This document shows, piece by piece, positions 1-64,000 of a stretch of 64,000 nucleotides of DNA. The notes under the pieces were generated by a model. It did no database searches and was not told the origin of the DNA. It saw only the letters and a list, made by a program, of their open reading frames with translations. A program made the translations under genes and the position numbers. Where the stretch lies: assembly GCF_019059575.1 (NCBI RefSeq), contig NW_024881615.1, forward strand, positions 496,001 to 560,000. The letters are read 5' to 3'. This DNA comes from Amphibalanus amphitrite. Its lineage: Eukaryota > Arthropoda > Thecostraca > Balanomorpha > Balanidae. Position 1 is the stretch's first letter. Every line of letters begins with the position of its first letter.

Positions 1-2
1 AC

Positions 3-1841
3 GAGGAGACGCGCCGCCTCCAGCAGGAGGTCGAGGAGGCGCGCAAGAAGCAGCAGGAGGCCGCCGAGGCCCTGCTGGCCGCCAGCACGCCCAACCACCA
101 CCACGTCAACGACCACGACGAGGACGAGAACGATGAGCTGGCCAACGGCGACATCAGCCGCGACCTGGGCAACGAGGACGACGGCAGCTTCGAGGACCCG
201 GTCAACGAGCGGCGCACGGCCACCGAGAAGAACGAGCGGCTCCAGGAGCAGCTGCTGGTCAGTGACGGGGAAAGGGAGGGGAATGGGAGGGGAGAGCGGC
301 TCCAGGAGCAGCTGCTGGTCAGTAACGGGCCGGAGGGGTGGGGGAGCGGGTTAGAGTGGGAGGGAAACAAGGTGGGGAGGAGAGGAGGAGCGCAGTGGGA
401 TGCGAAGGAGCGAGCCCAGAGACCTCAAGCTTGGCGCAAGTCGGGAGGGGGTAGGCGCCTAAAAGGGAAGACCAACACGGGAAGACTGTGATCTTTGAGT
501 CTTGGTTCTGCACTGGCACATAGCTGTACCCGGGCTTAGTAGGCCTCGGCAGTAGAGGCATAGTGCCGCTGTGCGTAGCGCCCCATCCCCGTTCCCTAGT
601 CAGGCTATATGGCCAGCCTCTCTGTCCCAGCCGCCCCCGCAGTCCGATCCCCACGTGTATAGTCTATCGCTCCGCTCCCGTGTTACGGATCTTGTGACAG
701 CCGTCACGGCCCCTAGTCCACTGTGCGTACGTCACATGTGACGGGGGAGCTGTCAGCGCCGGCCGACCGTCAGCCCCTCACCCCTGACAGCCAACTGACT
801 GCCACGCCCGGCCTTGTGCGCGTGTGTGACGCGACAGCGGCGATGACACAATGATTGGGATGATGGGACTGCGGTTTGGGATGGGATCGTGGTTTGGGTC
901 TTTGATTGTGCGAGGGTACCGTGTTGCCTAACGCGGGCCGTAAAACAGGGGTGGATCAGGTGACCAGCGTGCAAAGGGAAAAAGACGTGACATGCGATTC
1001 TCACAACGGCACCTCATCCTTTACTTGTCTTTTATCAAGCAAGTTTTCTAGGTTAGTCGAGCTATAATTTTCAAATCATTGTAGTCGCTTTTCTGACGTC
1101 AGATTCTGTGCCTATGTGCTAAGTGCGATCAACTTTGGGCCCAGTAACAGGCAGTGAGCTCGCCGTTTTCTCTCTCCCCCGTCCGTCACTCGCCGACCTT
1201 CTGTCCCGTGACAGCCGTGACGGCTGCTGCTCCCGTGACGCGCCGTCACCGGTGGTGACCGTCAGGTGCCGGGTGACGTCACGGCCGCCCAGATCCGGGA
1301 GGGACCCCTATCTCCGTGGGGAGACCGGCTGTGTTGATGTTTGTTGTTGACGTTTACTCTGCCTACCGGTCTGAGTCACACTGGTCATAGCTGTGGCTGG
1401 GTATCAGTTTGTCATGGGATGTGTGCAGCTACCTGCCGTTTCCTCATCTGTTATGTAGTTCGTAAATGAAGGTTTACGTTTGCGTGAACAGCGTGACCAT
1501 TTTGCTCCCATTTCTAACTTTGTATGCATGTCATCAAATGTAACTTTCTTCGGTCACATTTCCATCGTTGCGTACTCATTGCTGACAGAAGTCTCTAAAA
1601 TGGACTGATGAAGGATTTGCCCCCCATTCACCCAACCCCTCTGATATTACTGACACTCCCCGTCACCGATCCGCAGGCCCTCAAAGACGAGCTGGCCGAG
1701 ACCCGCGACGACTCCAAGGAGACGCAGATGGACAAGCTGCACAAGGAGAACGTCAAGGAGGGCAGGGACAAGTACAAGACCCTGCGCGAGATCCGGAAGG
1801 GCAACACCAAGCGGCGTGTGGACGCGTTTGAGAACATGTAG
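3..1841 (+). CDS. Moe: Moesin (ERM protein), C-terminal two exons, 5' partial
   Basis: Last 139 residues of an ezrin/radixin/moesin protein, which links cortical F-actin to membrane proteins. Exons: 3-257 (enters from outside the window, phase 0 at its end) and 1677-1841 (stop TAG). The first exon encodes the end of the charged alpha-helical region ([20 protein letters not shown]) and an acidic, His-containing linker. The second encodes the C-terminal actin-binding/FERM-masking tail, with the near-invariant block [18 protein letters not shown] and the end VDAFENM. The Thr in KYKTLR is the conserved regulatory phosphorylation site of the family. Donor at 258 (GTCAGT) and acceptor ending at 1676 keep the frame. 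The FERM domain lies upstream of the window. The donor end of the first exon is duplicated 60 bp downstream (see repeat entry). Identification is secure; the coding start is not in view. Confidence 0.95.
228..330 (+). repeat. Tandem duplication of a Moesin exon end and its splice donor
   Basis: About 30 nt (exon end coding ERLQEQLL plus GTCAGT) at about 234-263 recur at about 294-323, offset by exactly 60 bp. The second copy lies in the intron, carries the same donor, and the 60 bp between the donors is open in the coding frame (20 codons). Homology of the mature tail favours use of the first donor. Confidence 0.85.
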
Positions 1842-2488
1842 ACGGTAGGAGCCGCGGCGCCCGCCGCCGCCAGCGCCTGCCGCCCCGCCCCGCCCCGCCC
1901 CGCCGTGAGACCGGGCGGACTACTTAGCGGCGTCGGCCGCCCCGCGCCGCCCCTGCCGCCGCCGCCGCTGCCATCGTCATCTGGTCAGCGGTGCGCCCGT
2001 ACCGAGCAGTCTTCCGCGGCGCCAGCGGCGGCGGCCGGCACCGAGCCGAGAGCGCGGCGCGGGCGAGAGTGTACAGACAGACGCAGCGAGAGCGAGCGAG
2101 CAAGAGTGAGAGGGAGCGAGCGAGTCCGTGAACGAGTGAGCGAGTGCCGGAGAAGATGCGCGCGCCCGCGATACTTCCGCCCCTTCCGGTCCTGTAGCAC
2201 CCGGCTAAGCGCGCGCGCAGAGCCGCTCTCGGAATTGCCGCTTCGTGCGAGCGGCTCAGGAGAAGCCGCCGAGGCAGGGCGCCCCCGTTTTGAGGATGTC
2301 TTTACCAGCTGAGCGAGCACCGGCCAGGATAGGTCGCTGCGATCGCCCCGGGTCTTCATACGGCCGTCCGAGCCCGCGTGTGTTGTGGATACATGTTACA
2401 GTGAGATGTATTTTCCATTGGAGTTATCTAATCGTTATATAAAAAGTGCCTCCGGTCTCTGTGCCGGGCTTCGTAACGCGGGAATAAA
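1842..2488 (+). other. Probable Moesin 3'UTR with poly(A) signal
   Basis: GC-rich sequence follows the Moesin stop, with simple GAGCGAGC-type stretches around 2080-2150. An AATAAA at 2483-2488 is followed by a GT-rich stretch (about 2500-2545), the usual layout of a polyadenylation site. No convincing coding potential is seen; the small open frames here are GC-driven. Confidence 0.55.
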
Positions 2489-3973
2489 TGCTATTTTGGA
2501 GGTGTTTTGCTGTTCCCTGGTGAGACTGGTGGTGTGTGGAGGGTTAGCGGCGGGGAACCATGGCTGGCTGGTATGTGCGTCACTCTACTGCCCCTGTCAC
2601 CGACTGCTTGTTCAAGCAGATGTGTCAGTCAGCGGCCGCCGCGCCTGGGTCGGGGAGGACGGCCTTCGCTGACCCGTGCGGAGGCGGCGGCTGTCAGTCA
2701 CCTAGTGGTCAGGTGGCCTTCTAAACGCCGGGTAGAGGGCGGGTTGAGGTCGGCGTCACTGTCTTTTGGCGTCATTTGATAGTTGGTACCCACGTGCGGC
2801 CTGTGCCCTCCCCCTGATGACTGCAGGGACATACACATGATACTCCCTGGGAAAGGACACAATTTGCGCGAGGTAACGAATTATTTCATAGGTTACGCGC
2901 CACGCGGCCGCCAGATCTGAGCGGTGGATACAGACACATTCGATGCGGACTGAGGACAGCATTGCGGCGGGGGTTGCAGTAACCCCGAAGGGGTCATGAT
3001 GACTGGGATGACCTTCGAAAGGGGGTGGGGGGTCATCGCTGGCCGTTCAGTGACAGTTGCCATTTGACACTGGCCGGGACCGAGCTCCTGACACTCCAGG
3101 CAGCGGCCCTTCTAAGCGTCAGGTCGCAAAGACAACATAGTTCTGTTCTAATGTGGTATAGCGATGAATCTACGCAACGATACGCACGCCACGCATGTAA
3201 ACTAAACACGATGCCAGCGTTCCCTTCCGCACTACGTCATGATGTGGTGCCCTTTAGTGTCCCTCGGTTGTGAACAAAGTCGCGGTATGTCACAATCGTC
3301 CAATACGTTAGCAGTGTTCAATGTGGAAATATTTTCAGCTTCTTGTCGACGGCAATACGGATAAGGATGAGATTATTTTAATGATAAGGGTTGGCAATGA
3401 CTAATCTGAATTACAAAACAGCAGACAACGGCAGCCAAAGATGCGGTTATACATAATAACTGTTTTGTAAAGTTGTAAAAGGTAAATGGCACATCGATGT
3501 GTTACACCTATGGATCTCCGTTCACAGACACGACCATTGAGATGAAACCCGTCCCCCATACCGTTCTTCGGCCCTCGTCCGACTGGCCATGTCCCATGTC
3601 TGGCCAATTTTTGCCCCCTCTGTGATATGTCCCGTGGCCAGTCTGTTATGATACTGAAGTGACCTTAGGTCACTGAGGTGACCTGATGACACTGGCATGT
3701 CCTCTTTCTAGATGACTGCCCGGCCCAGCCCTGTGCCTCCCTGTGTTATGAAACGCAGACAGGTCTGCCGGTGTAGTCCGGCTGCTTTTCTGTGTAGACA
3801 GGTCTGCTGGCCTCCCTTCTGCCACTCCGAGCTGCAGAGGTCCGGCCACGAGCCGCCGCTACGCACAGCCCGCCGTCGTGTCGGCCTCGGCCGGTCAGCG
3901 GCCGCACGCAGGTGACATTTGCTGCGTGGCGCAGCGGGGGCGGACGTGCGTGGGGCCCACGCACCTGCGGCCC
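2489..3973. other. Intergenic spacer upstream of the first low-complexity protein gene
   Basis: No gene is recognised. The only motif noted is TGACCT-T-AGGTCA at 3660-3672 with a further AGGTGACCT at 3677-3685, paired nuclear-receptor half-sites about 300 bp upstream of the TATA-like box at 3974. Function is unproven. Confidence 0.4.
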
Positions 3974-3982
3974 CATAAAAAG
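3974..3982 (+). promoter_or_regulatory. TATA-like box of the first structural-protein gene
   Basis: CATAAAAAG at 3974-3982 lies 95 nt upstream of the ATG at 4069. That leaves room for a start site near 4005-4015 and a short 5'UTR, as in strongly expressed arthropod cuticle or secretory genes. Confidence 0.6.
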
Positions 3983-4068
3983 CGGCACCGGAACCCCAGA
4001 GTCGCCACAGTCCCGAGTCGTTCCCGGGTCGCAGCCAGCCGCCGCACTCCGTCCTCCCAGCCATCACC

Positions 4069-5775
4069 ATGAAGTTCGTGGTGCTGCTCGCAGCGGCTCT
4101 CAGCGTCGCCTCTGGTAGGTGCAGTTCGATCAGGCTCGGCGCCGTTCTGCTGAAGCTTTATCTATCAGATATTCGTGACCACTTGCATGGTTTGCATCTA
4201 CGACGAGTTAAAACTCAGCTAGGCTTATGTTCTTTGATAGCATAATGACCTAAATCATAAGCCTATCTAACCATAAGCTAGTCGGTGCCCACTCTAAGTT
4301 GAATCAATCTAGCACCTGACAGTATGGAACAATATCTTCAATGTGGTATATATTGTGCAGTGCGTCGTGATGTTCTCCCAGTCCAGTCTCTCACAGTTTT
4401 ATGATCGACATTGTGCTTTGCCGCAGCGGTGCCTACTGGATTCGTTCGCCCGAACCCGGTGCGGACCACTACCACGACCACTACGACGACCACCACGACG
4501 CCGGCTCAACCCGAAGGCCTTGCCACTGAGACGAAGGCGCTGGCCGGCGGCAAGCTGAAGACGGTCGGCAACGCACTGGCGCAGGTGGCCGGCGGCTCCA
4601 ACACCGTGGAGCGCCAGGAGTCGCAAGAGAGCGCCGCCAACGCGCGCGTCCAGATCGACGCGCAGCGGGCCGCCATCGGCCAGGCGAAGGCTGCCTCCAA
4701 GGGCCGCTCGGACGTGCTCAGCCAGGCTAACAGCGAGCAGGCCAGCAGTGACACGCGGGCGGCGGCGCGCGGCGTCAGCGTCGGCGAGGCGCGCACCCAG
4801 GCGGACGCCAACGGCGCGGCGGCCACCCGCGGCCGCGGCACCAAGACCGACGGCAACAGCGGCATCAGCACGGCCACTGAGAGCGACGGCGCCAGCAGCG
4901 GCCTCAGCCAGGCGCTGGGCACCGCCTCCCGGCAGACGGTGGGCGGCGTGTCCGAGTCCCGCGCCGACACCATCTCCGGCACCAAGGGCCAGTCGCGCGG
5001 CAGCGCCGGCGTGGCGGGCGCCGGCCGCGCGCGCAGCGCCGCCGTCCAGGCCAACACCACGGCCCTCTCCGGCAGTCAGACCAAGGTGGACGTCATCGGC
5101 GACGGCAGGGCCACGGCCGCAGAGGCCGGCGGCGCGCTCGGCCAGTCGGGCGGCTCGGCCTCCAGGCGCGCCTCGCGCACCGAGGCGGCCAACAAGGGTG
5201 AGGTGGAGACCCGCGGCGACGGCGCCGGCGCCGTCGGCGAGTCCAGCTCCAAGGCCACCGCCACCGAGTCTGGCACCAGCGCGGCCGAGTCCTCTGCCAA
5301 CAACCGGCTGGCGGCCACACGCACCGGCCGCGCCGAGACCAGCATCTTCACCGAGGGCGGGTCCACGCTCGGACTCGACCAGTTCTCCGGCGACGTGGTC
5401 GGCGCCGTCAAGTCGCTCACCTCTGGCAGTCAGAGCTCGCTGGGCAGCGCCAACAGCAAGGTGAACGCGGCCAGCTCGGCGCAGAACGCGCTCGGCGGCG
5501 GCGCCGCACTCGGTGACAGCACGTTCCGCGCCCAGACCTCGGGCACCGGCGCCGTCTCCGGTACTCTGGAGACGCGCGCCCAGAACCGGCTCAAGGCCGA
5601 CGCCCAGCCGGCCCAGCTCAGCCTAGTGGAGCGCATCAGACAGCAGCAGCAGCAGAAGGAGGCCGAACAGGGCAAGGGCTCCGTGCTGCCCTCTGCCGGC
5701 AAGGGCAAGGGGCCGCGGCCGACCCAGCCGCCGCCGCCGCCCACCCTGCCCAGCCCGCCCAGAGGCAAACACTAA
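4069..5775 (+). CDS. Secreted Ser/Gly/Ala/Thr-rich low-complexity protein, paralogue 1
   Basis: Two exons, 4069-4114 (46 nt, phase 1) and 4427-5775, encode 464 aa. Exon 1 plus the first codon of exon 2 make a signal peptide (MKFVVLLAAALSVASA), so the start is well supported. The mature protein begins VPTGFVRPNPVR, then a run of 12 Thr (possible O-glycosylation), then about 370 residues of hydrophilic Gly/Ser/Ala/Thr sequence of the type SGxxTxxDxxG, with almost no aromatic residues and no Cys. The C-terminus has QQQQQ and a basic Pro-rich tail. It shares blocks with the next gene, such as LSGSQTKVDVIGDG (nt 5068-5109) and a Phe-containing segment near nt 5341-5530. The same exon structure and orientation point to tandem duplication. 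I do not recognise a named family. Composition resembles silk-like or cement-like structural proteins (inference). Confidence 0.85.
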
Positions 5776-5889
5776 ACCACTGCCAGCAGCCGGAACAACG
5801 ACCGATTCAGACATCTGCGCGTCAACCGACATAACTGCATGATTCTTGCCGCATCATACCGATGCCCCTATGTTTTCTTCTTGTAATCA

Positions 5890-5895
5890 AATAAA
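5890..5895 (+). terminator. Poly(A) signal of paralogue 1
   Basis: AATAAA 115 nt after the stop codon, followed by a T-rich stretch at about 5911-5935. Confidence 0.7.
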
Positions 5896-6188
5896 AATGT
5901 GCCATCTCGAGCATTTTTGTAACTTTTTTTTCTCTCTAGAAAGGGACACGCTAGGGTCCTGGTAAGAGCGTCTCCAACGCTCCTCCCGCCTTCCTACGGC
6001 ATCGGTAGCGTTATGATCACCATATCCATTACTGGTCGGTTCACCATCACTCTCCCTCCCGTCCGTCAATTCTCGGCAGTTGCCGGTGCACAGCGACACC
6101 CGTGGCCTGGTGACCCATGGCACCTGGGTGACCTTCCTGTCCCTGGCACGGACGAGTTGACAGCCGCCGCCCACACACCGTCCCACAG

Positions 6189-6198
6189 TAAATAAAAG
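6189..6198 (+). promoter_or_regulatory. TATA-like box of the second structural-protein gene
   Basis: TAAATAAAAG at 6189-6198 is 60 nt upstream of the ATG at 6258. A TGACCT half-site lies at 6129-6134, about 55 nt further upstream. Confidence 0.55.
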
Positions 6199-6257
6199 AG
6201 GCTCGGAGGGGGTCGCGTGCCGCCAGTGCCCCCGGCCGTCGTCACCGAACGTCCGCC

Positions 6258-8362
6258 ATGCACTGCTGGATCTTGGCAGTCGCCTGCCTCGGCGCCGCCG
6301 CAGGTAAATAGGCTGCTAGCTCCTCCAGACATCTTCCCCGCTGATGGTTGCAGAAGTCGAGTGAAAAATAAAAAGATATTTCATAAAAACAATGATAAGC
6401 TTCTAAACTCCGGTATCTGAAAACGAGATCCATTTAGGAGATACACTAGAGTGAGGAGTCAGAGAATACCACCTACCTAATTTACGGAATGTCTTGAGCT
6501 GGACAGCGTAACCATCATAGAGACCAGATCAAAGGAAACTAGACTAATTGCCCCAGTATTGCTACACTTCTAGCATATTTCACAGAGATATAATACGAAT
6601 AGTACCGAGGGCGAAAACCATGTTTCCAGAATCCCGTATGTGTGTGGAGAATGCGGTACAATAAACGCGATGCCTCCTTACAGCGGCGCCGTGTATCAAC
6701 TGCGGGGTGCGCGGAGTGGGCCCGCCTGCCGGCGCTGTGGTGGTTGGTCCGCCGCCGCCCGAACCCGTCTTAGTTGAGAAGCACAGCCTCGGCACGCGCA
6801 CCAAGGCAGACGTCTCCGGCACCATCATCAGCACCGGCAACGCCAAGGCGGTGGTGTCCGGCGGCTCGCGCGCCACCCAGCTGCTGCCCGACCAGCGGGG
6901 CGGCGCCGCCGCGCGCGTCAAACTCTACACGCAGCGCAACGGGCTCGGCTCGGGCAGCGCCGCCTCGGTCGGCCGCTCAGACGTGGACGCCGGCCTCAAC
7001 GCGTCCAGCAGCCAGGGCGACGCCATCACCGAGACACGCAGCACCGGCGAGGCCACCACCGAAGCCGACGCCACGGGCAAGGGCGAGACGCTCGGCGAGG
7101 GCTCGCGCACGGACGCCAGCGGCGGCTCCAGCTCCGCCACCATCAGCGACGGCTCGTCGGCCGGCGCGGCGCAGACGGTCGGCACCGCCGGACAGGCGCC
7201 GGGCATCGGCACCGACGCCGGCTCCGGCGCCGCCTCCCACGTCGAGTCGAGCGGCTCGGGCGGCTCGCGAGCGGCGGGTCGCGGCCGCGGCGCCGCCTTC
7301 GGCAGCGACACCACCTCGCTGTCCGGCAGCCAGACCCGGTCCGACGTCATCGGCGACGGCCAGGCGCGCTCCGTGGAGACGGGCGGCGCCGCCGGACAGA
7401 AGGGCGACGGCATCAGCCAAACCCAGGCCACCTCCAAGGGCACGGTGCACACACTCGGCAACGGCGCCAGCGGTGACGGCGAGACGTCGGCCAAGGGCAC
7501 GGCCGGCACCAACAGCACCACCTCCTCGGACTCCACCGCCAGCAACCGACTCAAGGCCACCCGCGGCGGCGTCGCCGAGTCGGACGTCTTCACCACGGGC
7601 CTGTCCGAGCTCGGCATGGACTCCTTCACCAAGGGCCTGGCGGTGAAGACCAAGTCGGTGACGTCGGGCGAACAGACCACCGCCGGCAGCGCCAGGGCCA
7701 AGAGTAACGGCGCCAGCGCGGTGGGCAGCACACTGCTGGGCGCCGGCGCCGCCATCACCGACACCACCTTCCGCGGCGAGAGCGTCACCGCCGGCAGCAT
7801 CAAGGGCGCGCTGCAGTCGTCCGGCGTGGCAGGCGTGGCCGACGGCCAGCCGGTGGTACAGGCCGCAGAGCCGGCCGCCGACGCCGGCAACACGGTGGTC
7901 GTGGTGGATAAGCCGGCGACGTCCGAGACGCCCGTCGTGGTCGCGCAGCCCGCCCCGGCCCCGGAACCCTATGTGCCCCCCGTCCCCGCTCCGGAGCCAT
8001 ATGTGCCTCGGCCCAGACCTGAGCCATACACACCTCCCTACAGCCACAAGCAGAGTACTGGGCCATACATACCACCCTACGCCCACAAGCAGAGTCCTGA
8101 ACCCTATACACAACCCTATGTGCCTAAGCAGAGTCCTGAGCCATACGTGCCACCCTATGTGCCTAAGCAGAGTCCTGAGCCCTACACACCACCTTATGTG
8201 CCTAAGCAGAGTCCTGAGCCCTACATACCACCCTATGTGCCTAAGCACGATCCTGAGTCATACACACCACCCTATCCGCCTCGGCGACGCACCTACAGAA
8301 ATGAGTCCTACAAGCACCACAAGCGGACCGAATACGCAGCGACGGACCCGAACGGATTTTAG
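6258..8362 (+). CDS. Secreted Ser/Gly/Ala/Thr-rich protein with Pro/Tyr repeat tail, paralogue 2
   Basis: Two exons, 6258-6303 (46 nt, phase 1) and 6684-8362, encode 574 aa. The signal peptide is MHCWILAVACLGAAA followed by APCINCGVRG, so the mature N-terminus carries two Cys. A body of about 360 residues is paralogous to the preceding gene: shared LSGSQTRSDVIGDG (nt 7318-7359), ASNRLKATRGGVAES against ANNRLAATRTGRAET, and DTTFRGES against DSTFRAQT. Unlike its neighbour, it ends in a Pro/Tyr-rich domain (nt about 7950-8290) with 13-residue repeats of the type KQSPEPYxPPYVP, then a basic Arg/Lys/Tyr tail. The identical first-exon length and phase support duplication of one ancestral gene. Likely an extracellular structural, cuticle or adhesive protein. 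Tyr in PEPY motifs could be cross-linked, which is inference. Confidence 0.85.
8025..8280 (+). repeat. 39-bp coding repeats (PEPYxPPY)
   Basis: About six head-to-tail copies of a 39-bp unit encode SPEPYxPPYVPKQ variants. The central copies are most alike and the outer copies degenerate, the usual sign of unequal crossing-over. Confidence 0.85.
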
Positions 8363-8451
8363 TCTTTCATCCTTCACCTGACAGCATTGCATTTGCATCG
8401 AAGACACTGGCACGACACGTGTGCCTTGCTATCATGTAACCAAGTTTGCAA

Positions 8452-8457
8452 ATAAAT
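8452..8457 (+). terminator. Poly(A) signal of paralogue 2
   Basis: AATAAA 90 nt after the stop codon at 8362, followed by TAGTTGTATTGTCAG, a T/G-rich stretch. Confidence 0.65.
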
Positions 8458-8816
8458 AGTTGTATTGTCAGTTGACGGCACGGATGTCCTCCTGTCCCCA
8501 GTCAGCGGCTAGTGGTGACGCGAGGCGGGTCGGAGTGGTCAGATCAGGTATTTGGCCCCAGACGGAGGTATTTGACCGAGTTAAACCTTGGTAAAACAGG
8601 CATGTCATCATTATCAACTGAGATCGTAGATTTCTGGTCATTAAGCTTTCAGAAGGCGATGGGTAAGCGCAACAGAGGGCTCAAGAGGACGTCACATGTG
8701 TGGGCACGTTGGCAGTTTTCATGAACAACACAATCAGCCCGTATTGACACCACAGTTACATATATTAAATGAAACACTGATCAGGTACAAATTGAGTTCC
8801 AGTAAGGGTACGTTTG
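8458..8816. other. Convergent spacer between structural-protein gene 2 and the zinc-finger gene
   Basis: This is the 3' side of both neighbouring genes. TTTAAT at 8817-8822 reads ATTAAA on the minus strand, 35 nt past the zinc-finger stop, and may be that gene's poly(A) signal. No other feature is seen. Confidence 0.4.
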
Positions 8817-8856
8817 TTTAATGTTAACTCTGCTCGAATTCGACTCGCGATCGAAC

Positions 8857-10518
8857 TCAGGCTGGATCGTCGACGTCCGCCTCCGTCTCTGCCGTCGTGC
8901 CGGCGACTGCGGGCGCACGGCGCGGCGCCTTCTTCGGCGCGCCTCGGGCGTGGCTCTTCATGTGCTTGTTGAACGCCGACCGATCGGCGTAGTTTTTGGA
9001 GCAGCTCTGGCACTGGTAGGGCCGCGTGCCGAAGTGCCGGTTCAGGTGCTCGGTCAGCGCCTGCTGTCGCGGGAATGACTTATCGCACTCGGTGCACTTG
9101 TGTGGCTTCTCCTTCATGTGGCTGCGCTTGTGACGGCGCAGGTCGCTGAGCACGTCGAACGCTGCAAAGCATATTTCACAGGGGAAGCGCTTTTTGCCCT
9201 CGTGCCGTCGCTTGTGGTCCTTCAGACCAGCCATCTGAACGAACGTTTTGCCGCAGAGATCGCAGAGGTAAGGCCGTTCGCCGCTGTGGTACTTCATGTG
9301 GGTGTTGAGGGCGCCCAGCTGGACGAACCGGGCCGAGCACACGGAGCACTGGTAGGGCCGCTCACCCGAGTGCAGCCGACTGTGTATCCGCAGGTCCTTG
9401 CGCTCGGCGAACCGCTTTCCGCAGTCGGGACACTCGTACGGCCGCTCGCCCGTGTGAGTCTTCATGTGGCGACTCAGGTTACAGAATCTCGTGAAAGTTC
9501 GCCCGCACTCGATACAATTGAGGCGTGTGTGAGCCACAATGTGCGACCGGTACAGAGACTTAAGATGAAAATCACTATTACACTTACAGCACAGGAATTG
9601 TTCACTATAAATAGCGAAATGAAATAGGAACGCATTGAAATTGGGATACAAGTGTTGACAAATGCTACAACGATACTCGTAGCCATCGCCCTGAGAGTTG
9701 GCGTCCAACGAAGAAGCTTTTTGTTTGGTGAAGAAGTGCACCACGGCGGTACCTCCTTTGTTCCTTGTGAACGAGAGGTAATTCTGGTAATCAAGTTCGT
9801 CAATTCTGCCAGCCTCAGCCAAGTTGATCCTTTGTATACCACCGGTGGCGGCAGCGGACGAATCCGCAGTCATTTCTTCATCACGATGTTCATCGGGACG
9901 ACTAGCGCTTGGGTCCGGCAGAGGGTCCATGACCCCTGGATCGGGCTCACCGCTATCCAGCTCGAGAGCTCCTTCCGCTGCCAGGGGCTCGTCTGCCAAG
10001 CCGGTATCGGCTACCGGCTCTGGCACGGAATTGTCCAGCACCTGGCAAGTACCGAGGCCGGCATACTCGTCCATGACGGGCACGGCGAGCTGTTCGCCAC
10101 AGTCGGACGACTGGCCGCCCAGGTAGCAGTCGATGATGTCGGGCCCGGCGCCGAGCACGGCCACGCGGCTCTGCTTGTGGGCGACCTCCAGTCCGGCGCC
10201 GTCCAGCTCCGTCCGCTGGATGATGAAGCCCCGCGGGGCCGGCGGCTGGTGGCCGGCCGGGGCCGCCGCGGCACCGCGGGAGCTCTGCAGCAGCATCCTG
10301 TTCTCCCGCTCGCACAGCTGCGACTGCAGCGCGGATATGTCGTCGGCAGAGCTGTTGACCACATCCTGCAGGTTCTCCGAGATGACGTTCCAGTACTGGA
10401 CAGCCTTCAACTTGTCCTCAGTGGACATGGACCGAACAAGAGAGATGGCCTCCTTTATCTTCAGGTGGAAAGATGCCAATGCATTGGTGGCACACAGGTC
10501 ACAGTTGGAGACATCCAT
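8857..10518 (-). CDS. C2H2 zinc-finger protein, nine tandem fingers
   Basis: Uninterrupted 553-aa frame on the minus strand. The N-terminal 280 residues lack a recognised ZAD, BTB or KRAB domain. They start MDVSNCDLCATNALASFHLK, include a helical, possibly coiled segment (about residues 25-80), then an acidic Pro-containing linker. Residues about 280-522 hold nine C2H2 units. The first is degenerate (its second His is replaced in HFAIYSEQ) and the rest are canonical, several joined by TGERPY or SGERPY linkers. The tail is basic then acidic (PKKAPRRAPAV ... ETEADVDDPA). Probably a sequence-specific nuclear DNA-binding regulator; finger order does not let me name an orthologue. Start chosen as the first Met of the frame. 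The long open frames on the opposite strand are GC shadows. Confidence 0.85.
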   Translation of the reverse strand: MDVSNCDLCATNALASFHLKIKEAISLVRSMSTEDKLKAVQYWNVISENLQDVVNSSADDISALQSQLCERENRMLLQSSRGAAAAPAGHQPPAPRGFIIQRTELDGAGLEVAHKQSRVAVLGAGPDIIDCYLGGQSSDCGEQLAVPVMDEYAGLGTCQVLDNSVPEPVADTGLADEPLAAEGALELDSGEPDPGVMDPLPDPSASRPDEHRDEEMTADSSAAATGGIQRINLAEAGRIDELDYQNYLSFTRNKGGTAVVHFFTKQKASSLDANSQGDGYEYRCSICQHLYPNFNAFLFHFAIYSEQFLCCKCNSDFHLKSLYRSHIVAHTRLNCIECGRTFTRFCNLSRHMKTHTGERPYECPDCGKRFAERKDLRIHSRLHSGERPYQCSVCSARFVQLGALNTHMKYHSGERPYLCDLCGKTFVQMAGLKDHKRRHEGKKRFPCEICFAAFDVLSDLRRHKRSHMKEKPHKCTECDKSFPRQQALTEHLNRHFGTRPYQCQSCSKNYADRSAFNKHMKSHARGAPKKAPRRAPAVAGTTAETEADVDDPA

Positions 10519-11115
10519 TCTTAGAAGTTGTGTACTTTAGCAATTAACAGTGAATGGCAAATGGAGGCAATGCCCTTTCCCAGGTTTACTTACTGGAATA
10601 TGTTGTTGAGCATTTCACATGTTCATTACTCCTGCATGTCTTCAATGCTTAACCTTCCCTAAAAAATACAAATGTTAAGTGTCAGATTCTGATTAAATGA
10701 TTGATGACAAAATAGTGAAATGAAGTGCATTTTAACTAATTTCAGCAAATAATGAGCAGTTGCTATACTCTGTTCAGTTTCAAGTTTGCAGCCGAAGTGC
10801 CCTGCTGAAGGCAGTGCGTGATTTCTGTATATACAGCTCTAGCATTTTAAGACGCAAATTCGAGCGGAGGAGCGATCTGCCGAAGAAACTCCGACTGCAA
10901 GCTTGATACCTATGGAACAGACTATAGACATGAAAATGGATTTTTATTAGAAGATCCAGAAAGGTGACATTTGGTCTTGCAGAATGCAGAGGAGAGGGCA
11001 TCATCACACATCACTTCACAAAAAGACTTTCCAATTTCCAAATCTCCCTTGATTTCTCTTTGACATATGTTGTTGAATATTTTAGTAGGTACCAGCTTCA
11101 TTCAGAAAAAGCAGC
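10519..11115. other. Spacer upstream of the zinc-finger gene
   Basis: AT-richer DNA without recognisable genes. It should hold the zinc-finger promoter and 5'UTR (minus strand), but no clear TATA element or splice pattern could be assigned. Confidence 0.4.
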
Positions 11116-12154
11116 TTAACCCTCGCCGGCCGAGGGGGGGGGGCGGGTGCCGCCCCCCCATAGGGTTTTTTCGCGATAGCTCCGAACACGCTGGCGATAG
11201 AGAGCTGAAACTTGGCATACCTGACCTTTGATCCAAGCCGCATCTTTTGACACCAACCGCATTTTTGGGTCAGGTCAGGTCACTGACCTATGACGTCATA
11301 AGTGAACCTCTGCACGGTCTTCAGATGTCGCAACTTCGCAACGCCCTCACTGCCAGAGGAGATGTCACAGGGAAATGAAACTTGCAGGATCTAGTATCCA
11401 TTATGAGTCTCACAACTTGTATATCTCGGATTTTTCCTAAAGGTCATATGAGGTCAGGTCATTTTCGTGACCTCACCATTATAAGTCAATGGGGAAAAAT
11501 TCAAACTGCTATTCTGGCGCCGGGAACGATCTCCAACTATCTCAAGCACACAGAATCGTGATTTGATGCACTCCTTGCAAGGTTAGATGCGTCACTTTTG
11601 CAATGTTGACCTTGCGTGACGTCATTTATGACGTCATCAAGGTCATATTAGTTTTTCGTCAATAACTCTTGATCAAATTGAGCTAGCGAGTCGGGAAAGC
11701 CACCAATGGACTCAGGAAGACCTGCCGAATCGAATGATATGCGACATGACCCCTTTCGACCAACTTCGTGACCTTAGGGTGCTGACCTGACCTTGACCTG
11801 AGGTCAACACACCAAGTTGACCTGACCCGAACAAAAAGTATATCATTCGACGCGCCTGAGCGAGGCGAACACGATGCTGCCAAAATCGCGGCTCTGCGGC
11901 CATTTTTTGCGAAGTTATTCACCAAAAACTGAACCGTACCTTGGGGCACTTGACCTGACCTCAGAGGTCACCGGTTGACCTAGGACCTTAAATTCGGGTA
12001 CCAATCTCTGCGTCTCGTAACGGCGCACACGCTCGTTTTTTCCGCGACGCGCTAGCTCCACCAGGGGCGAAACGGCGAGGGGGGGGTCGTACCCGCCCCC
12101 CCCCCCCCTCGGCCGGCGCGTATGTAGAAAACCAATAGGTCCGGCGAGGGTTAA
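11116..12154. mobile_element. Non-autonomous TTAA-flanked DNA transposon (piggyBac-like MITE)
   Basis: A 1,031-bp element (11120-12150) is flanked on both sides by TTAA (11116-11119 and 12151-12154). It begins CCCTCGCCGG and ends in the exact inverse, CCGGCGAGGG. Subterminal inverted CGGCCGAGGGGGGG blocks reinforce the symmetry, with a roughly 30-nt insertion on the right side. TTAA targets and CCC-starting ends are typical of the piggyBac superfamily. There is no transposase frame, so it must have been mobilised in trans. The interior is unusually rich in AGGTCA/TGACCT hexamers (20 counted) and has three TGACGTCA sites. Confidence 0.8.
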
Positions 12155-13238
12155 GAGATATTGGCAGTACTGGTCTGAAGCCTGAAGCTGAGCTCTACAC
12201 AGTTTATTAAGGGTAAATTGTGTTCCTTTCCATGCTTTTCAATGTAATGAATCTAAAAATGATGCTCATTAGTCATTAGTCATAGTGTATCATATCATGC
12301 CAATCCAGTGAGGGAAGGTCACCTAGCCTAACCATATCTGACCCAATCCACTACCTATTCAGCCTGGACTTCTGCCAGAGGAGGTGTAGGGTTAGGTTAG
12401 GTTCAGTTAGGCTGGGCCATATATAGCCTTGGGCTGGGTTTATATAGCCTTGGGCTGGGCCAAGTTAGGTTGAGTACAGTTAGGTTGGGTTAGATTATGC
12501 TGAGTTAAGCAAGATTAGGTAGGTAAGGTCAGGTGACCTCACCTCAAATATATGATATGATATTTGCACTAATGAACATCATTTCTATGTTCAGGACATT
12601 GAAAAAATCTAAAGGAGCAAAATTTATCCTTGAAAAAGGTGGGCCTCACCTTCAGTTTTACCAAGGTACCTATTCTTTATGTGCATAGAAAACAAAGTTT
12701 TTGTGAATTCTCCAAGTCCCAAAACTGCTGAATGATAAGGAAAGCCTAAATGACCCCCCCCCCCCTAGATCCACCAGTGTTGGCTTAGCATTCTGATTCC
12801 ATGATGATAGGTAGATGCGAGAGCTGAGATATGAAGTAGGTATGCATTTTGGAATTAGGCATTTCATTAAACATTTACATTTTTGATTGATGTTCCAACT
12901 GATGTCATGAAAAGTTATATTTTGTCTTACTGTTACAGTATACAGTCGGTCTTAAAACTTTAAAGTACCTACCGCACAATAGTGCAGGGGATCCATCAAG
13001 CCCAACAGTGAAAGGACTGCTAAAATTGAGTTACCAAAGCAATTGACATCTTCGTCCATTCCCCAAGCCAATTGGTTTAGCGACTTTTAAATTATATCAG
13101 GCCCTTCCTCTGTCAGGCTTGATGGATCCACCACACTGTTGCTTTGTACTTCCAGGACTGACTAGTGACTACAAACATTCACTACACCAAAACTTGCACT
13201 ATTCATACCTACCTTTCCAAACTTGCTGTACGCTGATG
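12155..13238. other. Intergenic spacer
   Basis: AT-rich DNA with short GGTTAGGTTAGGTT-like stretches (about 12390-12530) and a poly-C run near 12757-12767. No gene or element boundary is recognised. Confidence 0.4.
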
Positions 13239-13240
13239 TA

Positions 13241-14523
13241 CCGGGTGTTGCAGCTAAATTGGGACAAAGTTCGTAACCTAATCACAATTTTGTTATTTGG
13301 AGGATATGGCTGAAAATTTGACATGATACTATTTCAACAATGCTCTTTCACGTGCTAATATTTTTGATGCACGAAAACCGATAACAGTCATGGAGGAACA
13401 GCGTAGATGTACAGTTGCTGAATTAGTTCGCGCTGGACAAAGCGCGAAAGAGATCGTTATCGCAACAGGATACCCGAAGTCTACGGTATATCGCACTGTC
13501 GCTACTATGGACGGTGGAGGAGATGTCAGTAGACGTCCCCATGCGCCGCGAAGTGACCGCAAACGGAATCCTCGGTTTCTCGCGGGCTTGAAAAGGTCTA
13601 TTGAGGCCAAACCAGGTGTCTCAATGCGTAAGCTAGCGCGAGACCGAAGGGTGAGCAAAAGCACCATTAGCAGGGCTGTCAAGGAGAACCTCGGGATGAG
13701 GTCGTATAGTAGGAAACGGCAGAACCTTCTGACGGAGCGTCTAAAAGCGTTACGGAAGGAGAGGGTCCCGATGGTTCTGAACCAGCTCAAGAACCATGGA
13801 GGAGACGTGAGAGTCTTTGTGGACGAAAAGAAGTTTGTGGTAGACGAAGTTGCCAACCGCCGGAACTCAAGAGTCATCGCCTCGAACCCCGGTGATGTTC
13901 CACCAGTGATGATAAGCAAAAATCCAGCCTCTGTGATGGTGTTCGGAGCCGTCGCGAGCGACGGTCGCGTCATGCCCCCTCACTTCATACCTGCTGGAGA
14001 AAGAATCGGCGCAGAGGAGTATCTGGCCATCTTAGAAGAAGTGCTTTTGCCCTGGATGGCGAAGTACTACGACCTGAAGAAAGTCACACTTGTACAGGAC
14101 TCGGCTCCAGCTCATGCTTCCCGGAGGGTGCAGGATTTCCTTAGTCGGAAGATCCCTCTGTATGTCCCAAAGGATACGTGGCCTCCAAACTCACCCGACC
14201 TAAATCCGTGCGACTTTTGGATGTGGAGCGCGATTGAGGAGAGGTCCAACGCACGTGCCCATGACAGCATCTCGAGCCTCAAGAAGTCCATCAAGAAGGC
14301 AGCCAGCAGCATCGATCCTATGGAGGCTCAGCGCGCGTGCGGCGCGTTCCGACGCCGCCTGGAGATGGTGAAGGAGGCTCATGGTGGCCACATTGAGTGA
14401 GAGGGTAGAGAACATGTGCGTCAATACACGTTCAAAGTTTGAAAGCTCTGTCTCTTCATTCTACTGAGTTATGCCACTTTAAGTGTAAGCGGGAAAAATT
14501 CCCAATTTAGCTGCAACACCCTG
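13241..14523 (+). mobile_element. Tc1/mariner-superfamily transposon, apparently intact
   Basis: A 1,283-bp element bounded by TA dinucleotides (13239-13240 and 14524-14525). Its 24-bp terminal inverted repeats, 13241-13264 and 14500-14523, differ at only the second outermost base; the left one starts CCGGGTGTTGCAGC. It contains one full transposase gene and no obvious lesion. Confidence 0.93.
13390..14400 (+). CDS. Tc1/mariner transposase, DD37D type
   Basis: Uninterrupted 336-aa transposase that cuts and reinserts the surrounding element. The N-terminal part (about residues 5-110) holds two helix-turn-helix-like modules (TVAELVRAGQSAKEIVIATG and VSMRKLARDRRVSKSTISRA) that would bind the inverted repeats. 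The catalytic triad is visible: Asp in VFVDEKKFVVD, Asp in LVQDSAPAHAS, and Asp in SPDLNPCDFWMW. Thirty-seven residues separate the second and third Asp, so it is DD37D rather than the DD34E of Tc1 or DD34D of classical mariner. That resembles the maT-like group, a family assignment made from spacing only. No stop or frameshift is seen, so the enzyme may be functional. Start taken at the ATG at 13390, which opens the frame. Confidence 0.93.
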   Translation: MEEQRRCTVAELVRAGQSAKEIVIATGYPKSTVYRTVATMDGGGDVSRRPHAPRSDRKRNPRFLAGLKRSIEAKPGVSMRKLARDRRVSKSTISRAVKENLGMRSYSRKRQNLLTERLKALRKERVPMVLNQLKNHGGDVRVFVDEKKFVVDEVANRRNSRVIASNPGDVPPVMISKNPASVMVFGAVASDGRVMPPHFIPAGERIGAEEYLAILEEVLLPWMAKYYDLKKVTLVQDSAPAHASRRVQDFLSRKIPLYVPKDTWPPNSPDLNPCDFWMWSAIEERSNARAHDSISSLKKSIKKAASSIDPMEAQRACGAFRRRLEMVKEAHGGHIE

Positions 14524-14525
14524 TA

Positions 14526-16053
14526 TGATCCATATATTTATTTGAACATGCCATACAACATATAGCCAACCAATATAAACCGCAAAACTCAAGCCCTTGC
14601 TCAAGCCCCTATGGATCCCAAGTTGAAGTGGATCCATGGATCCAATAAACAAAAGTTCCCTTTTTATCAATAAAACTGTTCAAATATTTGCGGGTATCGG
14701 GCAGATGCAGGCTATTTTCCAATGGTTGTCCTAATAAAAGTTACATGAACAGTATTAGCAGAAACAAAACAATTTTGAACAGTTACTAAAAAAGACACTA
14801 ATGGCTTGCGTGAGCCAGATCTTTCGTCAGTATTTTGATGCTAAAAAATGCAAAAAGAAAAATATTGAACAGTTGAAAAACGATTGAACAAAAAAGCAAA
14901 TGAGCTAGTTTGAAGCTATATAGATCAGTTTTCTAATTGTTGCACAAGTTTCAATGAAAATAAAAGCTAATCGAGGAATGAATCAATGAAACTTACCCAA
15001 TACGTTATTTCTGTCCTTTGACTTAAGTTGCAGTGTTTTAATGCGCGCTCCTCATCTTTGTCAGTTTGTGGATCGTGGATCCCTTCCGTTGGCAAATGAC
15101 AAATGACGTTGGATCTTTGAGGGAGGCAGTAAATCCCTATATGTCGTAATATAAGGGTTGTCCGTGAAGTAGGTACTGTCAAGTAAATCCAGTTGTTATG
15201 ACTTTTAAGATACCCATTACAATTTGTGCTTTTGCAAGTGTTTGTTCATTGATTTACCACCATTAATTTGTTAAATTCATGCACTAAGCTATGAACTTGT
15301 TTTCTGACCTTGGGAGCTGGAGCTGCTACTTTTGAATATTTGTTTATTCAAACTAGCCCCACATTCGATATCTGATGGCTAAGATGCTTTGTCATCCAGC
15401 CTATCACGGTCCATAACAGCAGCCAAGCCCCCACTGACCTTGAACAGGATAGGCCGGACGACGTAGAATCTTCGTTGTCTGAGAGACATCGAATGCTGGG
15501 TACCTAGGTACTGGAAAGGTATTACAAACAACTCTTTCCATCTCAAAATTGGCTTCATCAGGTACCCTGCAAAATCAGGTAAATCAAGTACCCTGCAAAA
15601 TAAGGTATCAGGTACAAAACAAGACCTAGAACTTTTGCTACATACCATTTATAACCCTGCACTTTAATGAAAAAATGCAATGAAGTGGAATTTTCTCCTA
15701 TTGACCGATTTGACCTTCTTGTTCCTTCAGTGCGACACTTTCCAGACAATGCTGTACTGGTACCAGCATAGTGATTTGGCACAGTACCACTAAGAGTGTG
15801 CACTGTTTTGTGCAAATTTGGCATGAAACCACAGTAAACAGCACCACAAAGTGCACCAGTGGAGTGAGTGCCCCTGGGGCCAAGGCCCAGTGGCCCAGTG
15901 GTGACAATATCTCTTTGAGATTGCCATGCTTTGCAGTCTGGCTGACTGTGCTTGCAAAATATTCCAGATTCCAGGATTTTATGTATCATGAAGCTCATAT
16001 CATGGTATGAGCTTCATGATAGGATAGGGAATGATTGACATGTTTTGTTGTTC
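14526..16053. other. Intergenic spacer with a short perfect palindrome
   Basis: AT-rich DNA with a short direct repeat of the form AGTACCCTGCAAAATnAGGTA near 15560-15612. A 38-bp hairpin occupies 15984-16021: 16-bp perfect arms (TATCATGAAGCTCATA) around a 6-nt loop. No gene is recognised. Confidence 0.5.
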
Positions 16054-16835
16054 TTATAACAACTTCTCCATGTTGGTGGTCACGTCCACCGGCACGACTA
16101 CCTTTTGAACGGTGAAGTCCTGCAGACGGCGACAGAGGAAAAGAATCTAGGAGTGATTGTTGACGCGGAGCTGAAATTTAGGAGGCAAGCAGCGGCAGCG
16201 GTCAACAAGGCATCTCGAGTGATGGCCGTGATAAGACGGTCATTCAGCCTGCTGGACAAGATGACCCTGCCAATCCTGTTCAAGACGCTTGTGCGACCAC
16301 TCCTGGAGTACAGTAACATTGTCTGGGGGCCATTCAATCGAGCGGATTAGCTCCTCATCGAACGAGTCCAGCGCCGAGCGACCAAGCTGGTCCAGGAAGT
16401 ACGTCACCTACCGTACCAGGAAAGACTGAAGTCCACGAAGCTGCCTTCCCTCCACTACCGACGTCGACGCGGCGACATGATCGCTGTCTACAATGTGCTG
16501 CATGGGAGACTGGACCTGAATCTGGAGGAGTTCTTCAACCGAGTAACGACCAGAGATACAAGAGGACACTCCTGGCGTCTTGCGAAGCCTCATGCCATCA
16601 CCCGCGTCCGTCGAAACGCGTTCGCAGTCAGAGTCATTAACGACTGGAACAGCCTACCATCATCCATCGTAGACGCCGACTCTCTTAACTCGTTCAAGAA
16701 CCGGCTCGACACTCACTGGAGACACCTCCACTTCACCCCACCCCTACCATATGAGCAGTAACACTGTCAATCACGAACTACAGGCCTTGGGCCTCTCAAA
16801 ATTCTCCGTGCGTCTTAAGTAAGTAAGCAAGTATA
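16054..16835 (+). mobile_element. 5'-truncated CR1-like LINE, reverse transcriptase 3' end
   Basis: The frame starting near 16054 reads the thumb and C-terminal part of a non-LTR reverse transcriptase: EKNLGVIVDAELKF, VRPLLEYSNIVWGPF, LIERVQRRATKLV, LPSLHYRRRRGDMIAVYNV, RGHSWRL, RVINDWNSLPSSIV and SFKNRLDTHW. One in-frame TAG at 16348-16350 interrupts it; otherwise the frame stays open to the stop at 16761. A short 3' tail ends in TAAGTAAGTAAG-like repeats (about 16816-16828), as in CR1/jockey-type elements. The catalytic palm and the endonuclease are missing, so this is a dead copy. Confidence 0.85.
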
Positions 16836-17478
16836 AGTGCAGAGCACCAAATTTTGTAGTAGAAATGTTTCAGTTTTGTTGGCTGCTGTCTGGTTACTGG
16901 TATGGATTTCTAGCCTGGTTTAGTGTTGGTGTGGATCAGATTTGTAGCCTCACTTTTGTGACTTGTAGGCTCTCTTGCCTTGGTATGCTTTGCAGTCTGT
17001 GCCAAGGAAGTATCAACCCTTGTTAGTCATAATATGATCGGTAATAGTTTGTATCACAATGATGTCTTATAAAGTAGTGAGCATCCCATTCAGAATCAGG
17101 ACCACTTCAGTATCAGATGCATTTGCCTTTTATACTGTTATACAATTGAATTAAGGAGCTCTGTGCTCCATAGTGTGGTTTGGATCTGTTGAACTATTAA
17201 AAAAAAAAAACTGCACCAGTGCATACAAGTGTTGAGATCTGCCGGTCCCAAAGATCCTTTATTTTGTATGCTGCTCAATTCAAATAAATTAAAAGTATGA
17301 ATTATATGCTTTCTTATTGTTAGGTAACTGAGTCACTGATCACAACATTAATATCAATATCATTGTGTTTTGCAGATGGAGAATAATGGTGGCTCCTAGC
17401 TGGTGTTGTTCACTGCAGTATCACATTGTTGAAGACAGCTAATTACTTTTGACCTCTGGGAGAAGAGAGGTGGATAAG
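16836..17478. other. Spacer / probable 5' region of the ADAM17-like gene
   Basis: AT-rich DNA with an A-run at about 17199-17208. The 5'UTR of the downstream gene must lie here, but no promoter element or upstream exon can be assigned. Confidence 0.35.
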
Positions 17479-20400
17479 ATGCATTTTACAAATGGATTGT
17501 TTTTTCTATTTGGTTTCGTTTTCTTCATATGCCAAGGTAGGTATTCAGCCAAAACAGTTAAACTACTTTCAGCATTTGGCTCTGATGTTACTATTGTCAT
17601 AGTCAAGTCAGCTATATTTAATCTGTGCATTTAAGATTTCACTAGTGTTACGCATTTTTATGGGATATTTTACCCTGCACAGTTCTTTTCATGCTTGAGT
17701 GCAGGTCAAGTGATTTCATTCCATAACTCACTTGCTCCTTGCTAGTGTATCTTTTGAGGCCAAAGTTTTTAGAATAGAAGTATGATGATCAACCACACTA
17801 TTTAACAGCATAACTGTGTTTTCAGGCTCACTCATCAATCGACTGAAGTACCATGAGGTGATGCATGCAAGTGAGCTAAGCCACACAATTGTGAAGCGAG
17901 GCATCAACAGCAGCCCTCATCCTTTCAACAAAATTAAAGAGCTAACATTCAAAACACTGGGCAGGTACATATGCTGGAATTGGATGTTTTTAGATCTGTT
18001 TTGGGTAAGGCAATTTACTCATTAACTTTAGGATTTGATTGCATGAGAAGAAAATGTGTGATGTTTGTAATGTAGCTTTGTAATTTTGTATGTAATGTAA
18101 TGTTTTTTATCTCCTAAATGCCTGGTGTTATTTTATTTTTAATACTGTAACTGTTTGTCACAGGGATTTCAAGCTTATGCTTTCACCAAGAAAGTATCTG
18201 CTGCACAGCCAGTTCAAGGCATATGAAGTGGACAAGGATGGAAAGGAAAAACTCCATCATATCGGTAAGTTTCCATTAATTAGCCCTTAAACATAGGTAC
18301 TTTTGTCTTTGGTTTCTGGTGTAAACTCGTTGGATCAATTTCTTATCATAGTTTCTGACCTCTGTGGATATCAAGTTGACCATACCAACCCTGCATAACT
18401 TTGTGAAAATATGTCAATATCAAAATGTTGAATGATTATCCTGTCCTGTTGTGACCTGTTATAATTACAAACAAATTACCTGTATGATGTTCATGCCTTG
18501 TGACCGTCACAGACCCGGAGCACCACGACCTGTACGAGGGCCGTGTGTTCGGCGAGATAGAGTCGGACGTCAGCGCTCTTATCGAGGACGGCGTGATGAC
18601 GGCTACCGTACGGACGAAGGAGGATACGTACCACATTGAGGTGAAGACTGCCGACGTCTTATAGAGCTATGGCCGATAGATTTATGTCTGGTCTGGTCTG
18701 ATTGGTCTGACCTAGACCCTACTCTAGTGGGCAGTCAAACAGGGGTGGTATGAGTGGTTAGTCATTCAGTGGCATCTGAGTCAACACTTGTCACATGCCT
18801 GAGTGTATGGCTTGCTGATGAACGATTCGGAGTGACATCTTATAGTGTCATTTCTTTGTAACGCTCGCGGCTTCCACGTCCGCATTATTTCCCGTGATGA
18901 TGCCCTTACCGCTGCCGTGGCCGTCCTGCGTCATTTTCAGCCGGCCTGGCGCCACATCGACGACCCGCTGCGCACTCGGATGATCACCTACCGCAGCTCG
19001 GACGTACTGGATGGCCAGCCGGGCCTGCCGCTGCCCTCGCTCGGCTCCCACTGCGCCTACGTGCGCGAGGAGGGGAACGCCACCGGTGAGCGGCCGGGAG
19101 GGTAGTGCTCAGAAAAAGAAATACAGCTCTTCGGAGGGACAATGCATGGAAGGATAGTTCGAGCGCGATAGTTCGGGACAAGATACTCCGTTGCATTACA
19201 GTTTACGAAGGACGGTGCCTGGCGGAATTCCTAGCGGCTGCTTCCAGCGATTAGTTGCTCGGAAGTTTTTTTCAGCCGATCGTTTGACGACCGTCTGGCG
19301 CTAGCACCATACAGGCAAACATGAAGTGTAGTTTCTTGTGTTGATATGTTTGCTCACGTTTTGTTTATATTTATAGCTGATGGTGCTTTTTGTCGCGATC
19401 TTAGTATCATTGCCTATGTTATTATAATGCAACTATGCTCGCGGGTCAGCGTTCAGCTTCGGTCACAAATTCCGTCTTGATAGTTAATCTACACGGGCAT
19501 TGAACAATATCTAATGGATTTTCTGACTGTCCCCAGGCCCGGAGTGGGGCGAGGAGGGCGGTCCAGGTCCTCACGTGCGAGCTAAGCGCCAGACCACAGA
19601 GGCGTTCACGTTCAACATAATGAAGACGCGCTGTCCGCTGCTACTGGTGGCCGACTATCGTTTCTACAAGGACATGGGCAGCAGCAACACTAAGACCACC
19701 ATCAACTACCTGGTACGATCGGATAGGATGGGCGCTCAATGGTCACGATGTCCCCCTCTCTTCCTAAACCCAACAATTGATTAATCGACTGTCATATGGT
19801 CTGCACATGGGCGTCCCAACGCTGCCCATGGGCACACTGATGACTTTCCCATTCATTTACTCGCCATTATTCTTGATATTACAACCTGTTGAGCTTTCTG
19901 CTGCCACGTTTACAATAGAGGTGGCAAAATGTGGACCCGAGGACCCGGTCCAAAGAACCAGTCTGGACCCATATGGGTCCAGACCGGTTCCTGGAAATTT
20001 TCTGACGGGTCCAACCGGGTCCTACCATAAACTATACATCTTGCACACCACACATTATTGCAAAATAAGAAGTGAATGAAGTGAATGTTTCTTTGCACAC
20101 AGTAGATCATGAGTATTCCCAGTGGGAAATTGGCTGTTTTACATGATGCAACTAATGATACCTACAAGTAGTTTGTATTGATTGACTTTTGGGGAACGGG
20201 TCCAACTGGTTCCGATTCCAACTAAGACCGGGTCCGACTGGTTCCAGAAATGTCCAACCGGGTCTGGTTCGAGTCTGGTTCCCAAAATTTTCATCTTTTG
20301 CCACCTCTAGTTTACAACGTTCGCTCCTGACCCATCCGGTGTCACTGCCTACAGATCAGCTTGATCGACCGTGTAGACAAGATTTACCGCGACACGGTGT

Positions 20401-23400
20401 GGGCGGCGGGCGACCGCGACCGAGGCGTGGGGGAGCGCCACCTGGGAGCCATGGGCTTCGTCATCAAGAAGATCGTGGTGCACAGCGAGCACACGCCGGT
20501 GGCGCGGGGCCAGGAGCACTACAACATGGACACGGGCAGCTGGGACGTGCGCCACCTGCTCGAGGTACGGGGGATGCTGCTGCTGCTGCTGCTGCTGCTG
20601 GGGCGGGGGCTGGACACGGGCAGCTGGGACGTGCGCCACCTGCTCGAGGTACGGGGGATGCTGCTGGTGCTGCTGCTGCTGGGGTGGGGGCTGGGCACGG
20701 GCAGCTGGGACGTGCGCCACCTGCTCGAGGTACGGGGGACGCTGCTGGGTTGGGGGCTGGACACGGGCAGCTGGGACGTGCGCCACCTGCTCGAGGTACG
20801 GGGATGCTGCTGCTGCTGCTGCTGCTGGGGTGGGGGTTGGACACGGGCAGCTGGGACGTGCGCCACCTGCTCGAGGTACGGGGGATGCTGCTGGTGCTGC
20901 TGCTGCTGGGGTGGGGGTTGGACACGGGCAGCTGGGACGTGCGCCACCTGCTCGAGGTACGGGGGATGCTGCTGGTGCTGCTGCTGCTGCTGCTGGGGTG
21001 GGGGTTGGACACGGGCAGCTGGGACGTACGACAGTACGACACCTGCTCGAGGTACGTAGGAGGGTGACTGCTGGTGGACGTCACAGAAAGTGGGATGGGG
21101 GGATACAATTTTACTTCATTGACGGGCAGTGTGACATGGGCGACCAGAACTATGCAGTTTGGTAACATGTGAAAAACGTAGCGTTTGTTTCTTTTACTTT
21201 TGTTTTAGACTGCTTGGTAATGTTACCGACTTTTGGCCGATGCCAGCTGACTGAGCCAGACTGATCTACTAGCAGACGAATAGACGAAGAGAAGAGACGA
21301 CAGACGACCGGCTCACTGACTGCTGAATTCTGACCGATCTACCGACTGGCCGAGCAGAGGACCATAACAGGTCACCTTCTACTGGGAATCTTCAACGTGC
21401 GGTCTGATTCAGTGGAGACGCGGAGAGCCCGTGGTAGGTACCGGGCCGAGACTAAACTGACGGAGAGACTAAGAGGGGCTCATTACCCTCAGCGGACAGT
21501 CGGCGAGTGACTCATGCCCATTTCGAGTTAATGAGTCATGTATAGGCTGTTTTGTTTTTGTTCTAAAAGTCACTTTTTTGTGCAGTCTTATATCACAGCG
21601 GTGTAGATTTTAGTTTTTGATTTTCTTTGGTTGAGTGATCCGAAACTTGCCACCATGGACAGTCATTGATATTGATTTGCAGCTGCTTTTAGTGTGACCT
21701 CCCCACCATGTATTTCGTGCCGTGCCGACGACCCGCCCGCCCGCGACAGGTGTTCAGCCGCGACTACACGCACAAGGACTTTTGTCTGGCGCACCTGTTC
21801 ACCGATATTCGGTTCGACGGCGGCATCCTGGGGCTGGCCTACGTGGGCTCTCCGCGACGCAACTCGGTCGGGGGCATCTGCACGCCCGGTACGTGCCGAT
21901 TGGAGCGGAGGTAGAGCAGTGGGAATTGTCATGCGTGGGTTCAGATATGTAGTAACTGCTCGCTGTTTGCGTCCAGTTTGAGGCCTGGCAGATGTTGATT
22001 CAAGTTTCTGGCGACACTAGCCAGCGGCGGGGTAAGGATTGATATTTGACGCTGCATATTATTAATGGCTACACTTATGGCCCGGACTCGGTCGTATTCC
22101 CTGCTGAGTATCTAAATCACTTATTAGTTATTACGAAGATCACTCATTTCCTTTGCACATTGCACCATCAATTCCGGACTTGTCTATTGTTTCCTCTTCT
22201 ATCCAGCCCTGCTGATAATCTTTCCTCTGATACCCTGCAGAGTATTTCAAGAACGGATTCACTCTGTACCTGAATTCGGGCTTGAGCTCCTCACGCAATC
22301 ACTACGGCCAGCGGGTCATCACACGGTACGTGAGGAAATCACACATTGTGTGTTCGTAGTAGTTATGTACGCGAGCGAAACGCACATTACTTATGCTGCT
22401 ACGCTTGTTAGCCTCTCGTATACCTAACCCTGTAAAATGTATATCGGGTTGTGTTGTGTGCTCTCGTGTACTACCGTCAATACCAGGGTTGGCCTTTTTG
22501 CCGGCAAAAACTAGTTTATGCCATTTGCCGGTTTAAACCGGCTTTAACCGGCAAAAAGTGGCAAAAACTGGCAAAAACTAAAAACCATCACAATGATATG
22601 CCTAGACATGGATTTGAACATGAAACATTTTAAGGAGAATTCGGTGAAAGCTTTATGCTTTCAAACAGAAGTGACATTGACCGTTGAAGTGTTCTATAAC
22701 TCAAAAACACTTTCATGGGCTTTCCATAAGGAACCAGTAAGACGCCTTTTGGGGTTGACAAATGAGCCAGTGCAAGAGTGAGTCCTGCACAATCAGAAGT
22801 GCGAAGGGGTATCTGCCACTGATATGCGCACGGCACCCTACCGTGGCAGCTTTGCCCCACTCTCCCCTACATGGAAATGCATTCTGTGGGGGATGTCTAC
22901 CGACATGCATAGACATTTTAAGCAGGGATAAGTAATGAGGCAAACTTCAGAATGTTTGGTGCATCTCTATAACATCCAGAAATGCATTTGTACATTTCCG
23001 ATCCATTCCTAACTAGAAAAGTTGTGGTTTGGGCCACCTGAGTTTTATCCAGTTTTTGCCAGTTTTTGCCACCGGGGTTTCTGCCAGCTGGTTTAAACCG
23101 GTTAAAACCACTGGCAAAAACCAGTTTTTGCCACCCCTTGCCAACCCTGGTCAATACCGTGTCACTTGCGGTGTACTTCGCCTTGCGACGTATCGCCGAC
23201 CCTTATGACCCCTTCTGCCTCTCTGCCCCGCTGTCTGCAGCGAGGCCGACCTGGTGACGGCCCACGAGTTCGGTCACAACTGGGGCAGCGAGCACGATCC
23301 CGACATGGCCGAGTGCTCGCCGAGCGCCAGCAAGGGCGGCTCCTACCTCATGTACACCTACTCCGTCTCCGGATACGACCTCAACAACAAGGTGAGTGGG

Positions 23401-25408
23401 AGCCGGCCGCGAAATGACCCGGCTGAGAGGAAAGGCCCTTGTGGGCAGCCTAGTGAGTAGTAGTAGATACACGGGTTTTACAATGGAAGTTGTTTGAGAA
23501 TATTTTTAAGTATCTTGATTTTAACGCAGAGTACCAATGGCGCCACCTCCTAAAAACTATCGTTGACCCATTGCAGAATCTGCTCATTTTGCACAGTCTG
23601 CAGCTCACACGGCAGTCCCCAGATCCGACACTATCCGTACGTCCCAGTTAACTGACCATGCACCGTGCCCCGACTCTGCGCAGCGTTTCTCTCCGTGCTC
23701 CCTGCGCTCCATCAACCTGGTGCTGAAGGCCAAGTCGTCGCGCTGTTTCACCGAGCCGGAGGAGTCGTTCTGCGGAAACCTGCGTGTCGAGGGTGACGAG
23801 GAGTGTGACGCCGGTCTGGTCGGCTCGGAGGACGAGGACTCGTGCTGCGACAAAAACTGCAAGCTGCGCCGGAACACGGGCGCCGTGTGCAGCGACAAGA
23901 ACTCTCCGTGCTGCAGCAACTGTCAGTACCTGCAGCTGGGAGCCAAGTGCCGAGAGGCCAGTCTGGCTACCTGTGAGAAGGAGGCCACCTGCAACGGTGA
24001 GAGGGGGGTAGAGGGTGGTTGTGGGGAAGTAGGAAGGGGATACGGTAGTTTCATTGGTGTGTGGGTGGTGGGAACGGCGGTGAGGGAAGCACTGAGGACG
24101 ATAGATGACCGTTTGGATGACTCATTTCGTTTTGAGAAGGTGACAGGGACTCCTACTTCTTGGTACCTAACGCTGGTTGGCCCACAGTTCCTCTCACTTT
24201 GTCTGCCAGGCGCGCGCGCTGGCTGCCTGGCCTCTGCCTCGATGGATCTATCTAACTCCTGTCTCCTTCTCTGCCAGGCGCCCGGGCCGACTGTCCGGCC
24301 TCTGCTCCAATGGTGGACGGCACAGAGTGTCAGGAGCACGGCGGTCGCTGCCGCGCCGGCAAGTGCGTGTCGTTCTGCGAGCTGAACGGCCTACACAGCT
24401 GTATGTGCGACGTGGAGAAGTACGCGTGCAACCTGTGCTGCCGCAAGTCGCTCAACGACACGTGCACGGCCCAGGAGCCGCTGCGCACCCTCTCCGGAGG
24501 AACGCCCTGCATGCACGGACTGTGCAACAACATGGTCAGTTGATTGCCGGCGAGGAGGAGAGGAGACTGTTAGTAGGGTCAAGGGTGATAAGCATAGCAA
24601 TCAGGATGGTCTGAGGCGAGCTGTCGGTGTGCGATCGTAGAGTCGACGAGGTATGTTTGTCGACTCTACGTCGACTCTACACACCATCAATATCACACCT
24701 TGGTGGTGTGATATTGACAAATATTATGATCGGCACTGATGTGGTACAATGTCGTTTGGCAGCTGTTGTGATAATGTGTGACATTGTCAACTGTCAGGAT
24801 GGTCGTGCTGAGGGAAGTTTGGCCGACCGACGCTCCATTTTCCCTGTTCCGCTCTGACCCGTGCCTCTGACCCGGTGCACCACAGGGCGTCTGTGAGAAG
24901 ACCGTACAGGACGTAGTGGAACGCTTCTGGGACATCATAGAGGACATCAACATCAACAAGGTGCGTGGCAGATGCCGGGCTGGTCTGCCGGTCAGTGGGG
25001 TAGGGGGACTACGAATATCTGTTGTTGCGTCATATGGATCAGCTGTCGTTTTCGTACATGGCACCACAGTCGGTATTGTGATTATTTACTGAATGCCTTC
25101 AGCAACAGTTTACTTCAGGATCTACTACTGACCCAATATTTAATCCCCTCTCGTTCTCACAGGTGTTGCGGTTCCTGCGTGACAACATCGTGGGCACTGT
25201 GCTAGTGATCAGCATCATCATCTGGGTGCCGGCCAGCTGCGTGTTCAGCTACGTGGACGCCAAGCGGCGCCGCCAGGAGGAGGAGGAGCTGGCCTGGCAG
25301 CGGCGCGACCAGCTGATACGGCCCGGCGAGCGGCGCGTCGTCTACACTCGCCGCCGGCTGCCCGACCGCGATCGACCGGCAGAGTATGGCGCCTCCGCCA
25401 GGATGTAG
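17479..25408 (+). CDS. ADAM17: ADAM17/TACE-like transmembrane metalloprotease (14 exons, complete)
   Basis: Sheddase that releases ectodomains of membrane proteins at the cell surface. Exons: 17479-17536, 17826-17964, 18164-18264, 18513-18640, 18941-19085, 19537-19712, 20355-20564, 21750-21888, 22241-22325, 23241-23391, 23684-23996, 24278-24534, 24886-24960, 25163-25408. All have GT-AG borders with matching phases and give 740 aa. Order: signal peptide ([20 protein letters not shown]), prodomain, furin site RAKR at 205-208, catalytic domain with zinc motif [12 protein letters not shown] at 402-413 and Met-turn [11 protein letters not shown], Cys-rich disintegrin domain (EGDEECDAG), then a membrane-proximal Cys module. 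The juxtamembrane helix ([12 protein letters not shown]), a TM segment at about 669-688 and a short basic tail follow. The tail is shorter than in vertebrate ADAM17. Two exon edges carry duplicated splice sites, and two introns hold hAT MITEs. Exon borders are inferred from sequence alone. Confidence 0.93.
19916..20309. mobile_element. hAT-type MITE in ADAM17 intron 6
   Basis: A 394-bp element with inverted ends TAGAGGTGGCAAAA and TTTTGCCACCTCTA. It is flanked by a perfect 8-bp target duplication, GTTTACAA (19908-19915 and 20310-20317). Eight-bp duplications are diagnostic of hAT elements. It has no coding capacity; the interior repeats GGGTCC-type motifs. Confidence 0.88.
20528..21057 (+). 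repeat. Minisatellite built from an ADAM17 exon end plus splice donor (7 copies)
   Basis: The last ~37 nt of exon 7 (coding [13 protein letters not shown]) and its donor GTACGG are repeated head to tail. Candidate donors follow 20564 (authentic by homology), 20648, 20729, 20795, 20875, 20956 and 21051. Spacers are GC-rich with CTG runs. The first three offsets (84, 165 and 231 bp) are multiples of three and the frame stays open; later copies shift frame. Confidence 0.9.
22484..23149. mobile_element. hAT-type MITE in ADAM17 intron 9
   Basis: A 666-bp element starting CAGGGTTGGC and ending GCCAACCCTG. It is flanked by the perfect 8-bp target duplication GTCAATAC (22476-22483 and 23150-23157). 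Subterminal regions are built from GGCAAAAACTGG-type repeats in inverted orientation. No transposase is present, so it is non-autonomous. Confidence 0.9.
24199..24310 (+). repeat. Duplicated splice acceptor at the ADAM17 disintegrin-distal exon
   Basis: The segment CTCTGCCAG plus exon start at 24269-24310 has a diverged copy 68 bp upstream (acceptor ending 24209). Both are followed by a GCGC-rich stretch and GGCCTCTGC. Use of the upstream AG would shift the frame. Confidence 0.65.
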
Positions 25409-27759
25409 GCGGCGGATGGCTGGGAGGGTTAGCAGCCGGGAGCCGCCGGGCGGAGGCGAGTCCCGCCGTGTCGTATTCGGACTGGATAGTGGAGTTATGA
25501 TGCGCTACTCGACCGGCCCGCTGGAATTGATTGCCCGCTGGAAGATCAGTCATTTTTTTGTGATGCATTTAGCGGATAGGCGTTTTATGCCGCAATTGAG
25601 AGGCTCTGTCAGCTATTTCGTATACAGTGTAGCCTTGTTCTACAAGCGCCGATAGTAGATGGTGAACGACTGAGACTCACATCAGCGTAGTATTTTCACA
25701 GTACATAGTTAGCACGATTTGATCGAAGGAAGCTCAGCCAAGCCCGTGATTGCTTGTATATCATGTTTCCTATCATCATTATTTATCAGTCATCACATTG
25801 TAAGGGCAAGTTTTGAAGCATCCTTTCTTCACGCGAAGGATTATTTCACTGCACAGCTTACATTTCTGCAGCCGTATACTTGCAAACATACCTATACTTG
25901 GAAGTGTTGTCTTCGCCACGCAATGGTGGCGAATGTGCGTGTGAATGCGTCTGAAAGTGTGATGTTTGAAGTGAGCACGTCCGCGCTATTATCACGGCAA
26001 CGTGTGATTTTAGGAGTGGCGGTGCCGTGATTTTACCGCGTGTCGAGTGTAGCGCAAATTCATTGAACGTTAGATATTTTCTATGATGGTTTATCAGCTT
26101 AGAATCCATCCGCGGTTGTGTGATAGGCTTTCGAAATGTGTTTTCCGTCGCTTTACATGTGCCCCCAGTCACTCTGTAGCTCCTGCCTGTGTCCTTGCAT
26201 GGTGCGATGCGCCGTCTGCCCAGTGGACGCTTGGCGACCGACAGCATACGGCTGAGCAGCTGTTGGACATTTGGTTGCCCAACGGCACTCGTTCGGAGCC
26301 GGCGTCGGTCGCGTGATCTCCCCGTCCCCTAGTCATGTGTTATTTGTCCCCGCGGACGATGTGTTCTGAAGTGAGATTAGATCAATCACTTGTATCGGAA
26401 CAAATATACCCACGATACGAGAATGACGTTTTCGGTATGGTTGCTGGTGGCAGGAATGGCGAACAGAAAAAATTACTTATATTCTAAATGTAGCGTACCT
26501 TCTTTTCGCATCCGCTCCTATGGAGTAACATTCATGGTCTGTTTCGTCAACAGGATTGCCCTGAACTTTTGTACATTACTTTCCCGTCGCAAGCATATTT
26601 TAGTTTTCGACAGAACTTTTGAAGTCTGCATAGCAAGCATCCCACGGAACCCATTATTTGTGGCAGCAAAATAGCAGCCGTGACGCGTCAGCTGCCGAAG
26701 ATGCTGGGACAAAAGTGACGCGAAATGCAAATGTAAACAAACTGCATCAATCACACACGCGTCTTTTATAGACAAATATTTTGTTATTTTGTGGATATTG
26801 TCGGATGCTGGTTGGGCCTCGTATAATTGAAACATCATCTTCTTCAAAGTTCTCCTCTTATAAGTGGTAAGGTATACCAGTTGTGTTGGTAAAGTACATT
26901 TTGTTCAAAGCGTGCTGGAAACAACTGAAAACTGAGTGTTATTTTTTAAGTTTGTTGTTTATAATTTTCATGGATTATGGATACCTGTTGATATAGGGCA
27001 AAAAGTACACAAATCAAAACAACAATTTGCCATAGGTGCCTGTGTCACAGATACATGTAAATGAGAAGTGAACTCGAATTCTTTGAAAGGGAATGGTGCC
27101 GCAACATCAACACAACATAGAGAGTTGATATGTCTAGATTAAGTACGGTTGGTATGTTGGTAGGTTGTAGGCTGGTAGGTTATACGTTTTAGGTGGGTAG
27201 GTTGTAGGTTCAAGGTTGTAGCTCAGTAGCTAAGGTAAAAGGTCAGGGTAGATTATTTTTAATCTTCACTGTCCTTCATCTGGTATTTGTTCAGAAAGGT
27301 CTGATTTACAACTGTGGTGCCATTGATATGAAAATACAGTAACAGAAATTGTAGGTTGTAGGTTGTGTTAGGTTGTAGGTTTGTAGGTTTATGTTTTAGG
27401 TTGGATTTTGGTAGGTTGTAGGTTTGTAGGTATGTTGTCATCTACACATTTACCGAGAGCTGCATAGGTACTGCGCCTTGGGTACTGCATGGTGGCTTGT
27501 TTTTCATTGTTGTTAGTGTGCTACCTAAGGGCTAAGGCTGAGTGAAAGTGCAGAAATTGCATTGTGCATGTATTAGTTACGAGTAATTTTGGCATCATGT
27601 GGTTGGAAATCACAAAGTAATGATAGAAAATCACAAACACTAAGTACCTACTACCTATGCTAGAAAGCGGAAATGCAGCAGTGCCTTTATTTAGATTGTT
27701 AAAAGTTGTGTTTAGCTACCTATACTTCTTATTGAAAGGGGTTATCTTTTGTGCTGCAG
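25409..27759. other. ADAM17 3'UTR and spacer before GOLGA2
   Basis: The first part is probably ADAM17 3'UTR, without a decisive AATAAA. From about 27150 to 27435 the DNA is dominated by TGTAGGTTGTAGG-like simple repeats. No further gene is supported. Confidence 0.45.
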
Positions 27760-27770
27760 ATCGGTATAGG

Positions 27771-30700
27771 ATGGATATGGCATCCAAAGCTGATAAAATT
27801 GCATCTGCCAGGAAGCTGGTAAGTTTTTTAAATCAACAGTATTCAAGCAAGTGCCAATAAGATTAAAGCATCAAGCTTGCTAGGTTTACTTAATTTGTTG
27901 ATTTGTTGTCAGCCCTATAGTATTGTGCCTATATTTTCAAGATGCAAGGACTAAATAGCACTGGTGCAGTTAGCTTTCATTGCAGGAAACTAATACAAAG
28001 CTTGTCTGGTAAATAGCAATTGGTATCGTATCACCAGCATCTGAGCTGTTGTTGCTAATTAGAATGCCTCTGAGTGGATGTGTTTTGTTATATGCAAAGT
28101 CATTGTGTTGCTACTTGGACTTTATTTAGGATGTTTTTATACATCACTATGTCCTGAAGGACATGTTTGTTATGTTTTGTTCATTTGTGTTTTGATGACA
28201 CTGATTGTAATATTTCAGCTGAAAAGTTACCAACAGAAGAAGACCAAGGTAGACAAGCCTGCATCACCAGCCCCAGCATCAGACTTCACCATTCTGAGTG
28301 AACCCCCTGGCCCTACCTTCATTGAAGATGCTGTCTCCATTGAAAAGCCTCCAGATCATGCACCACTTATCCCAGAGCAGCCACCAGGGAGCGTAGATGA
28401 GGCTGCCAAAGTGAGTGTTGTTTTCAATTGTGCTATTGCTACCAACTAATGTATATCAGAAGTGTTGTGTAGTCATCAGTTTGATTTCTTAATTAAGTCT
28501 TGATCTTACTGTTCTTATCTTATCTGTCTTTATCTTTTTATCTTCTGTTCCTGATTCTACTTCTATTAAAATGTATATTTTTAGTTTCCTAGCACTTGCC
28601 TCCTAATTGTAACTCATACATCTGGCACTGTTCTCTGCATTTTCACAGAGCTCTCCACAGCTTCCGATATTCACCTTCCCTGCCGACGGGAGCACGTCAT
28701 TCTCCGAGTACCTCGGTAACCCGCCGGCCCCGGTCCCGACTCCTCCGACCGCCCCGGGCGCGACTGCAGAGATGCCATTCTCCGGGATGGAGCCGCCTCC
28801 GCCGCCCGCCGCCGAGCCACCGCAGCCTGCTGCTGAGGCCCACCCCTCGCCATCCCCGCCGACCGGCACGGAGGTGCCTCAGGAGCCGGCTGCCGGGCCC
28901 GTCCAGGACGACTCGCCGCCGGGCGCCTCGATGGCCTCCAGTTTCACCTTCGCCGGCTCTCAGCCGTCGGGACCGGGCTCACAGGGTAGCGCGGCGAGTA
29001 GCCGCCACTCGGACTGGGAGTACGTGGTGGGAGGTCAGCAGGAGGCGGCCGCCGGACCGGACGCCGCCGGCGCTCAGCAGGTGGGTGGCTGCAGGCGGCG
29101 GAGGGGGAGCTGCTAGCCTGCTAGCATGGTGGGGGGGGGGGGGGCAACAGTCGGCGTATTGCACTCAGGATCGGGTGTGAATGGTGCCGGCACCGGTCAC
29201 CTATCGACCGTTTTCCCTCCATTGTTCGACGAGCATACTTTCGGCTTTTCAATCGCGCACCATGCGTCGAACGTGCAACGGTCATTTACTGACTAGGTTT
29301 GTCTGGAAACTGGAATGGCAACACAACCACCAGGGCGTGATGTTCATCGTAACTCTTGATTGTGTCATACTTATGCAAATTTTTACTGGGCATGTTTATA
29401 TTTTCATCTCCCCGATTCCCGGTGACAGCTGATAAAGAGCATGGATAAATCTCAATATGCAATGCTCCTTGGCCAGCGGACCCCGCCGAATGGCCGATAC
29501 CGGCCGCTCCTCAGGCCTGGCACCAGTGCTCTGCGTTCGCTGGGTAGCTATGGGCAGTGTGCAATGCTCCTGGACCGGCGCAGACCACCGGTGCCGGCCG
29601 CGGACACGGTGATCGATGGCCGGCCGCAGTCGGCGCTGCTCGCTGATGATGATGGACTGTTTCTTAAGGGGATTATGAACTTCTGTTATGGCCGCCGCCA
29701 GCGCTGTTTTCTAAATTGTTACTGATACGCGGCCAGTGCGTCATTTTGGACATATCCAGGCCGCTAGCAATGTATTTTCATTTTGAAATTGGTGGTTCCT
29801 GGCCATTATAGCCCGACTTCAGTAATACAAATGTGCGAGAAATTCTTCTGTGTGGTTTACTTTTGCAATTGTGATATCGTGGTTATGGGCATTTCTGCGG
29901 AACATGACATTTCTTCTGTCATATACTTGATATATTGCTGAAGTAGCAAAGAAGCCATAATGCTAGCTGCTTCGTAATTGGTGTCTAGTGTCTGCTTGTA
30001 GTCGAACGGAAACTGTTGTTCTGAATTATTCTCCCTTTACTTCTTTCTAATGCTTTGTTCTCAGTTGGACCGACGCTACCTCCTCTTTAGTAACATTGGA
30101 TCCCCGTCGTCATTTGACTATATGTCATTACGAGCTGCCGTTCTAATCTGACCTTGTCTTCCCCTCCGTCGGTAGGAGCGTGCCGAGGTGGCCGCCGCTC
30201 CGGCACCAGCTCACCTGACCTCCGAGACTCTGCGCCAGCTCAGTGACCGGCTCAGCCAGATGACCTCGGAGGGCGAGGAGGCCGAGGGCGAGCCGACCGC
30301 CGCCGGTCCGCCGGCCACCGACCAGCGGCTGGCGCAGCGCAACTCGGAGCTGGCCGCAGCGCTGGAGGCCGAGCGCCGCGCCCGCGCCGAGGCAGAGCGC
30401 ACCCTGGAGGACCTGCGCGCGCGCCTCTCTGAGCTGGAGCAGGAACAGGAGAGCGGAAGGCGCGCGGCCGACCTCCGCCTGGAGCAGGAGCGCGCCCGGC
30501 TGGCCGAGCAGGCGCGCGCACAGGCGCAGACCATCGGCATCCTGGTGGCGGAGAAGACTGAGCTGAAGACGGCTGCTGAGCAGCTGCAGGCTCGGCTCGA
30601 GGAAAAACAGGGTACGGGTGACGGAGGCGCTGGGCGGGGTGGAGCTGGTTGGATCTGTCCACATTTTAATCTGGTTTTGCTTCGTTACCGTGTTCACAGT

Positions 30701-33700
30701 CTAGTAAAGTTGGCAAAACCGCCCTAGTTTGTATAATTTTGTATTGCTACGCATTTTCTCCCCTCAGCTCTCTTTCTCTCTCCCTTTTTCCCATAGGTAC
30801 TTTATCTCACATTTGTATGTGTCTGTGTCAACTGCATCTCAACGCCAGTTGAAGTCCTCATGTGACGTGCGATCCCTCCCCTTGCAGCCGAGTGTGATGC
30901 GTCTTCCAGTCAGCTGGCCGCCGCCCAGGTTCAGATCCAACAGCTGCGAGAGGAAAGCTCGCGCGCCGGACAGATTGAGGTCTCCGTCCAGCATCTGCAG
31001 AGCCTGTACGCCCAGGCCGACAACGAGCGCAACAGAAACAGGTGCGTCGGGCGTGGCGGCTCAAGAGAACGGTGGTTAGACGGAGGGACTGAGGGGTTCG
31101 GTGTTCGGCGGTTGGTTGGACATTCTGGCAGTAACCTGAGTGGTATTAGCTTTCGCCTTCATTGATGAGCTGATTGGCGTTAACTCGTTGCATATTTTAT
31201 TGCCGAATCGTTGTATTGATTTTTTTCTTTGCTATGCGCTTCCGAATTATATATTGTTTCTAGCCATTGGCATTTTGACCTATGTGTCCGCCAGGGAGCT
31301 GTGCTCGGAGCTGCAGGAGGAGCTGGACGAAGCCCGCCAGCGACTGCGCACTCAGCTGGACGCCAACCAGGCGCTCACCCGCCAGCTGGCCGACACCAAC
31401 TCACGGCTGGAGCTGGCAGAAATCCGCCTTACCCAGCTGGGCGGCGGTGGTGGTGTGGGGGAGAGCGGCAGCGGCAGTGGCGCCGAGGAGCGCGCGGCCG
31501 CCGCCGAACGGGAGGCCGCCCAGCTGCGGGCAGAGCGCGACGCCGCCTCCGTCCAGTTCCGCGAGTACACTGCCGCGCTGTCAGCGCGTCTGCAGCAGGC
31601 CGAGGCGGCGCGGGACACGCTGACAGCCGAGCTGGCCGCGCGGGACGATCAGGCTGCCGCTGCTGCCGCGGCGCCACCGCCGGAGCAGCCGCGGCAGGAG
31701 GCGGCGGTTCAGCAGGCGCCACCTCCGACCGTCACTGAAGCCGAGCGTCGGGAGCTGGAGGAGCTGCGTCAGGCGGCCGCCGGAGCCGCAGAGGAGACCG
31801 ACACACTGCGGCGGGAGCTACGAGCGCTGGTGAGTCCAGACTGGTGGCTCGAGGGGTAGAGGGAGGGTAATAGATGTCACCTGGACGGTTGCAGACGCTG
31901 TCTCATCACCATTTCATTTTTGTCAATTTCCCTTCCAAAATGAAGGAAATGTCATGTGTCCGTCGCGGCCATGGTCGAGGCCTGGTCAATTTCCGCTGAA
32001 TTTCCCCGTGTGTGCCGTTGCAGAGTGAGGAGAACACGCGTCTGACCCTGTCGTCGCAGCAGCAGGCCGCCGAGCTTCAGGAGATGAAGTTCACCGTGGA
32101 GCGCGTCAACTCATCGGTACGTCTCTAATTGTCAGATTACCGGACTTCGTAGGATCGGTGACCCAGAGGCTTGATGGCCATCGTGCATCTCTCGTCTATG
32201 CTTGTGTTTACTCCGAATTCGTAGTTACAGGCTGCTGCATTTTGTTGTGCACTGTTTGTGTTTTGGTGTGTGATTATGCTCCACTGTCGCTGTATAGCTG
32301 ATGTAATTTCATGATGTGTTTGGCTCAGGCTGTCGACAACGGTCAGCTGGCGCGGGAGATGGAGAGCGACCGAGTGGCCGCCAGCCGGGCCATGGCGCAG
32401 AACAAACAGCTGAAGCAGCAGCTGCAGGAGCTCCAGGACGGCTTCATCACGCTCAGCAACAAGAAGCTGGAGCTGACGGAGAGCCTGGCGGCCGAGCGTC
32501 AGGCGTCGGCCGAGCGGGCGCGCCAGGTGGTCGAACTGCAGGAGCAGCTCGATAAGATGACGGCCCGTGCCGCCGAGGCGGACCGACAGAACATGACGGC
32601 ACACCAGGTCAGTCGCGCGAATGGGCTGGGACGTCTGATAGTAGTTTTGGGATGGTCAGTACAGAACTGCGTCACGCACTAGGCCAATTTGCGCCTAATG
32701 TGTAAAGTCTTATCAGTGTGTGCAGCCGTGTTACAACGGCCGATGACTCACCCCTCGTACCTTTGTCCTGGTTCAGAGAGTACCTCCACATTAATATCAA
32801 CCACGACGTTTGATTCGGCCGGTCCGGCCCGGTCACTGATTGACTCCTGTTATCCTGCGCCACCATGAGCCCTCCTCTGCCGTGCACTGGTCATTAGAAC
32901 AGCCGATCGCCGCGGCCAGACCCTGCTCTGTCCGACAGTCCCGGTGAGCCTAACGGCCAATCAGCGACCGTGCCGGAGCTGCCGATCGGCGCCATTCGGT
33001 GACTGAACGCCACTCGGCGGCCGGACTGCGCTGATGGACGATGTGTGAACTGCGGAGTAGTTAGAGCGGTCTGGACTGTGCTGGGAAGTGCTGAGTAGTC
33101 AGAGCCGTTCATGCTGGGCTTGTAAACTGCTGAATCGTCAGAGCGCTGGTCATTGGCCGAGAGAGCCGTGAACTTTCCGGACCGCGCTGCCGACTCGGTT
33201 CCGGACCAAATTTAACTCCGCCGTCGAATAGGAACTGGCCAAGTTGTAAAACAGCGTCGAGAAGTTGTTTACCAGGGGGCCCTCGGCGCAGTTTCGTTGG
33301 TGGTGTTTTGTCACACCGCAGCACGCGCGTTATTTGCATGTTATGAGCCCGCAGAGTGGAAATGCTGTTTCTGCTTTATCAAACTGGTCGCCAGGGAAGC
33401 GTGCTATGTTAGCTGTGACCTTGGGCATGTCCTGAGCGACTAACACCGCATGGTTGGAGGGGTGGGGTCAGCCGGGGTCACCGGCGGTCGGCAGAGGGCT
33501 GCCGGCGTGTCGTCACTGCGGGCTGATGACGGTTTGTGATGACGCCTCTCTCGACAGGTGATTGACCAGCTGCGCCACTGGGAGGCGGTCGGCAGGCACG
33601 CGCAGGCGCTGCAGGCCGACCTGACGGCCGCAGAGGTCAGTCAGCTGGTGTTGTGGTGTCTGTGACCGTTTGGTGATCCGTCCCGCGCTTACAGCACCGG

Positions 33701-35082
33701 TCTTCAGCTCTACACAGTTCATGACATTGCACACAAACACAGTCGGGCTTTGTGTTTTTGTTGACCTAGCTTTTGGTTTGCCCCGCTACCGCCCCAGCCC
33801 TAACTTCCTTTCTCCATCCTCCCCCTCCCCGTCGCCTGGTGTTTGCTGTGCTTTCAACACGGCCATCTTCACCAGCAGCCGTTCTCTTGACGCGACCTAA
33901 TGCCTTACTTCCTGTCCTCTGCCTTCGACTCTGCCTCCCATAGGTCTCCTATCTTACCGATCCCTTCCTCTACCATTCCTTCTTGTTCCCTATATCCTGA
34001 GCACTGAGCAGTACCCGTCCCCCTAACTCTGTAACGTTTCCCACCAGCCTCTATAGCCGACCCTGACCCCGTCCCCTCCCTCCCCTCCTCCCTCCCCCTC
34101 CCCGTCCAGTGGCCGTCCTTCCGCCGTCGCCGACGCCGCGCTCGACTGGTCAGCCTTTGTGTGCGCCGGACGGCCGGGACGGCGCCGGGCCCGGACCCAA
34201 ACTGCCATTGTGTGGAGGGCAGCCCGCTCGACTGCAGCCGCCACGGCCTTAGAGGCCCACGCCTCGTGTTATATGAACTCCACTGGGCGTGTGTGGGGCG
34301 TCTTCATGGCGTGGAGGGGAGGCTACATTAGAGAAATGGGGAAGCTTGTGGGGCGAATGCGTTCGCATTAGCATGTGCTCGTTCAGTAATGATTCAGGGA
34401 AGATTAATGCAACGTCTAACATGAGCACATTAACTTCCGTGCGTGAGAGATCTGGGTCACATGAATATTTTCAATTTCCTTAGATCGGCTTAGTATACCG
34501 CTGCTTAATTGCCGTCTTTCGTGTTATCTGTGCGTGCCGCCCTGTCGGATTTGCATGTTTCATGTGATTTTATGGAGCACTGCACTGCGTTTGAATGTAT
34601 GCCATTCCACCGGCATGTCTCCATTGGGATATACCGTCAGCCCGGTATAATCCCTCCCTATAGCTCCGCCGACCGCCACCCTAGTTAATCCCTCCTCTCC
34701 TCCCCTTCCCCAGAAGATGAGATCGGTCGAGTCTCCTCTCCCTCCCCTTCCCCCTTCAGAAAAAGCTGTCCCTGCTGGGCTTGGCCGCGTGTGACCCTCC
34801 ACCTTCTCTCCTACTCTCTCAGGAGAAGCTGACCCGTCTGGGTCGACCTCTCCTAACCCTCCCCTCTCCTCCTCCACAGGAGAAGCTGTCCCGCCTGGGC
34901 TCGGCCGCGCCGTCCGCCGCCGGTTCAGAGGCGACCCCCGGGGCGCCGGAGCGACCTCCGAGCGCTGCTGGTTCCGAGCCCCTCTCCAGCCGCACCCAGT
35001 CTCCTGTGCCGCGGCCACCCATCGAGGAAGTCATCAGAGAGCGGGAGGAGCTGCGAGCGCGACTCCAGCAGTTCATCGGTAC

Positions 35083-35151
<69 letters not shown>

Positions 35152-36630
35152 AGGGAGGGAGGAAGGGAGAGAGAGAGAGAGAGGGGGGAGGGAGGAGCTG
35201 CGAGCGCGACTCCAGCAGCTCATCGGTATGGGGAGAGAGGGATGGGGTGGGAGGTAGGAGAGGGAGAGAGAGAGAGAGAGGCCTGAGTAGCGAGTCCGGC
35301 TGCAGCAGTTTATCGGTAGGGGGAGGGAAAGAGGGCGGGCGTCTACTGACTATGGGGTGTTTATCTTTGCTGACCATTTGCTGGAGCTGGCAGATAGTTT
35401 CGCTGCGAGTGGATGAATCCTGAAATTATTCTGCTCAAATGGTCCCTCATCATGATGGTCATTTTTCACCCCGATGGAATCATGGTCGTATTGATAACAC
35501 ATGGGCTTTGGGATTGGAACATTGCCCCAACAAATGAGAAGCGATGGTTAGTCTATGAGCTGCTCTCTACGTGATGGACCACTCCCATTATCTCGTGCTG
35601 TGTTCAATTTTTGAAAATGCAAAATTTAGTAGCTCTTTTGCTGGTACTTATCAATAGTTACGACTTTCATTTGTAATCCATGAGTGAGTATCCGTCGTGC
35701 AAGTGACGCTTTGCGTTTTCCTCAATAATTACTTTTGTTCGTGTTCACCAGCGTGATTTACTTATGTTGGTATATGTTAGTCGGTGCCCCTAAACCCTTT
35801 GTCGCTGTTTGATCGCTGCACGGCCGGTGGTCCGCTTTCTTTGGCTCATGTGAGGTCGGTCCAGTGAGACCTGCATTCCCGCAACCACGCGCACTTGTCC
35901 TCTCTTGATAGATTGTCCGTCCCGCTAAATGTTGCGACCGTCCTGAAGCCTATTCTTTGTCTCGGTGCTTTGGCGCTGCCCTTCCCTCACTCGTCGGCAG
36001 TTCTGTGACACTCTCCTGTCTTCAGTTCCGAACTTTCTCCTTGCATTGGCGGTCTATGGATCTCCTGTACCCAGCTCTGTTCTGTAACGTTCCCCTTTTC
36101 CACATTTGTATGACCCGTCCTCTCGTGTGTACAGGCGGCGGCGCCATGGACAGTATTTGACAGTAGACACTTACCGTAGACAGTAGACACTTACCGTAGA
36201 CAGTAGACACTTACCGTAGACAGAAGACACTTCTATAACCCGTCCTCTCGTGTGCACAGGCGGCGGCGCCGTAGACAGTATTAGACAGTAGACAGTAGAC
36301 ACTTACCGTAGACAGAAGACACTTCTATAACCCGTCCTCTCGTGTGCACAGGCGGCGGCGCCGTAGACAGTATTAGACAGTAGACAGTAGACACTTACCG
36401 TAGACAGAAGACACTTATCTAACCGGTCCTCTCATGTGCACAGGCGGCGGCGCCGTGGACCCAGCTGAACACGAGAAGCTGCGCTCAGCCCTGGCGCAGC
36501 TGGAGAAGCGATTCTGCGAGGTCATGAACCAGGTGGCCGCCCTGCGGGAGGAGCGGCAGGGCCTGGAGCACCTCTGTGAACAGCTGCAGGGCGAGACGGA
36601 CACCATCGGTGAGAGCCGGGAGCGGAGAGA

Positions 36631-36704
<74 letters not shown>

Positions 36705-39700
36705 CTGGAGAAAAATACACACCTTCAATGGTCGTGCGTGTTGCTTTGTTTGACGCGCTCTAATTCTCAAATACCGTCCGATTTGTCCGTGCTCGGTTCG
36801 CCCGCTGGGGAGTATTTGTGGTAGATTGTCCATTAGGCTCGTGTCGATACGTTCGAATCCCCGAAAGCCCATTTCTAACCTGTTCCACACGCTGAGCCGA
36901 TCCCATTTGCTATTTGTGTCATTGGTTGGACAAATCTGTGTGCGGACGGCGCTATACATGTATTTGGCCGGCTGACGGCCGCTGGGCGCTGATAGGCGAC
37001 AGCCCGGTGCCAGTGAGTGGGTCCGCCGCGGGCCGCCGCCCCGCTCCGCCGCCCCCATCGGTCGGTCGGACTGGTGACGGACTGACGGCCCGCTGCTCAT
37101 GGCGTGATACCGGAGACGGACCGCCCCGCGAGCACCGTCCGTCAGCCGGCCGGCGAGCGGGCCGAAATTGGAGACGGGACGCCGGCCGCCGGGTCACGAC
37201 GCCGGCCAAATTTACCGACCTGCATGACAGAACTCATGCAGCGGATGAGCTCTAAGTGCGCCCACGGGACGCGGGCGCACGTATTAATTCGGCGGAGACG
37301 CGGCGGCGGCGTAAATCGTGTTAGGGTGAGGGATGCTTCCTGGCTGCGAGGGGCGGTGTGGCCGTGGTGATTGTATTATATACGGGCCATCTACACATAA
37401 TGGTGAGCGGGGCGTGGTAGTAAACATTTCATGCCGAGACCCAATCACAAAGCACGGTATATTGCTACCCAATTTATTCAGGAGAGATAAGGAGGAATTA
37501 ATATTCAATCGTTCCGAGTTGCTGCAGTTATGAGAGTCCGCTATAAATGCAGCGGGTTGTAGATATGTATCTAGTAATTAGAATATGCATTTAATTAGCA
37601 TCCGCTCGCCTATTTCTACTGCTGGCGTGACAAGCGCCAACTCTGCACTATTCATCACCGCGAAATCATAATAGTGGAATCTAGAACGCTTTTGTTTTCA
37701 TTTGATTTCATTTCATCACGTATTCTGAACCATCTCAGCCTGCTCCATCATGACCCGAATTGAACCGGCTCGTCACGAATTCAGCCCTGTGCCGGCCTTT
37801 TTCCGCAAACCACTTGACCTAATCCGTTCAGCGCTGGCCATATGACACTAAATACGGGGAAGCGGACGTGGTACCCATGAGTCTGGACGGCTGACGGTCG
37901 GCCCGGTCCGCGACCGACCACTGAGTGTATTCAAAGCGGTGGCAGCGCCGGGGTCCGGGGAAACTGTCTGCCGTGCCGCTCCGTACTGAAACTGCACGCA
38001 GCCGCCGCCGCCGGGCACTGATCGATCTTCATAAACCGGCGTACCGCAGCGGAATTTATGAATATGAGAGGCCCGAGTGGGTTAATACGGCGGTGTTTAT
38101 ATGCTGCCGCGGCGCCGGCCGATCATGTAGCTAGACAGCCGCGGAGAATTCCCGACAGCGGGCGCAGAATTCGCCGCCAAACAAACTCAGAATGCAAACA
38201 TGTACTAGATTAGTTGCCGTAACTTGCGGTTTAGCTTTCCCCTGTGAGAGGCGGAGTGAACTTTATCATGATTTGGTCGTATTACCAGTCAAAGGCAAAG
38301 GTGAAGCCAATGCTTTTCTGAAAGCAGACACACATCAATGAATGTAAAAGAGTTTTGCATCTGCGTCTAACCGATAGACTGGTGCTTGTCCCTGTTATGT
38401 TCGTGATTCACGGTTCGAGTGAGAGAGAGCTTAAGAGAAACGCGATTTATTTACTGCCGGTGCGAATGGGCCGAGAGAGTCCTCCAACAACTAAACAAGT
38501 ATGGCCAGCGCCACGCCTAGTCGCCCGCGCCAGTCACGCCGCTTGGCGCGCACGATCAGCTGAGCGCCGGCAGGGGCGCTCCCAGGCACACAGAGGTGGG
38601 GCCGCAGAGGCGGTCCAAGTACACACCCCCTATACCCGAACACAACATCCCCCCTCGAGACAACAGTCGTCAAAAACACAAAAACACAACAATGCACGAC
38701 GTTGTCTCACAGTCACTCCTCATACGAGGTCGCACCCCATTGAACTCGGAGCCGACCAGGAGCGCGGCGCTGCCGTCGAGAACGACGCGGGAGAGCGGCG
38801 GCGGCCGTCTCCACCTCGGGTGACCGCACCGGCGACGAGCGGCACACGGCCGGCGCACTAGCGGCGGGTCGGACCGCCCTCTCGGCGGCGACCGCGGTGC
38901 GCGCTGGCGGCGGCGGCGGCGGCGGCTGAGGCGCACCCGCAGCGGGCGGGCGCGGGGCGGACGGAGCCACAGGCGGGGTGGGTTCCGTCAGAAGCGGCCG
39001 GTATGGGCGCAGGTAGCGGCGGTTACGCCACAGGACCCTGCCACTGGCCGTCTTGACGAGGTACGTGCGCCGCTGACCGACGCCCACGATCACTCCGATC
39101 CGGTTCCATCGGCCGGTGGCGGGGTCTTGAAGGTCGACCCGGCTGCCGATCTTGAGCGGTGACAGCCGGCGCGTGCTCTCGTCGTAGCGTCTGACCACCT
39201 GCTCCTGGAGCTCGGCAGCCTTTTCTTCACAGACAGCGGCTGCTCGCTGCCACTCAGGAGCGAAGGCGCGGTGGTGCGTGGGAACACCAGAGCGAAGCGG
39301 GTGACCGAACAGCACCTGTGCCGGCGACCGTCCGTCTGCTCGGGGCGTGTTACGGAGTTCGAGCAGACTTCGGTCCAGTTGGTCCTGGTCGAGCCGGCCC
39401 GATGAGGACGCAGCCAGCACCAGCTTCTTCGCTGTCTTCACGCAGGCCTCCGCGTGCCCGTTAGCGCGCGGGTAGTGCGGTGACGACATCTCATGTCGTA
39501 CGTCCCAGCGCTGGAGGAACCGGCGGAGCGTGCCTGATGCAAACTGGGGTCCGCCGTCTGACCGGAACACGGTCGGGACGCCCGTCTGCGAGAACATCAG
39601 TCGGAGCTGCCGCGTCAGATGGTCCGCCGAGGCCGTGCGGGGACACACTGTGACATACGGCCACCCGGACAGCCGGTCCACGTACACCAGGTACGTGTGT

Positions 39701-42700
39701 CCTCCAGCGGAGAAGTAGTCGGCCGAGACCGACTCGAAGACGCGTGTCGGTGCGCCGTCCTCCTGCCACATCGGCTCCCGGGCGTGGCTGGGCAGGCGCT
39801 GACGGCACTGAGCGCAGGCGGCGACAGTGTCAGCAATCTGCTTGTCGATGCCCGGCCAGTACACACTGAGCCGAGCACGGCGCTTGGTCCTATCAACGCC
39901 CTGGTGTGACTCGTGGAGGTTCTCCAGCACACCGCGTCGGAGGGCGGACGGGATGACCAGTCGAGCGCCGTAGACCACCAGTCCGTCGTCGATGGCCAGC
40001 TGATGGCGCACGCCCCAGTACGCTCGTACTGCAGGGGGCGTCTCGTGCCGGTTCTCTGGGAATCCGGCCAGGATCAGCTCGCTGAGAGTCTGGTACTCGG
40101 TGTCGCGCTCCGCGGCGGCGCGGACTCTCTCCAGTGTGGAGTCGACCAGCGGAGCCAGCTGGGCGCCCTCCTCCGATCGAGCGGAGGCCTGCAGCGCGGC
40201 AATGACGCTGGCGTGCAGCGGGTCGTCCTCGGTGTCCATCGCTCCGTCGTCATCAGCGGCGGGGTCGCTGGTGGGCGCTCGCGAGAGCGCGTCTGGGATC
40301 ACGTGACTCGATCCCTTCTGCCAGCTGGTGGTGAAGCTGTAGGCCAACAACTTCTCTCTCATCCGCTGCAGACGCGGGTTGTCGATCGAGTTGAGCTGCT
40401 TGTAGTTTAGGATGGTCACCAGCGGTCGGTGGTCGACCACCAGGTCGAAGTGGGGCATGCCAGCCAGGTAGACATGGCACTTCTTGCAGGCCCAGAGTAC
40501 AGCAGCCAGCTCCAGCTCGATTACAGCATATCGGCTCTCGGTATCGGTCAGGAACCGTGAACCATACTGGACCACACGCCAGTTCTCTCCGTGCCTCTGG
40601 AGCAGTGCAAAACCCAGTCCTCGGGTTTTAGCAGCGTCCGTCTGTAGCACGGTCGGCAGCTGGGGGTCGAAGAATGCCATCACCGGCGGTGACGACAGCA
40701 CAATCTTGGTGTGCAGAAACGCTGCCTCGTGCTGCTCAGTCCAGCGCCAGACCCGGCGCGACTTGAGGAGGTCTCTGAAGGCCTGAGTCGAGTCAGCCAG
40801 CTCCGGTGTGAGGCCGCTCAGCTGATTCACCAGACCCATGAAGGACTGCAGGTCGGTGACGTTCTCCGGTCTCGGGAAATCAGCGATGGCGCGCGCCTTT
40901 TCATTGTCGGTGGTGTAGCCGGCCGGGGTGATCTTGTAGCCGCAGAATTTGACCTCATTCTGGGCGAACTTGAACTTCAGCGGGTTCAGCGTGATTCCTC
41001 GGTCGTCACAGCGCCGGAGGATTTCGATCACCTGCTGCAGGTGCTGCCGGTACGTCTGTGCCACGGCCAGGATGTCGTCGACAATCTTGACACAGTTTGG
41101 GATGTCGCCGAGCGCGGCATCGCCGCGCCGGTTGTACTCGTCTCCAGACGCACTGCATCCCATCGGACAGCGGACGAACTTGAACCTGCCCCACGGCGTG
41201 ATGAAGCAGGTGAGGTCCTGACTTGACTCAGCGAGCGGCACCTGGAAGTAGCCCATCTTGGCGTCCAGAGTCGACATCCACCGGTGCCCGGCGGGCAGAC
41301 TCGTCACGGCATCGTGAGGAGACCGGCAGGGGTACGTGGGTCGATTCACGTACCGGTTGAGTCCCGTCAGGTCCACGCAGAGTCGAAACCCGGACGGGTT
41401 CTTCGGCACGCACGAAATGGGATGGCACCATTCCGTCGGGTAGTCCACAGGGACGATGACGCCGCGGTCCAGCAGGTCGTCCAGCTGCGCCTTTACCTCG
41501 GCACGCCAGGCGAAGGGGATCGGTCTCGCAGCGGTGACCGACGTCGGACACGCGTCGGGCCGGAGTTCGATCGTCATCGGACCGCCGTCCATGACTCGAA
41601 GAGTCGAATCTTGCCCGAACACACGCGGGAAACACTCCACCAGAGCGGCTGCATGAGCTGCACGGACCGCCTCCGGTGGGTCTGAGTCGCTGTCCCAGGC
41701 CGGCAGCGGACCGCTGAGGCCGGCGGCCGGGCCGGGTCCATCGGCCGGCGGCGCCGGCGCGCCCGTCTCGGTCCCGGTGGCCGGACAGGGCCTGTCACGC
41801 GGCGCCTCATACGGGGCCGAGCGGCCGCTGGCGCTACGAGCGGAGCCGGCAGCGGCCGGCGGTGCAGACGGTGTGACGTCATTAGAGGGTGTGACGTCAC
41901 CAGCGGATGTGACGTCAACAGAGGCCGTGACGTCATCAGCAGGGCGCGGTGCGTCCTCGACGGACCGGATCTGTGCCGGAAAATCCCTCGGCAGAATCCC
42001 CAGCGCCACACAGTCGAACCAGCTGAGTAGCAGGCCAGTCAGCTCCCTGATGACGAACACGGCAGCGGTGGTCGATCGGTCGCCCAGCTCCAGAGTAGCC
42101 CGGAACGACCCGACACAGGTGAGCGGCTGTTTCCCTACTGCTGAAAATGGCTGGCCGATGCAGGGCTCCAACTGCGCTGGTTCCACGCAGATGGAAGACA
42201 GGCTGTCTTCGCCGATGACTGTCGCCTCGGCGCCGGAGTCGGCCCGGGCCGGCACGGTGAACACACCAGCCGGCGTAGACAGTCGGACAGTCACAGTGGG
42301 AGTCGGCCGCGTCGAGATGCCGTTCACGTAGACGTCTCTGATGACACGGCAGATGCGCGGCTCTGACGGCTGCCCCACCGCGGGCCGCGCGCGCTCCGGT
42401 GCTGCGCGCTCGGCGGGGGCAGCGGCGCTCTCGCGCGCCACCTGGGCGCACACCACTGCAAAGTGGCCGCGCTGGCCACACGAGTTGCAGATGGCGCTAG
42501 TAGCGCGGCACGCCGCCGGGTCTGCGTGGGCGGCCCGCCCGCAGCGGCAGCAGCGCGCGCCGGCCGCGCCCGCGGAGCGCCCGCCAGGTTGGGCCGCGGG
42601 GCGCGCCTGGGGGCGGCGCACGCCGGCCGTACCCGCGGAACGCCCGCCGGGTTGGGCCGCGGGGCGCGCATCGCGCGACCTTGAACGGCGGTATGCCGAC

Positions 42701-44300
42701 AGACGGCTCACTGACGCCGTCGGTGAGCGGAGGTCGGAGCAGGTAGCCCGGGCGTTCTCTGACGCACGGCAGATGTCCACCGTCTTCTTGAGGTCCAGCC
42801 CCGGATCCTCCAACAGACGCTTCACCGTCTCCTCGTCCCGCAGGCCACACACAATCTTGTCACGCAGGCGTGAGTCGTAACAGTGTGTGCAAAAGTCGCA
42901 AAATACCGCGAGCTCCTTCACTTCGCACAGAAACTCCTCAAAATTCTCGCCCTGCTCCTGGACACGGGCGTAGAACGCACGGCGGTCGACCAGGACACTG
43001 CGCTGCTTACGGAGATGACTCTCCATTGCGTCTACCACCGCGGAGAGGGGAGAGTCGTCCGCTATCGTCAGTCCATAGCGCAGCACCCGGTGCCAATCTT
43101 CGTCGAGAAGACTGAGAAGGGCAGCTCTCTGGGCAGTGACGGGCAGCGCGGACGCGCCGGTCAGAAGCATGTACCCGTCCAGCTTCTCCCTCCATACAGC
43201 GAAGTCGCGCAGGGATGTGGAGGACGACAGCTGAGGCGCCGGCGTTGCAGCAGCAGGCAGGCGCACGGGCGGGGCGGCAGCCGACGTCCGGGCGGCTGTC
43301 GCCGCCGAGGCATCGTCGGCAGCGACGGTAGCGGGTGGCTGTCGGTCGGCGACCAGTCGCTCCACCATCTGAGTGAGCCGCTCCTCGCGCTGCGCTGAGT
43401 CTCGCTCCCGCTGCGCCGACAGCTCCGCCTGCTGCAGGAGCAGCTGCGTCAGTTTCTCAATGTCACTCATCGTCACAGATCACGGCGCGCTATACACTAA
43501 TCACTGATACACTGATACACTGATCACTGCGCGCACGCACGGAACCATCTACTGACCGCGCCATGTTATGTTCGTGATTCACGGTTCGAGTGAGAGAGAG
43601 CTTAAGAGAAACGCGATTTATTTACTGCCGGTGCGAATGGGCCGAGAGAGTCCTCCAACAACTAAACAAGTATGGCCAGCGCCACGCCTAGTCGCCCGCG
43701 CCAGTCACGCCGCTTGGCGCGCACGATCAGCTGAGCGCCGGCAGGGGCGCTCCCAGGCACACAGAGGTGGGGCCGCAGAGGCGGTCCAAGTACACACCCC
43801 CTATACCCGAACACAACAGTCCCTAGCTCCTCTAAGCAGAGTGATCACCTCCCCTCTGGCCCTGTCTTGCAGGCGACTACATCAGTATGTACCAGGTGCA
43901 GCGTTCGGCGCTGAAGCAGCAGGCTCTGGAGCGGGAGCAGGAGCTGAACACGCTGAACGAGGACCGCCAGCAGCTGCGACAGCAGCTGGCCCAGCTGCAG
44001 CAGCTGGTGTCGCAGCTGATGGGCGGCCAGCAGCCGGCGGCGGGTGCTCCCCCTGCTGTCACGGTCCCGGCGCTGGCGGCCCCGGACAGCGGCACCAGCT
44101 CTCCGGCCGAGCCGACCGCGCCGTCCGCTCCGTCCGAGCCGAGCGGGCCGCCCGCCCCGGCCGAGCCGGCGCGCCAGCAGACCGCCCAGCGCATCCTCTC
44201 GCTGATCGAACAGATCGGCGCCAGCGAGTACGTGGACGGACACGCGGCGCCGCTGCACGTGTGTCAGCACTGCCGCGGCAAACGGGTGCTGAACGTGTAG
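27771..44300 (+). CDS. GOLGA2: Golgin GM130 (GOLGA2), complete, 12 coding exons
   Basis: Cis-Golgi coiled-coil tether that captures COPI vesicles and binds GRASP65. Exons: 27771-27818, 28219-28410, 28649-29080, 30176-30611, 30888-31041, 31295-31829, 32024-32116, 32329-32607, 33558-33635, 34880-35078, 36444-36608, 43873-44300. Phases match throughout and give 1,012 aa, close to the vertebrate length. The N-terminus is short and basic (ADKIASARKLKSYQQKKTK), where the family binds p115. A Pro-rich stretch is followed by long heptad coiled coils with family-typical blocks: QTIGILVAEKTEL, NKQLKQQLQELQDGFITL, EKLRSALAQLEKRF, and GETDTIG joined across the last intron to DYISMYQVQRSALK. The C-terminal part has AQRILSLIEQI and ends KRVLNV, a hydrophobic terminus like that bound by the GRASP PDZ. 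The ATG follows an acceptor-like CAG at 27759, so a 5'UTR intron is likely. The last intron contains a retrotransposon. Confidence 0.92.
29081..30175. other. GOLGA2 intron 3
   Basis: Contains a poly-G run (about 29131-29143). Two similar blocks, ATGCAATGCTCCTTGGCCAG near 29457 and TGCAATGCTCCTGGACCGG near 29560, may be a weak local duplication. No gene is seen. Confidence 0.4.
32608..33557. other. GOLGA2 intron 8
   Basis: No element or gene is recognised. Small open frames have no family resemblance. Confidence 0.35.
34700..34900 (+). repeat. Tandem acceptor copies before GOLGA2 exon 10
   Basis: The polypyrimidine tract, AG and exon start (GAGAAGCTGTCCCGCCTGGG) recur upstream in graded copies. 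Acceptor AGs end at 34713 (weak), 34759, 34822 and 34879 (authentic by phase and position). From 34760 and 34823 the frame is open and in phase into exon 10, adding 40 or 19 codons. Confidence 0.8.
35045..35325 (+). repeat. Tandem donor copies after GOLGA2 exon 10, with GA microsatellite
   Basis: The exon end (coding REELRARLQQFIG) and its donor at 35079 are repeated with donors after 35225 and 35315. A (GA)n tract fills 35087-35183. Extension to the 35225 donor is 147 bp (49 codons) and remains open, encoding an Arg/Glu run. The third copy lies past a stop. Confidence 0.82.
36115..36450 (+). repeat. Tandem acceptor copies before GOLGA2 exon 11
   Basis: TCCTCTCGTGTGCACAG followed by GCGGCGGCGCC is repeated with acceptor AGs ending at 36134, 36259, 36351 and 36443; the last is authentic. 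The two final periods are exactly 92 bp. Between copies run GTAGACAGTAGACACTTACC units. Every decoy leads within about ten codons to an in-frame stop. Confidence 0.9.
36626..36703. repeat. (GA)n microsatellite after GOLGA2 exon 11 donor
   Basis: About 78 nt of nearly pure GA, starting some 17 nt after the splice donor at 36609. Confidence 0.95.
36704..38387. other. Left part of GOLGA2 intron 11
   Basis: Unique-looking DNA with patches of high GC and AT-rich stretches (for example TATGCATTTAATTAGCAT near 37583). No gene or element is recognised up to the retrotransposon target site. Confidence 0.35.
38393..38647 (-). repeat. 3' LTR of the retrotransposon
   Basis: A 255-bp direct repeat identical by eye to 43564-43818. 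It is the 3' LTR because the element reads on the minus strand. Confidence 0.93.
38713..43476 (-). CDS. Gag-Pol polyprotein of the Ty3/Gypsy element
   Basis: Uninterrupted 1,587-aa fused polyprotein. Gag occupies about residues 1-310 and has no separate stop. A zinc knuckle (CNSCGQRGHFAVVC) lies near 330-345, and an aspartic protease with DSGAEATVIG near 412-421. Reverse transcriptase has LDAKMGYFQV near 737 and the VDDI active site near 800. RNase H (TDAA, YAVIELELAAVLW) is near 945-990. Integrase has an HHCC zinc domain ending CAQC and a DDE core: Asp in SADYFS, Asp in RSDGGPQF, Glu in NGHAEA. The order RT-RNaseH-IN is that of Ty3/Gypsy. The C-terminus is Pro/Ala-rich and basic. No inactivating change is visible. 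Start may be Met 1 or Met 3. Confidence 0.93.
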   Translation of the reverse strand: MTMSDIEKLTQLLLQQAELSAQRERDSAQREERLTQMVERLVADRQPPATVAADDASAATAARTSAAAPPVRLPAAATPAPQLSSSTSLRDFAVWREKLDGYMLLTGASALPVTAQRAALLSLLDEDWHRVLRYGLTIADDSPLSAVVDAMESHLRKQRSVLVDRRAFYARVQEQGENFEEFLCEVKELAVFCDFCTHCYDSRLRDKIVCGLRDEETVKRLLEDPGLDLKKTVDICRASENARATCSDLRSPTASVSRLSAYRRSRSRDARPAAQPGGRSAGTAGVRRPQARPAAQPGGRSAGAAGARCCRCGRAAHADPAACRATSAICNSCGQRGHFAVVCAQVARESAAAPAERAAPERARPAVGQPSEPRICRVIRDVYVNGISTRPTPTVTVRLSTPAGVFTVPARADSGAEATVIGEDSLSSICVEPAQLEPCIGQPFSAVGKQPLTCVGSFRATLELGDRSTTAAVFVIRELTGLLLSWFDCVALGILPRDFPAQIRSVEDAPRPADDVTASVDVTSAGDVTPSNDVTPSAPPAAAGSARSASGRSAPYEAPRDRPCPATGTETGAPAPPADGPGPAAGLSGPLPAWDSDSDPPEAVRAAHAAALVECFPRVFGQDSTLRVMDGGPMTIELRPDACPTSVTAARPIPFAWRAEVKAQLDDLLDRGVIVPVDYPTEWCHPISCVPKNPSGFRLCVDLTGLNRYVNRPTYPCRSPHDAVTSLPAGHRWMSTLDAKMGYFQVPLAESSQDLTCFITPWGRFKFVRCPMGCSASGDEYNRRGDAALGDIPNCVKIVDDILAVAQTYRQHLQQVIEILRRCDDRGITLNPLKFKFAQNEVKFCGYKITPAGYTTDNEKARAIADFPRPENVTDLQSFMGLVNQLSGLTPELADSTQAFRDLLKSRRVWRWTEQHEAAFLHTKIVLSSPPVMAFFDPQLPTVLQTDAAKTRGLGFALLQRHGENWRVVQYGSRFLTDTESRYAVIELELAAVLWACKKCHVYLAGMPHFDLVVDHRPLVTILNYKQLNSIDNPRLQRMREKLLAYSFTTSWQKGSSHVIPDALSRAPTSDPAADDDGAMDTEDDPLHASVIAALQASARSEEGAQLAPLVDSTLERVRAAAERDTEYQTLSELILAGFPENRHETPPAVRAYWGVRHQLAIDDGLVVYGARLVIPSALRRGVLENLHESHQGVDRTKRRARLSVYWPGIDKQIADTVAACAQCRQRLPSHAREPMWQEDGAPTRVFESVSADYFSAGGHTYLVYVDRLSGWPYVTVCPRTASADHLTRQLRLMFSQTGVPTVFRSDGGPQFASGTLRRFLQRWDVRHEMSSPHYPRANGHAEACVKTAKKLVLAASSSGRLDQDQLDRSLLELRNTPRADGRSPAQVLFGHPLRSGVPTHHRAFAPEWQRAAAVCEEKAAELQEQVVRRYDESTRRLSPLKIGSRVDLQDPATGRWNRIGVIVGVGQRRTYLVKTASGRVLWRNRRYLRPYRPLLTEPTPPVAPSAPRPPAAGAPQPPPPPPPARTAVAAERAVRPAASAPAVCRSSPVRSPEVETAAAALPRRSRRQRRAPGRLRVQWGATSYEE
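43564..43818 (-). repeat. 5' LTR of the retrotransposon
   Basis: A 255-bp LTR that would carry the element's promoter, transcribed on the minus strand. The primer-binding site lies at 43548-43563. Confidence 0.93.
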
Positions 44301-46420
44301 TCCGGCCGGCCGCCAGAGACAGAAACACGCTGTGATGATCGCGCAAAGTGTGGATGGTGACCAGAGCCGTCAGTGAGCTCCAGCGATGGTTTGTTTAGCT
44401 CCGATGCCATCATGGCGCGAGGTTCTGAACGCTCTGCGGCGAGGCACAGGTCGCAGTGACGTCGGGTGGCCACACGGTGGCGTCTGGTGACCGTGTGGTG
44501 ACTATGGTGACTATGGTGACTCTGGTGACGTCCTATGACCGTCCGGTGATAAGTGTGCGGTGGATGGTGACCAACGAGCGCATATGCGTGGGCTTACAGT
44601 GCAGACATGTGTCGGACTGCCTGAAGAATATGGCCGACAGCGCTGCCCCGTACCCGTAGGACCGAAGAATGAAGAGGCTACGATGCAAAAATATGGATTG
44701 CCGTTGTGTGTGTCGAGTCTGCTCGAGAATTATGACAGTATTGGCGTGATGTCGGTTATTTATTTAGGCCTCGGCAGTGAGGTAATTAAGTACATTAGAT
44801 TTTATGTGATGAGGATTGAGGGAATTCGAGGCAGCCCTGTACATGACGACTGGGCGAGTCGATATGAGACTGCTAAATTCCATCACCGCTTTGTGGTGTG
44901 ATAGTGCCGGTCACGTGACCACTGACAGGCTGAATTCCGACGTCACGTGATGGTTAAACCAGACTCCGTGTAAAGCCGCGTATATATTATCGTGTGTGAT
45001 ATTCGGGCGGCTAGGCGCCGCTTCAGTGCCTGACGGACTGTGGGACGGAACTGGCTGCGTCCCGGACCTAGAGTGAACGAGTCGCCTCCGCAGCGGGGCA
45101 GATATCGCTCGGGAACGGACGACGTCCCCAGAGTGTGTCTAAGGAATCACTGGTTTGTTGGCGTGTTGGGGGGCGGGTCAGCGTCTGTGGGGTGGTTACG
45201 TTTGGGATTGTTTTATTGTTTATTTTCCATCACCAAAATACATGGATTTCTTAGTGATATGTTGGAGCGTTTTAGGAAGATTGGCGATCTTTAGGAGGTA
45301 CTCTGGAACAATTGGAGCGTGGTCGCCTCACAATGGATTATCGGCCGTTGTATCGGAGCTGCCAGCCCACGATACGGCTCGCTACCGAGTGGCCTTTGAA
45401 GAAGAGCTTTTGGCTGTCGGTCCGATCGACCTTCCGAGGCCTTCAAATGAAAATAAAAAGGCCCTATTTGACAGTGAACTCGACATGCGACTGTTTCATG
45501 ACAAATGTATCGGTTAGAACAATACAGGTCACCTTGAAACTCCAAATCAGAATGTGTTAAAATTGTGTCCATGGCGACTGGTTTATATGTGCCCACTAAT
45601 TCGCATGTGGCGAAGGCAAGAAGTTCAAATACGGTTTCCGTTTTAGCATTGGCCCCAGGAAGGCTTCTGGGATGTTTCATCTCACCCGCATTGTTCTCGT
45701 AAACAGGCACTGTATGTGAAGCAGCAGGCATGGTGATCGACCCTGCGATCAGGGACCTGGATGATCCGTCAGAGGGTGTCCGATTTTTGAGCGTGCAGAT
45801 GCGCTGTTCGCAATCTTCATATATGCATGAGGAGTGCCGAAATAATGCACTGTTTACGCTCGGCTGCGACTGCTGGCGGGTCAGAACCCCTGCGTCTGAC
45901 AGCCGACGGAGAACAGGCGAGAAGACCAGACAGGGCGGCCGAATCAGAGGTCAGAGGCGCCGAGAGCACCAGCTGGGGAGGCGGTCACCGTTATCTTCGC
46001 CACGGTCGCCGGCCGCCGCGGTGCCAGAGAAAATGTTTGTTTGCTTTTTTGTAGATTACAGTGATTGCTTATTTGTCCCGATACGAGTTTTTATATTACT
46101 CAAACTGGGTCATGCATGGGTCGATAAAAGCGGAGGAGGATGACAGAAAATAAAACTCGGTAAATGTCTGGAGAAGAAAAAAAATCGACAATGGGCATTC
46201 CTTTGCTCGAGCTTTTTCCTGCAGGAATTTCGCCTTCATTCGGGCATTCAGCATAACATCTCCCGGCGTCGCTCAAAGTGAACCCAGCTCAAGTCTGCAA
46301 TACTGCGTATATTACGACCCGATGTGAAGTGCTTCAGGCTCAGCATCGAGCTTTACATCCTCGATCCGCGGACTGTGATAGTGGGTCCTGACTGCGGATT
46401 ACGTAGTCCCAGTTGGCATC
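44301..46420 (+). other. Probable GOLGA2 3'UTR and spacer
   Basis: After the stop come short GTGACTATGGTGACT repeats (about 44486-44530). AATAAA occurs at 45452-45457 and 46149-46154, either of which could end the transcript. No protein-coding gene is supported. Confidence 0.45.
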
Positions 46421-46695
46421 GTTGTATTGTGGCCCAGCCTACCAGACGTCGGTGTATTGCGGCACATCCTACTAAACATCGGGTGTATTGCGGCACATTC
46501 TATCAGACATCGGTGTATTGTGGTACTACAGTCTATCAGACATCGGTGTATTGCGGCACAGTCTACCAGGCATCGGTGTATTGCGGCACAGTCTACCAGA
46601 CATCGGTGTATTGCGGCACAGCCTACCGTAAGTCGGTGCATTGCGGCACAGCCTAACAAAGAACGCTGCATTTCAACACAGCCTTCCAGACATCG
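46421..46695. repeat. 30-bp minisatellite, about nine copies
   Basis: Head-to-tail units of the form GTGTATTGCGGCACAGTCTA followed by CCAGACATCG, with 29-33 bp spacing and most conserved in the middle. Both strands stay open because the period is a multiple of three, which creates spurious peptide repeats. Confidence 0.9.
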
Positions 46696-49262
46696 GCGAT
46701 AAGCAGCACCGTCTTACTCACTTTCTGACGTCACATGTAGACGAGCCCAGCCAAACACGCCGCCACAACCGCGGCCGGCCGTTGCCCGACCTCTCCGGCT
46801 CGACCGACGCGTCGACGCGGCGGTGGTCGTCTCGGTCGACGCGTCGGGCCGTCGGCAGTCAGTTGGTCCGCAGCAGCGGAGACGGGAGGACTTGGACGAG
46901 CCGGCGGGAGAAGGTGTGACATTGTCGGCTATCGTCGGAACGCGTGATCGGGACCCTAGCATAAAGGGACCTAGGTTGAAGGGACTGACGACCCGGTCAG
47001 GGCTGCAGCACATCCCAGTGAAGTTGTGATTTTTCAGTGAACCTGCCTTCACTTTTTACGAGCAGCGATCGGTTGCTGGTCGTAAGTTTTTTTTTTACCG
47101 TGGGACGGCGAGAGCGATATGTGACCGACTGGGGCAAGATCGTAAGATCCCGTGATCAGCCAACGCCCCGATCAGTTCTGGCCCGTACCGCTGGCGGTCA
47201 CTGCCGAGCACCCGACACTCGGCATGATACAGAACCTGTGAGTATGCGTCAAAGTTCTCACGCGATTCGGACTTGGTGACGTGCTATTTTTAGGTATTAT
47301 GAAAAAAGTATTCCATAGAGTTCCAAAGAAAAGCTTCAATAGATTCCATAGAGTTTATTTCTCATTCCCTGTTTCTTAAATTATAACGTTCTATTCGAGG
47401 TATTGCCTATTTTTATGAAAAAAAATCCGTAGATTTCGGAAACAGTAAGGTACAATATACAATGTAGTACCTATGTCAAAATAATGCTACCCTAGTATCC
47501 ACCGCTCACCATTGGCTGTGGACCAACAACAATTGCCTAGTGTTTTTCGCTCTTTATTCAATAACCGTTTCCTACGAATTCTGTAAATGGAGTCCCGGAG
47601 AATAGTCAGCTCCATCCTGAGCTCTGTGTGTGTCCAGCCGTCGCGCTGGGACCCCCCTCCCCCGTCCAGCGCCCCCGGAAACCGGTGGACGGAGACCGAT
47701 CCGCGGCCGGCGGGTGGTCATTGACCGGTGCCGACTCGGTAAAAACGCCACCAGTCTCGGCGAGCCCACACATCCATCGCGGCTGTCGGCTATTTCAGGC
47801 AGGCCGCGGAACGTCTTCAGCTCACTTTGAGTCGTCCGCACACCGCGCCGGTGCTGCCAGACCAGCCCGCCTCTGTCTACTGATTGATCGAGACAAACCA
47901 AACTCGTAAAGATGGCCGGGAACCTAGTTTAAGATCCAGTCATGTCTGGCAGTTTCCATGTTCTTGAAACCAAGCTCACTTGAGATTCTTGGGAGTAACA
48001 CTCTTAGCAAATGAAGTGACCTCACACGAGGCCGCCGGCTGAAAGTTCTTCAGAGCACACAATCGCCGCAGCAGGATGGCCCCGAATATCAAAAGGAAAA
48101 CCCTTATGCCACGACGTGCATTGCAATCGGCGCATCCAGATCCAACAGACTGAACTGAACCTGCAGTCGTGACGGCGTCAGCTGCACAGTCAAAGAGCCT
48201 ACCAAACCCTGCTCAGCATAACCGAAATAGCTGATATTCAACGTCTAGTTTATTGCTGAGGGATTAGGCTTTAACCGCAAAATTTCCAAAGGTCACTCTT
48301 GCTATTTGAGCCTGGGTTATCGAATGCTTATTGATGAGCGTAGCCGCATATGCATTCGTTGAGTGATTTGGTTTGGACCAATTAAAGCAAATTAGTAAAA
48401 TGATGCTAATAAATGATTCGTCCGCCGACACATGTGCCTATTATAACTGCAGTCTTTACGCCAACGCCTGTAGGTAATTGAAATGCCTGCAATAGGTACA
48501 AGAGTTTATTTGGCTGCTGTCGTATTCTGAGTTATAACCCCACGTTGATATTTTTTTTTAGTTGTATGCAAACTGGCACGCTAGTGTATTCCAACTACTT
48601 ATGAAACTTTGTTGCATTGCATGCAGTGAAAGTGTGATCAGTTATCATCTTCTTAATTGTGAAAATACCTATCCGTTTTTTTAATAACCATAGAGCGATT
48701 GCATCATAGAGCTACCTACAACATTTCACATTTCTAAAGAATATCAAATGACTGGACGATGAACGTTCACATCCGTCACCACCAATCACACTTATCCCCG
48801 CCAACAACGTTTCATGAGAGTGGGAAATATGTAATGAGCAATGAGCATGTGTTGTGTCAGTTATTCCCGCAAATTAGTTTGACCCGAAGCTCTGATGGAC
48901 AACATCAAATAATAGGTGACCATCTCGTTTTTCGGCCTCTCGTCTCCGATTGGGCGGCTTTATGGCCGCATGATCTAACAATATAGCCGTTGTATATTAT
49001 GGATATCATTATGGCCGTGCACGGCCTTAGGCGTTGCCGGTCGATGCACGCGTCACTGCTCTACTATTGGTGACGGCTGGCAGGCACGGGACAGAGACCA
49101 GGCCGGAGCGAGCGATGGAATACCAAAGGCTGAGGATAATAAGTTTCGGAGGCCGATAAACGAGTGAAAAAATGCAGGTTTATATTTGAGCATTGCTGTC
49201 AATCTGTTATGCTTGCAATGACATAAACGCATAAAGCGTCTATTGTGTGTTATCCATGACAG
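46696..49262. other. Intergenic DNA
   Basis: Mixed GC-rich (46.7-47.9 kb) and AT-rich (47.9-49.2 kb) DNA. No recognisable gene, element or RNA was found. Confidence 0.35.
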
Positions 49263-49430
49263 ATATATATAAAAAAACGACAATATATTCAAATACACGA
49301 TTAAAAACAGAGCTTTCGGTAACAAATACCTTGATCACTTTGTCAAGGCACACACAGTGATCAAGGTATTTGTTACCGAAAGCTCTGTTTTTAATCGTGT
49401 ATTTGAATATATTGTCGTTTTTTATATATA
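49263..49430. repeat. Long near-perfect inverted repeat (about 75-bp arms)
   Basis: Left arm about 49263-49339 and right arm 49356-49430 are exact reverse complements apart from one base in an A-run. They are separated by a 16-nt loop (49340-49355). A 12-bp direct repeat, ATAAAGCGTCTA, lies at 49231-49242 and again right after the right arm (from 49430). Confidence 0.92.
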
Positions 49431-50652
49431 TAAAGCGTCTAATTTTAGGCGCCCTGGTTAATTATGTAGTTCTAGCCACTATAGCCATTAGCCAGGGCTC
49501 TTAGAGACAAGCCGAGTTCACACGAAAGGGAAGGCACTGCACGATTCCCGGGTGGTTAGACTAACCCGCTCAACACGAACGCCGAGAGGTTAGACTGACC
49601 CGCTCAGCACGTCACACAAGCTAGCGCGGCGTGCGCGACGGACGGCTACTGCTATAGGCCAAAAAGAAACATATTTAGGAAGGCGGACAGACCACAACTG
49701 CTATGAATTGTGCTAAATCAGGCATCAGCGCTAAAGTGATGACCCTAGTTTGTTGTAGGTATAAACCAATCATGAGGTTGCTGATAACTATAATTAAAGA
49801 CTAGAAAACAAAACAAAAAAACATTTTCATAGAAGAAAACAAACGGAACCTGCGACTACGCGAAACGTATATATATCAAGCTGACGGTAATGAAATTGAA
49901 ATTGGCGAAAAAGTGTTACGTGCCGGCTGTGATTCTGAGCCCGTAACTGTCACACTTTTTTACGATACCTATACCTAATGGCTTGTTTTTCGTCCTTCCG
50001 AAGTTCACGGCAGCCTCCGTCTAACAGACTTTTGAAAGGTAAAGGACAAACAGGCTCGTCAATCGCATTCGCCCTGTCGTAACTAAGGGTAGGAAATATA
50101 ACGTTATGTTTTGGGCGCACTGAGGTGGCATCATCACCACCAGACACTAACAAAATAGCATATCATGCTTTTCTGTCGTGTTTACTTAGGTGTTTATGAT
50201 ATACGTGCTTTATTTTATCGTCTTTCCAAAGCTAAACTAATAAAAGATTATATCAAAGTGCCCACAAATTAATATGCGTACCGACCAAAATATTAAGTTT
50301 TAACTCATTAGTCTTAGCATTCGTATCCCTGACTTAATGATCCCCACCCCAACCCCAATGATCCGCCCCACGTCTGCAATGGTCTTGTGATCACCTATTG
50401 GCTGACCATTCTGCGCCCGAATCCCGATGAACCTCTCCAGGAAATGGCAGCCTGGTGACGGTCGGTTCCGGCCCCTGGCGCCCAGCCAGGAAGCTGATAA
50501 TCGTATCGATATCGCCAAAACGTAATGGAAAACATCACATCCAGTCATCGGTACCTCGGCTGGCTGCCGATCCGCATGCTGACCAAGATATATGCGTCCA
50601 GCGCAATGAGCGAGGCAGATATCAAGGAAATGACAGTGGCCCGCCGAGAGAC
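49431..50652. other. Intergenic DNA
   Basis: Contains an imperfect direct repeat of GGTTAGACT-ACCCGCTCA at about 49553 and 49587. Otherwise nothing recognisable up to the LINE tail. Confidence 0.35.
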
Positions 50653-50665
50653 CAACCATCAGGCG

Positions 50666-51022
50666 GAACAATGCCTACAATGTCGGATAATCAACAAATA
50701 ATGCCGGAACAATACCTACATCGCATCGGGCGCAGACCGACACCCGAGTGCGCCCAGTGCAACGACATTACATGTCCAGCGGGCCGTTGTCTCGTCTGTG
50801 GCGAGGCCGCGGACACCCCGGCGCACGTCCTGCTGGAGTGCCCATGCCTATTCGGCCCCCACGTCCGTGCGCTGGGTAATATCGTAGGCACGGCCCGAGA
50901 CGTCCAGCGCGACGACGTGGTGGCGGCTTTGGCTGCCGGCTACGCGGCCCACAAGAGCCGCGTGGCTACGTCACCGCCTCGGCGGTGACCGGGAGGAGTA
51001 ACAACAACAACAACAACAACAA
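50666..51022 (+). mobile_element. 5'-truncated LINE tail with 13-bp target duplication
   Basis: About 357 bp flanked by CAACCATCAGGCG (50653-50665 and 51023-51035). It encodes the C-terminal end of a non-LTR retrotransposon polyprotein, with the CxxC...HxxxxC motif CLVCGEAADTPAHVLLECP. A stop (TGA, 50986-50988) comes shortly before a simple AAC-type tail (about 50999-51022). Heavy 5' truncation, a simple-repeat tail and a target duplication are the marks of target-primed reverse transcription. Confidence 0.85.
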
Positions 51023-51109
51023 CAACCATCAGGCGTCAGCACGTCAACAGAAGCAGTGGGCGAGGTCGTTTCATGACGTCTGTTTGCTGCACGTTGCAGG
51101 TGATGCAGC

Positions 51110-54100
51110 ATGATGGACAGCCAGAACCACAGCGTCGCCTGGGCGTCGCCGCCGACCTCCGCGCCGCTGCCGGCGACCCCCGCACCGGCGCCGACCATCA
51201 TCGTTTACCCTACAGGTAACTCATGTTATATTCTGCTCACTACCTATAATAGGCGTAAGTTAACGAAAAACGCCCATCCAGGACATAAGCGAGAGTTGGT
51301 TTGCAGGTGAATGTGACCAAATGACCACTGGAAAAGCGTTCATGTATGTATGATTACGAATATGGCTACATGCCATGTGCTCATTAATGTATCTGTCATG
51401 GACTACTGCAGCTCCAGATTGCATTCAGCTCCGAGTGCGCTGTGGTTGGCCGGCAGCCGGCACAGCCCGGTACCCGATCCCAGGCCCCAGGTGCAGGATC
51501 TCAGATAGCCCGCCTACACTTCTGAGTAGTGACACCGTATCTTACGGCGCACTAATTGCAGGCTGCATTTACATCAAACCTTCCCCGACCAGCGGAAATT
51601 GGACTCTCTTAGAATTTATAGCACCAAATGGTTTGTTGAAATAAAGTTATGGGAAGGAAGAAGTTTTGCTCGAATGTTTATGGGCTGCGCTAAGAAAATA
51701 AACTAGTCGACACATCCGCATCATTTAATATTATTGGACATGTTTGATAAATGTGTCCGTAATCGCATAAATGGAGTCTGTGGGCACCGGGCATTGCAAC
51801 ATGCATGAGAGCAGATTGCCTTTAAAGCTGTCGTAACTCTTTCGATTTATCAATCCACGGGACATGAGGTAATTTGTCGGGTATTCTAAACAAAGTTGTT
51901 TCACTGTCGAGTTCGAAAGCCAATGAAAATCTGTTTTGTATTGTGGCGATTTTTCAACGGTCTCGGCAGGCGGATGCATCATTCATCACCTGGTGTCGGC
52001 TTGTTGACGTGCAGGGCCGTGCATCGGGGCCGTAATGAATGGATAGGCGCGGGGCTCGGTGGGGAGACGGATGGGGAGGGTGAGAGGCCGCCGTGGCCAC
52101 CAACGGGTTGTGTGGAGCGGTCGGACAGCGGCCGCCGCCCCTCGCCCTTCTGCCGCTGACACCGGCGGCTGGGAAATCAATCACTGACTTACCGATGATC
52201 TGTGGCTCCTCTGAGACTGACTTACCGATGATTGGTGATTCCTCTGAGATGGCGGAGGCGTTCAGCACTTCAGCCTGGAGCTGTGATTTATGCATGGTAT
52301 AGAAATTAGAGATACGTATATGTATTGTAATAATAAAATAAATATGCTTTTGCTAGAACTGAATTATATTACGGGTACGTGTGTCACGATGCAGATGAAG
52401 CTTCCTACGAACCAGCCACTCCCCTTGGTTCTCATGTTTGGTTGTATGTACTCTCTCGCGGGTGCTGTGTGCGTGTAACTAACACCCCGTCCGTTTTCAG
52501 TGTCTCCAGAAACGGTCATCATCCCCATTATCTCCAGTATCGTGGTGTTCCCGGCGGCTGCGTTCACAGTCATCTGTTGTCTGCGGTACCGGGCCAAACG
52601 GGCACGGCGCAGAGCCAAGCAGCCCAGGTGGGTGACCGGCTGGACGCTGACGTGCTGATGGGTGAAACAATTAACCGCTTCTCACCGCAAGAGCCTGAAT
52701 GAAGGGGTAGGCCATCCGCAATACACTATAATCTGACTAGAGGTAGGCCACCCGTAATACACTGTTATATGACTCATGACTGGGGAGATAGGCCACCAGC
52801 AATACACTGTAATATGATTGGGGAGATAGGCCACCAGCAATACACTAATATGGCTGGGGAGGTAGGCCACCCGCAATACACTGTAGTATATACTACAGTA
52901 TATGTAGTATATGTAGTATATACTACAGTGTATTGCGGGTGGCCTACCTCCCCAGCCATATTAGTGTATTGCTGGTGGCCTATCTCCCCAATCATATTAC
53001 AGTGTATTGCTGGTGACCCGCAATGCACTGTAACATGACTGGGGAGGTAGGCCACCCGCAATACACTGAAGTATGACTGGAGAGGTAGGCCACCCGCAAT
53101 ACACTGAAGTATGACTGGAGAGGTAGGCCACCCGCAATACACTGAAGAATGACTGGAGAGGTAGGCCACCCGCAATACACTGTTACACACTAGTTATACT
53201 GGGGAGGAAGGCCACCAGCAATACACTGTAGTATGACTGGAGAGATAGGCCACCCGCAATACACTGAAGTATGACTGGAGAGGTAGGCCACCCGCAATAC
53301 ACTTTTGCACACTAATAGGACTGGAGAAATAGGTAGGCCACACGCAAAATACACTGTACAAACTCGGCAGTCCGCCTGGAAAGGTAGGCAGCCCGCAATA
53401 CACTGTTACAAGTTACAACTTGTTATCACCAATTCCTCTTGTTGTCTTGTTGCCTTTTAAATCGGCCATTGGACTTCAACCGACCGGTGTACCGTTCAGC
53501 ACAGGTATGTAACGTGCGCACTGCGCAGAGCACATTGCACACTTACCCGGATTAAATGCGTCCGTTTGCTTCGTGTTTCCACAGACTGGGAGACCGATCA
53601 GACCGAAACGTGCCCGTGATCAGGATCGACGGATCCCGGAAACCAGAGACCGGTGAGGAACGCCCGCCACATGAGTAGCGGACACATGGAGGGCTGAGAT
53701 CACAGCTCACAGGAGCTGAAATAATTGTAAACACGCGCAGTTGGTTACCGATAATACGGTTGTTTTTTGAAGTCCAAAAATGTTTAGAAAAGTAATGGAA
53801 CCATAATTATGCTTACGACTCGGTCATCGGTGAATAGGCGAGCGGCGAGGCGTTTGTGATATTTACTCACAACATCTGCGCGTTTCAATCTACATATTTA
53901 CCTATTGAATGAGTAGGTAACTGCACCTGTCACCCACAACTTTTGACAAATGAGTTTTCTTTTCAGGAGTAAAAGGAGGAAAGCCAAAGAAGCGCGACTC
54001 CCATCACACCAACGAGCTTCATTATACTAGTGCCACAGTGTGAGTTATTTACGGGTTTCTGCACTATGCAAACCACCCTTCAGCTGGCGCTTATTCCCAC

Positions 54101-56667
54101 TGCTATGGTTTGTGAATGGATCTGTCACTCTCGGTCATCTCCTGTATCGCACTGCTCCCAGGGGTCGCCCAGCAGCCTCTCTCTACCCTCATTAAACCGG
54201 CAGACCTATGGATCCAGTAAACCGGTTTCCCCGATTTTTTATGTGGATCCACACTGATAAGACAGCTCTCGACTGGCGACCTGTGTCTATCGTGTGGGCA
54301 TGCCAGCTGTATTCTGTTGATCGGAAATTGCATCCCTCGTCATCGGCCGGTGCTTTATAATTGTCCTGAGCCTGCCGGGCGGGTGGCGGTGGGTGGCGGT
54401 GGAGGCAGCGGCGGTGGTCCGGGTGGGGCCGTCTGATGGAGGAGGTGGCGCGAGCGGACGGTGCGGCGCCGGCGCCGGCTGCAGCCCGTTCCCATTCTCT
54501 TGTGTCGCCGGTGACAGCTCGTGGCCGACAGCCGGTGCTTGAATTAGATTGCGTCGCTCTTCATTTTGCCAATTTATCCGGCTCGATAGAGACCACCGGC
54601 GTCGGCCCGTCAGCAGGCGCGATGCCGCCAGCGTCCGACGAATAAAATGGGCCCGGACGAGTGAGGGCGTGCTCTGGCCGGTCCGCAGGGCGCCGTCGGA
54701 CAGGAGAGATACGACAGGCCCGGCGGGGTAGTCGATTCAGGCAGGTTAACTAGACGCGGTGTTAGTGGGTCCCGATTGACAGAGACTTCTTCTGATCATA
54801 GTCCCCTCGCGTAAACAAACTTTATTGTTCCTAGCATTTCCTTTGGTAATGGTATATTCAAGATAATACAGCCTTTGGTAAGGAGCAAAAGCCAGAGCCA
54901 GAATATTTATTTCGTGGGGAGGCAAAATTATATTTTGGTAGGCAAATGAACCATCCGCCAGATAAACGGAGTTGTTTATTGGAAACTCGTGTCAGTGACT
55001 GATGTGACCGACTTTCCGTCCATTTTTGGGCTTGCAGAAGGGGCCCCACTCAGCTTATGTGGGACAGAGACAGCAGTGCCAGTGACAGATGGCGAGCATT
55101 TCGAATAAACAGGCCCTGATGACAGCACATTTCCCCGGCACGGCCGCGCAGCTCTACTCATTGTCTGAAACGTCCGGACGATCTGTTTTCGACCTACATT
55201 TGTTTCCCGGCTGACGATATCATATTTTGTCCTACTCCAACCATTCCTTGTTTCGAAAGCCGCTATTTTTACTATTGCCTGAATGCAATGAAACTCAAAA
55301 CACAATGTGACATGCTGTTACGTTTGAGTACCTACTGTATTCCAAGTTGGTGATGTTTTTGTAAGTTATGGTGCAATATGCATGCTCTGCTAAATTATGA
55401 GTCGGTAAAGCAGGCAGATGCACCTTGAATATTTGCGTATACGTGCGATTTACAGTGCTTTAGTAGGTCATTCATCTCAATCATCATATATCTACATTTA
55501 CTTTTCACTTTTCAGCGTTAATTGCGTTCATTACAATGCAACAGGTGAAGCGCGAAAATATAGTCAGACAGTACCAATAGTTACCGACCACACGTTACTC
55601 ATCAGGTAAGTATACTAAAAAAAAACACCGTTACATGCTCAGCTATGCTTCTTTGGTATCTCGTATACCGAACACAGCTATTCTTATAATGAATCGTGCT
55701 TCTGTTGCAGTTTCCAGGCGGTGTTGGGCATTGACCTGGACCTGGACGAACGGTCCGAGTGGGAGAACGAGGTGATGGGCTACACCAGCGTCCGGGGCAT
55801 GTCGTCACCCACCAGCAGCATGGGCAGCCTCCAGGTAACTGATGCACAACACACACAGCCGCTGGACACGCTGCAGTGTCTCTCGGCAGTGAGAGTCGGG
55901 ACAGGTCCCCGCTAGATGTCAGTGTTATTCAGTGACCTACGACGTCTCTGCCACAGGGGTGCCCAGCACACAACTCCGTTCAGCCGCGTATCATTCAGAT
56001 GGAGATGTCACCACGCGCCGCCCGATCGACCCGCTCCAGTCCCGGCCGCGGCCCTGACCTGCCGCCAGCACACGTGACTGCCGCCACTGACCTCTGGCGG
56101 CGACCTCTGGAACCTCTGCAGAGGAACGGCCGGCCACCTGGCACGCTGGCCGAGCTGCCGCGCCGGGCCAGTGACGGGGCAGAGGACTTCGGGAGGAAGT
56201 GGAACGGTCACGGGCCACCTGACCTGCTGCAGCTCCGGCGGCTCGGCGGAACTCAGGCGGCGGGTAGTGACAGGAACGGCACTGTGCTCGGCGAGCGTGC
56301 TACTCCAGTTCCACCGACTCCGCCCCAGGGAGAGAAGAAACGGGAGGATGAGAGAGAGAACGAAGGTGAAAAACAAGAGAACGGAAGTGAAGAGCGAGAG
56401 AACCAAATAGAGGAGCAAGAGGACCAGAGTAATGAGAAGGACCAGAGTGATGAGTTGAAGGACCAGAGTGATGAACTAGAGGACCAGAGTGAACGAGAGT
56501 ATGAAAGTAAAGAGCGAAATGACTCGAACGAGGTGCGAGAGGAGCAAAGTGCTAAGCGAGATGAGGAAAATGAGGAGCGAGAGGACCATGGTGAGGAGCG
56601 CAGTGAGGTAGAGGACTCCTGGCGCGAGTCCCTGAGGTTCATAGACGATTCTAGCGAGGCTAGCTAG
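51110..56667 (+). CDS. Unrecognised single-pass membrane protein (7 exons)
   Basis: Exons 51110-51215, 52501-52627, 53585-53652, 53967-54039, 55516-55605, 55711-55834 and 55957-56667 join in phase to 432 aa. The ATG at 51110 lies 11 nt after an acceptor-like CAG, with an in-frame TGA (51101-51103) just upstream, so it is the likely start. There is no signal peptide. A Ser/Thr/Pro-rich 40-residue N-terminus is followed by one hydrophobic span (about residues 41-63, ending VICCL) and a strongly basic stop-transfer segment (RYRAKRARRRAK). That suggests an outside N-terminus and an approximately 365-residue cytoplasmic tail. The tail holds LGIDLDLDERSEWENEVMGY, then a long Glu/Asp/Gln/Ser run with DQSDEL repeats. 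No family is recognised. The AT-rich fifth exon is the least certain. Confidence 0.68.
52690..53405. repeat. 38-bp satellite-like array in an intron
   Basis: Roughly a dozen or more units of GGTAGGCCACCCGCAATACACTG plus about 15 nt (period 38 where regular). They lie between exons 2 and 3 of the membrane-protein gene. The array reverses orientation at about 52904 and resumes the original orientation after about 53020. Confidence 0.9.
52794..53015. repeat. Perfect 104-bp inverted repeat (hairpin) inside the array
   Basis: Arms 52794-52897 and 52912-53015 are exact reverse complements over all 104 positions that I compared, around a 14-nt loop. The hairpin lies in an intron, so the pre-mRNA could form a long perfect double strand. 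Confidence 0.93.
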
Positions 56668-59075
56668 CAAACCAGGCTGATCATTCGGAAGGACGCTCGT
56701 ATGGTAGCGCGTTTTGCTACCATTGAATGCATGGTTTCGATTCGATGGCTAGGAAACATTGTCAGAAAGTGAAATGAAGGAATTACTTGCTGATAAGTTT
56801 AGCGATCAGAACGGAACATGGTATACATGTCGTGTAAAGTTCACGGAAAGTTGCCTCTTAGTCACCATTCTCCAAATCCGATATTTTGGACAAGCTTACG
56901 TCATGCTGGGAGGCCCGTTATGATATTATGTTCGGATGTTTTAGATACTCTGGTGTCAAAAACAGCCATTTTAACCGTCGAGAATAGTCGGTGGAGGGTG
57001 CGATGCATTTATCATAAAAACGGTCTGTGAAGGACTTCGTAGGGATCATGAAGCTACAAGGACACTGGCCCCAACGACCGTCTCAAAATGGTGAAGCCGC
57101 TGTTAGCTTCGTTTGGGACGCCACATCAGCATCAAATGTATAATTGTTCGTATATGATGTGTGCTTATAATGGACATAAATGCCATATTCGTGGCTCGCT
57201 TTCTTCCGTGCTGGAACCTTGTCTTTTGGTTTGTTTCACCTCATTATTAGGGTCTTCAAAATCAGTGTGCCTATAGAGAGTAATCGCAAACATTTGAAGT
57301 CATTTAGCTGAACAATACATCATTTTGCACTGTGAACTTAATATCTGGTCGTCGTGAGCTACTAAGGGACATGTTTTCGAGAGCAGGCGTGTACAATTAA
57401 AGATGTCCTTTCTGTTTCATACTTGTCTTTACGTAAAAGCATTGCCACAAGAGCCGCTGAAGACACCGTTTTAACACCAACGAGGTAAGATAAACGTAAA
57501 CGATGAACTATTGGACGTGCAAGCCATGAAGCCACCCTTACAACAGCACGGTGGTTTAATGTTCATCTGCTAAATTCACTCAATGTTCATCTTGATTCAA
57601 ATTAAGCATTTAATCGTTTATCGTCCCTAATGATAACAGCAGCAAATTCTCACCACACATAGCACAGCACATTACAGCTATACTGCTGTGCCGCATTATT
57701 GCTGTGGTCAAACGCTGGATAGTGAATATATTCGGAAATATGACATGAGAAACTACCAGATACTTGTAACCAATTAGTATATCGCACATTTGTGCCATTG
57801 GTAGGTACATATATTATTTTATAATAAGACGTCTAATTGATAAAACAGCGTGACGTGCATGAATTTAACATAGCAATCACGAGACCGAGTTATTTATTCA
57901 ACATAAGAATCACGAGACCGAATCACAGTCAAATTGTGACGCAAGTCCTACCCGTTGACCGTTGGCAGAGGCTGGTTTTGTGACGCCTCAAGCTCAGACC
58001 CACCTACGTTATCAGGCCGTTGAATACCAGACGTGGAGGGCGGATGGCGCTGCCAAGCTCGCAAATGTTTGGACGCCAACAAAACACAGGGCCACCTGCT
58101 CCGGCCGCTACTGAATGGCCGTGTTGATTATAAACTTTGGCGATTTCAAACCACTGCCTGATAAATAAGGTTGCTCCTGAATGCAAGGGGTGGTTAGTGG
58201 TTACAGCTTCCTGACCGCAGCTGCTCCAGCAGCCATCGCACTATATCTGAATTCCGATGTCTCTCTCCCGGTGCAAGCCATTTCGTGCGTCCTTCTGGTC
58301 TGTGACGTCAGGTTGATATCTCTGGTGTCTGACAGTGGCAGCTAATTTCAGTCAGGTTAGGCACTGTTGAAATCAAAGGACGCGGTCAGAGTGGTGCGCC
58401 ATTCGTGACGTTGATTCTTATACATTTGTTACGAAACATTATGTATATAATACAATGCCTACATAGCGACACCACAACGGTTATTGTCACAGAAAGGAAG
58501 CCCCAATTAGTGTATTTGACAAAAGAGCAAATAGACAAGTACCTACAACCTGCACATCCTTTGACCAAATTAGTGACGGTAGGCATCTATTTTATCCACG
58601 ACATGTTCGCTGATCTTTGGTGAGATCATCCTAACAATTCATCGACACAGACTGTGCACACTGCTTGCATGACCCATTTTACCATACTAGCATCTGAATA
58701 ATGTTCCATGAAAATACATGCATAAAATTTTTGCATCTTAGAATAAATAATCCATGAGCTATAACGGCTCCTTCTGATCTACTGTATATTGACACGTCAA
58801 GCTGGCTACCAAACAAAAACAAAACGTTACCCAGCAATGGGTAAGCTGTGAACGATCGGGTTGACATGGGACAATAATAAACAACTCGGCATGCAATAAA
58901 CAGAGATATGAAAACGGCATTCTCTTATCTACGTTTAAGTAGCATCAGCTGGTTTAGGCAGAAATAACTTTGTTTTAACTACCGTAATATCCGAAACGTG
59001 CGGACCTTCTCAAAACTTCGGTTCTAAGGCCTCAATTGAGGCACCTATAGCTTTTAGGTATGCTTCCTAGAAGAC
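56668..59075. other. Convergent intergenic region
   Basis: AT-rich DNA between two convergent genes. No gene or element is recognised. The plus-strand frame at 58405-58623 has no supporting homology that I can see. Confidence 0.35.
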
Positions 59076-59081
59076 TTTATT
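59076..59081 (-). terminator. Poly(A) signal of the 1,123-aa gene
   Basis: TTTATT on the plus strand reads AATAAA on the minus strand, about 170 nt after the stop at 59252. Confidence 0.6.
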
Positions 59082-59251
59082 GATTTCCTATATATTTTTT
59101 TACGCAAAATGCAAATTGACTTGAATCGATATTAAGACATGGTTAGCCGGAACATGCCAAAATAGTAATATGTAAATACCTTATAACGACTAACAAGGGT
59201 GAGGTAAAAACGACTGAAAGAGCATCAAAATCATTGACTACAATAATTGGT

Positions 59252-62200
59252 CTATAACTCTGAGACGCCATCTGATTTCGCGGATCTAGCTTCTATAGCG
59301 TCGCCGGCGTCTATTAAATTCTCCTTTGCGTCGAATTCGCCAACGAAATAAAAGTCTGGAATAACGATATCCTGCAGCGGAAACTTTTTGTCTGGTTGCG
59401 CGCTGAAAAAGCCACCTCCGAAGGCCAAATCGATGTCTTCCAGACCCAGGTTTTCCTGGTCACCCAGTATGCTGCTGGGCTCGAATGGGAACTGGTCCAG
59501 CAGGGAGACGGCCGCGCCGACCGAGTCGGAGCTCCACAGCACAGCTCCGTCCGCCGTGTGGTCCAGCTCCATCTCAACTCCGTCCAGTGAGTGGTCCAGC
59601 TCCATCTCAACTCCCTGCTCCTCCTGCTTCGCGCTGATGTCGCCATAGGTCACTGCGTGAGGTGCTGGCAGCACAGACACGCCACCTCGCTGACTGTCAG
59701 CGGCGCCATCAGCCGCTGAGCTGATGTTAGAGCCCGTCTGCTGCTGGTGGTCCCTTCTGGGCCGCGGCCATACGTCCGGCTGCGGCTGCAGCGGCAGCGG
59801 AGACGGCGCCGGTGGCGGTGACTCCGTCGTCTGGGGAGCCTCGGTAGAGGTGACATTTTCACTCTCCGGGGTCTCCAGTGCCACTCCCGATGGTCGCGCC
59901 GTCGGCAGTGGCACTCCCGTCAGGGCTGCCACCATGGCCAGCGCGCGCTGCATGGCTGCGCTGTCCGTGCTGCTCGCTCGGCGTCTCCTCCTGGCCCTGC
60001 GGAGCTGCGGCCGGGCGGTGCCGCGGTGCCACACCTCTACCCCGTCCGGCTCGCCAACCGTGGCGGCCGACACCATCCGCGCTGCCATCGTCCGCTCCAG
60101 CACGTCCAGGACGGGCCACATGAGGCCGCGCGGCGAGTCGGAGATGTCAGAGTCGGACAGCGGGAACTCCGGGACGGCGGCGTGACTGACGGAGGCTCCT
60201 GGCAGTCGGGGACGCGCTGTTGAGAGGTTGGGAGCCTGGTGATCAGGCCGAGCTGTGGATGGTGATAAATTTATAGCTGGATGTCGAGGTTCGCGAAGTG
60301 CCACATGGCCCGCCGATGACCGCGGAGAGTTCGGTCGCCATCCATCGTCTTCAAACGCGGCCGGGCTGGACGAGGGTGGCTCTGGGGCGGACGTTCGGTG
60401 CCAGTGGTCTCGGTGGTACTCCGGCACAGCGACGTCGTTCACAGAACTGTCACCAAAGTCGGATGGGTTGTAGCCACACCCTGCCGCTGTTGCCGAGGAC
60501 CGTCCATATTGATCACACGGGTCAGACGGAGGCCTGTACTGGTAGCCGACTTCATTGTTCGTTGGAGGATCATAGTGATAGCCCGTGTCGACAGCGGTTC
60601 GCGAGTCGTGCTGGTTTCCGCCATCGATAGAACCTGGAGAGCTGTAACCGTACCCAGCATCAGCAGTTGAAGGAGAGTTATTCTGATAGCCGCTGTCGGC
60701 ACCGGGTGTGAAGCCGTACCGGTCACGATTGTCAGCGGTGACGGACGGGTCATTTCCGTACTCAGAGTCCGAATAAGCCACTGACGGGTCATTTCCGTAC
60801 GAGTCCGGATAGTATAGAGGACCGTTTTCATAGCCAGGTTCAGAACCAGGGGGTGGATCGTAATGATACCTTGTGCCACCAGTCTGACCATCAGAATCGG
60901 GAGATACAACTATAATTTCCGACGTTGCAGCGTATGCGGGTCCTAATCCGCTCGGAGTTGCAGCTGCCAGCTGCACCGATTGCACACCAGGCTTCCTAGT
61001 GACATCACCCAGAGACCTGACCTCGGTCAGGTGGCCTTGGACCCCGTGTCTCTGCCCGGACAGCTCTGTCGGTTCCTGAGCTCCGCCGAAGCCGCCGCTC
61101 GGCCGGCCGTCTCCGGGCCGGATATTGCCAGCCGGCGTCGATTCATTGGCGGCACTCGAGGATGGATTGTTTCGCGGGAGCTCGAGGCCGGCCTGCGAGC
61201 CGTCGCGATACGAGGGGTGCACACCGACACCGGTGCCGACACCCGGCCGAAAAGTTGGACGGCCAATATCGCCTCCGCTATTGTGAGCGCGCGGAGCCGT
61301 AAAAATGATGTCTCCCGTTAGTTTCCTGTTGCTGTTCTCGGCTGTCAAGTCCGTAATGGCCACTTGAAAGTGCTCTGGAGCTGTGTATCCAGGATTCTTA
61401 TTGAGCGTCTCATATTCGTAGTTTTGAATCTGATTCGGACTTCGATAATCGAAACTATTTATGGACTTTGGTGTTCCATAACTATAGCCTGCAGTCCCAT
61501 CATCTCGAGTTTCCGTGTAATGCTCTCGAGTTTGACCAGGCGTTTCATAGTGATAGCCCTGTGAGTGTTCCGCCGGCTGGGTATGGTGTCTCTGACCGTT
61601 CGCCGGGGCCGCGTGTGGGCGGTGGCCGGCCTGCCGACCGGCCGGCGCGGGCCCGCTCCCGGGGCGGACCGCGGCCGGCACCGTGACAGAGGACGCCGCC
61701 CGCTGAGCCGGCAGCTGATCGACCCCAGAACGACTCGGAAACCGAGCGCCGTCAGCGCGGCCACCGCCGGATCCATCGCTGTCGCCCGGACCGCGCCGGC
61801 GATCGCGGTCGCTGGCGGCGAACCCTAACGGCCGCTCCGCCCCCAGATTGGCCGCTCCCCGCGCGGGCTCGATGGTTCCGAGGTGCCTCTGTCGCCCACC
61901 GGATGATATCGCCGGCTGAGGGCGCCCATGATCCGGATACTTGTTTCTGCCGTAGTCCGGCCTCTGGTCGTGACCTCGCTGACGTTGGCCATGTGCCCGC
62001 CCCTCCTGCGCCGGTCGCTCTCTCCCCACGCTCCCTCCCTCTCCAGGTCCTCCTCTCGTCTCTACCACCCGGGTCGACCGTCCACCAATCTCTGAGAACT
62101 GCACCAGGAACGCGGACGCGCTGAGCCGCGGTGCCGGCGGGTGGAGCGGGGTGTCGGGCGCGCGGGCCAGCCCCACCAGTACGTGTGCCGGTCCGACGGT

Positions 62201-62623
62201 ACGGGCCGGCAGCAGACTCCTCCGGACTCTGCCGCCGGTCAGAGGAGAGGAGGAGCCGCTCGCCGGCAGGTCGGGAGAGTTGCCAGACGACTGACGAGGC
62301 CGTGGCGACGCCAATGAATGCGGCCCGCCGTCACCATTGACTAACATGACCGGCGGCCTCTGTCGTCCGCCAGAGACGGCTGTCGTCTCCGATGGTGTCC
62401 GACGACCGCCGAGGGAGCGTGGGGCCCTCTCCGGCGGCTTGCCGGGGGATGAGACAGGGTCAGAGGTGGCCGGCCCGGGGTGCGATACAGGCTGGTGACG
62501 TCTCCAGCCGGTGACGGAGTCAGCAGTTAGCGGTGTCGCAGCGACCGTCCCTCCCGCGTCCGTCGCCGCCGGCTCGCTGGAACAATGGGGAGATGCCGTT
62601 AGCAGGTGATTAATGACGCTCAT
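59252..62623 (-). CDS. Unrecognised 1,123-aa Pro/Ser/Gly- and Tyr-rich protein, single exon
   Basis: Uninterrupted 3.4-kb frame on the minus strand, too long to be chance. Residues 1-350 are Pro/Ser/Arg/Gly-rich without a signal peptide, and include RVRRSLLPAR near 131. Residues about 350-730 are rich in Tyr, Gly, Asn, Pro and Ser, with many loosely repeated units such as GYHYDPP, GYQYRPP, SYGNDPSV and EYGNDPSV. Disordered Thr/Pro/Ser sequence follows, with a basic RRARRRRRASS segment. The last about 130 residues are acidic and more ordered, with a tandem GVEMELDH duplication and hydrophobic stretches (DIVIPDFYFVGEF). Tyr-rich units recall structural or cuticular matrix proteins, but the missing signal peptide argues against secretion unless an upstream exon exists. 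No family name is assigned. Confidence 0.7.
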   Translation of the reverse strand: MSVINHLLTASPHCSSEPAATDAGGTVAATPLTADSVTGWRRHQPVSHPGPATSDPVSSPGKPPERAPRSLGGRRTPSETTAVSGGRQRPPVMLVNGDGGPHSLASPRPRQSSGNSPDLPASGSSSPLTGGRVRRSLLPARTVGPAHVLVGLARAPDTPLHPPAPRLSASAFLVQFSEIGGRSTRVVETRGGPGEGGSVGRERPAQEGRAHGQRQRGHDQRPDYGRNKYPDHGRPQPAISSGGRQRHLGTIEPARGAANLGAERPLGFAASDRDRRRGPGDSDGSGGGRADGARFPSRSGVDQLPAQRAASSVTVPAAVRPGSGPAPAGRQAGHRPHAAPANGQRHHTQPAEHSQGYHYETPGQTREHYTETRDDGTAGYSYGTPKSINSFDYRSPNQIQNYEYETLNKNPGYTAPEHFQVAITDLTAENSNRKLTGDIIFTAPRAHNSGGDIGRPTFRPGVGTGVGVHPSYRDGSQAGLELPRNNPSSSAANESTPAGNIRPGDGRPSGGFGGAQEPTELSGQRHGVQGHLTEVRSLGDVTRKPGVQSVQLAAATPSGLGPAYAATSEIIVVSPDSDGQTGGTRYHYDPPPGSEPGYENGPLYYPDSYGNDPSVAYSDSEYGNDPSVTADNRDRYGFTPGADSGYQNNSPSTADAGYGYSSPGSIDGGNQHDSRTAVDTGYHYDPPTNNEVGYQYRPPSDPCDQYGRSSATAAGCGYNPSDFGDSSVNDVAVPEYHRDHWHRTSAPEPPSSSPAAFEDDGWRPNSPRSSAGHVALREPRHPAINLSPSTARPDHQAPNLSTARPRLPGASVSHAAVPEFPLSDSDISDSPRGLMWPVLDVLERTMAARMVSAATVGEPDGVEVWHRGTARPQLRRARRRRRASSTDSAAMQRALAMVAALTGVPLPTARPSGVALETPESENVTSTEAPQTTESPPPAPSPLPLQPQPDVWPRPRRDHQQQTGSNISSAADGAADSQRGGVSVLPAPHAVTYGDISAKQEEQGVEMELDHSLDGVEMELDHTADGAVLWSSDSVGAAVSLLDQFPFEPSSILGDQENLGLEDIDLAFGGGFFSAQPDKKFPLQDIVIPDFYFVGEFDAKENLIDAGDAIEARSAKSDGVSEL

Positions 62624-64000
62624 CGCTCAGACAATGTTCGGGCTCCCTCCCAGTGGCGGCGCGGCGAGCAGCCGCAGAAATGAAATGGCTTATTTTACGG
62701 TGAGTGACGATAGCCTCGACATCATGCGGGCATGTGCAGACAACCACGATGAAATATTGGCTTCTAAGGCAATCAATTATTTAAATAATACATATATAAG
62801 TATGTACGTTATCAAATATAGTAAGTGTGCTTTAGCTTTCAATGTCCAGCTGCTGTGACGCGTGAGACCTTTCAGCGCCCCTTATTAGTCGGTGACCCGA
62901 CGCTGTTATGAGGCCTCAGGCACGCACATATTGCGGTACCACCGCAGTTCTATGGCTGTTGCCGACGCGCATACACAATGTAACAGAAAACCATCACCAG
63001 CGTGTGGTCGCACATCGAAATTTACCAGCCGCGCGCTTTTTCGGCTACTTCTGACTGTTCAGACTAGCAATGACCGGGGTGAGGAGGCTTTCGACGACAC
63101 TGGTGACCCTGCGCTAGTGATAAATCCGGTCCAGCGGACTGGCCGGCCTCCGCAGCACCACTCAGCGCAAGTGGGAGACGGCAAAACACGGAGCTGCGGT
63201 ACCGCGAGGACGTCAACAAACCGCAGGAGTCCAGAGACCTTATTACATACACCGCTGACTTCCTCTTCTCATCACAGAGACGAGAGGGTCAGACGGAGGG
63301 ACGAGAGAGTCTGTTTTTTCTCTCTCTGGGACTCCGCCGATTATGCACGCAAAGACGGACGAGCTCATAATTATTTTATCAAAGAGGAAAATTAATTAGG
63401 GCGAAAATTCTCCAGGAAGAATATAAAGGGACGGATGCAATTTTATTTCTTCTTCTTGAAGGTAACTGATAAACATAACTGCGTAAAGAACAACTTAATT
63501 GGTATTCTTTTTAAAGCAATGAAACAGAGGTACACTGTGAAATGTGATGTTTAAAAAGCGCATGAGCTGAAATACCGGCACTTGCTCTGAAAATATGCCT
63601 GCATTCATCCATATGCATTTGACAAATAATTCAGGTCATGCTCCATTCTGTCCGCAGTCGAATGTTTAATGAGTGCTAGGTACTCCTGAAATTGAATGTA
63701 AAGGGCCAGCGCGGTCTAGCACGTCACTCCTCACTTCTTATTCATGCTTCGAGATTCATTTATGTGCTGTGAAACAGGAGCGTTTAGCACCTTATCTCTC
63801 TTTAAATAATCCAGCGTTACTCCGCAGCCCGCAGCGTAACGATTCTGGTTGTTGACTGAAATTTATTCCATTATACATGCGTGGTCCCTTTCAGCCAGTA
63901 TGGAAGCTATGTAACTATATGAGTCATCGTAACGCAGACGTTAGGAAAGCAGACAGTTGCGTGCTGGAACGCCTGGTCCACACTCCAAGCTTATCACCTC
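62624..64000. other. 5' flank of the 1,123-aa gene
   Basis: No gene is recognised. AT-rich stretches (for example 62775-62825) could hold promoter elements, but nothing specific is supported. Confidence 0.35.

What the first reader, a model, noticed from the sequence alone, without database searches (positions are those of the whole stretch)
228..36450. Recurrent tandem duplication of exon edges with their splice sites in three unrelated genes
At six exon borders (Moesin donor 258; ADAM17 donor 20565 and acceptor 24277; GOLGA2 acceptor 34879, donor 35079 and acceptor 36443), exon-edge sequence plus its splice signal is copied 1-6 times into the adjacent intron. The duplicated unit is centred on the splice junction each time and always extends on the intron side, so the exon copy can still be spliced out. 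Seeing this in three genes within 64 kb suggests a genome-wide process, not a local accident. Tandem duplication of AGGT-containing DNA is a known proposed route of intron gain. Arrays of decoy sites at existing junctions would be a reservoir for alternative splicing or intron growth. The mechanism is inference.
Basis: partly seen in the sequence, partly recalled or inferred. Interest (0 to 1): 0.88.

Follow-up and report, generated by a model that had tools for sequence, protein, structure and literature searches.

The report
Exon-edge "mirage" repeats in a barnacle
In this barnacle genome the ends of exons, with their splice signals, are copied in tandem into the neighbouring introns at roughly 6-9% of the exon edges sampled in kinase and myosin genes; lancelets are known to have the same thing under the name "mirage" minisatellites, and here it is seen and counted in an arthropod.

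Summary
In detail: all six exon borders carry one to six junction-spanning copies on the intron side. An allelic haplotig (C604) carries the same six arrays, with other copy numbers at three, and a database protein shows a third ADAM17 allele, so assembly error is unlikely. To test "genome-wide", exon edges of protein kinases and myosins were scanned. Copies sit at 15 of 162 edges, or 9 of 155 without edges placed by hand. Interior control positions in introns without an array at that edge gave 7 of 777 and 5 of 770. Against all intron positions the excess is weaker (14/162 v 30/869; strict 9/155 v 20/824, p 0.035). Exons called in random stretches gave 0 of 50 edges. The copies look like passengers: 7 of 22 first spacings are multiples of three, allelic spacing shifts phase at GOLGA2, and splice dinucleotides are kept only slightly better than neighbours. 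[quoted passage not shown] It is not intron gain by AGGT duplication, since the unit straddles an existing junction. A new member of a known kind in another phylum; why junctions are hit is open.

The parts
234..329 (+). Moesin donor (junction 257/258) and its single tandem copy (294-329)
   Evidence: 35 of 36 identical, spacing 60; identical in the allele C604
1677..1841 (+). Moesin last exon, spliced from donor 258
   Evidence: open frame joins; P0002 on the same contig and the other six proteins read have ...LQEQLLALKD... with no insert
20355..20564 (+). ADAM17 exon whose 3' edge seeds the array
   Evidence: [12 protein letters not shown] also in Pollicipes (P0121), so the exon is taken as the source of the copies
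20527..21067 (+). ADAM17 donor array: real edge plus 6 copies, steps 66-95 nt, (CTG)n and G-rich spacers
   Evidence: C604 has the real edge plus 2 copies; P0130 shows a third allele
24189..24313 (+). ADAM17 acceptor: upstream copy (24189-24245) and real edge (junction 24277/24278)
   Evidence: 44 of 57 identical, spacing 68; spacing 73 in C604
34757..34909 (+). GOLGA2 acceptor: two upstream copies (from 34757 and 34820) and real edge (junction 34879/34880)
   Evidence: C604 also has two copies, at -53 and -116
35043..35322 (+). GOLGA2 donor: real edge (junction 35078/35079) and two copies, with (GA)n and GGGA runs between
   Evidence: 95% and 74% identical over 43 nt; C604 has three copies
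36102..36468 (+). GOLGA2 acceptor: three upstream copies and real edge (junction 36443/36444), unit 92 and 125 nt
   Evidence: C604 has one copy

Best explanation
These are mirage-type minisatellites. A short DNA segment that straddles an existing exon-intron junction is tandemly duplicated, and the array then gains and loses units like any VNTR. The change is silent because the splice site nearest the intact exon goes on being used, so all extra copies stay inside the intron. SHOWN: the arrays; their presence in two haplotigs with different copy numbers at three of six; recurrence in unrelated genes; concentration on exon edges in two sampled families; none in the exon interiors scanned. INFERRED: that the exon is the source (its sequence is shared with Pollicipes); that splicing uses the outer site (gene models and open frames, no RNA); that units arise by replication slippage or template switching favoured by GC-rich edges; that selection removes duplications wholly inside exons; that the copies have no function of their own.
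For: Contig C604, taken as allelic, carries all six arrays. Total units, window v C604: ADAM17 donor 7 v 3, GOLGA2 donor 3 v 4, GOLGA2 acceptor 36444 4 v 2; the other three equal. The ADAM17 exon 23684-23996 matches two contigs of G000, while P0130 [Amphibalanus amphitrite], on a contig of another length, shows a third array. Kinase sample 10 of 97 edges, myosin 5 of 65. Pooled with spacing up to 150 nt: 14 of 162 edges v 7 of 777 interior positions in introns with no array at that edge, Fisher p 5e-7. Without the seven hand-placed edges 9 of 155 v 5 of 770, p 8e-5; without edges fetched or added after a repeat was seen 12 of 158 v 7 of 765, p 7e-6. Profile: 0 of 152 at 60 and at 45 nt inside the exon, peak 13 of 153 at the junction, 2 of 122 at 180 nt into the intron, but 3 of 80 at 210 and 3 of 55 at 240. 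Exon interiors 0 of 496. In the MRCK-type kinase gene, haplotig C611 has eight extra acceptor copies and C485 none. Flagged edges are GC-richer (intron side p 0.007 donors, 0.0003 acceptors).
Against: The interior control of 7/777 leaves out introns that carry an edge array. Against all intron positions the contrast is 14/162 v 30/869 (p 0.005) and, without hand-placed edges, 9/155 v 20/824 (p 0.035). At GC of 0.55 or more it vanishes (11/102 v 18/182); against array-free introns it is 1/141. In 11 random 10-kb stretches 3.6% of positions are flagged and 25 called exons gave 0 of 50 edges. GC alone does not explain the place, so the cause of junction targeting is unproved. No RNA was seen.
Confidence: 0.78

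Rival explanations
1. Ordinary minisatellites scattered over a repeat-rich genome. Some overlap exon edges by chance and were noticed because exons were being read. There is no junction specificity.
For: 3.6% of positions in 11 random 10-kb stretches are flagged. No excess over all intron positions at GC of 0.55 or more (11/102 v 18/182), and only p 0.035 in the strict set (9/155 v 20/824). 0 of 50 edges of exons called in random stretches.
Against: Two gene families give 15 of 162 edges (9 of 155 strict). In the intron stretches scanned beside those edges few hits stand free of an exon edge: of 7 interior hits, 3 belong to acceptor arrays of the next exon, 3 to L092, 1 to a 20-nt AT-rich repeat in L050. 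The profile peaks at the junction.
Confidence: 0.15
2. The copies are kept by selection as working alternative or back-up splice sites, or as decoys that bind splicing factors.
For: Array-averaged GT retention 0.87 v 0.695 for random adjacent base pairs (P 0.055), AG 0.85 v 0.72 (P 0.18). First copies of the three window donor arrays are at multiples of three (60, 84, 147), ADAM17 also in C604 (66), in open frame in the window. Gene model P0130 reads through ADAM17 copies as coding.
Against: First spacings are multiples of three in 6 of 11 donors and 1 of 11 acceptors. Spacing changes phase between alleles at GOLGA2 (147 v 179, 57 v 53). All three copies at one L091 acceptor have AG to AA. An array of eight copies is absent from the other MRCK haplotig.
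Confidence: 0.08
3. Intron gain or growth by tandem duplication of exonic AGGT proto-splice sites.
For: Units carry donor or acceptor motifs; tandem genomic duplication is reviewed as a genuine intron-gain route (PMC3443670 passages), and mirages were proposed as an intermediate (PMC3087553 section 16).
Against: Units straddle junctions that already exist and the copies lie inside the existing intron; no new intron was seen at the six sites.
Confidence: 0.04
4. Assembly artefact from merging two very different haplotypes.
For: The assembly is partly diploid (C604) and one contig pair is 100% identical over 1,046 bases (L041 v L069).
Against: Short diverged units with first spacings of 29-192 nt, several with many copies, present in both haplotigs and, as a different array, in a database protein from another contig.
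Confidence: 0.02

Closest known systems
Mirages (mirage minisatellites) of lancelets, Branchiostoma: globins BflGb6 and BflGb9, Adh3, TnC, PGBD5 and others (PMC3087553 section 16 read; PMC3902484 passage; the Adh3 paper PMC117041 is not held)
   Same: Tandem duplications that span an intron-exon boundary, at donors and acceptors; units of tens to about 160 bp; copy number differs between haplotypes (6 v 3 units in BflGb6); many but not all copies keep AG/GT; regular splicing reported as undisturbed.
   Different: Cephalochordate v barnacle; here a frequency is estimated (15 of 162 sampled edges, 9 of 155 strict) with interior controls; no RT-PCR or somatic-instability data here.
Intron gain by tandem genomic duplication of AGGT (review PMC3443670, passages)
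   Same: Tandem duplication that copies splice signals.
   Different: There the duplicated segment is exonic and a new intron results; here the unit includes an existing junction and the existing intron only lengthens.
Internal tandem repeats at exon-intron boundaries of human segmentally duplicated genes (PMC2812944 passages)
   Same: Variable repeats at exon-intron boundaries that can change splicing.
   Different: Found in recent human paralogs by comparing paralogs and RNAs; the passages seen do not describe copies seeded by the exon edge in ordinary single-copy genes.
Introns from tandem arrays in human, Zhuo et al. 2007 PNAS (seen only as a reference entry; content recalled)
   Same: Tandem arrays around splice sites linked to alternative splicing.
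   Different: Recalled as a claim about origin of alternatively spliced introns; not compared here.

Membership tests
Mirage minisatellites (as described in lancelets) | Tandem repeat unit spans an exon-intron boundary | tested here: met
   six borders in the window and 15 of 162 sampled edges, 9 of 155 strict
Mirage minisatellites (as described in lancelets) | Both 5' and 3' boundaries can be affected | tested here: met
   kinase 6 donors and 4 acceptors; myosin 1 donor and 4 acceptors
Mirage minisatellites (as described in lancelets) | Copy number differs between haplotypes | tested here: met
   3 of the 6 window arrays differ between C118 and C604; MRCK acceptor array 8 extra copies v none
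Mirage minisatellites (as described in lancelets) | Many, not all, copies keep AG/GT | tested here: met
   GT kept e.g. in 18 of 19, 11 of 13, 6 of 7 and 0 of 1 copies; AG lost in all 3 copies of one array
Mirage minisatellites (as described in lancelets) | Regular splicing is not disturbed (RT-PCR) | not testable with these tools
   only gene models seen: P0002 uses the outer donor; P0130 reads through the array
Mirage minisatellites (as described in lancelets) | Somatic length instability | not testable with these tools
   no reads
Intron gain by tandem genomic duplication | Duplicated exonic AGGT supplies both splice sites of a new intron | tested here: not met
   at the six window sites units straddle existing junctions and copies lie inside the existing intron
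Selected alternative splice-site arrays | Spacing preserves the reading frame | tested here: not met
   7 of 22 first spacings are multiples of three; phase differs between alleles at GOLGA2
Selected alternative splice-site arrays | Splice dinucleotides kept better than neighbouring bases | tested here: inconclusive
   donors P 0.055, acceptors P 0.18

The most novel reading that the evidence does not exclude
A mutational process acts specifically on exon-intron junctions in some animals. It makes short tandem duplications across splice sites far more often than in the rest of the intron, in both a cephalochordate and an arthropod. Some 6-9% of exon edges then carry segregating arrays of potential splice sites at any time, so much intron length and splice-site variation would come from the exons themselves.
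Probability: 0.37. Interest if true: 0.82.

Novelty: new member of a known kind. Interest (0 to 1): 0.6.

Why it matters
In the papers held, mirages appear only in lancelets: a search for mirages, minisatellite, intron and tandem together returned two papers, both on lancelets. Searches joining barnacle, arthropod or crustacean terms with minisatellite or tandem-duplication terms listed no such report among the rows shown (8 of 442 papers; 10 of 47). Finding them in a barnacle at some 6-9% of sampled exon edges turns an anecdote into a process that can be measured. It makes direct tests possible: mutation rate at junctions, use of decoy splice sites in allelic arrays with different copy numbers, and whether intron length grows from exon edges. 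It also warns annotators, since the public ADAM17-like model P0130 starts inside such an array.

Tried and rejected
A first exon caller trained by iteration over-fragmented genes and was dropped. It was replaced by one with fixed splice consensus (recalled) and codon usage from known exons. The G-quadruplex idea for instability: motif in 3/11 v 10/93 donors and 2/11 v 4/98 acceptors, not significant. Clustering of hits within genes: 5 same-gene pairs v 2.0 expected, P 0.055. GC content alone: flagged edges are GC-richer, but GC-rich interiors of array-free introns are almost never flagged (1 of 141). A whole-genome scan was not possible. Two ADAM17 donors without arrays (18656, 24991) were probably mis-set; one search left out 18656 and kept 24991. 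Neither they nor the likely true sites score as copies.

Rows left out or added before counting. Kinases: no edges were taken from L035, L045, L046 and L047 (no reliable exon). Alleles or near-duplicates of a counted locus (L028, L054, L056, L059, L069, L071) were not counted again. Edges whose exon end was uncertain were skipped by hand. L028/L070, a strong array at a likely stop codon, was excluded. L064 donor 1474 (score 26.5, low complexity) and L034 (score 13) count as unflagged. The C485 donor and the MRCK next-exon acceptor array are not among the 97 edges. Seven edges were placed by hand because the caller missed the exon or mis-set its edge: the C182 acceptor, C485 acceptor, L051 second acceptor, three in L062 and one in L079; six of the seven are hits. 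L069-L075 and L093 were fetched because of hits already seen, and the C182 and L051 acceptors were counted after their repeat was seen. One search gives the counts without these groups. Myosin: called edges had to lie within 50 nt of the Pfam match.

Fisher tests treat pseudo-edges 30 nt apart as independent, so the P values are rough. The spacing list for the multiple-of-three count was typed by hand and includes the sub-threshold L034.
Full report
WHAT WAS CLAIMED AND WHAT IS THERE. The window is G000:C118:496001-560000 of an 807.55-Mb, 2,644-contig genome. Exon models for ADAM17 and GOLGA2 stay in a single open frame when the outermost sites are used (two ADAM17 donors away from the arrays were probably mis-set there). 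In a scan of 41 exon edges of Moesin, ADAM17 and GOLGA2 the six score 19 to 71.5, one further edge (36609) scores 17 because of a GA microsatellite, and the other 34 score 11 or less.

THE ARRAYS SEGREGATE. C604 aligns along the locus at mostly 90-99.8% identity (a few blocks 79-89%), and window 38393-43819, which holds a retroelement, is missing from it; I take it as the other allele. It carries the same six arrays. Total units, window v C604: Moesin donor 2 v 2 (stretch identical), ADAM17 donor 7 v 3, ADAM17 acceptor 2 v 2, GOLGA2 acceptor 34880 3 v 3, GOLGA2 donor 3 v 4, GOLGA2 acceptor 36444 4 v 2. A DNA search with one ADAM17 exon finds only those two contigs of G000. P0130 lies on a contig of 378,590 bases, unlike C118 (1,053,755) or C604 (421,374), and its first 47 residues are array translation with other spacer residues than either haplotig (compared by eye), so a third allele exists. 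Exon sequence at the Moesin and ADAM17 donors is shared with Pollicipes (P0004, P0121), so copying went from exon to intron (inference).

GENOME-WIDE TEST. Exon places were taken from Pfam searches of the genome (PF00069; PF00063). Kinase loci L023-L068 and myosin loci L076-L092 were chosen from those lists before being read; L069-L075 were fetched later because of hits. An edge was flagged if an ungapped segment with at least 8 bases on each side of the junction matched a copy on the intron side within 450 nt with score 15 or more (match +1, mismatch -1.5) and low-complexity index under 0.7. Kinases: 10 of 97 edges (6 donors, 4 acceptors). Myosins: 5 of 65 (1 donor, 4 acceptors). At thresholds 13, 17, 20 and 25 the pooled counts are 16, 14, 12 and 8 of 162. 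Interior controls at 60-240 nt into the same introns, copies within 150 nt: 7 of 777 in introns with no array at that edge and 30 of 869 in all introns, against 14 of 162 edges (Fisher p 5e-7 and 0.005). Of the seven, three lie in arrays of the next exon's acceptor (C182, L062), three are in L092 and one is an AT-rich repeat in L050. Seven edges were placed by hand where the caller failed, and six of them are hits. Without them the counts are 9 of 155 edges, 5 of 770 and 20 of 824 (p 8e-5 and 0.035). Without edges fetched or added after a repeat was seen they are 12 of 158 (13 at 450 nt), 7 of 765 and 24 of 843 (p 7e-6 and 0.008). Resampled intron sequence gives 0 of 462 and exon interiors 0 of 496. 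The flagged fraction is 0 of 152 at 60 and at 45 nt inside the exon, 6 of 153 at 30, 13 of 153 at the junction, 9 of 154 at 40 nt into the intron, 2 of 122 at 180 nt, then 3 of 80 at 210 and 3 of 55 at 240.

RESULTS AGAINST. In 11 random 10-kb stretches 3.6% of positions are flagged (score 16 or more), with one stretch (L013) giving about half of them. 25 exons called there gave 0 of 50 edges, the highest score being 13.5; some of those exons are doubtful. At GC of 0.55 or more, edges (11/102) do not exceed all intron positions (18/182); against array-free introns it is 1/141. The size of the excess thus depends on how positions inside arrays are counted.

STRIKING CASES. In an MRCK-type kinase gene (name from residues and recall; C611 and C485, 84.6% identical over 732 aligned bases, allelic or a recent duplicate), the donor edge is followed by 19 copies at steps of about 29-42 nt in C611 and 13 copies in C485. 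The next exon's acceptor is preceded by eight copies of 80-85 nt in C611 and none in C485, so much of that intron is built from its own two exon edges. L091 (myosin) has copies at three of its four scanned edges. L062 has an acceptor array and a donor copy on one exon.

DO THE COPIES DO ANYTHING? First spacings are multiples of three in 6 of 11 donors and 1 of 11 acceptors, 7 of 22 in all, which is chance. GT is kept in a mean 0.87 of copies per array v 0.695 for random adjacent pairs (P 0.055) and AG in 0.85 v 0.72 (P 0.18); three copies of one acceptor in L091 read AA. Allelic spacing changes phase at GOLGA2 (donor 147 v 179, acceptor 57 v 53) but not at the ADAM17 donor (84 v 66). The moesin model on the window's own contig uses the outer donor (P0002). 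P0130 reads through ADAM17 copies, but it is a gene model with no RNA behind it that I could see. I conclude passengers, with weak hints of retained splice motifs.

MECHANISM. Most likely (inference): short tandem duplications by slippage or template switching, more frequent where exon end and intron start are GC-rich (exon and intron GC higher at flagged donors, p 0.009 and 0.007; at acceptors p 0.096 and 0.0003). Duplications wholly inside exons are removed by selection, and those across a junction survive because the outer splice site is unchanged. Copy number then drifts. This does not explain why GC-rich interiors of array-free introns are spared, so a junction-specific factor stays possible.

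WHAT IS KNOWN. [quoted passage not shown] Adh3 and other lancelet genes have them too, and the authors propose them as an intermediate in intron gain (PMC3087553, section 16 and passages). A lancelet PGBD5 paper repeats the point for Adh, TnC and PGBD5 (PMC3902484, passage). Those two were the only papers in the library holding mirages, minisatellite, intron and tandem together. The Daphnia tandem-repeat survey has no occurrence of splice, exon-intron or intron-exon in its main text (PMC3152781, term search). Balanus improvisus has a mean allelic diversity of 5.5% over 66 genes, and the published A. amphitrite draft was 609 Mb from two pooled individuals (PMC8270832 passages), which fits the haplotigs seen here. 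The finding is a new member of the mirage kind in another phylum, with a frequency estimate.

Noticed in passing
window 38400-43830: LTR-type retroelement by eye (minus-strand 1,588-aa pol-like ORF 38713-43479, repeated ends) inside the last GOLGA2 intron; missing from haplotig C604, so the insertion looks polymorphic.
   Followed up: partly
window 13327-14400: Open reading frame of 357 aa that looks like a Tc1/mariner-type transposase (recognised by eye); C604 lacks window 13240-14522.
   Followed up: no
window 4405-5775 and 6665-8362: Two neighbouring long ORFs rich in Gly, Ala, Ser and Thr with similar repeat-like protein sequence; the second ends in a 39-bp coding repeat (PPYVPKQSPEPYT). 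Possibly secreted structural proteins.
   Followed up: no
C867/C1438 (L041, L069): Two contigs 100% identical over 1,046 bases while four other pairs compared differ by 5-9%: the assembly may hold some exact duplicates as well as divergent haplotigs.
   Followed up: no
P0130: Public ADAM17-like gene model of A. amphitrite (473 aa) starts inside the exon-edge array and so lacks its N-terminal part: such arrays can mislead annotation.
   Followed up: partly
L028:1053-1172 and L070:1056-1272: Array of about 45-nt units at the probable stop codon and 3' UTR of a kinase gene; units also contain a donor-like CCTGTGAGA. Not counted as an exon edge.
   Followed up: partly
window 36625-36703: Long GA microsatellite just inside the intron after donor 36609, much like the GA tract after donor 35079.
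   Followed up: no
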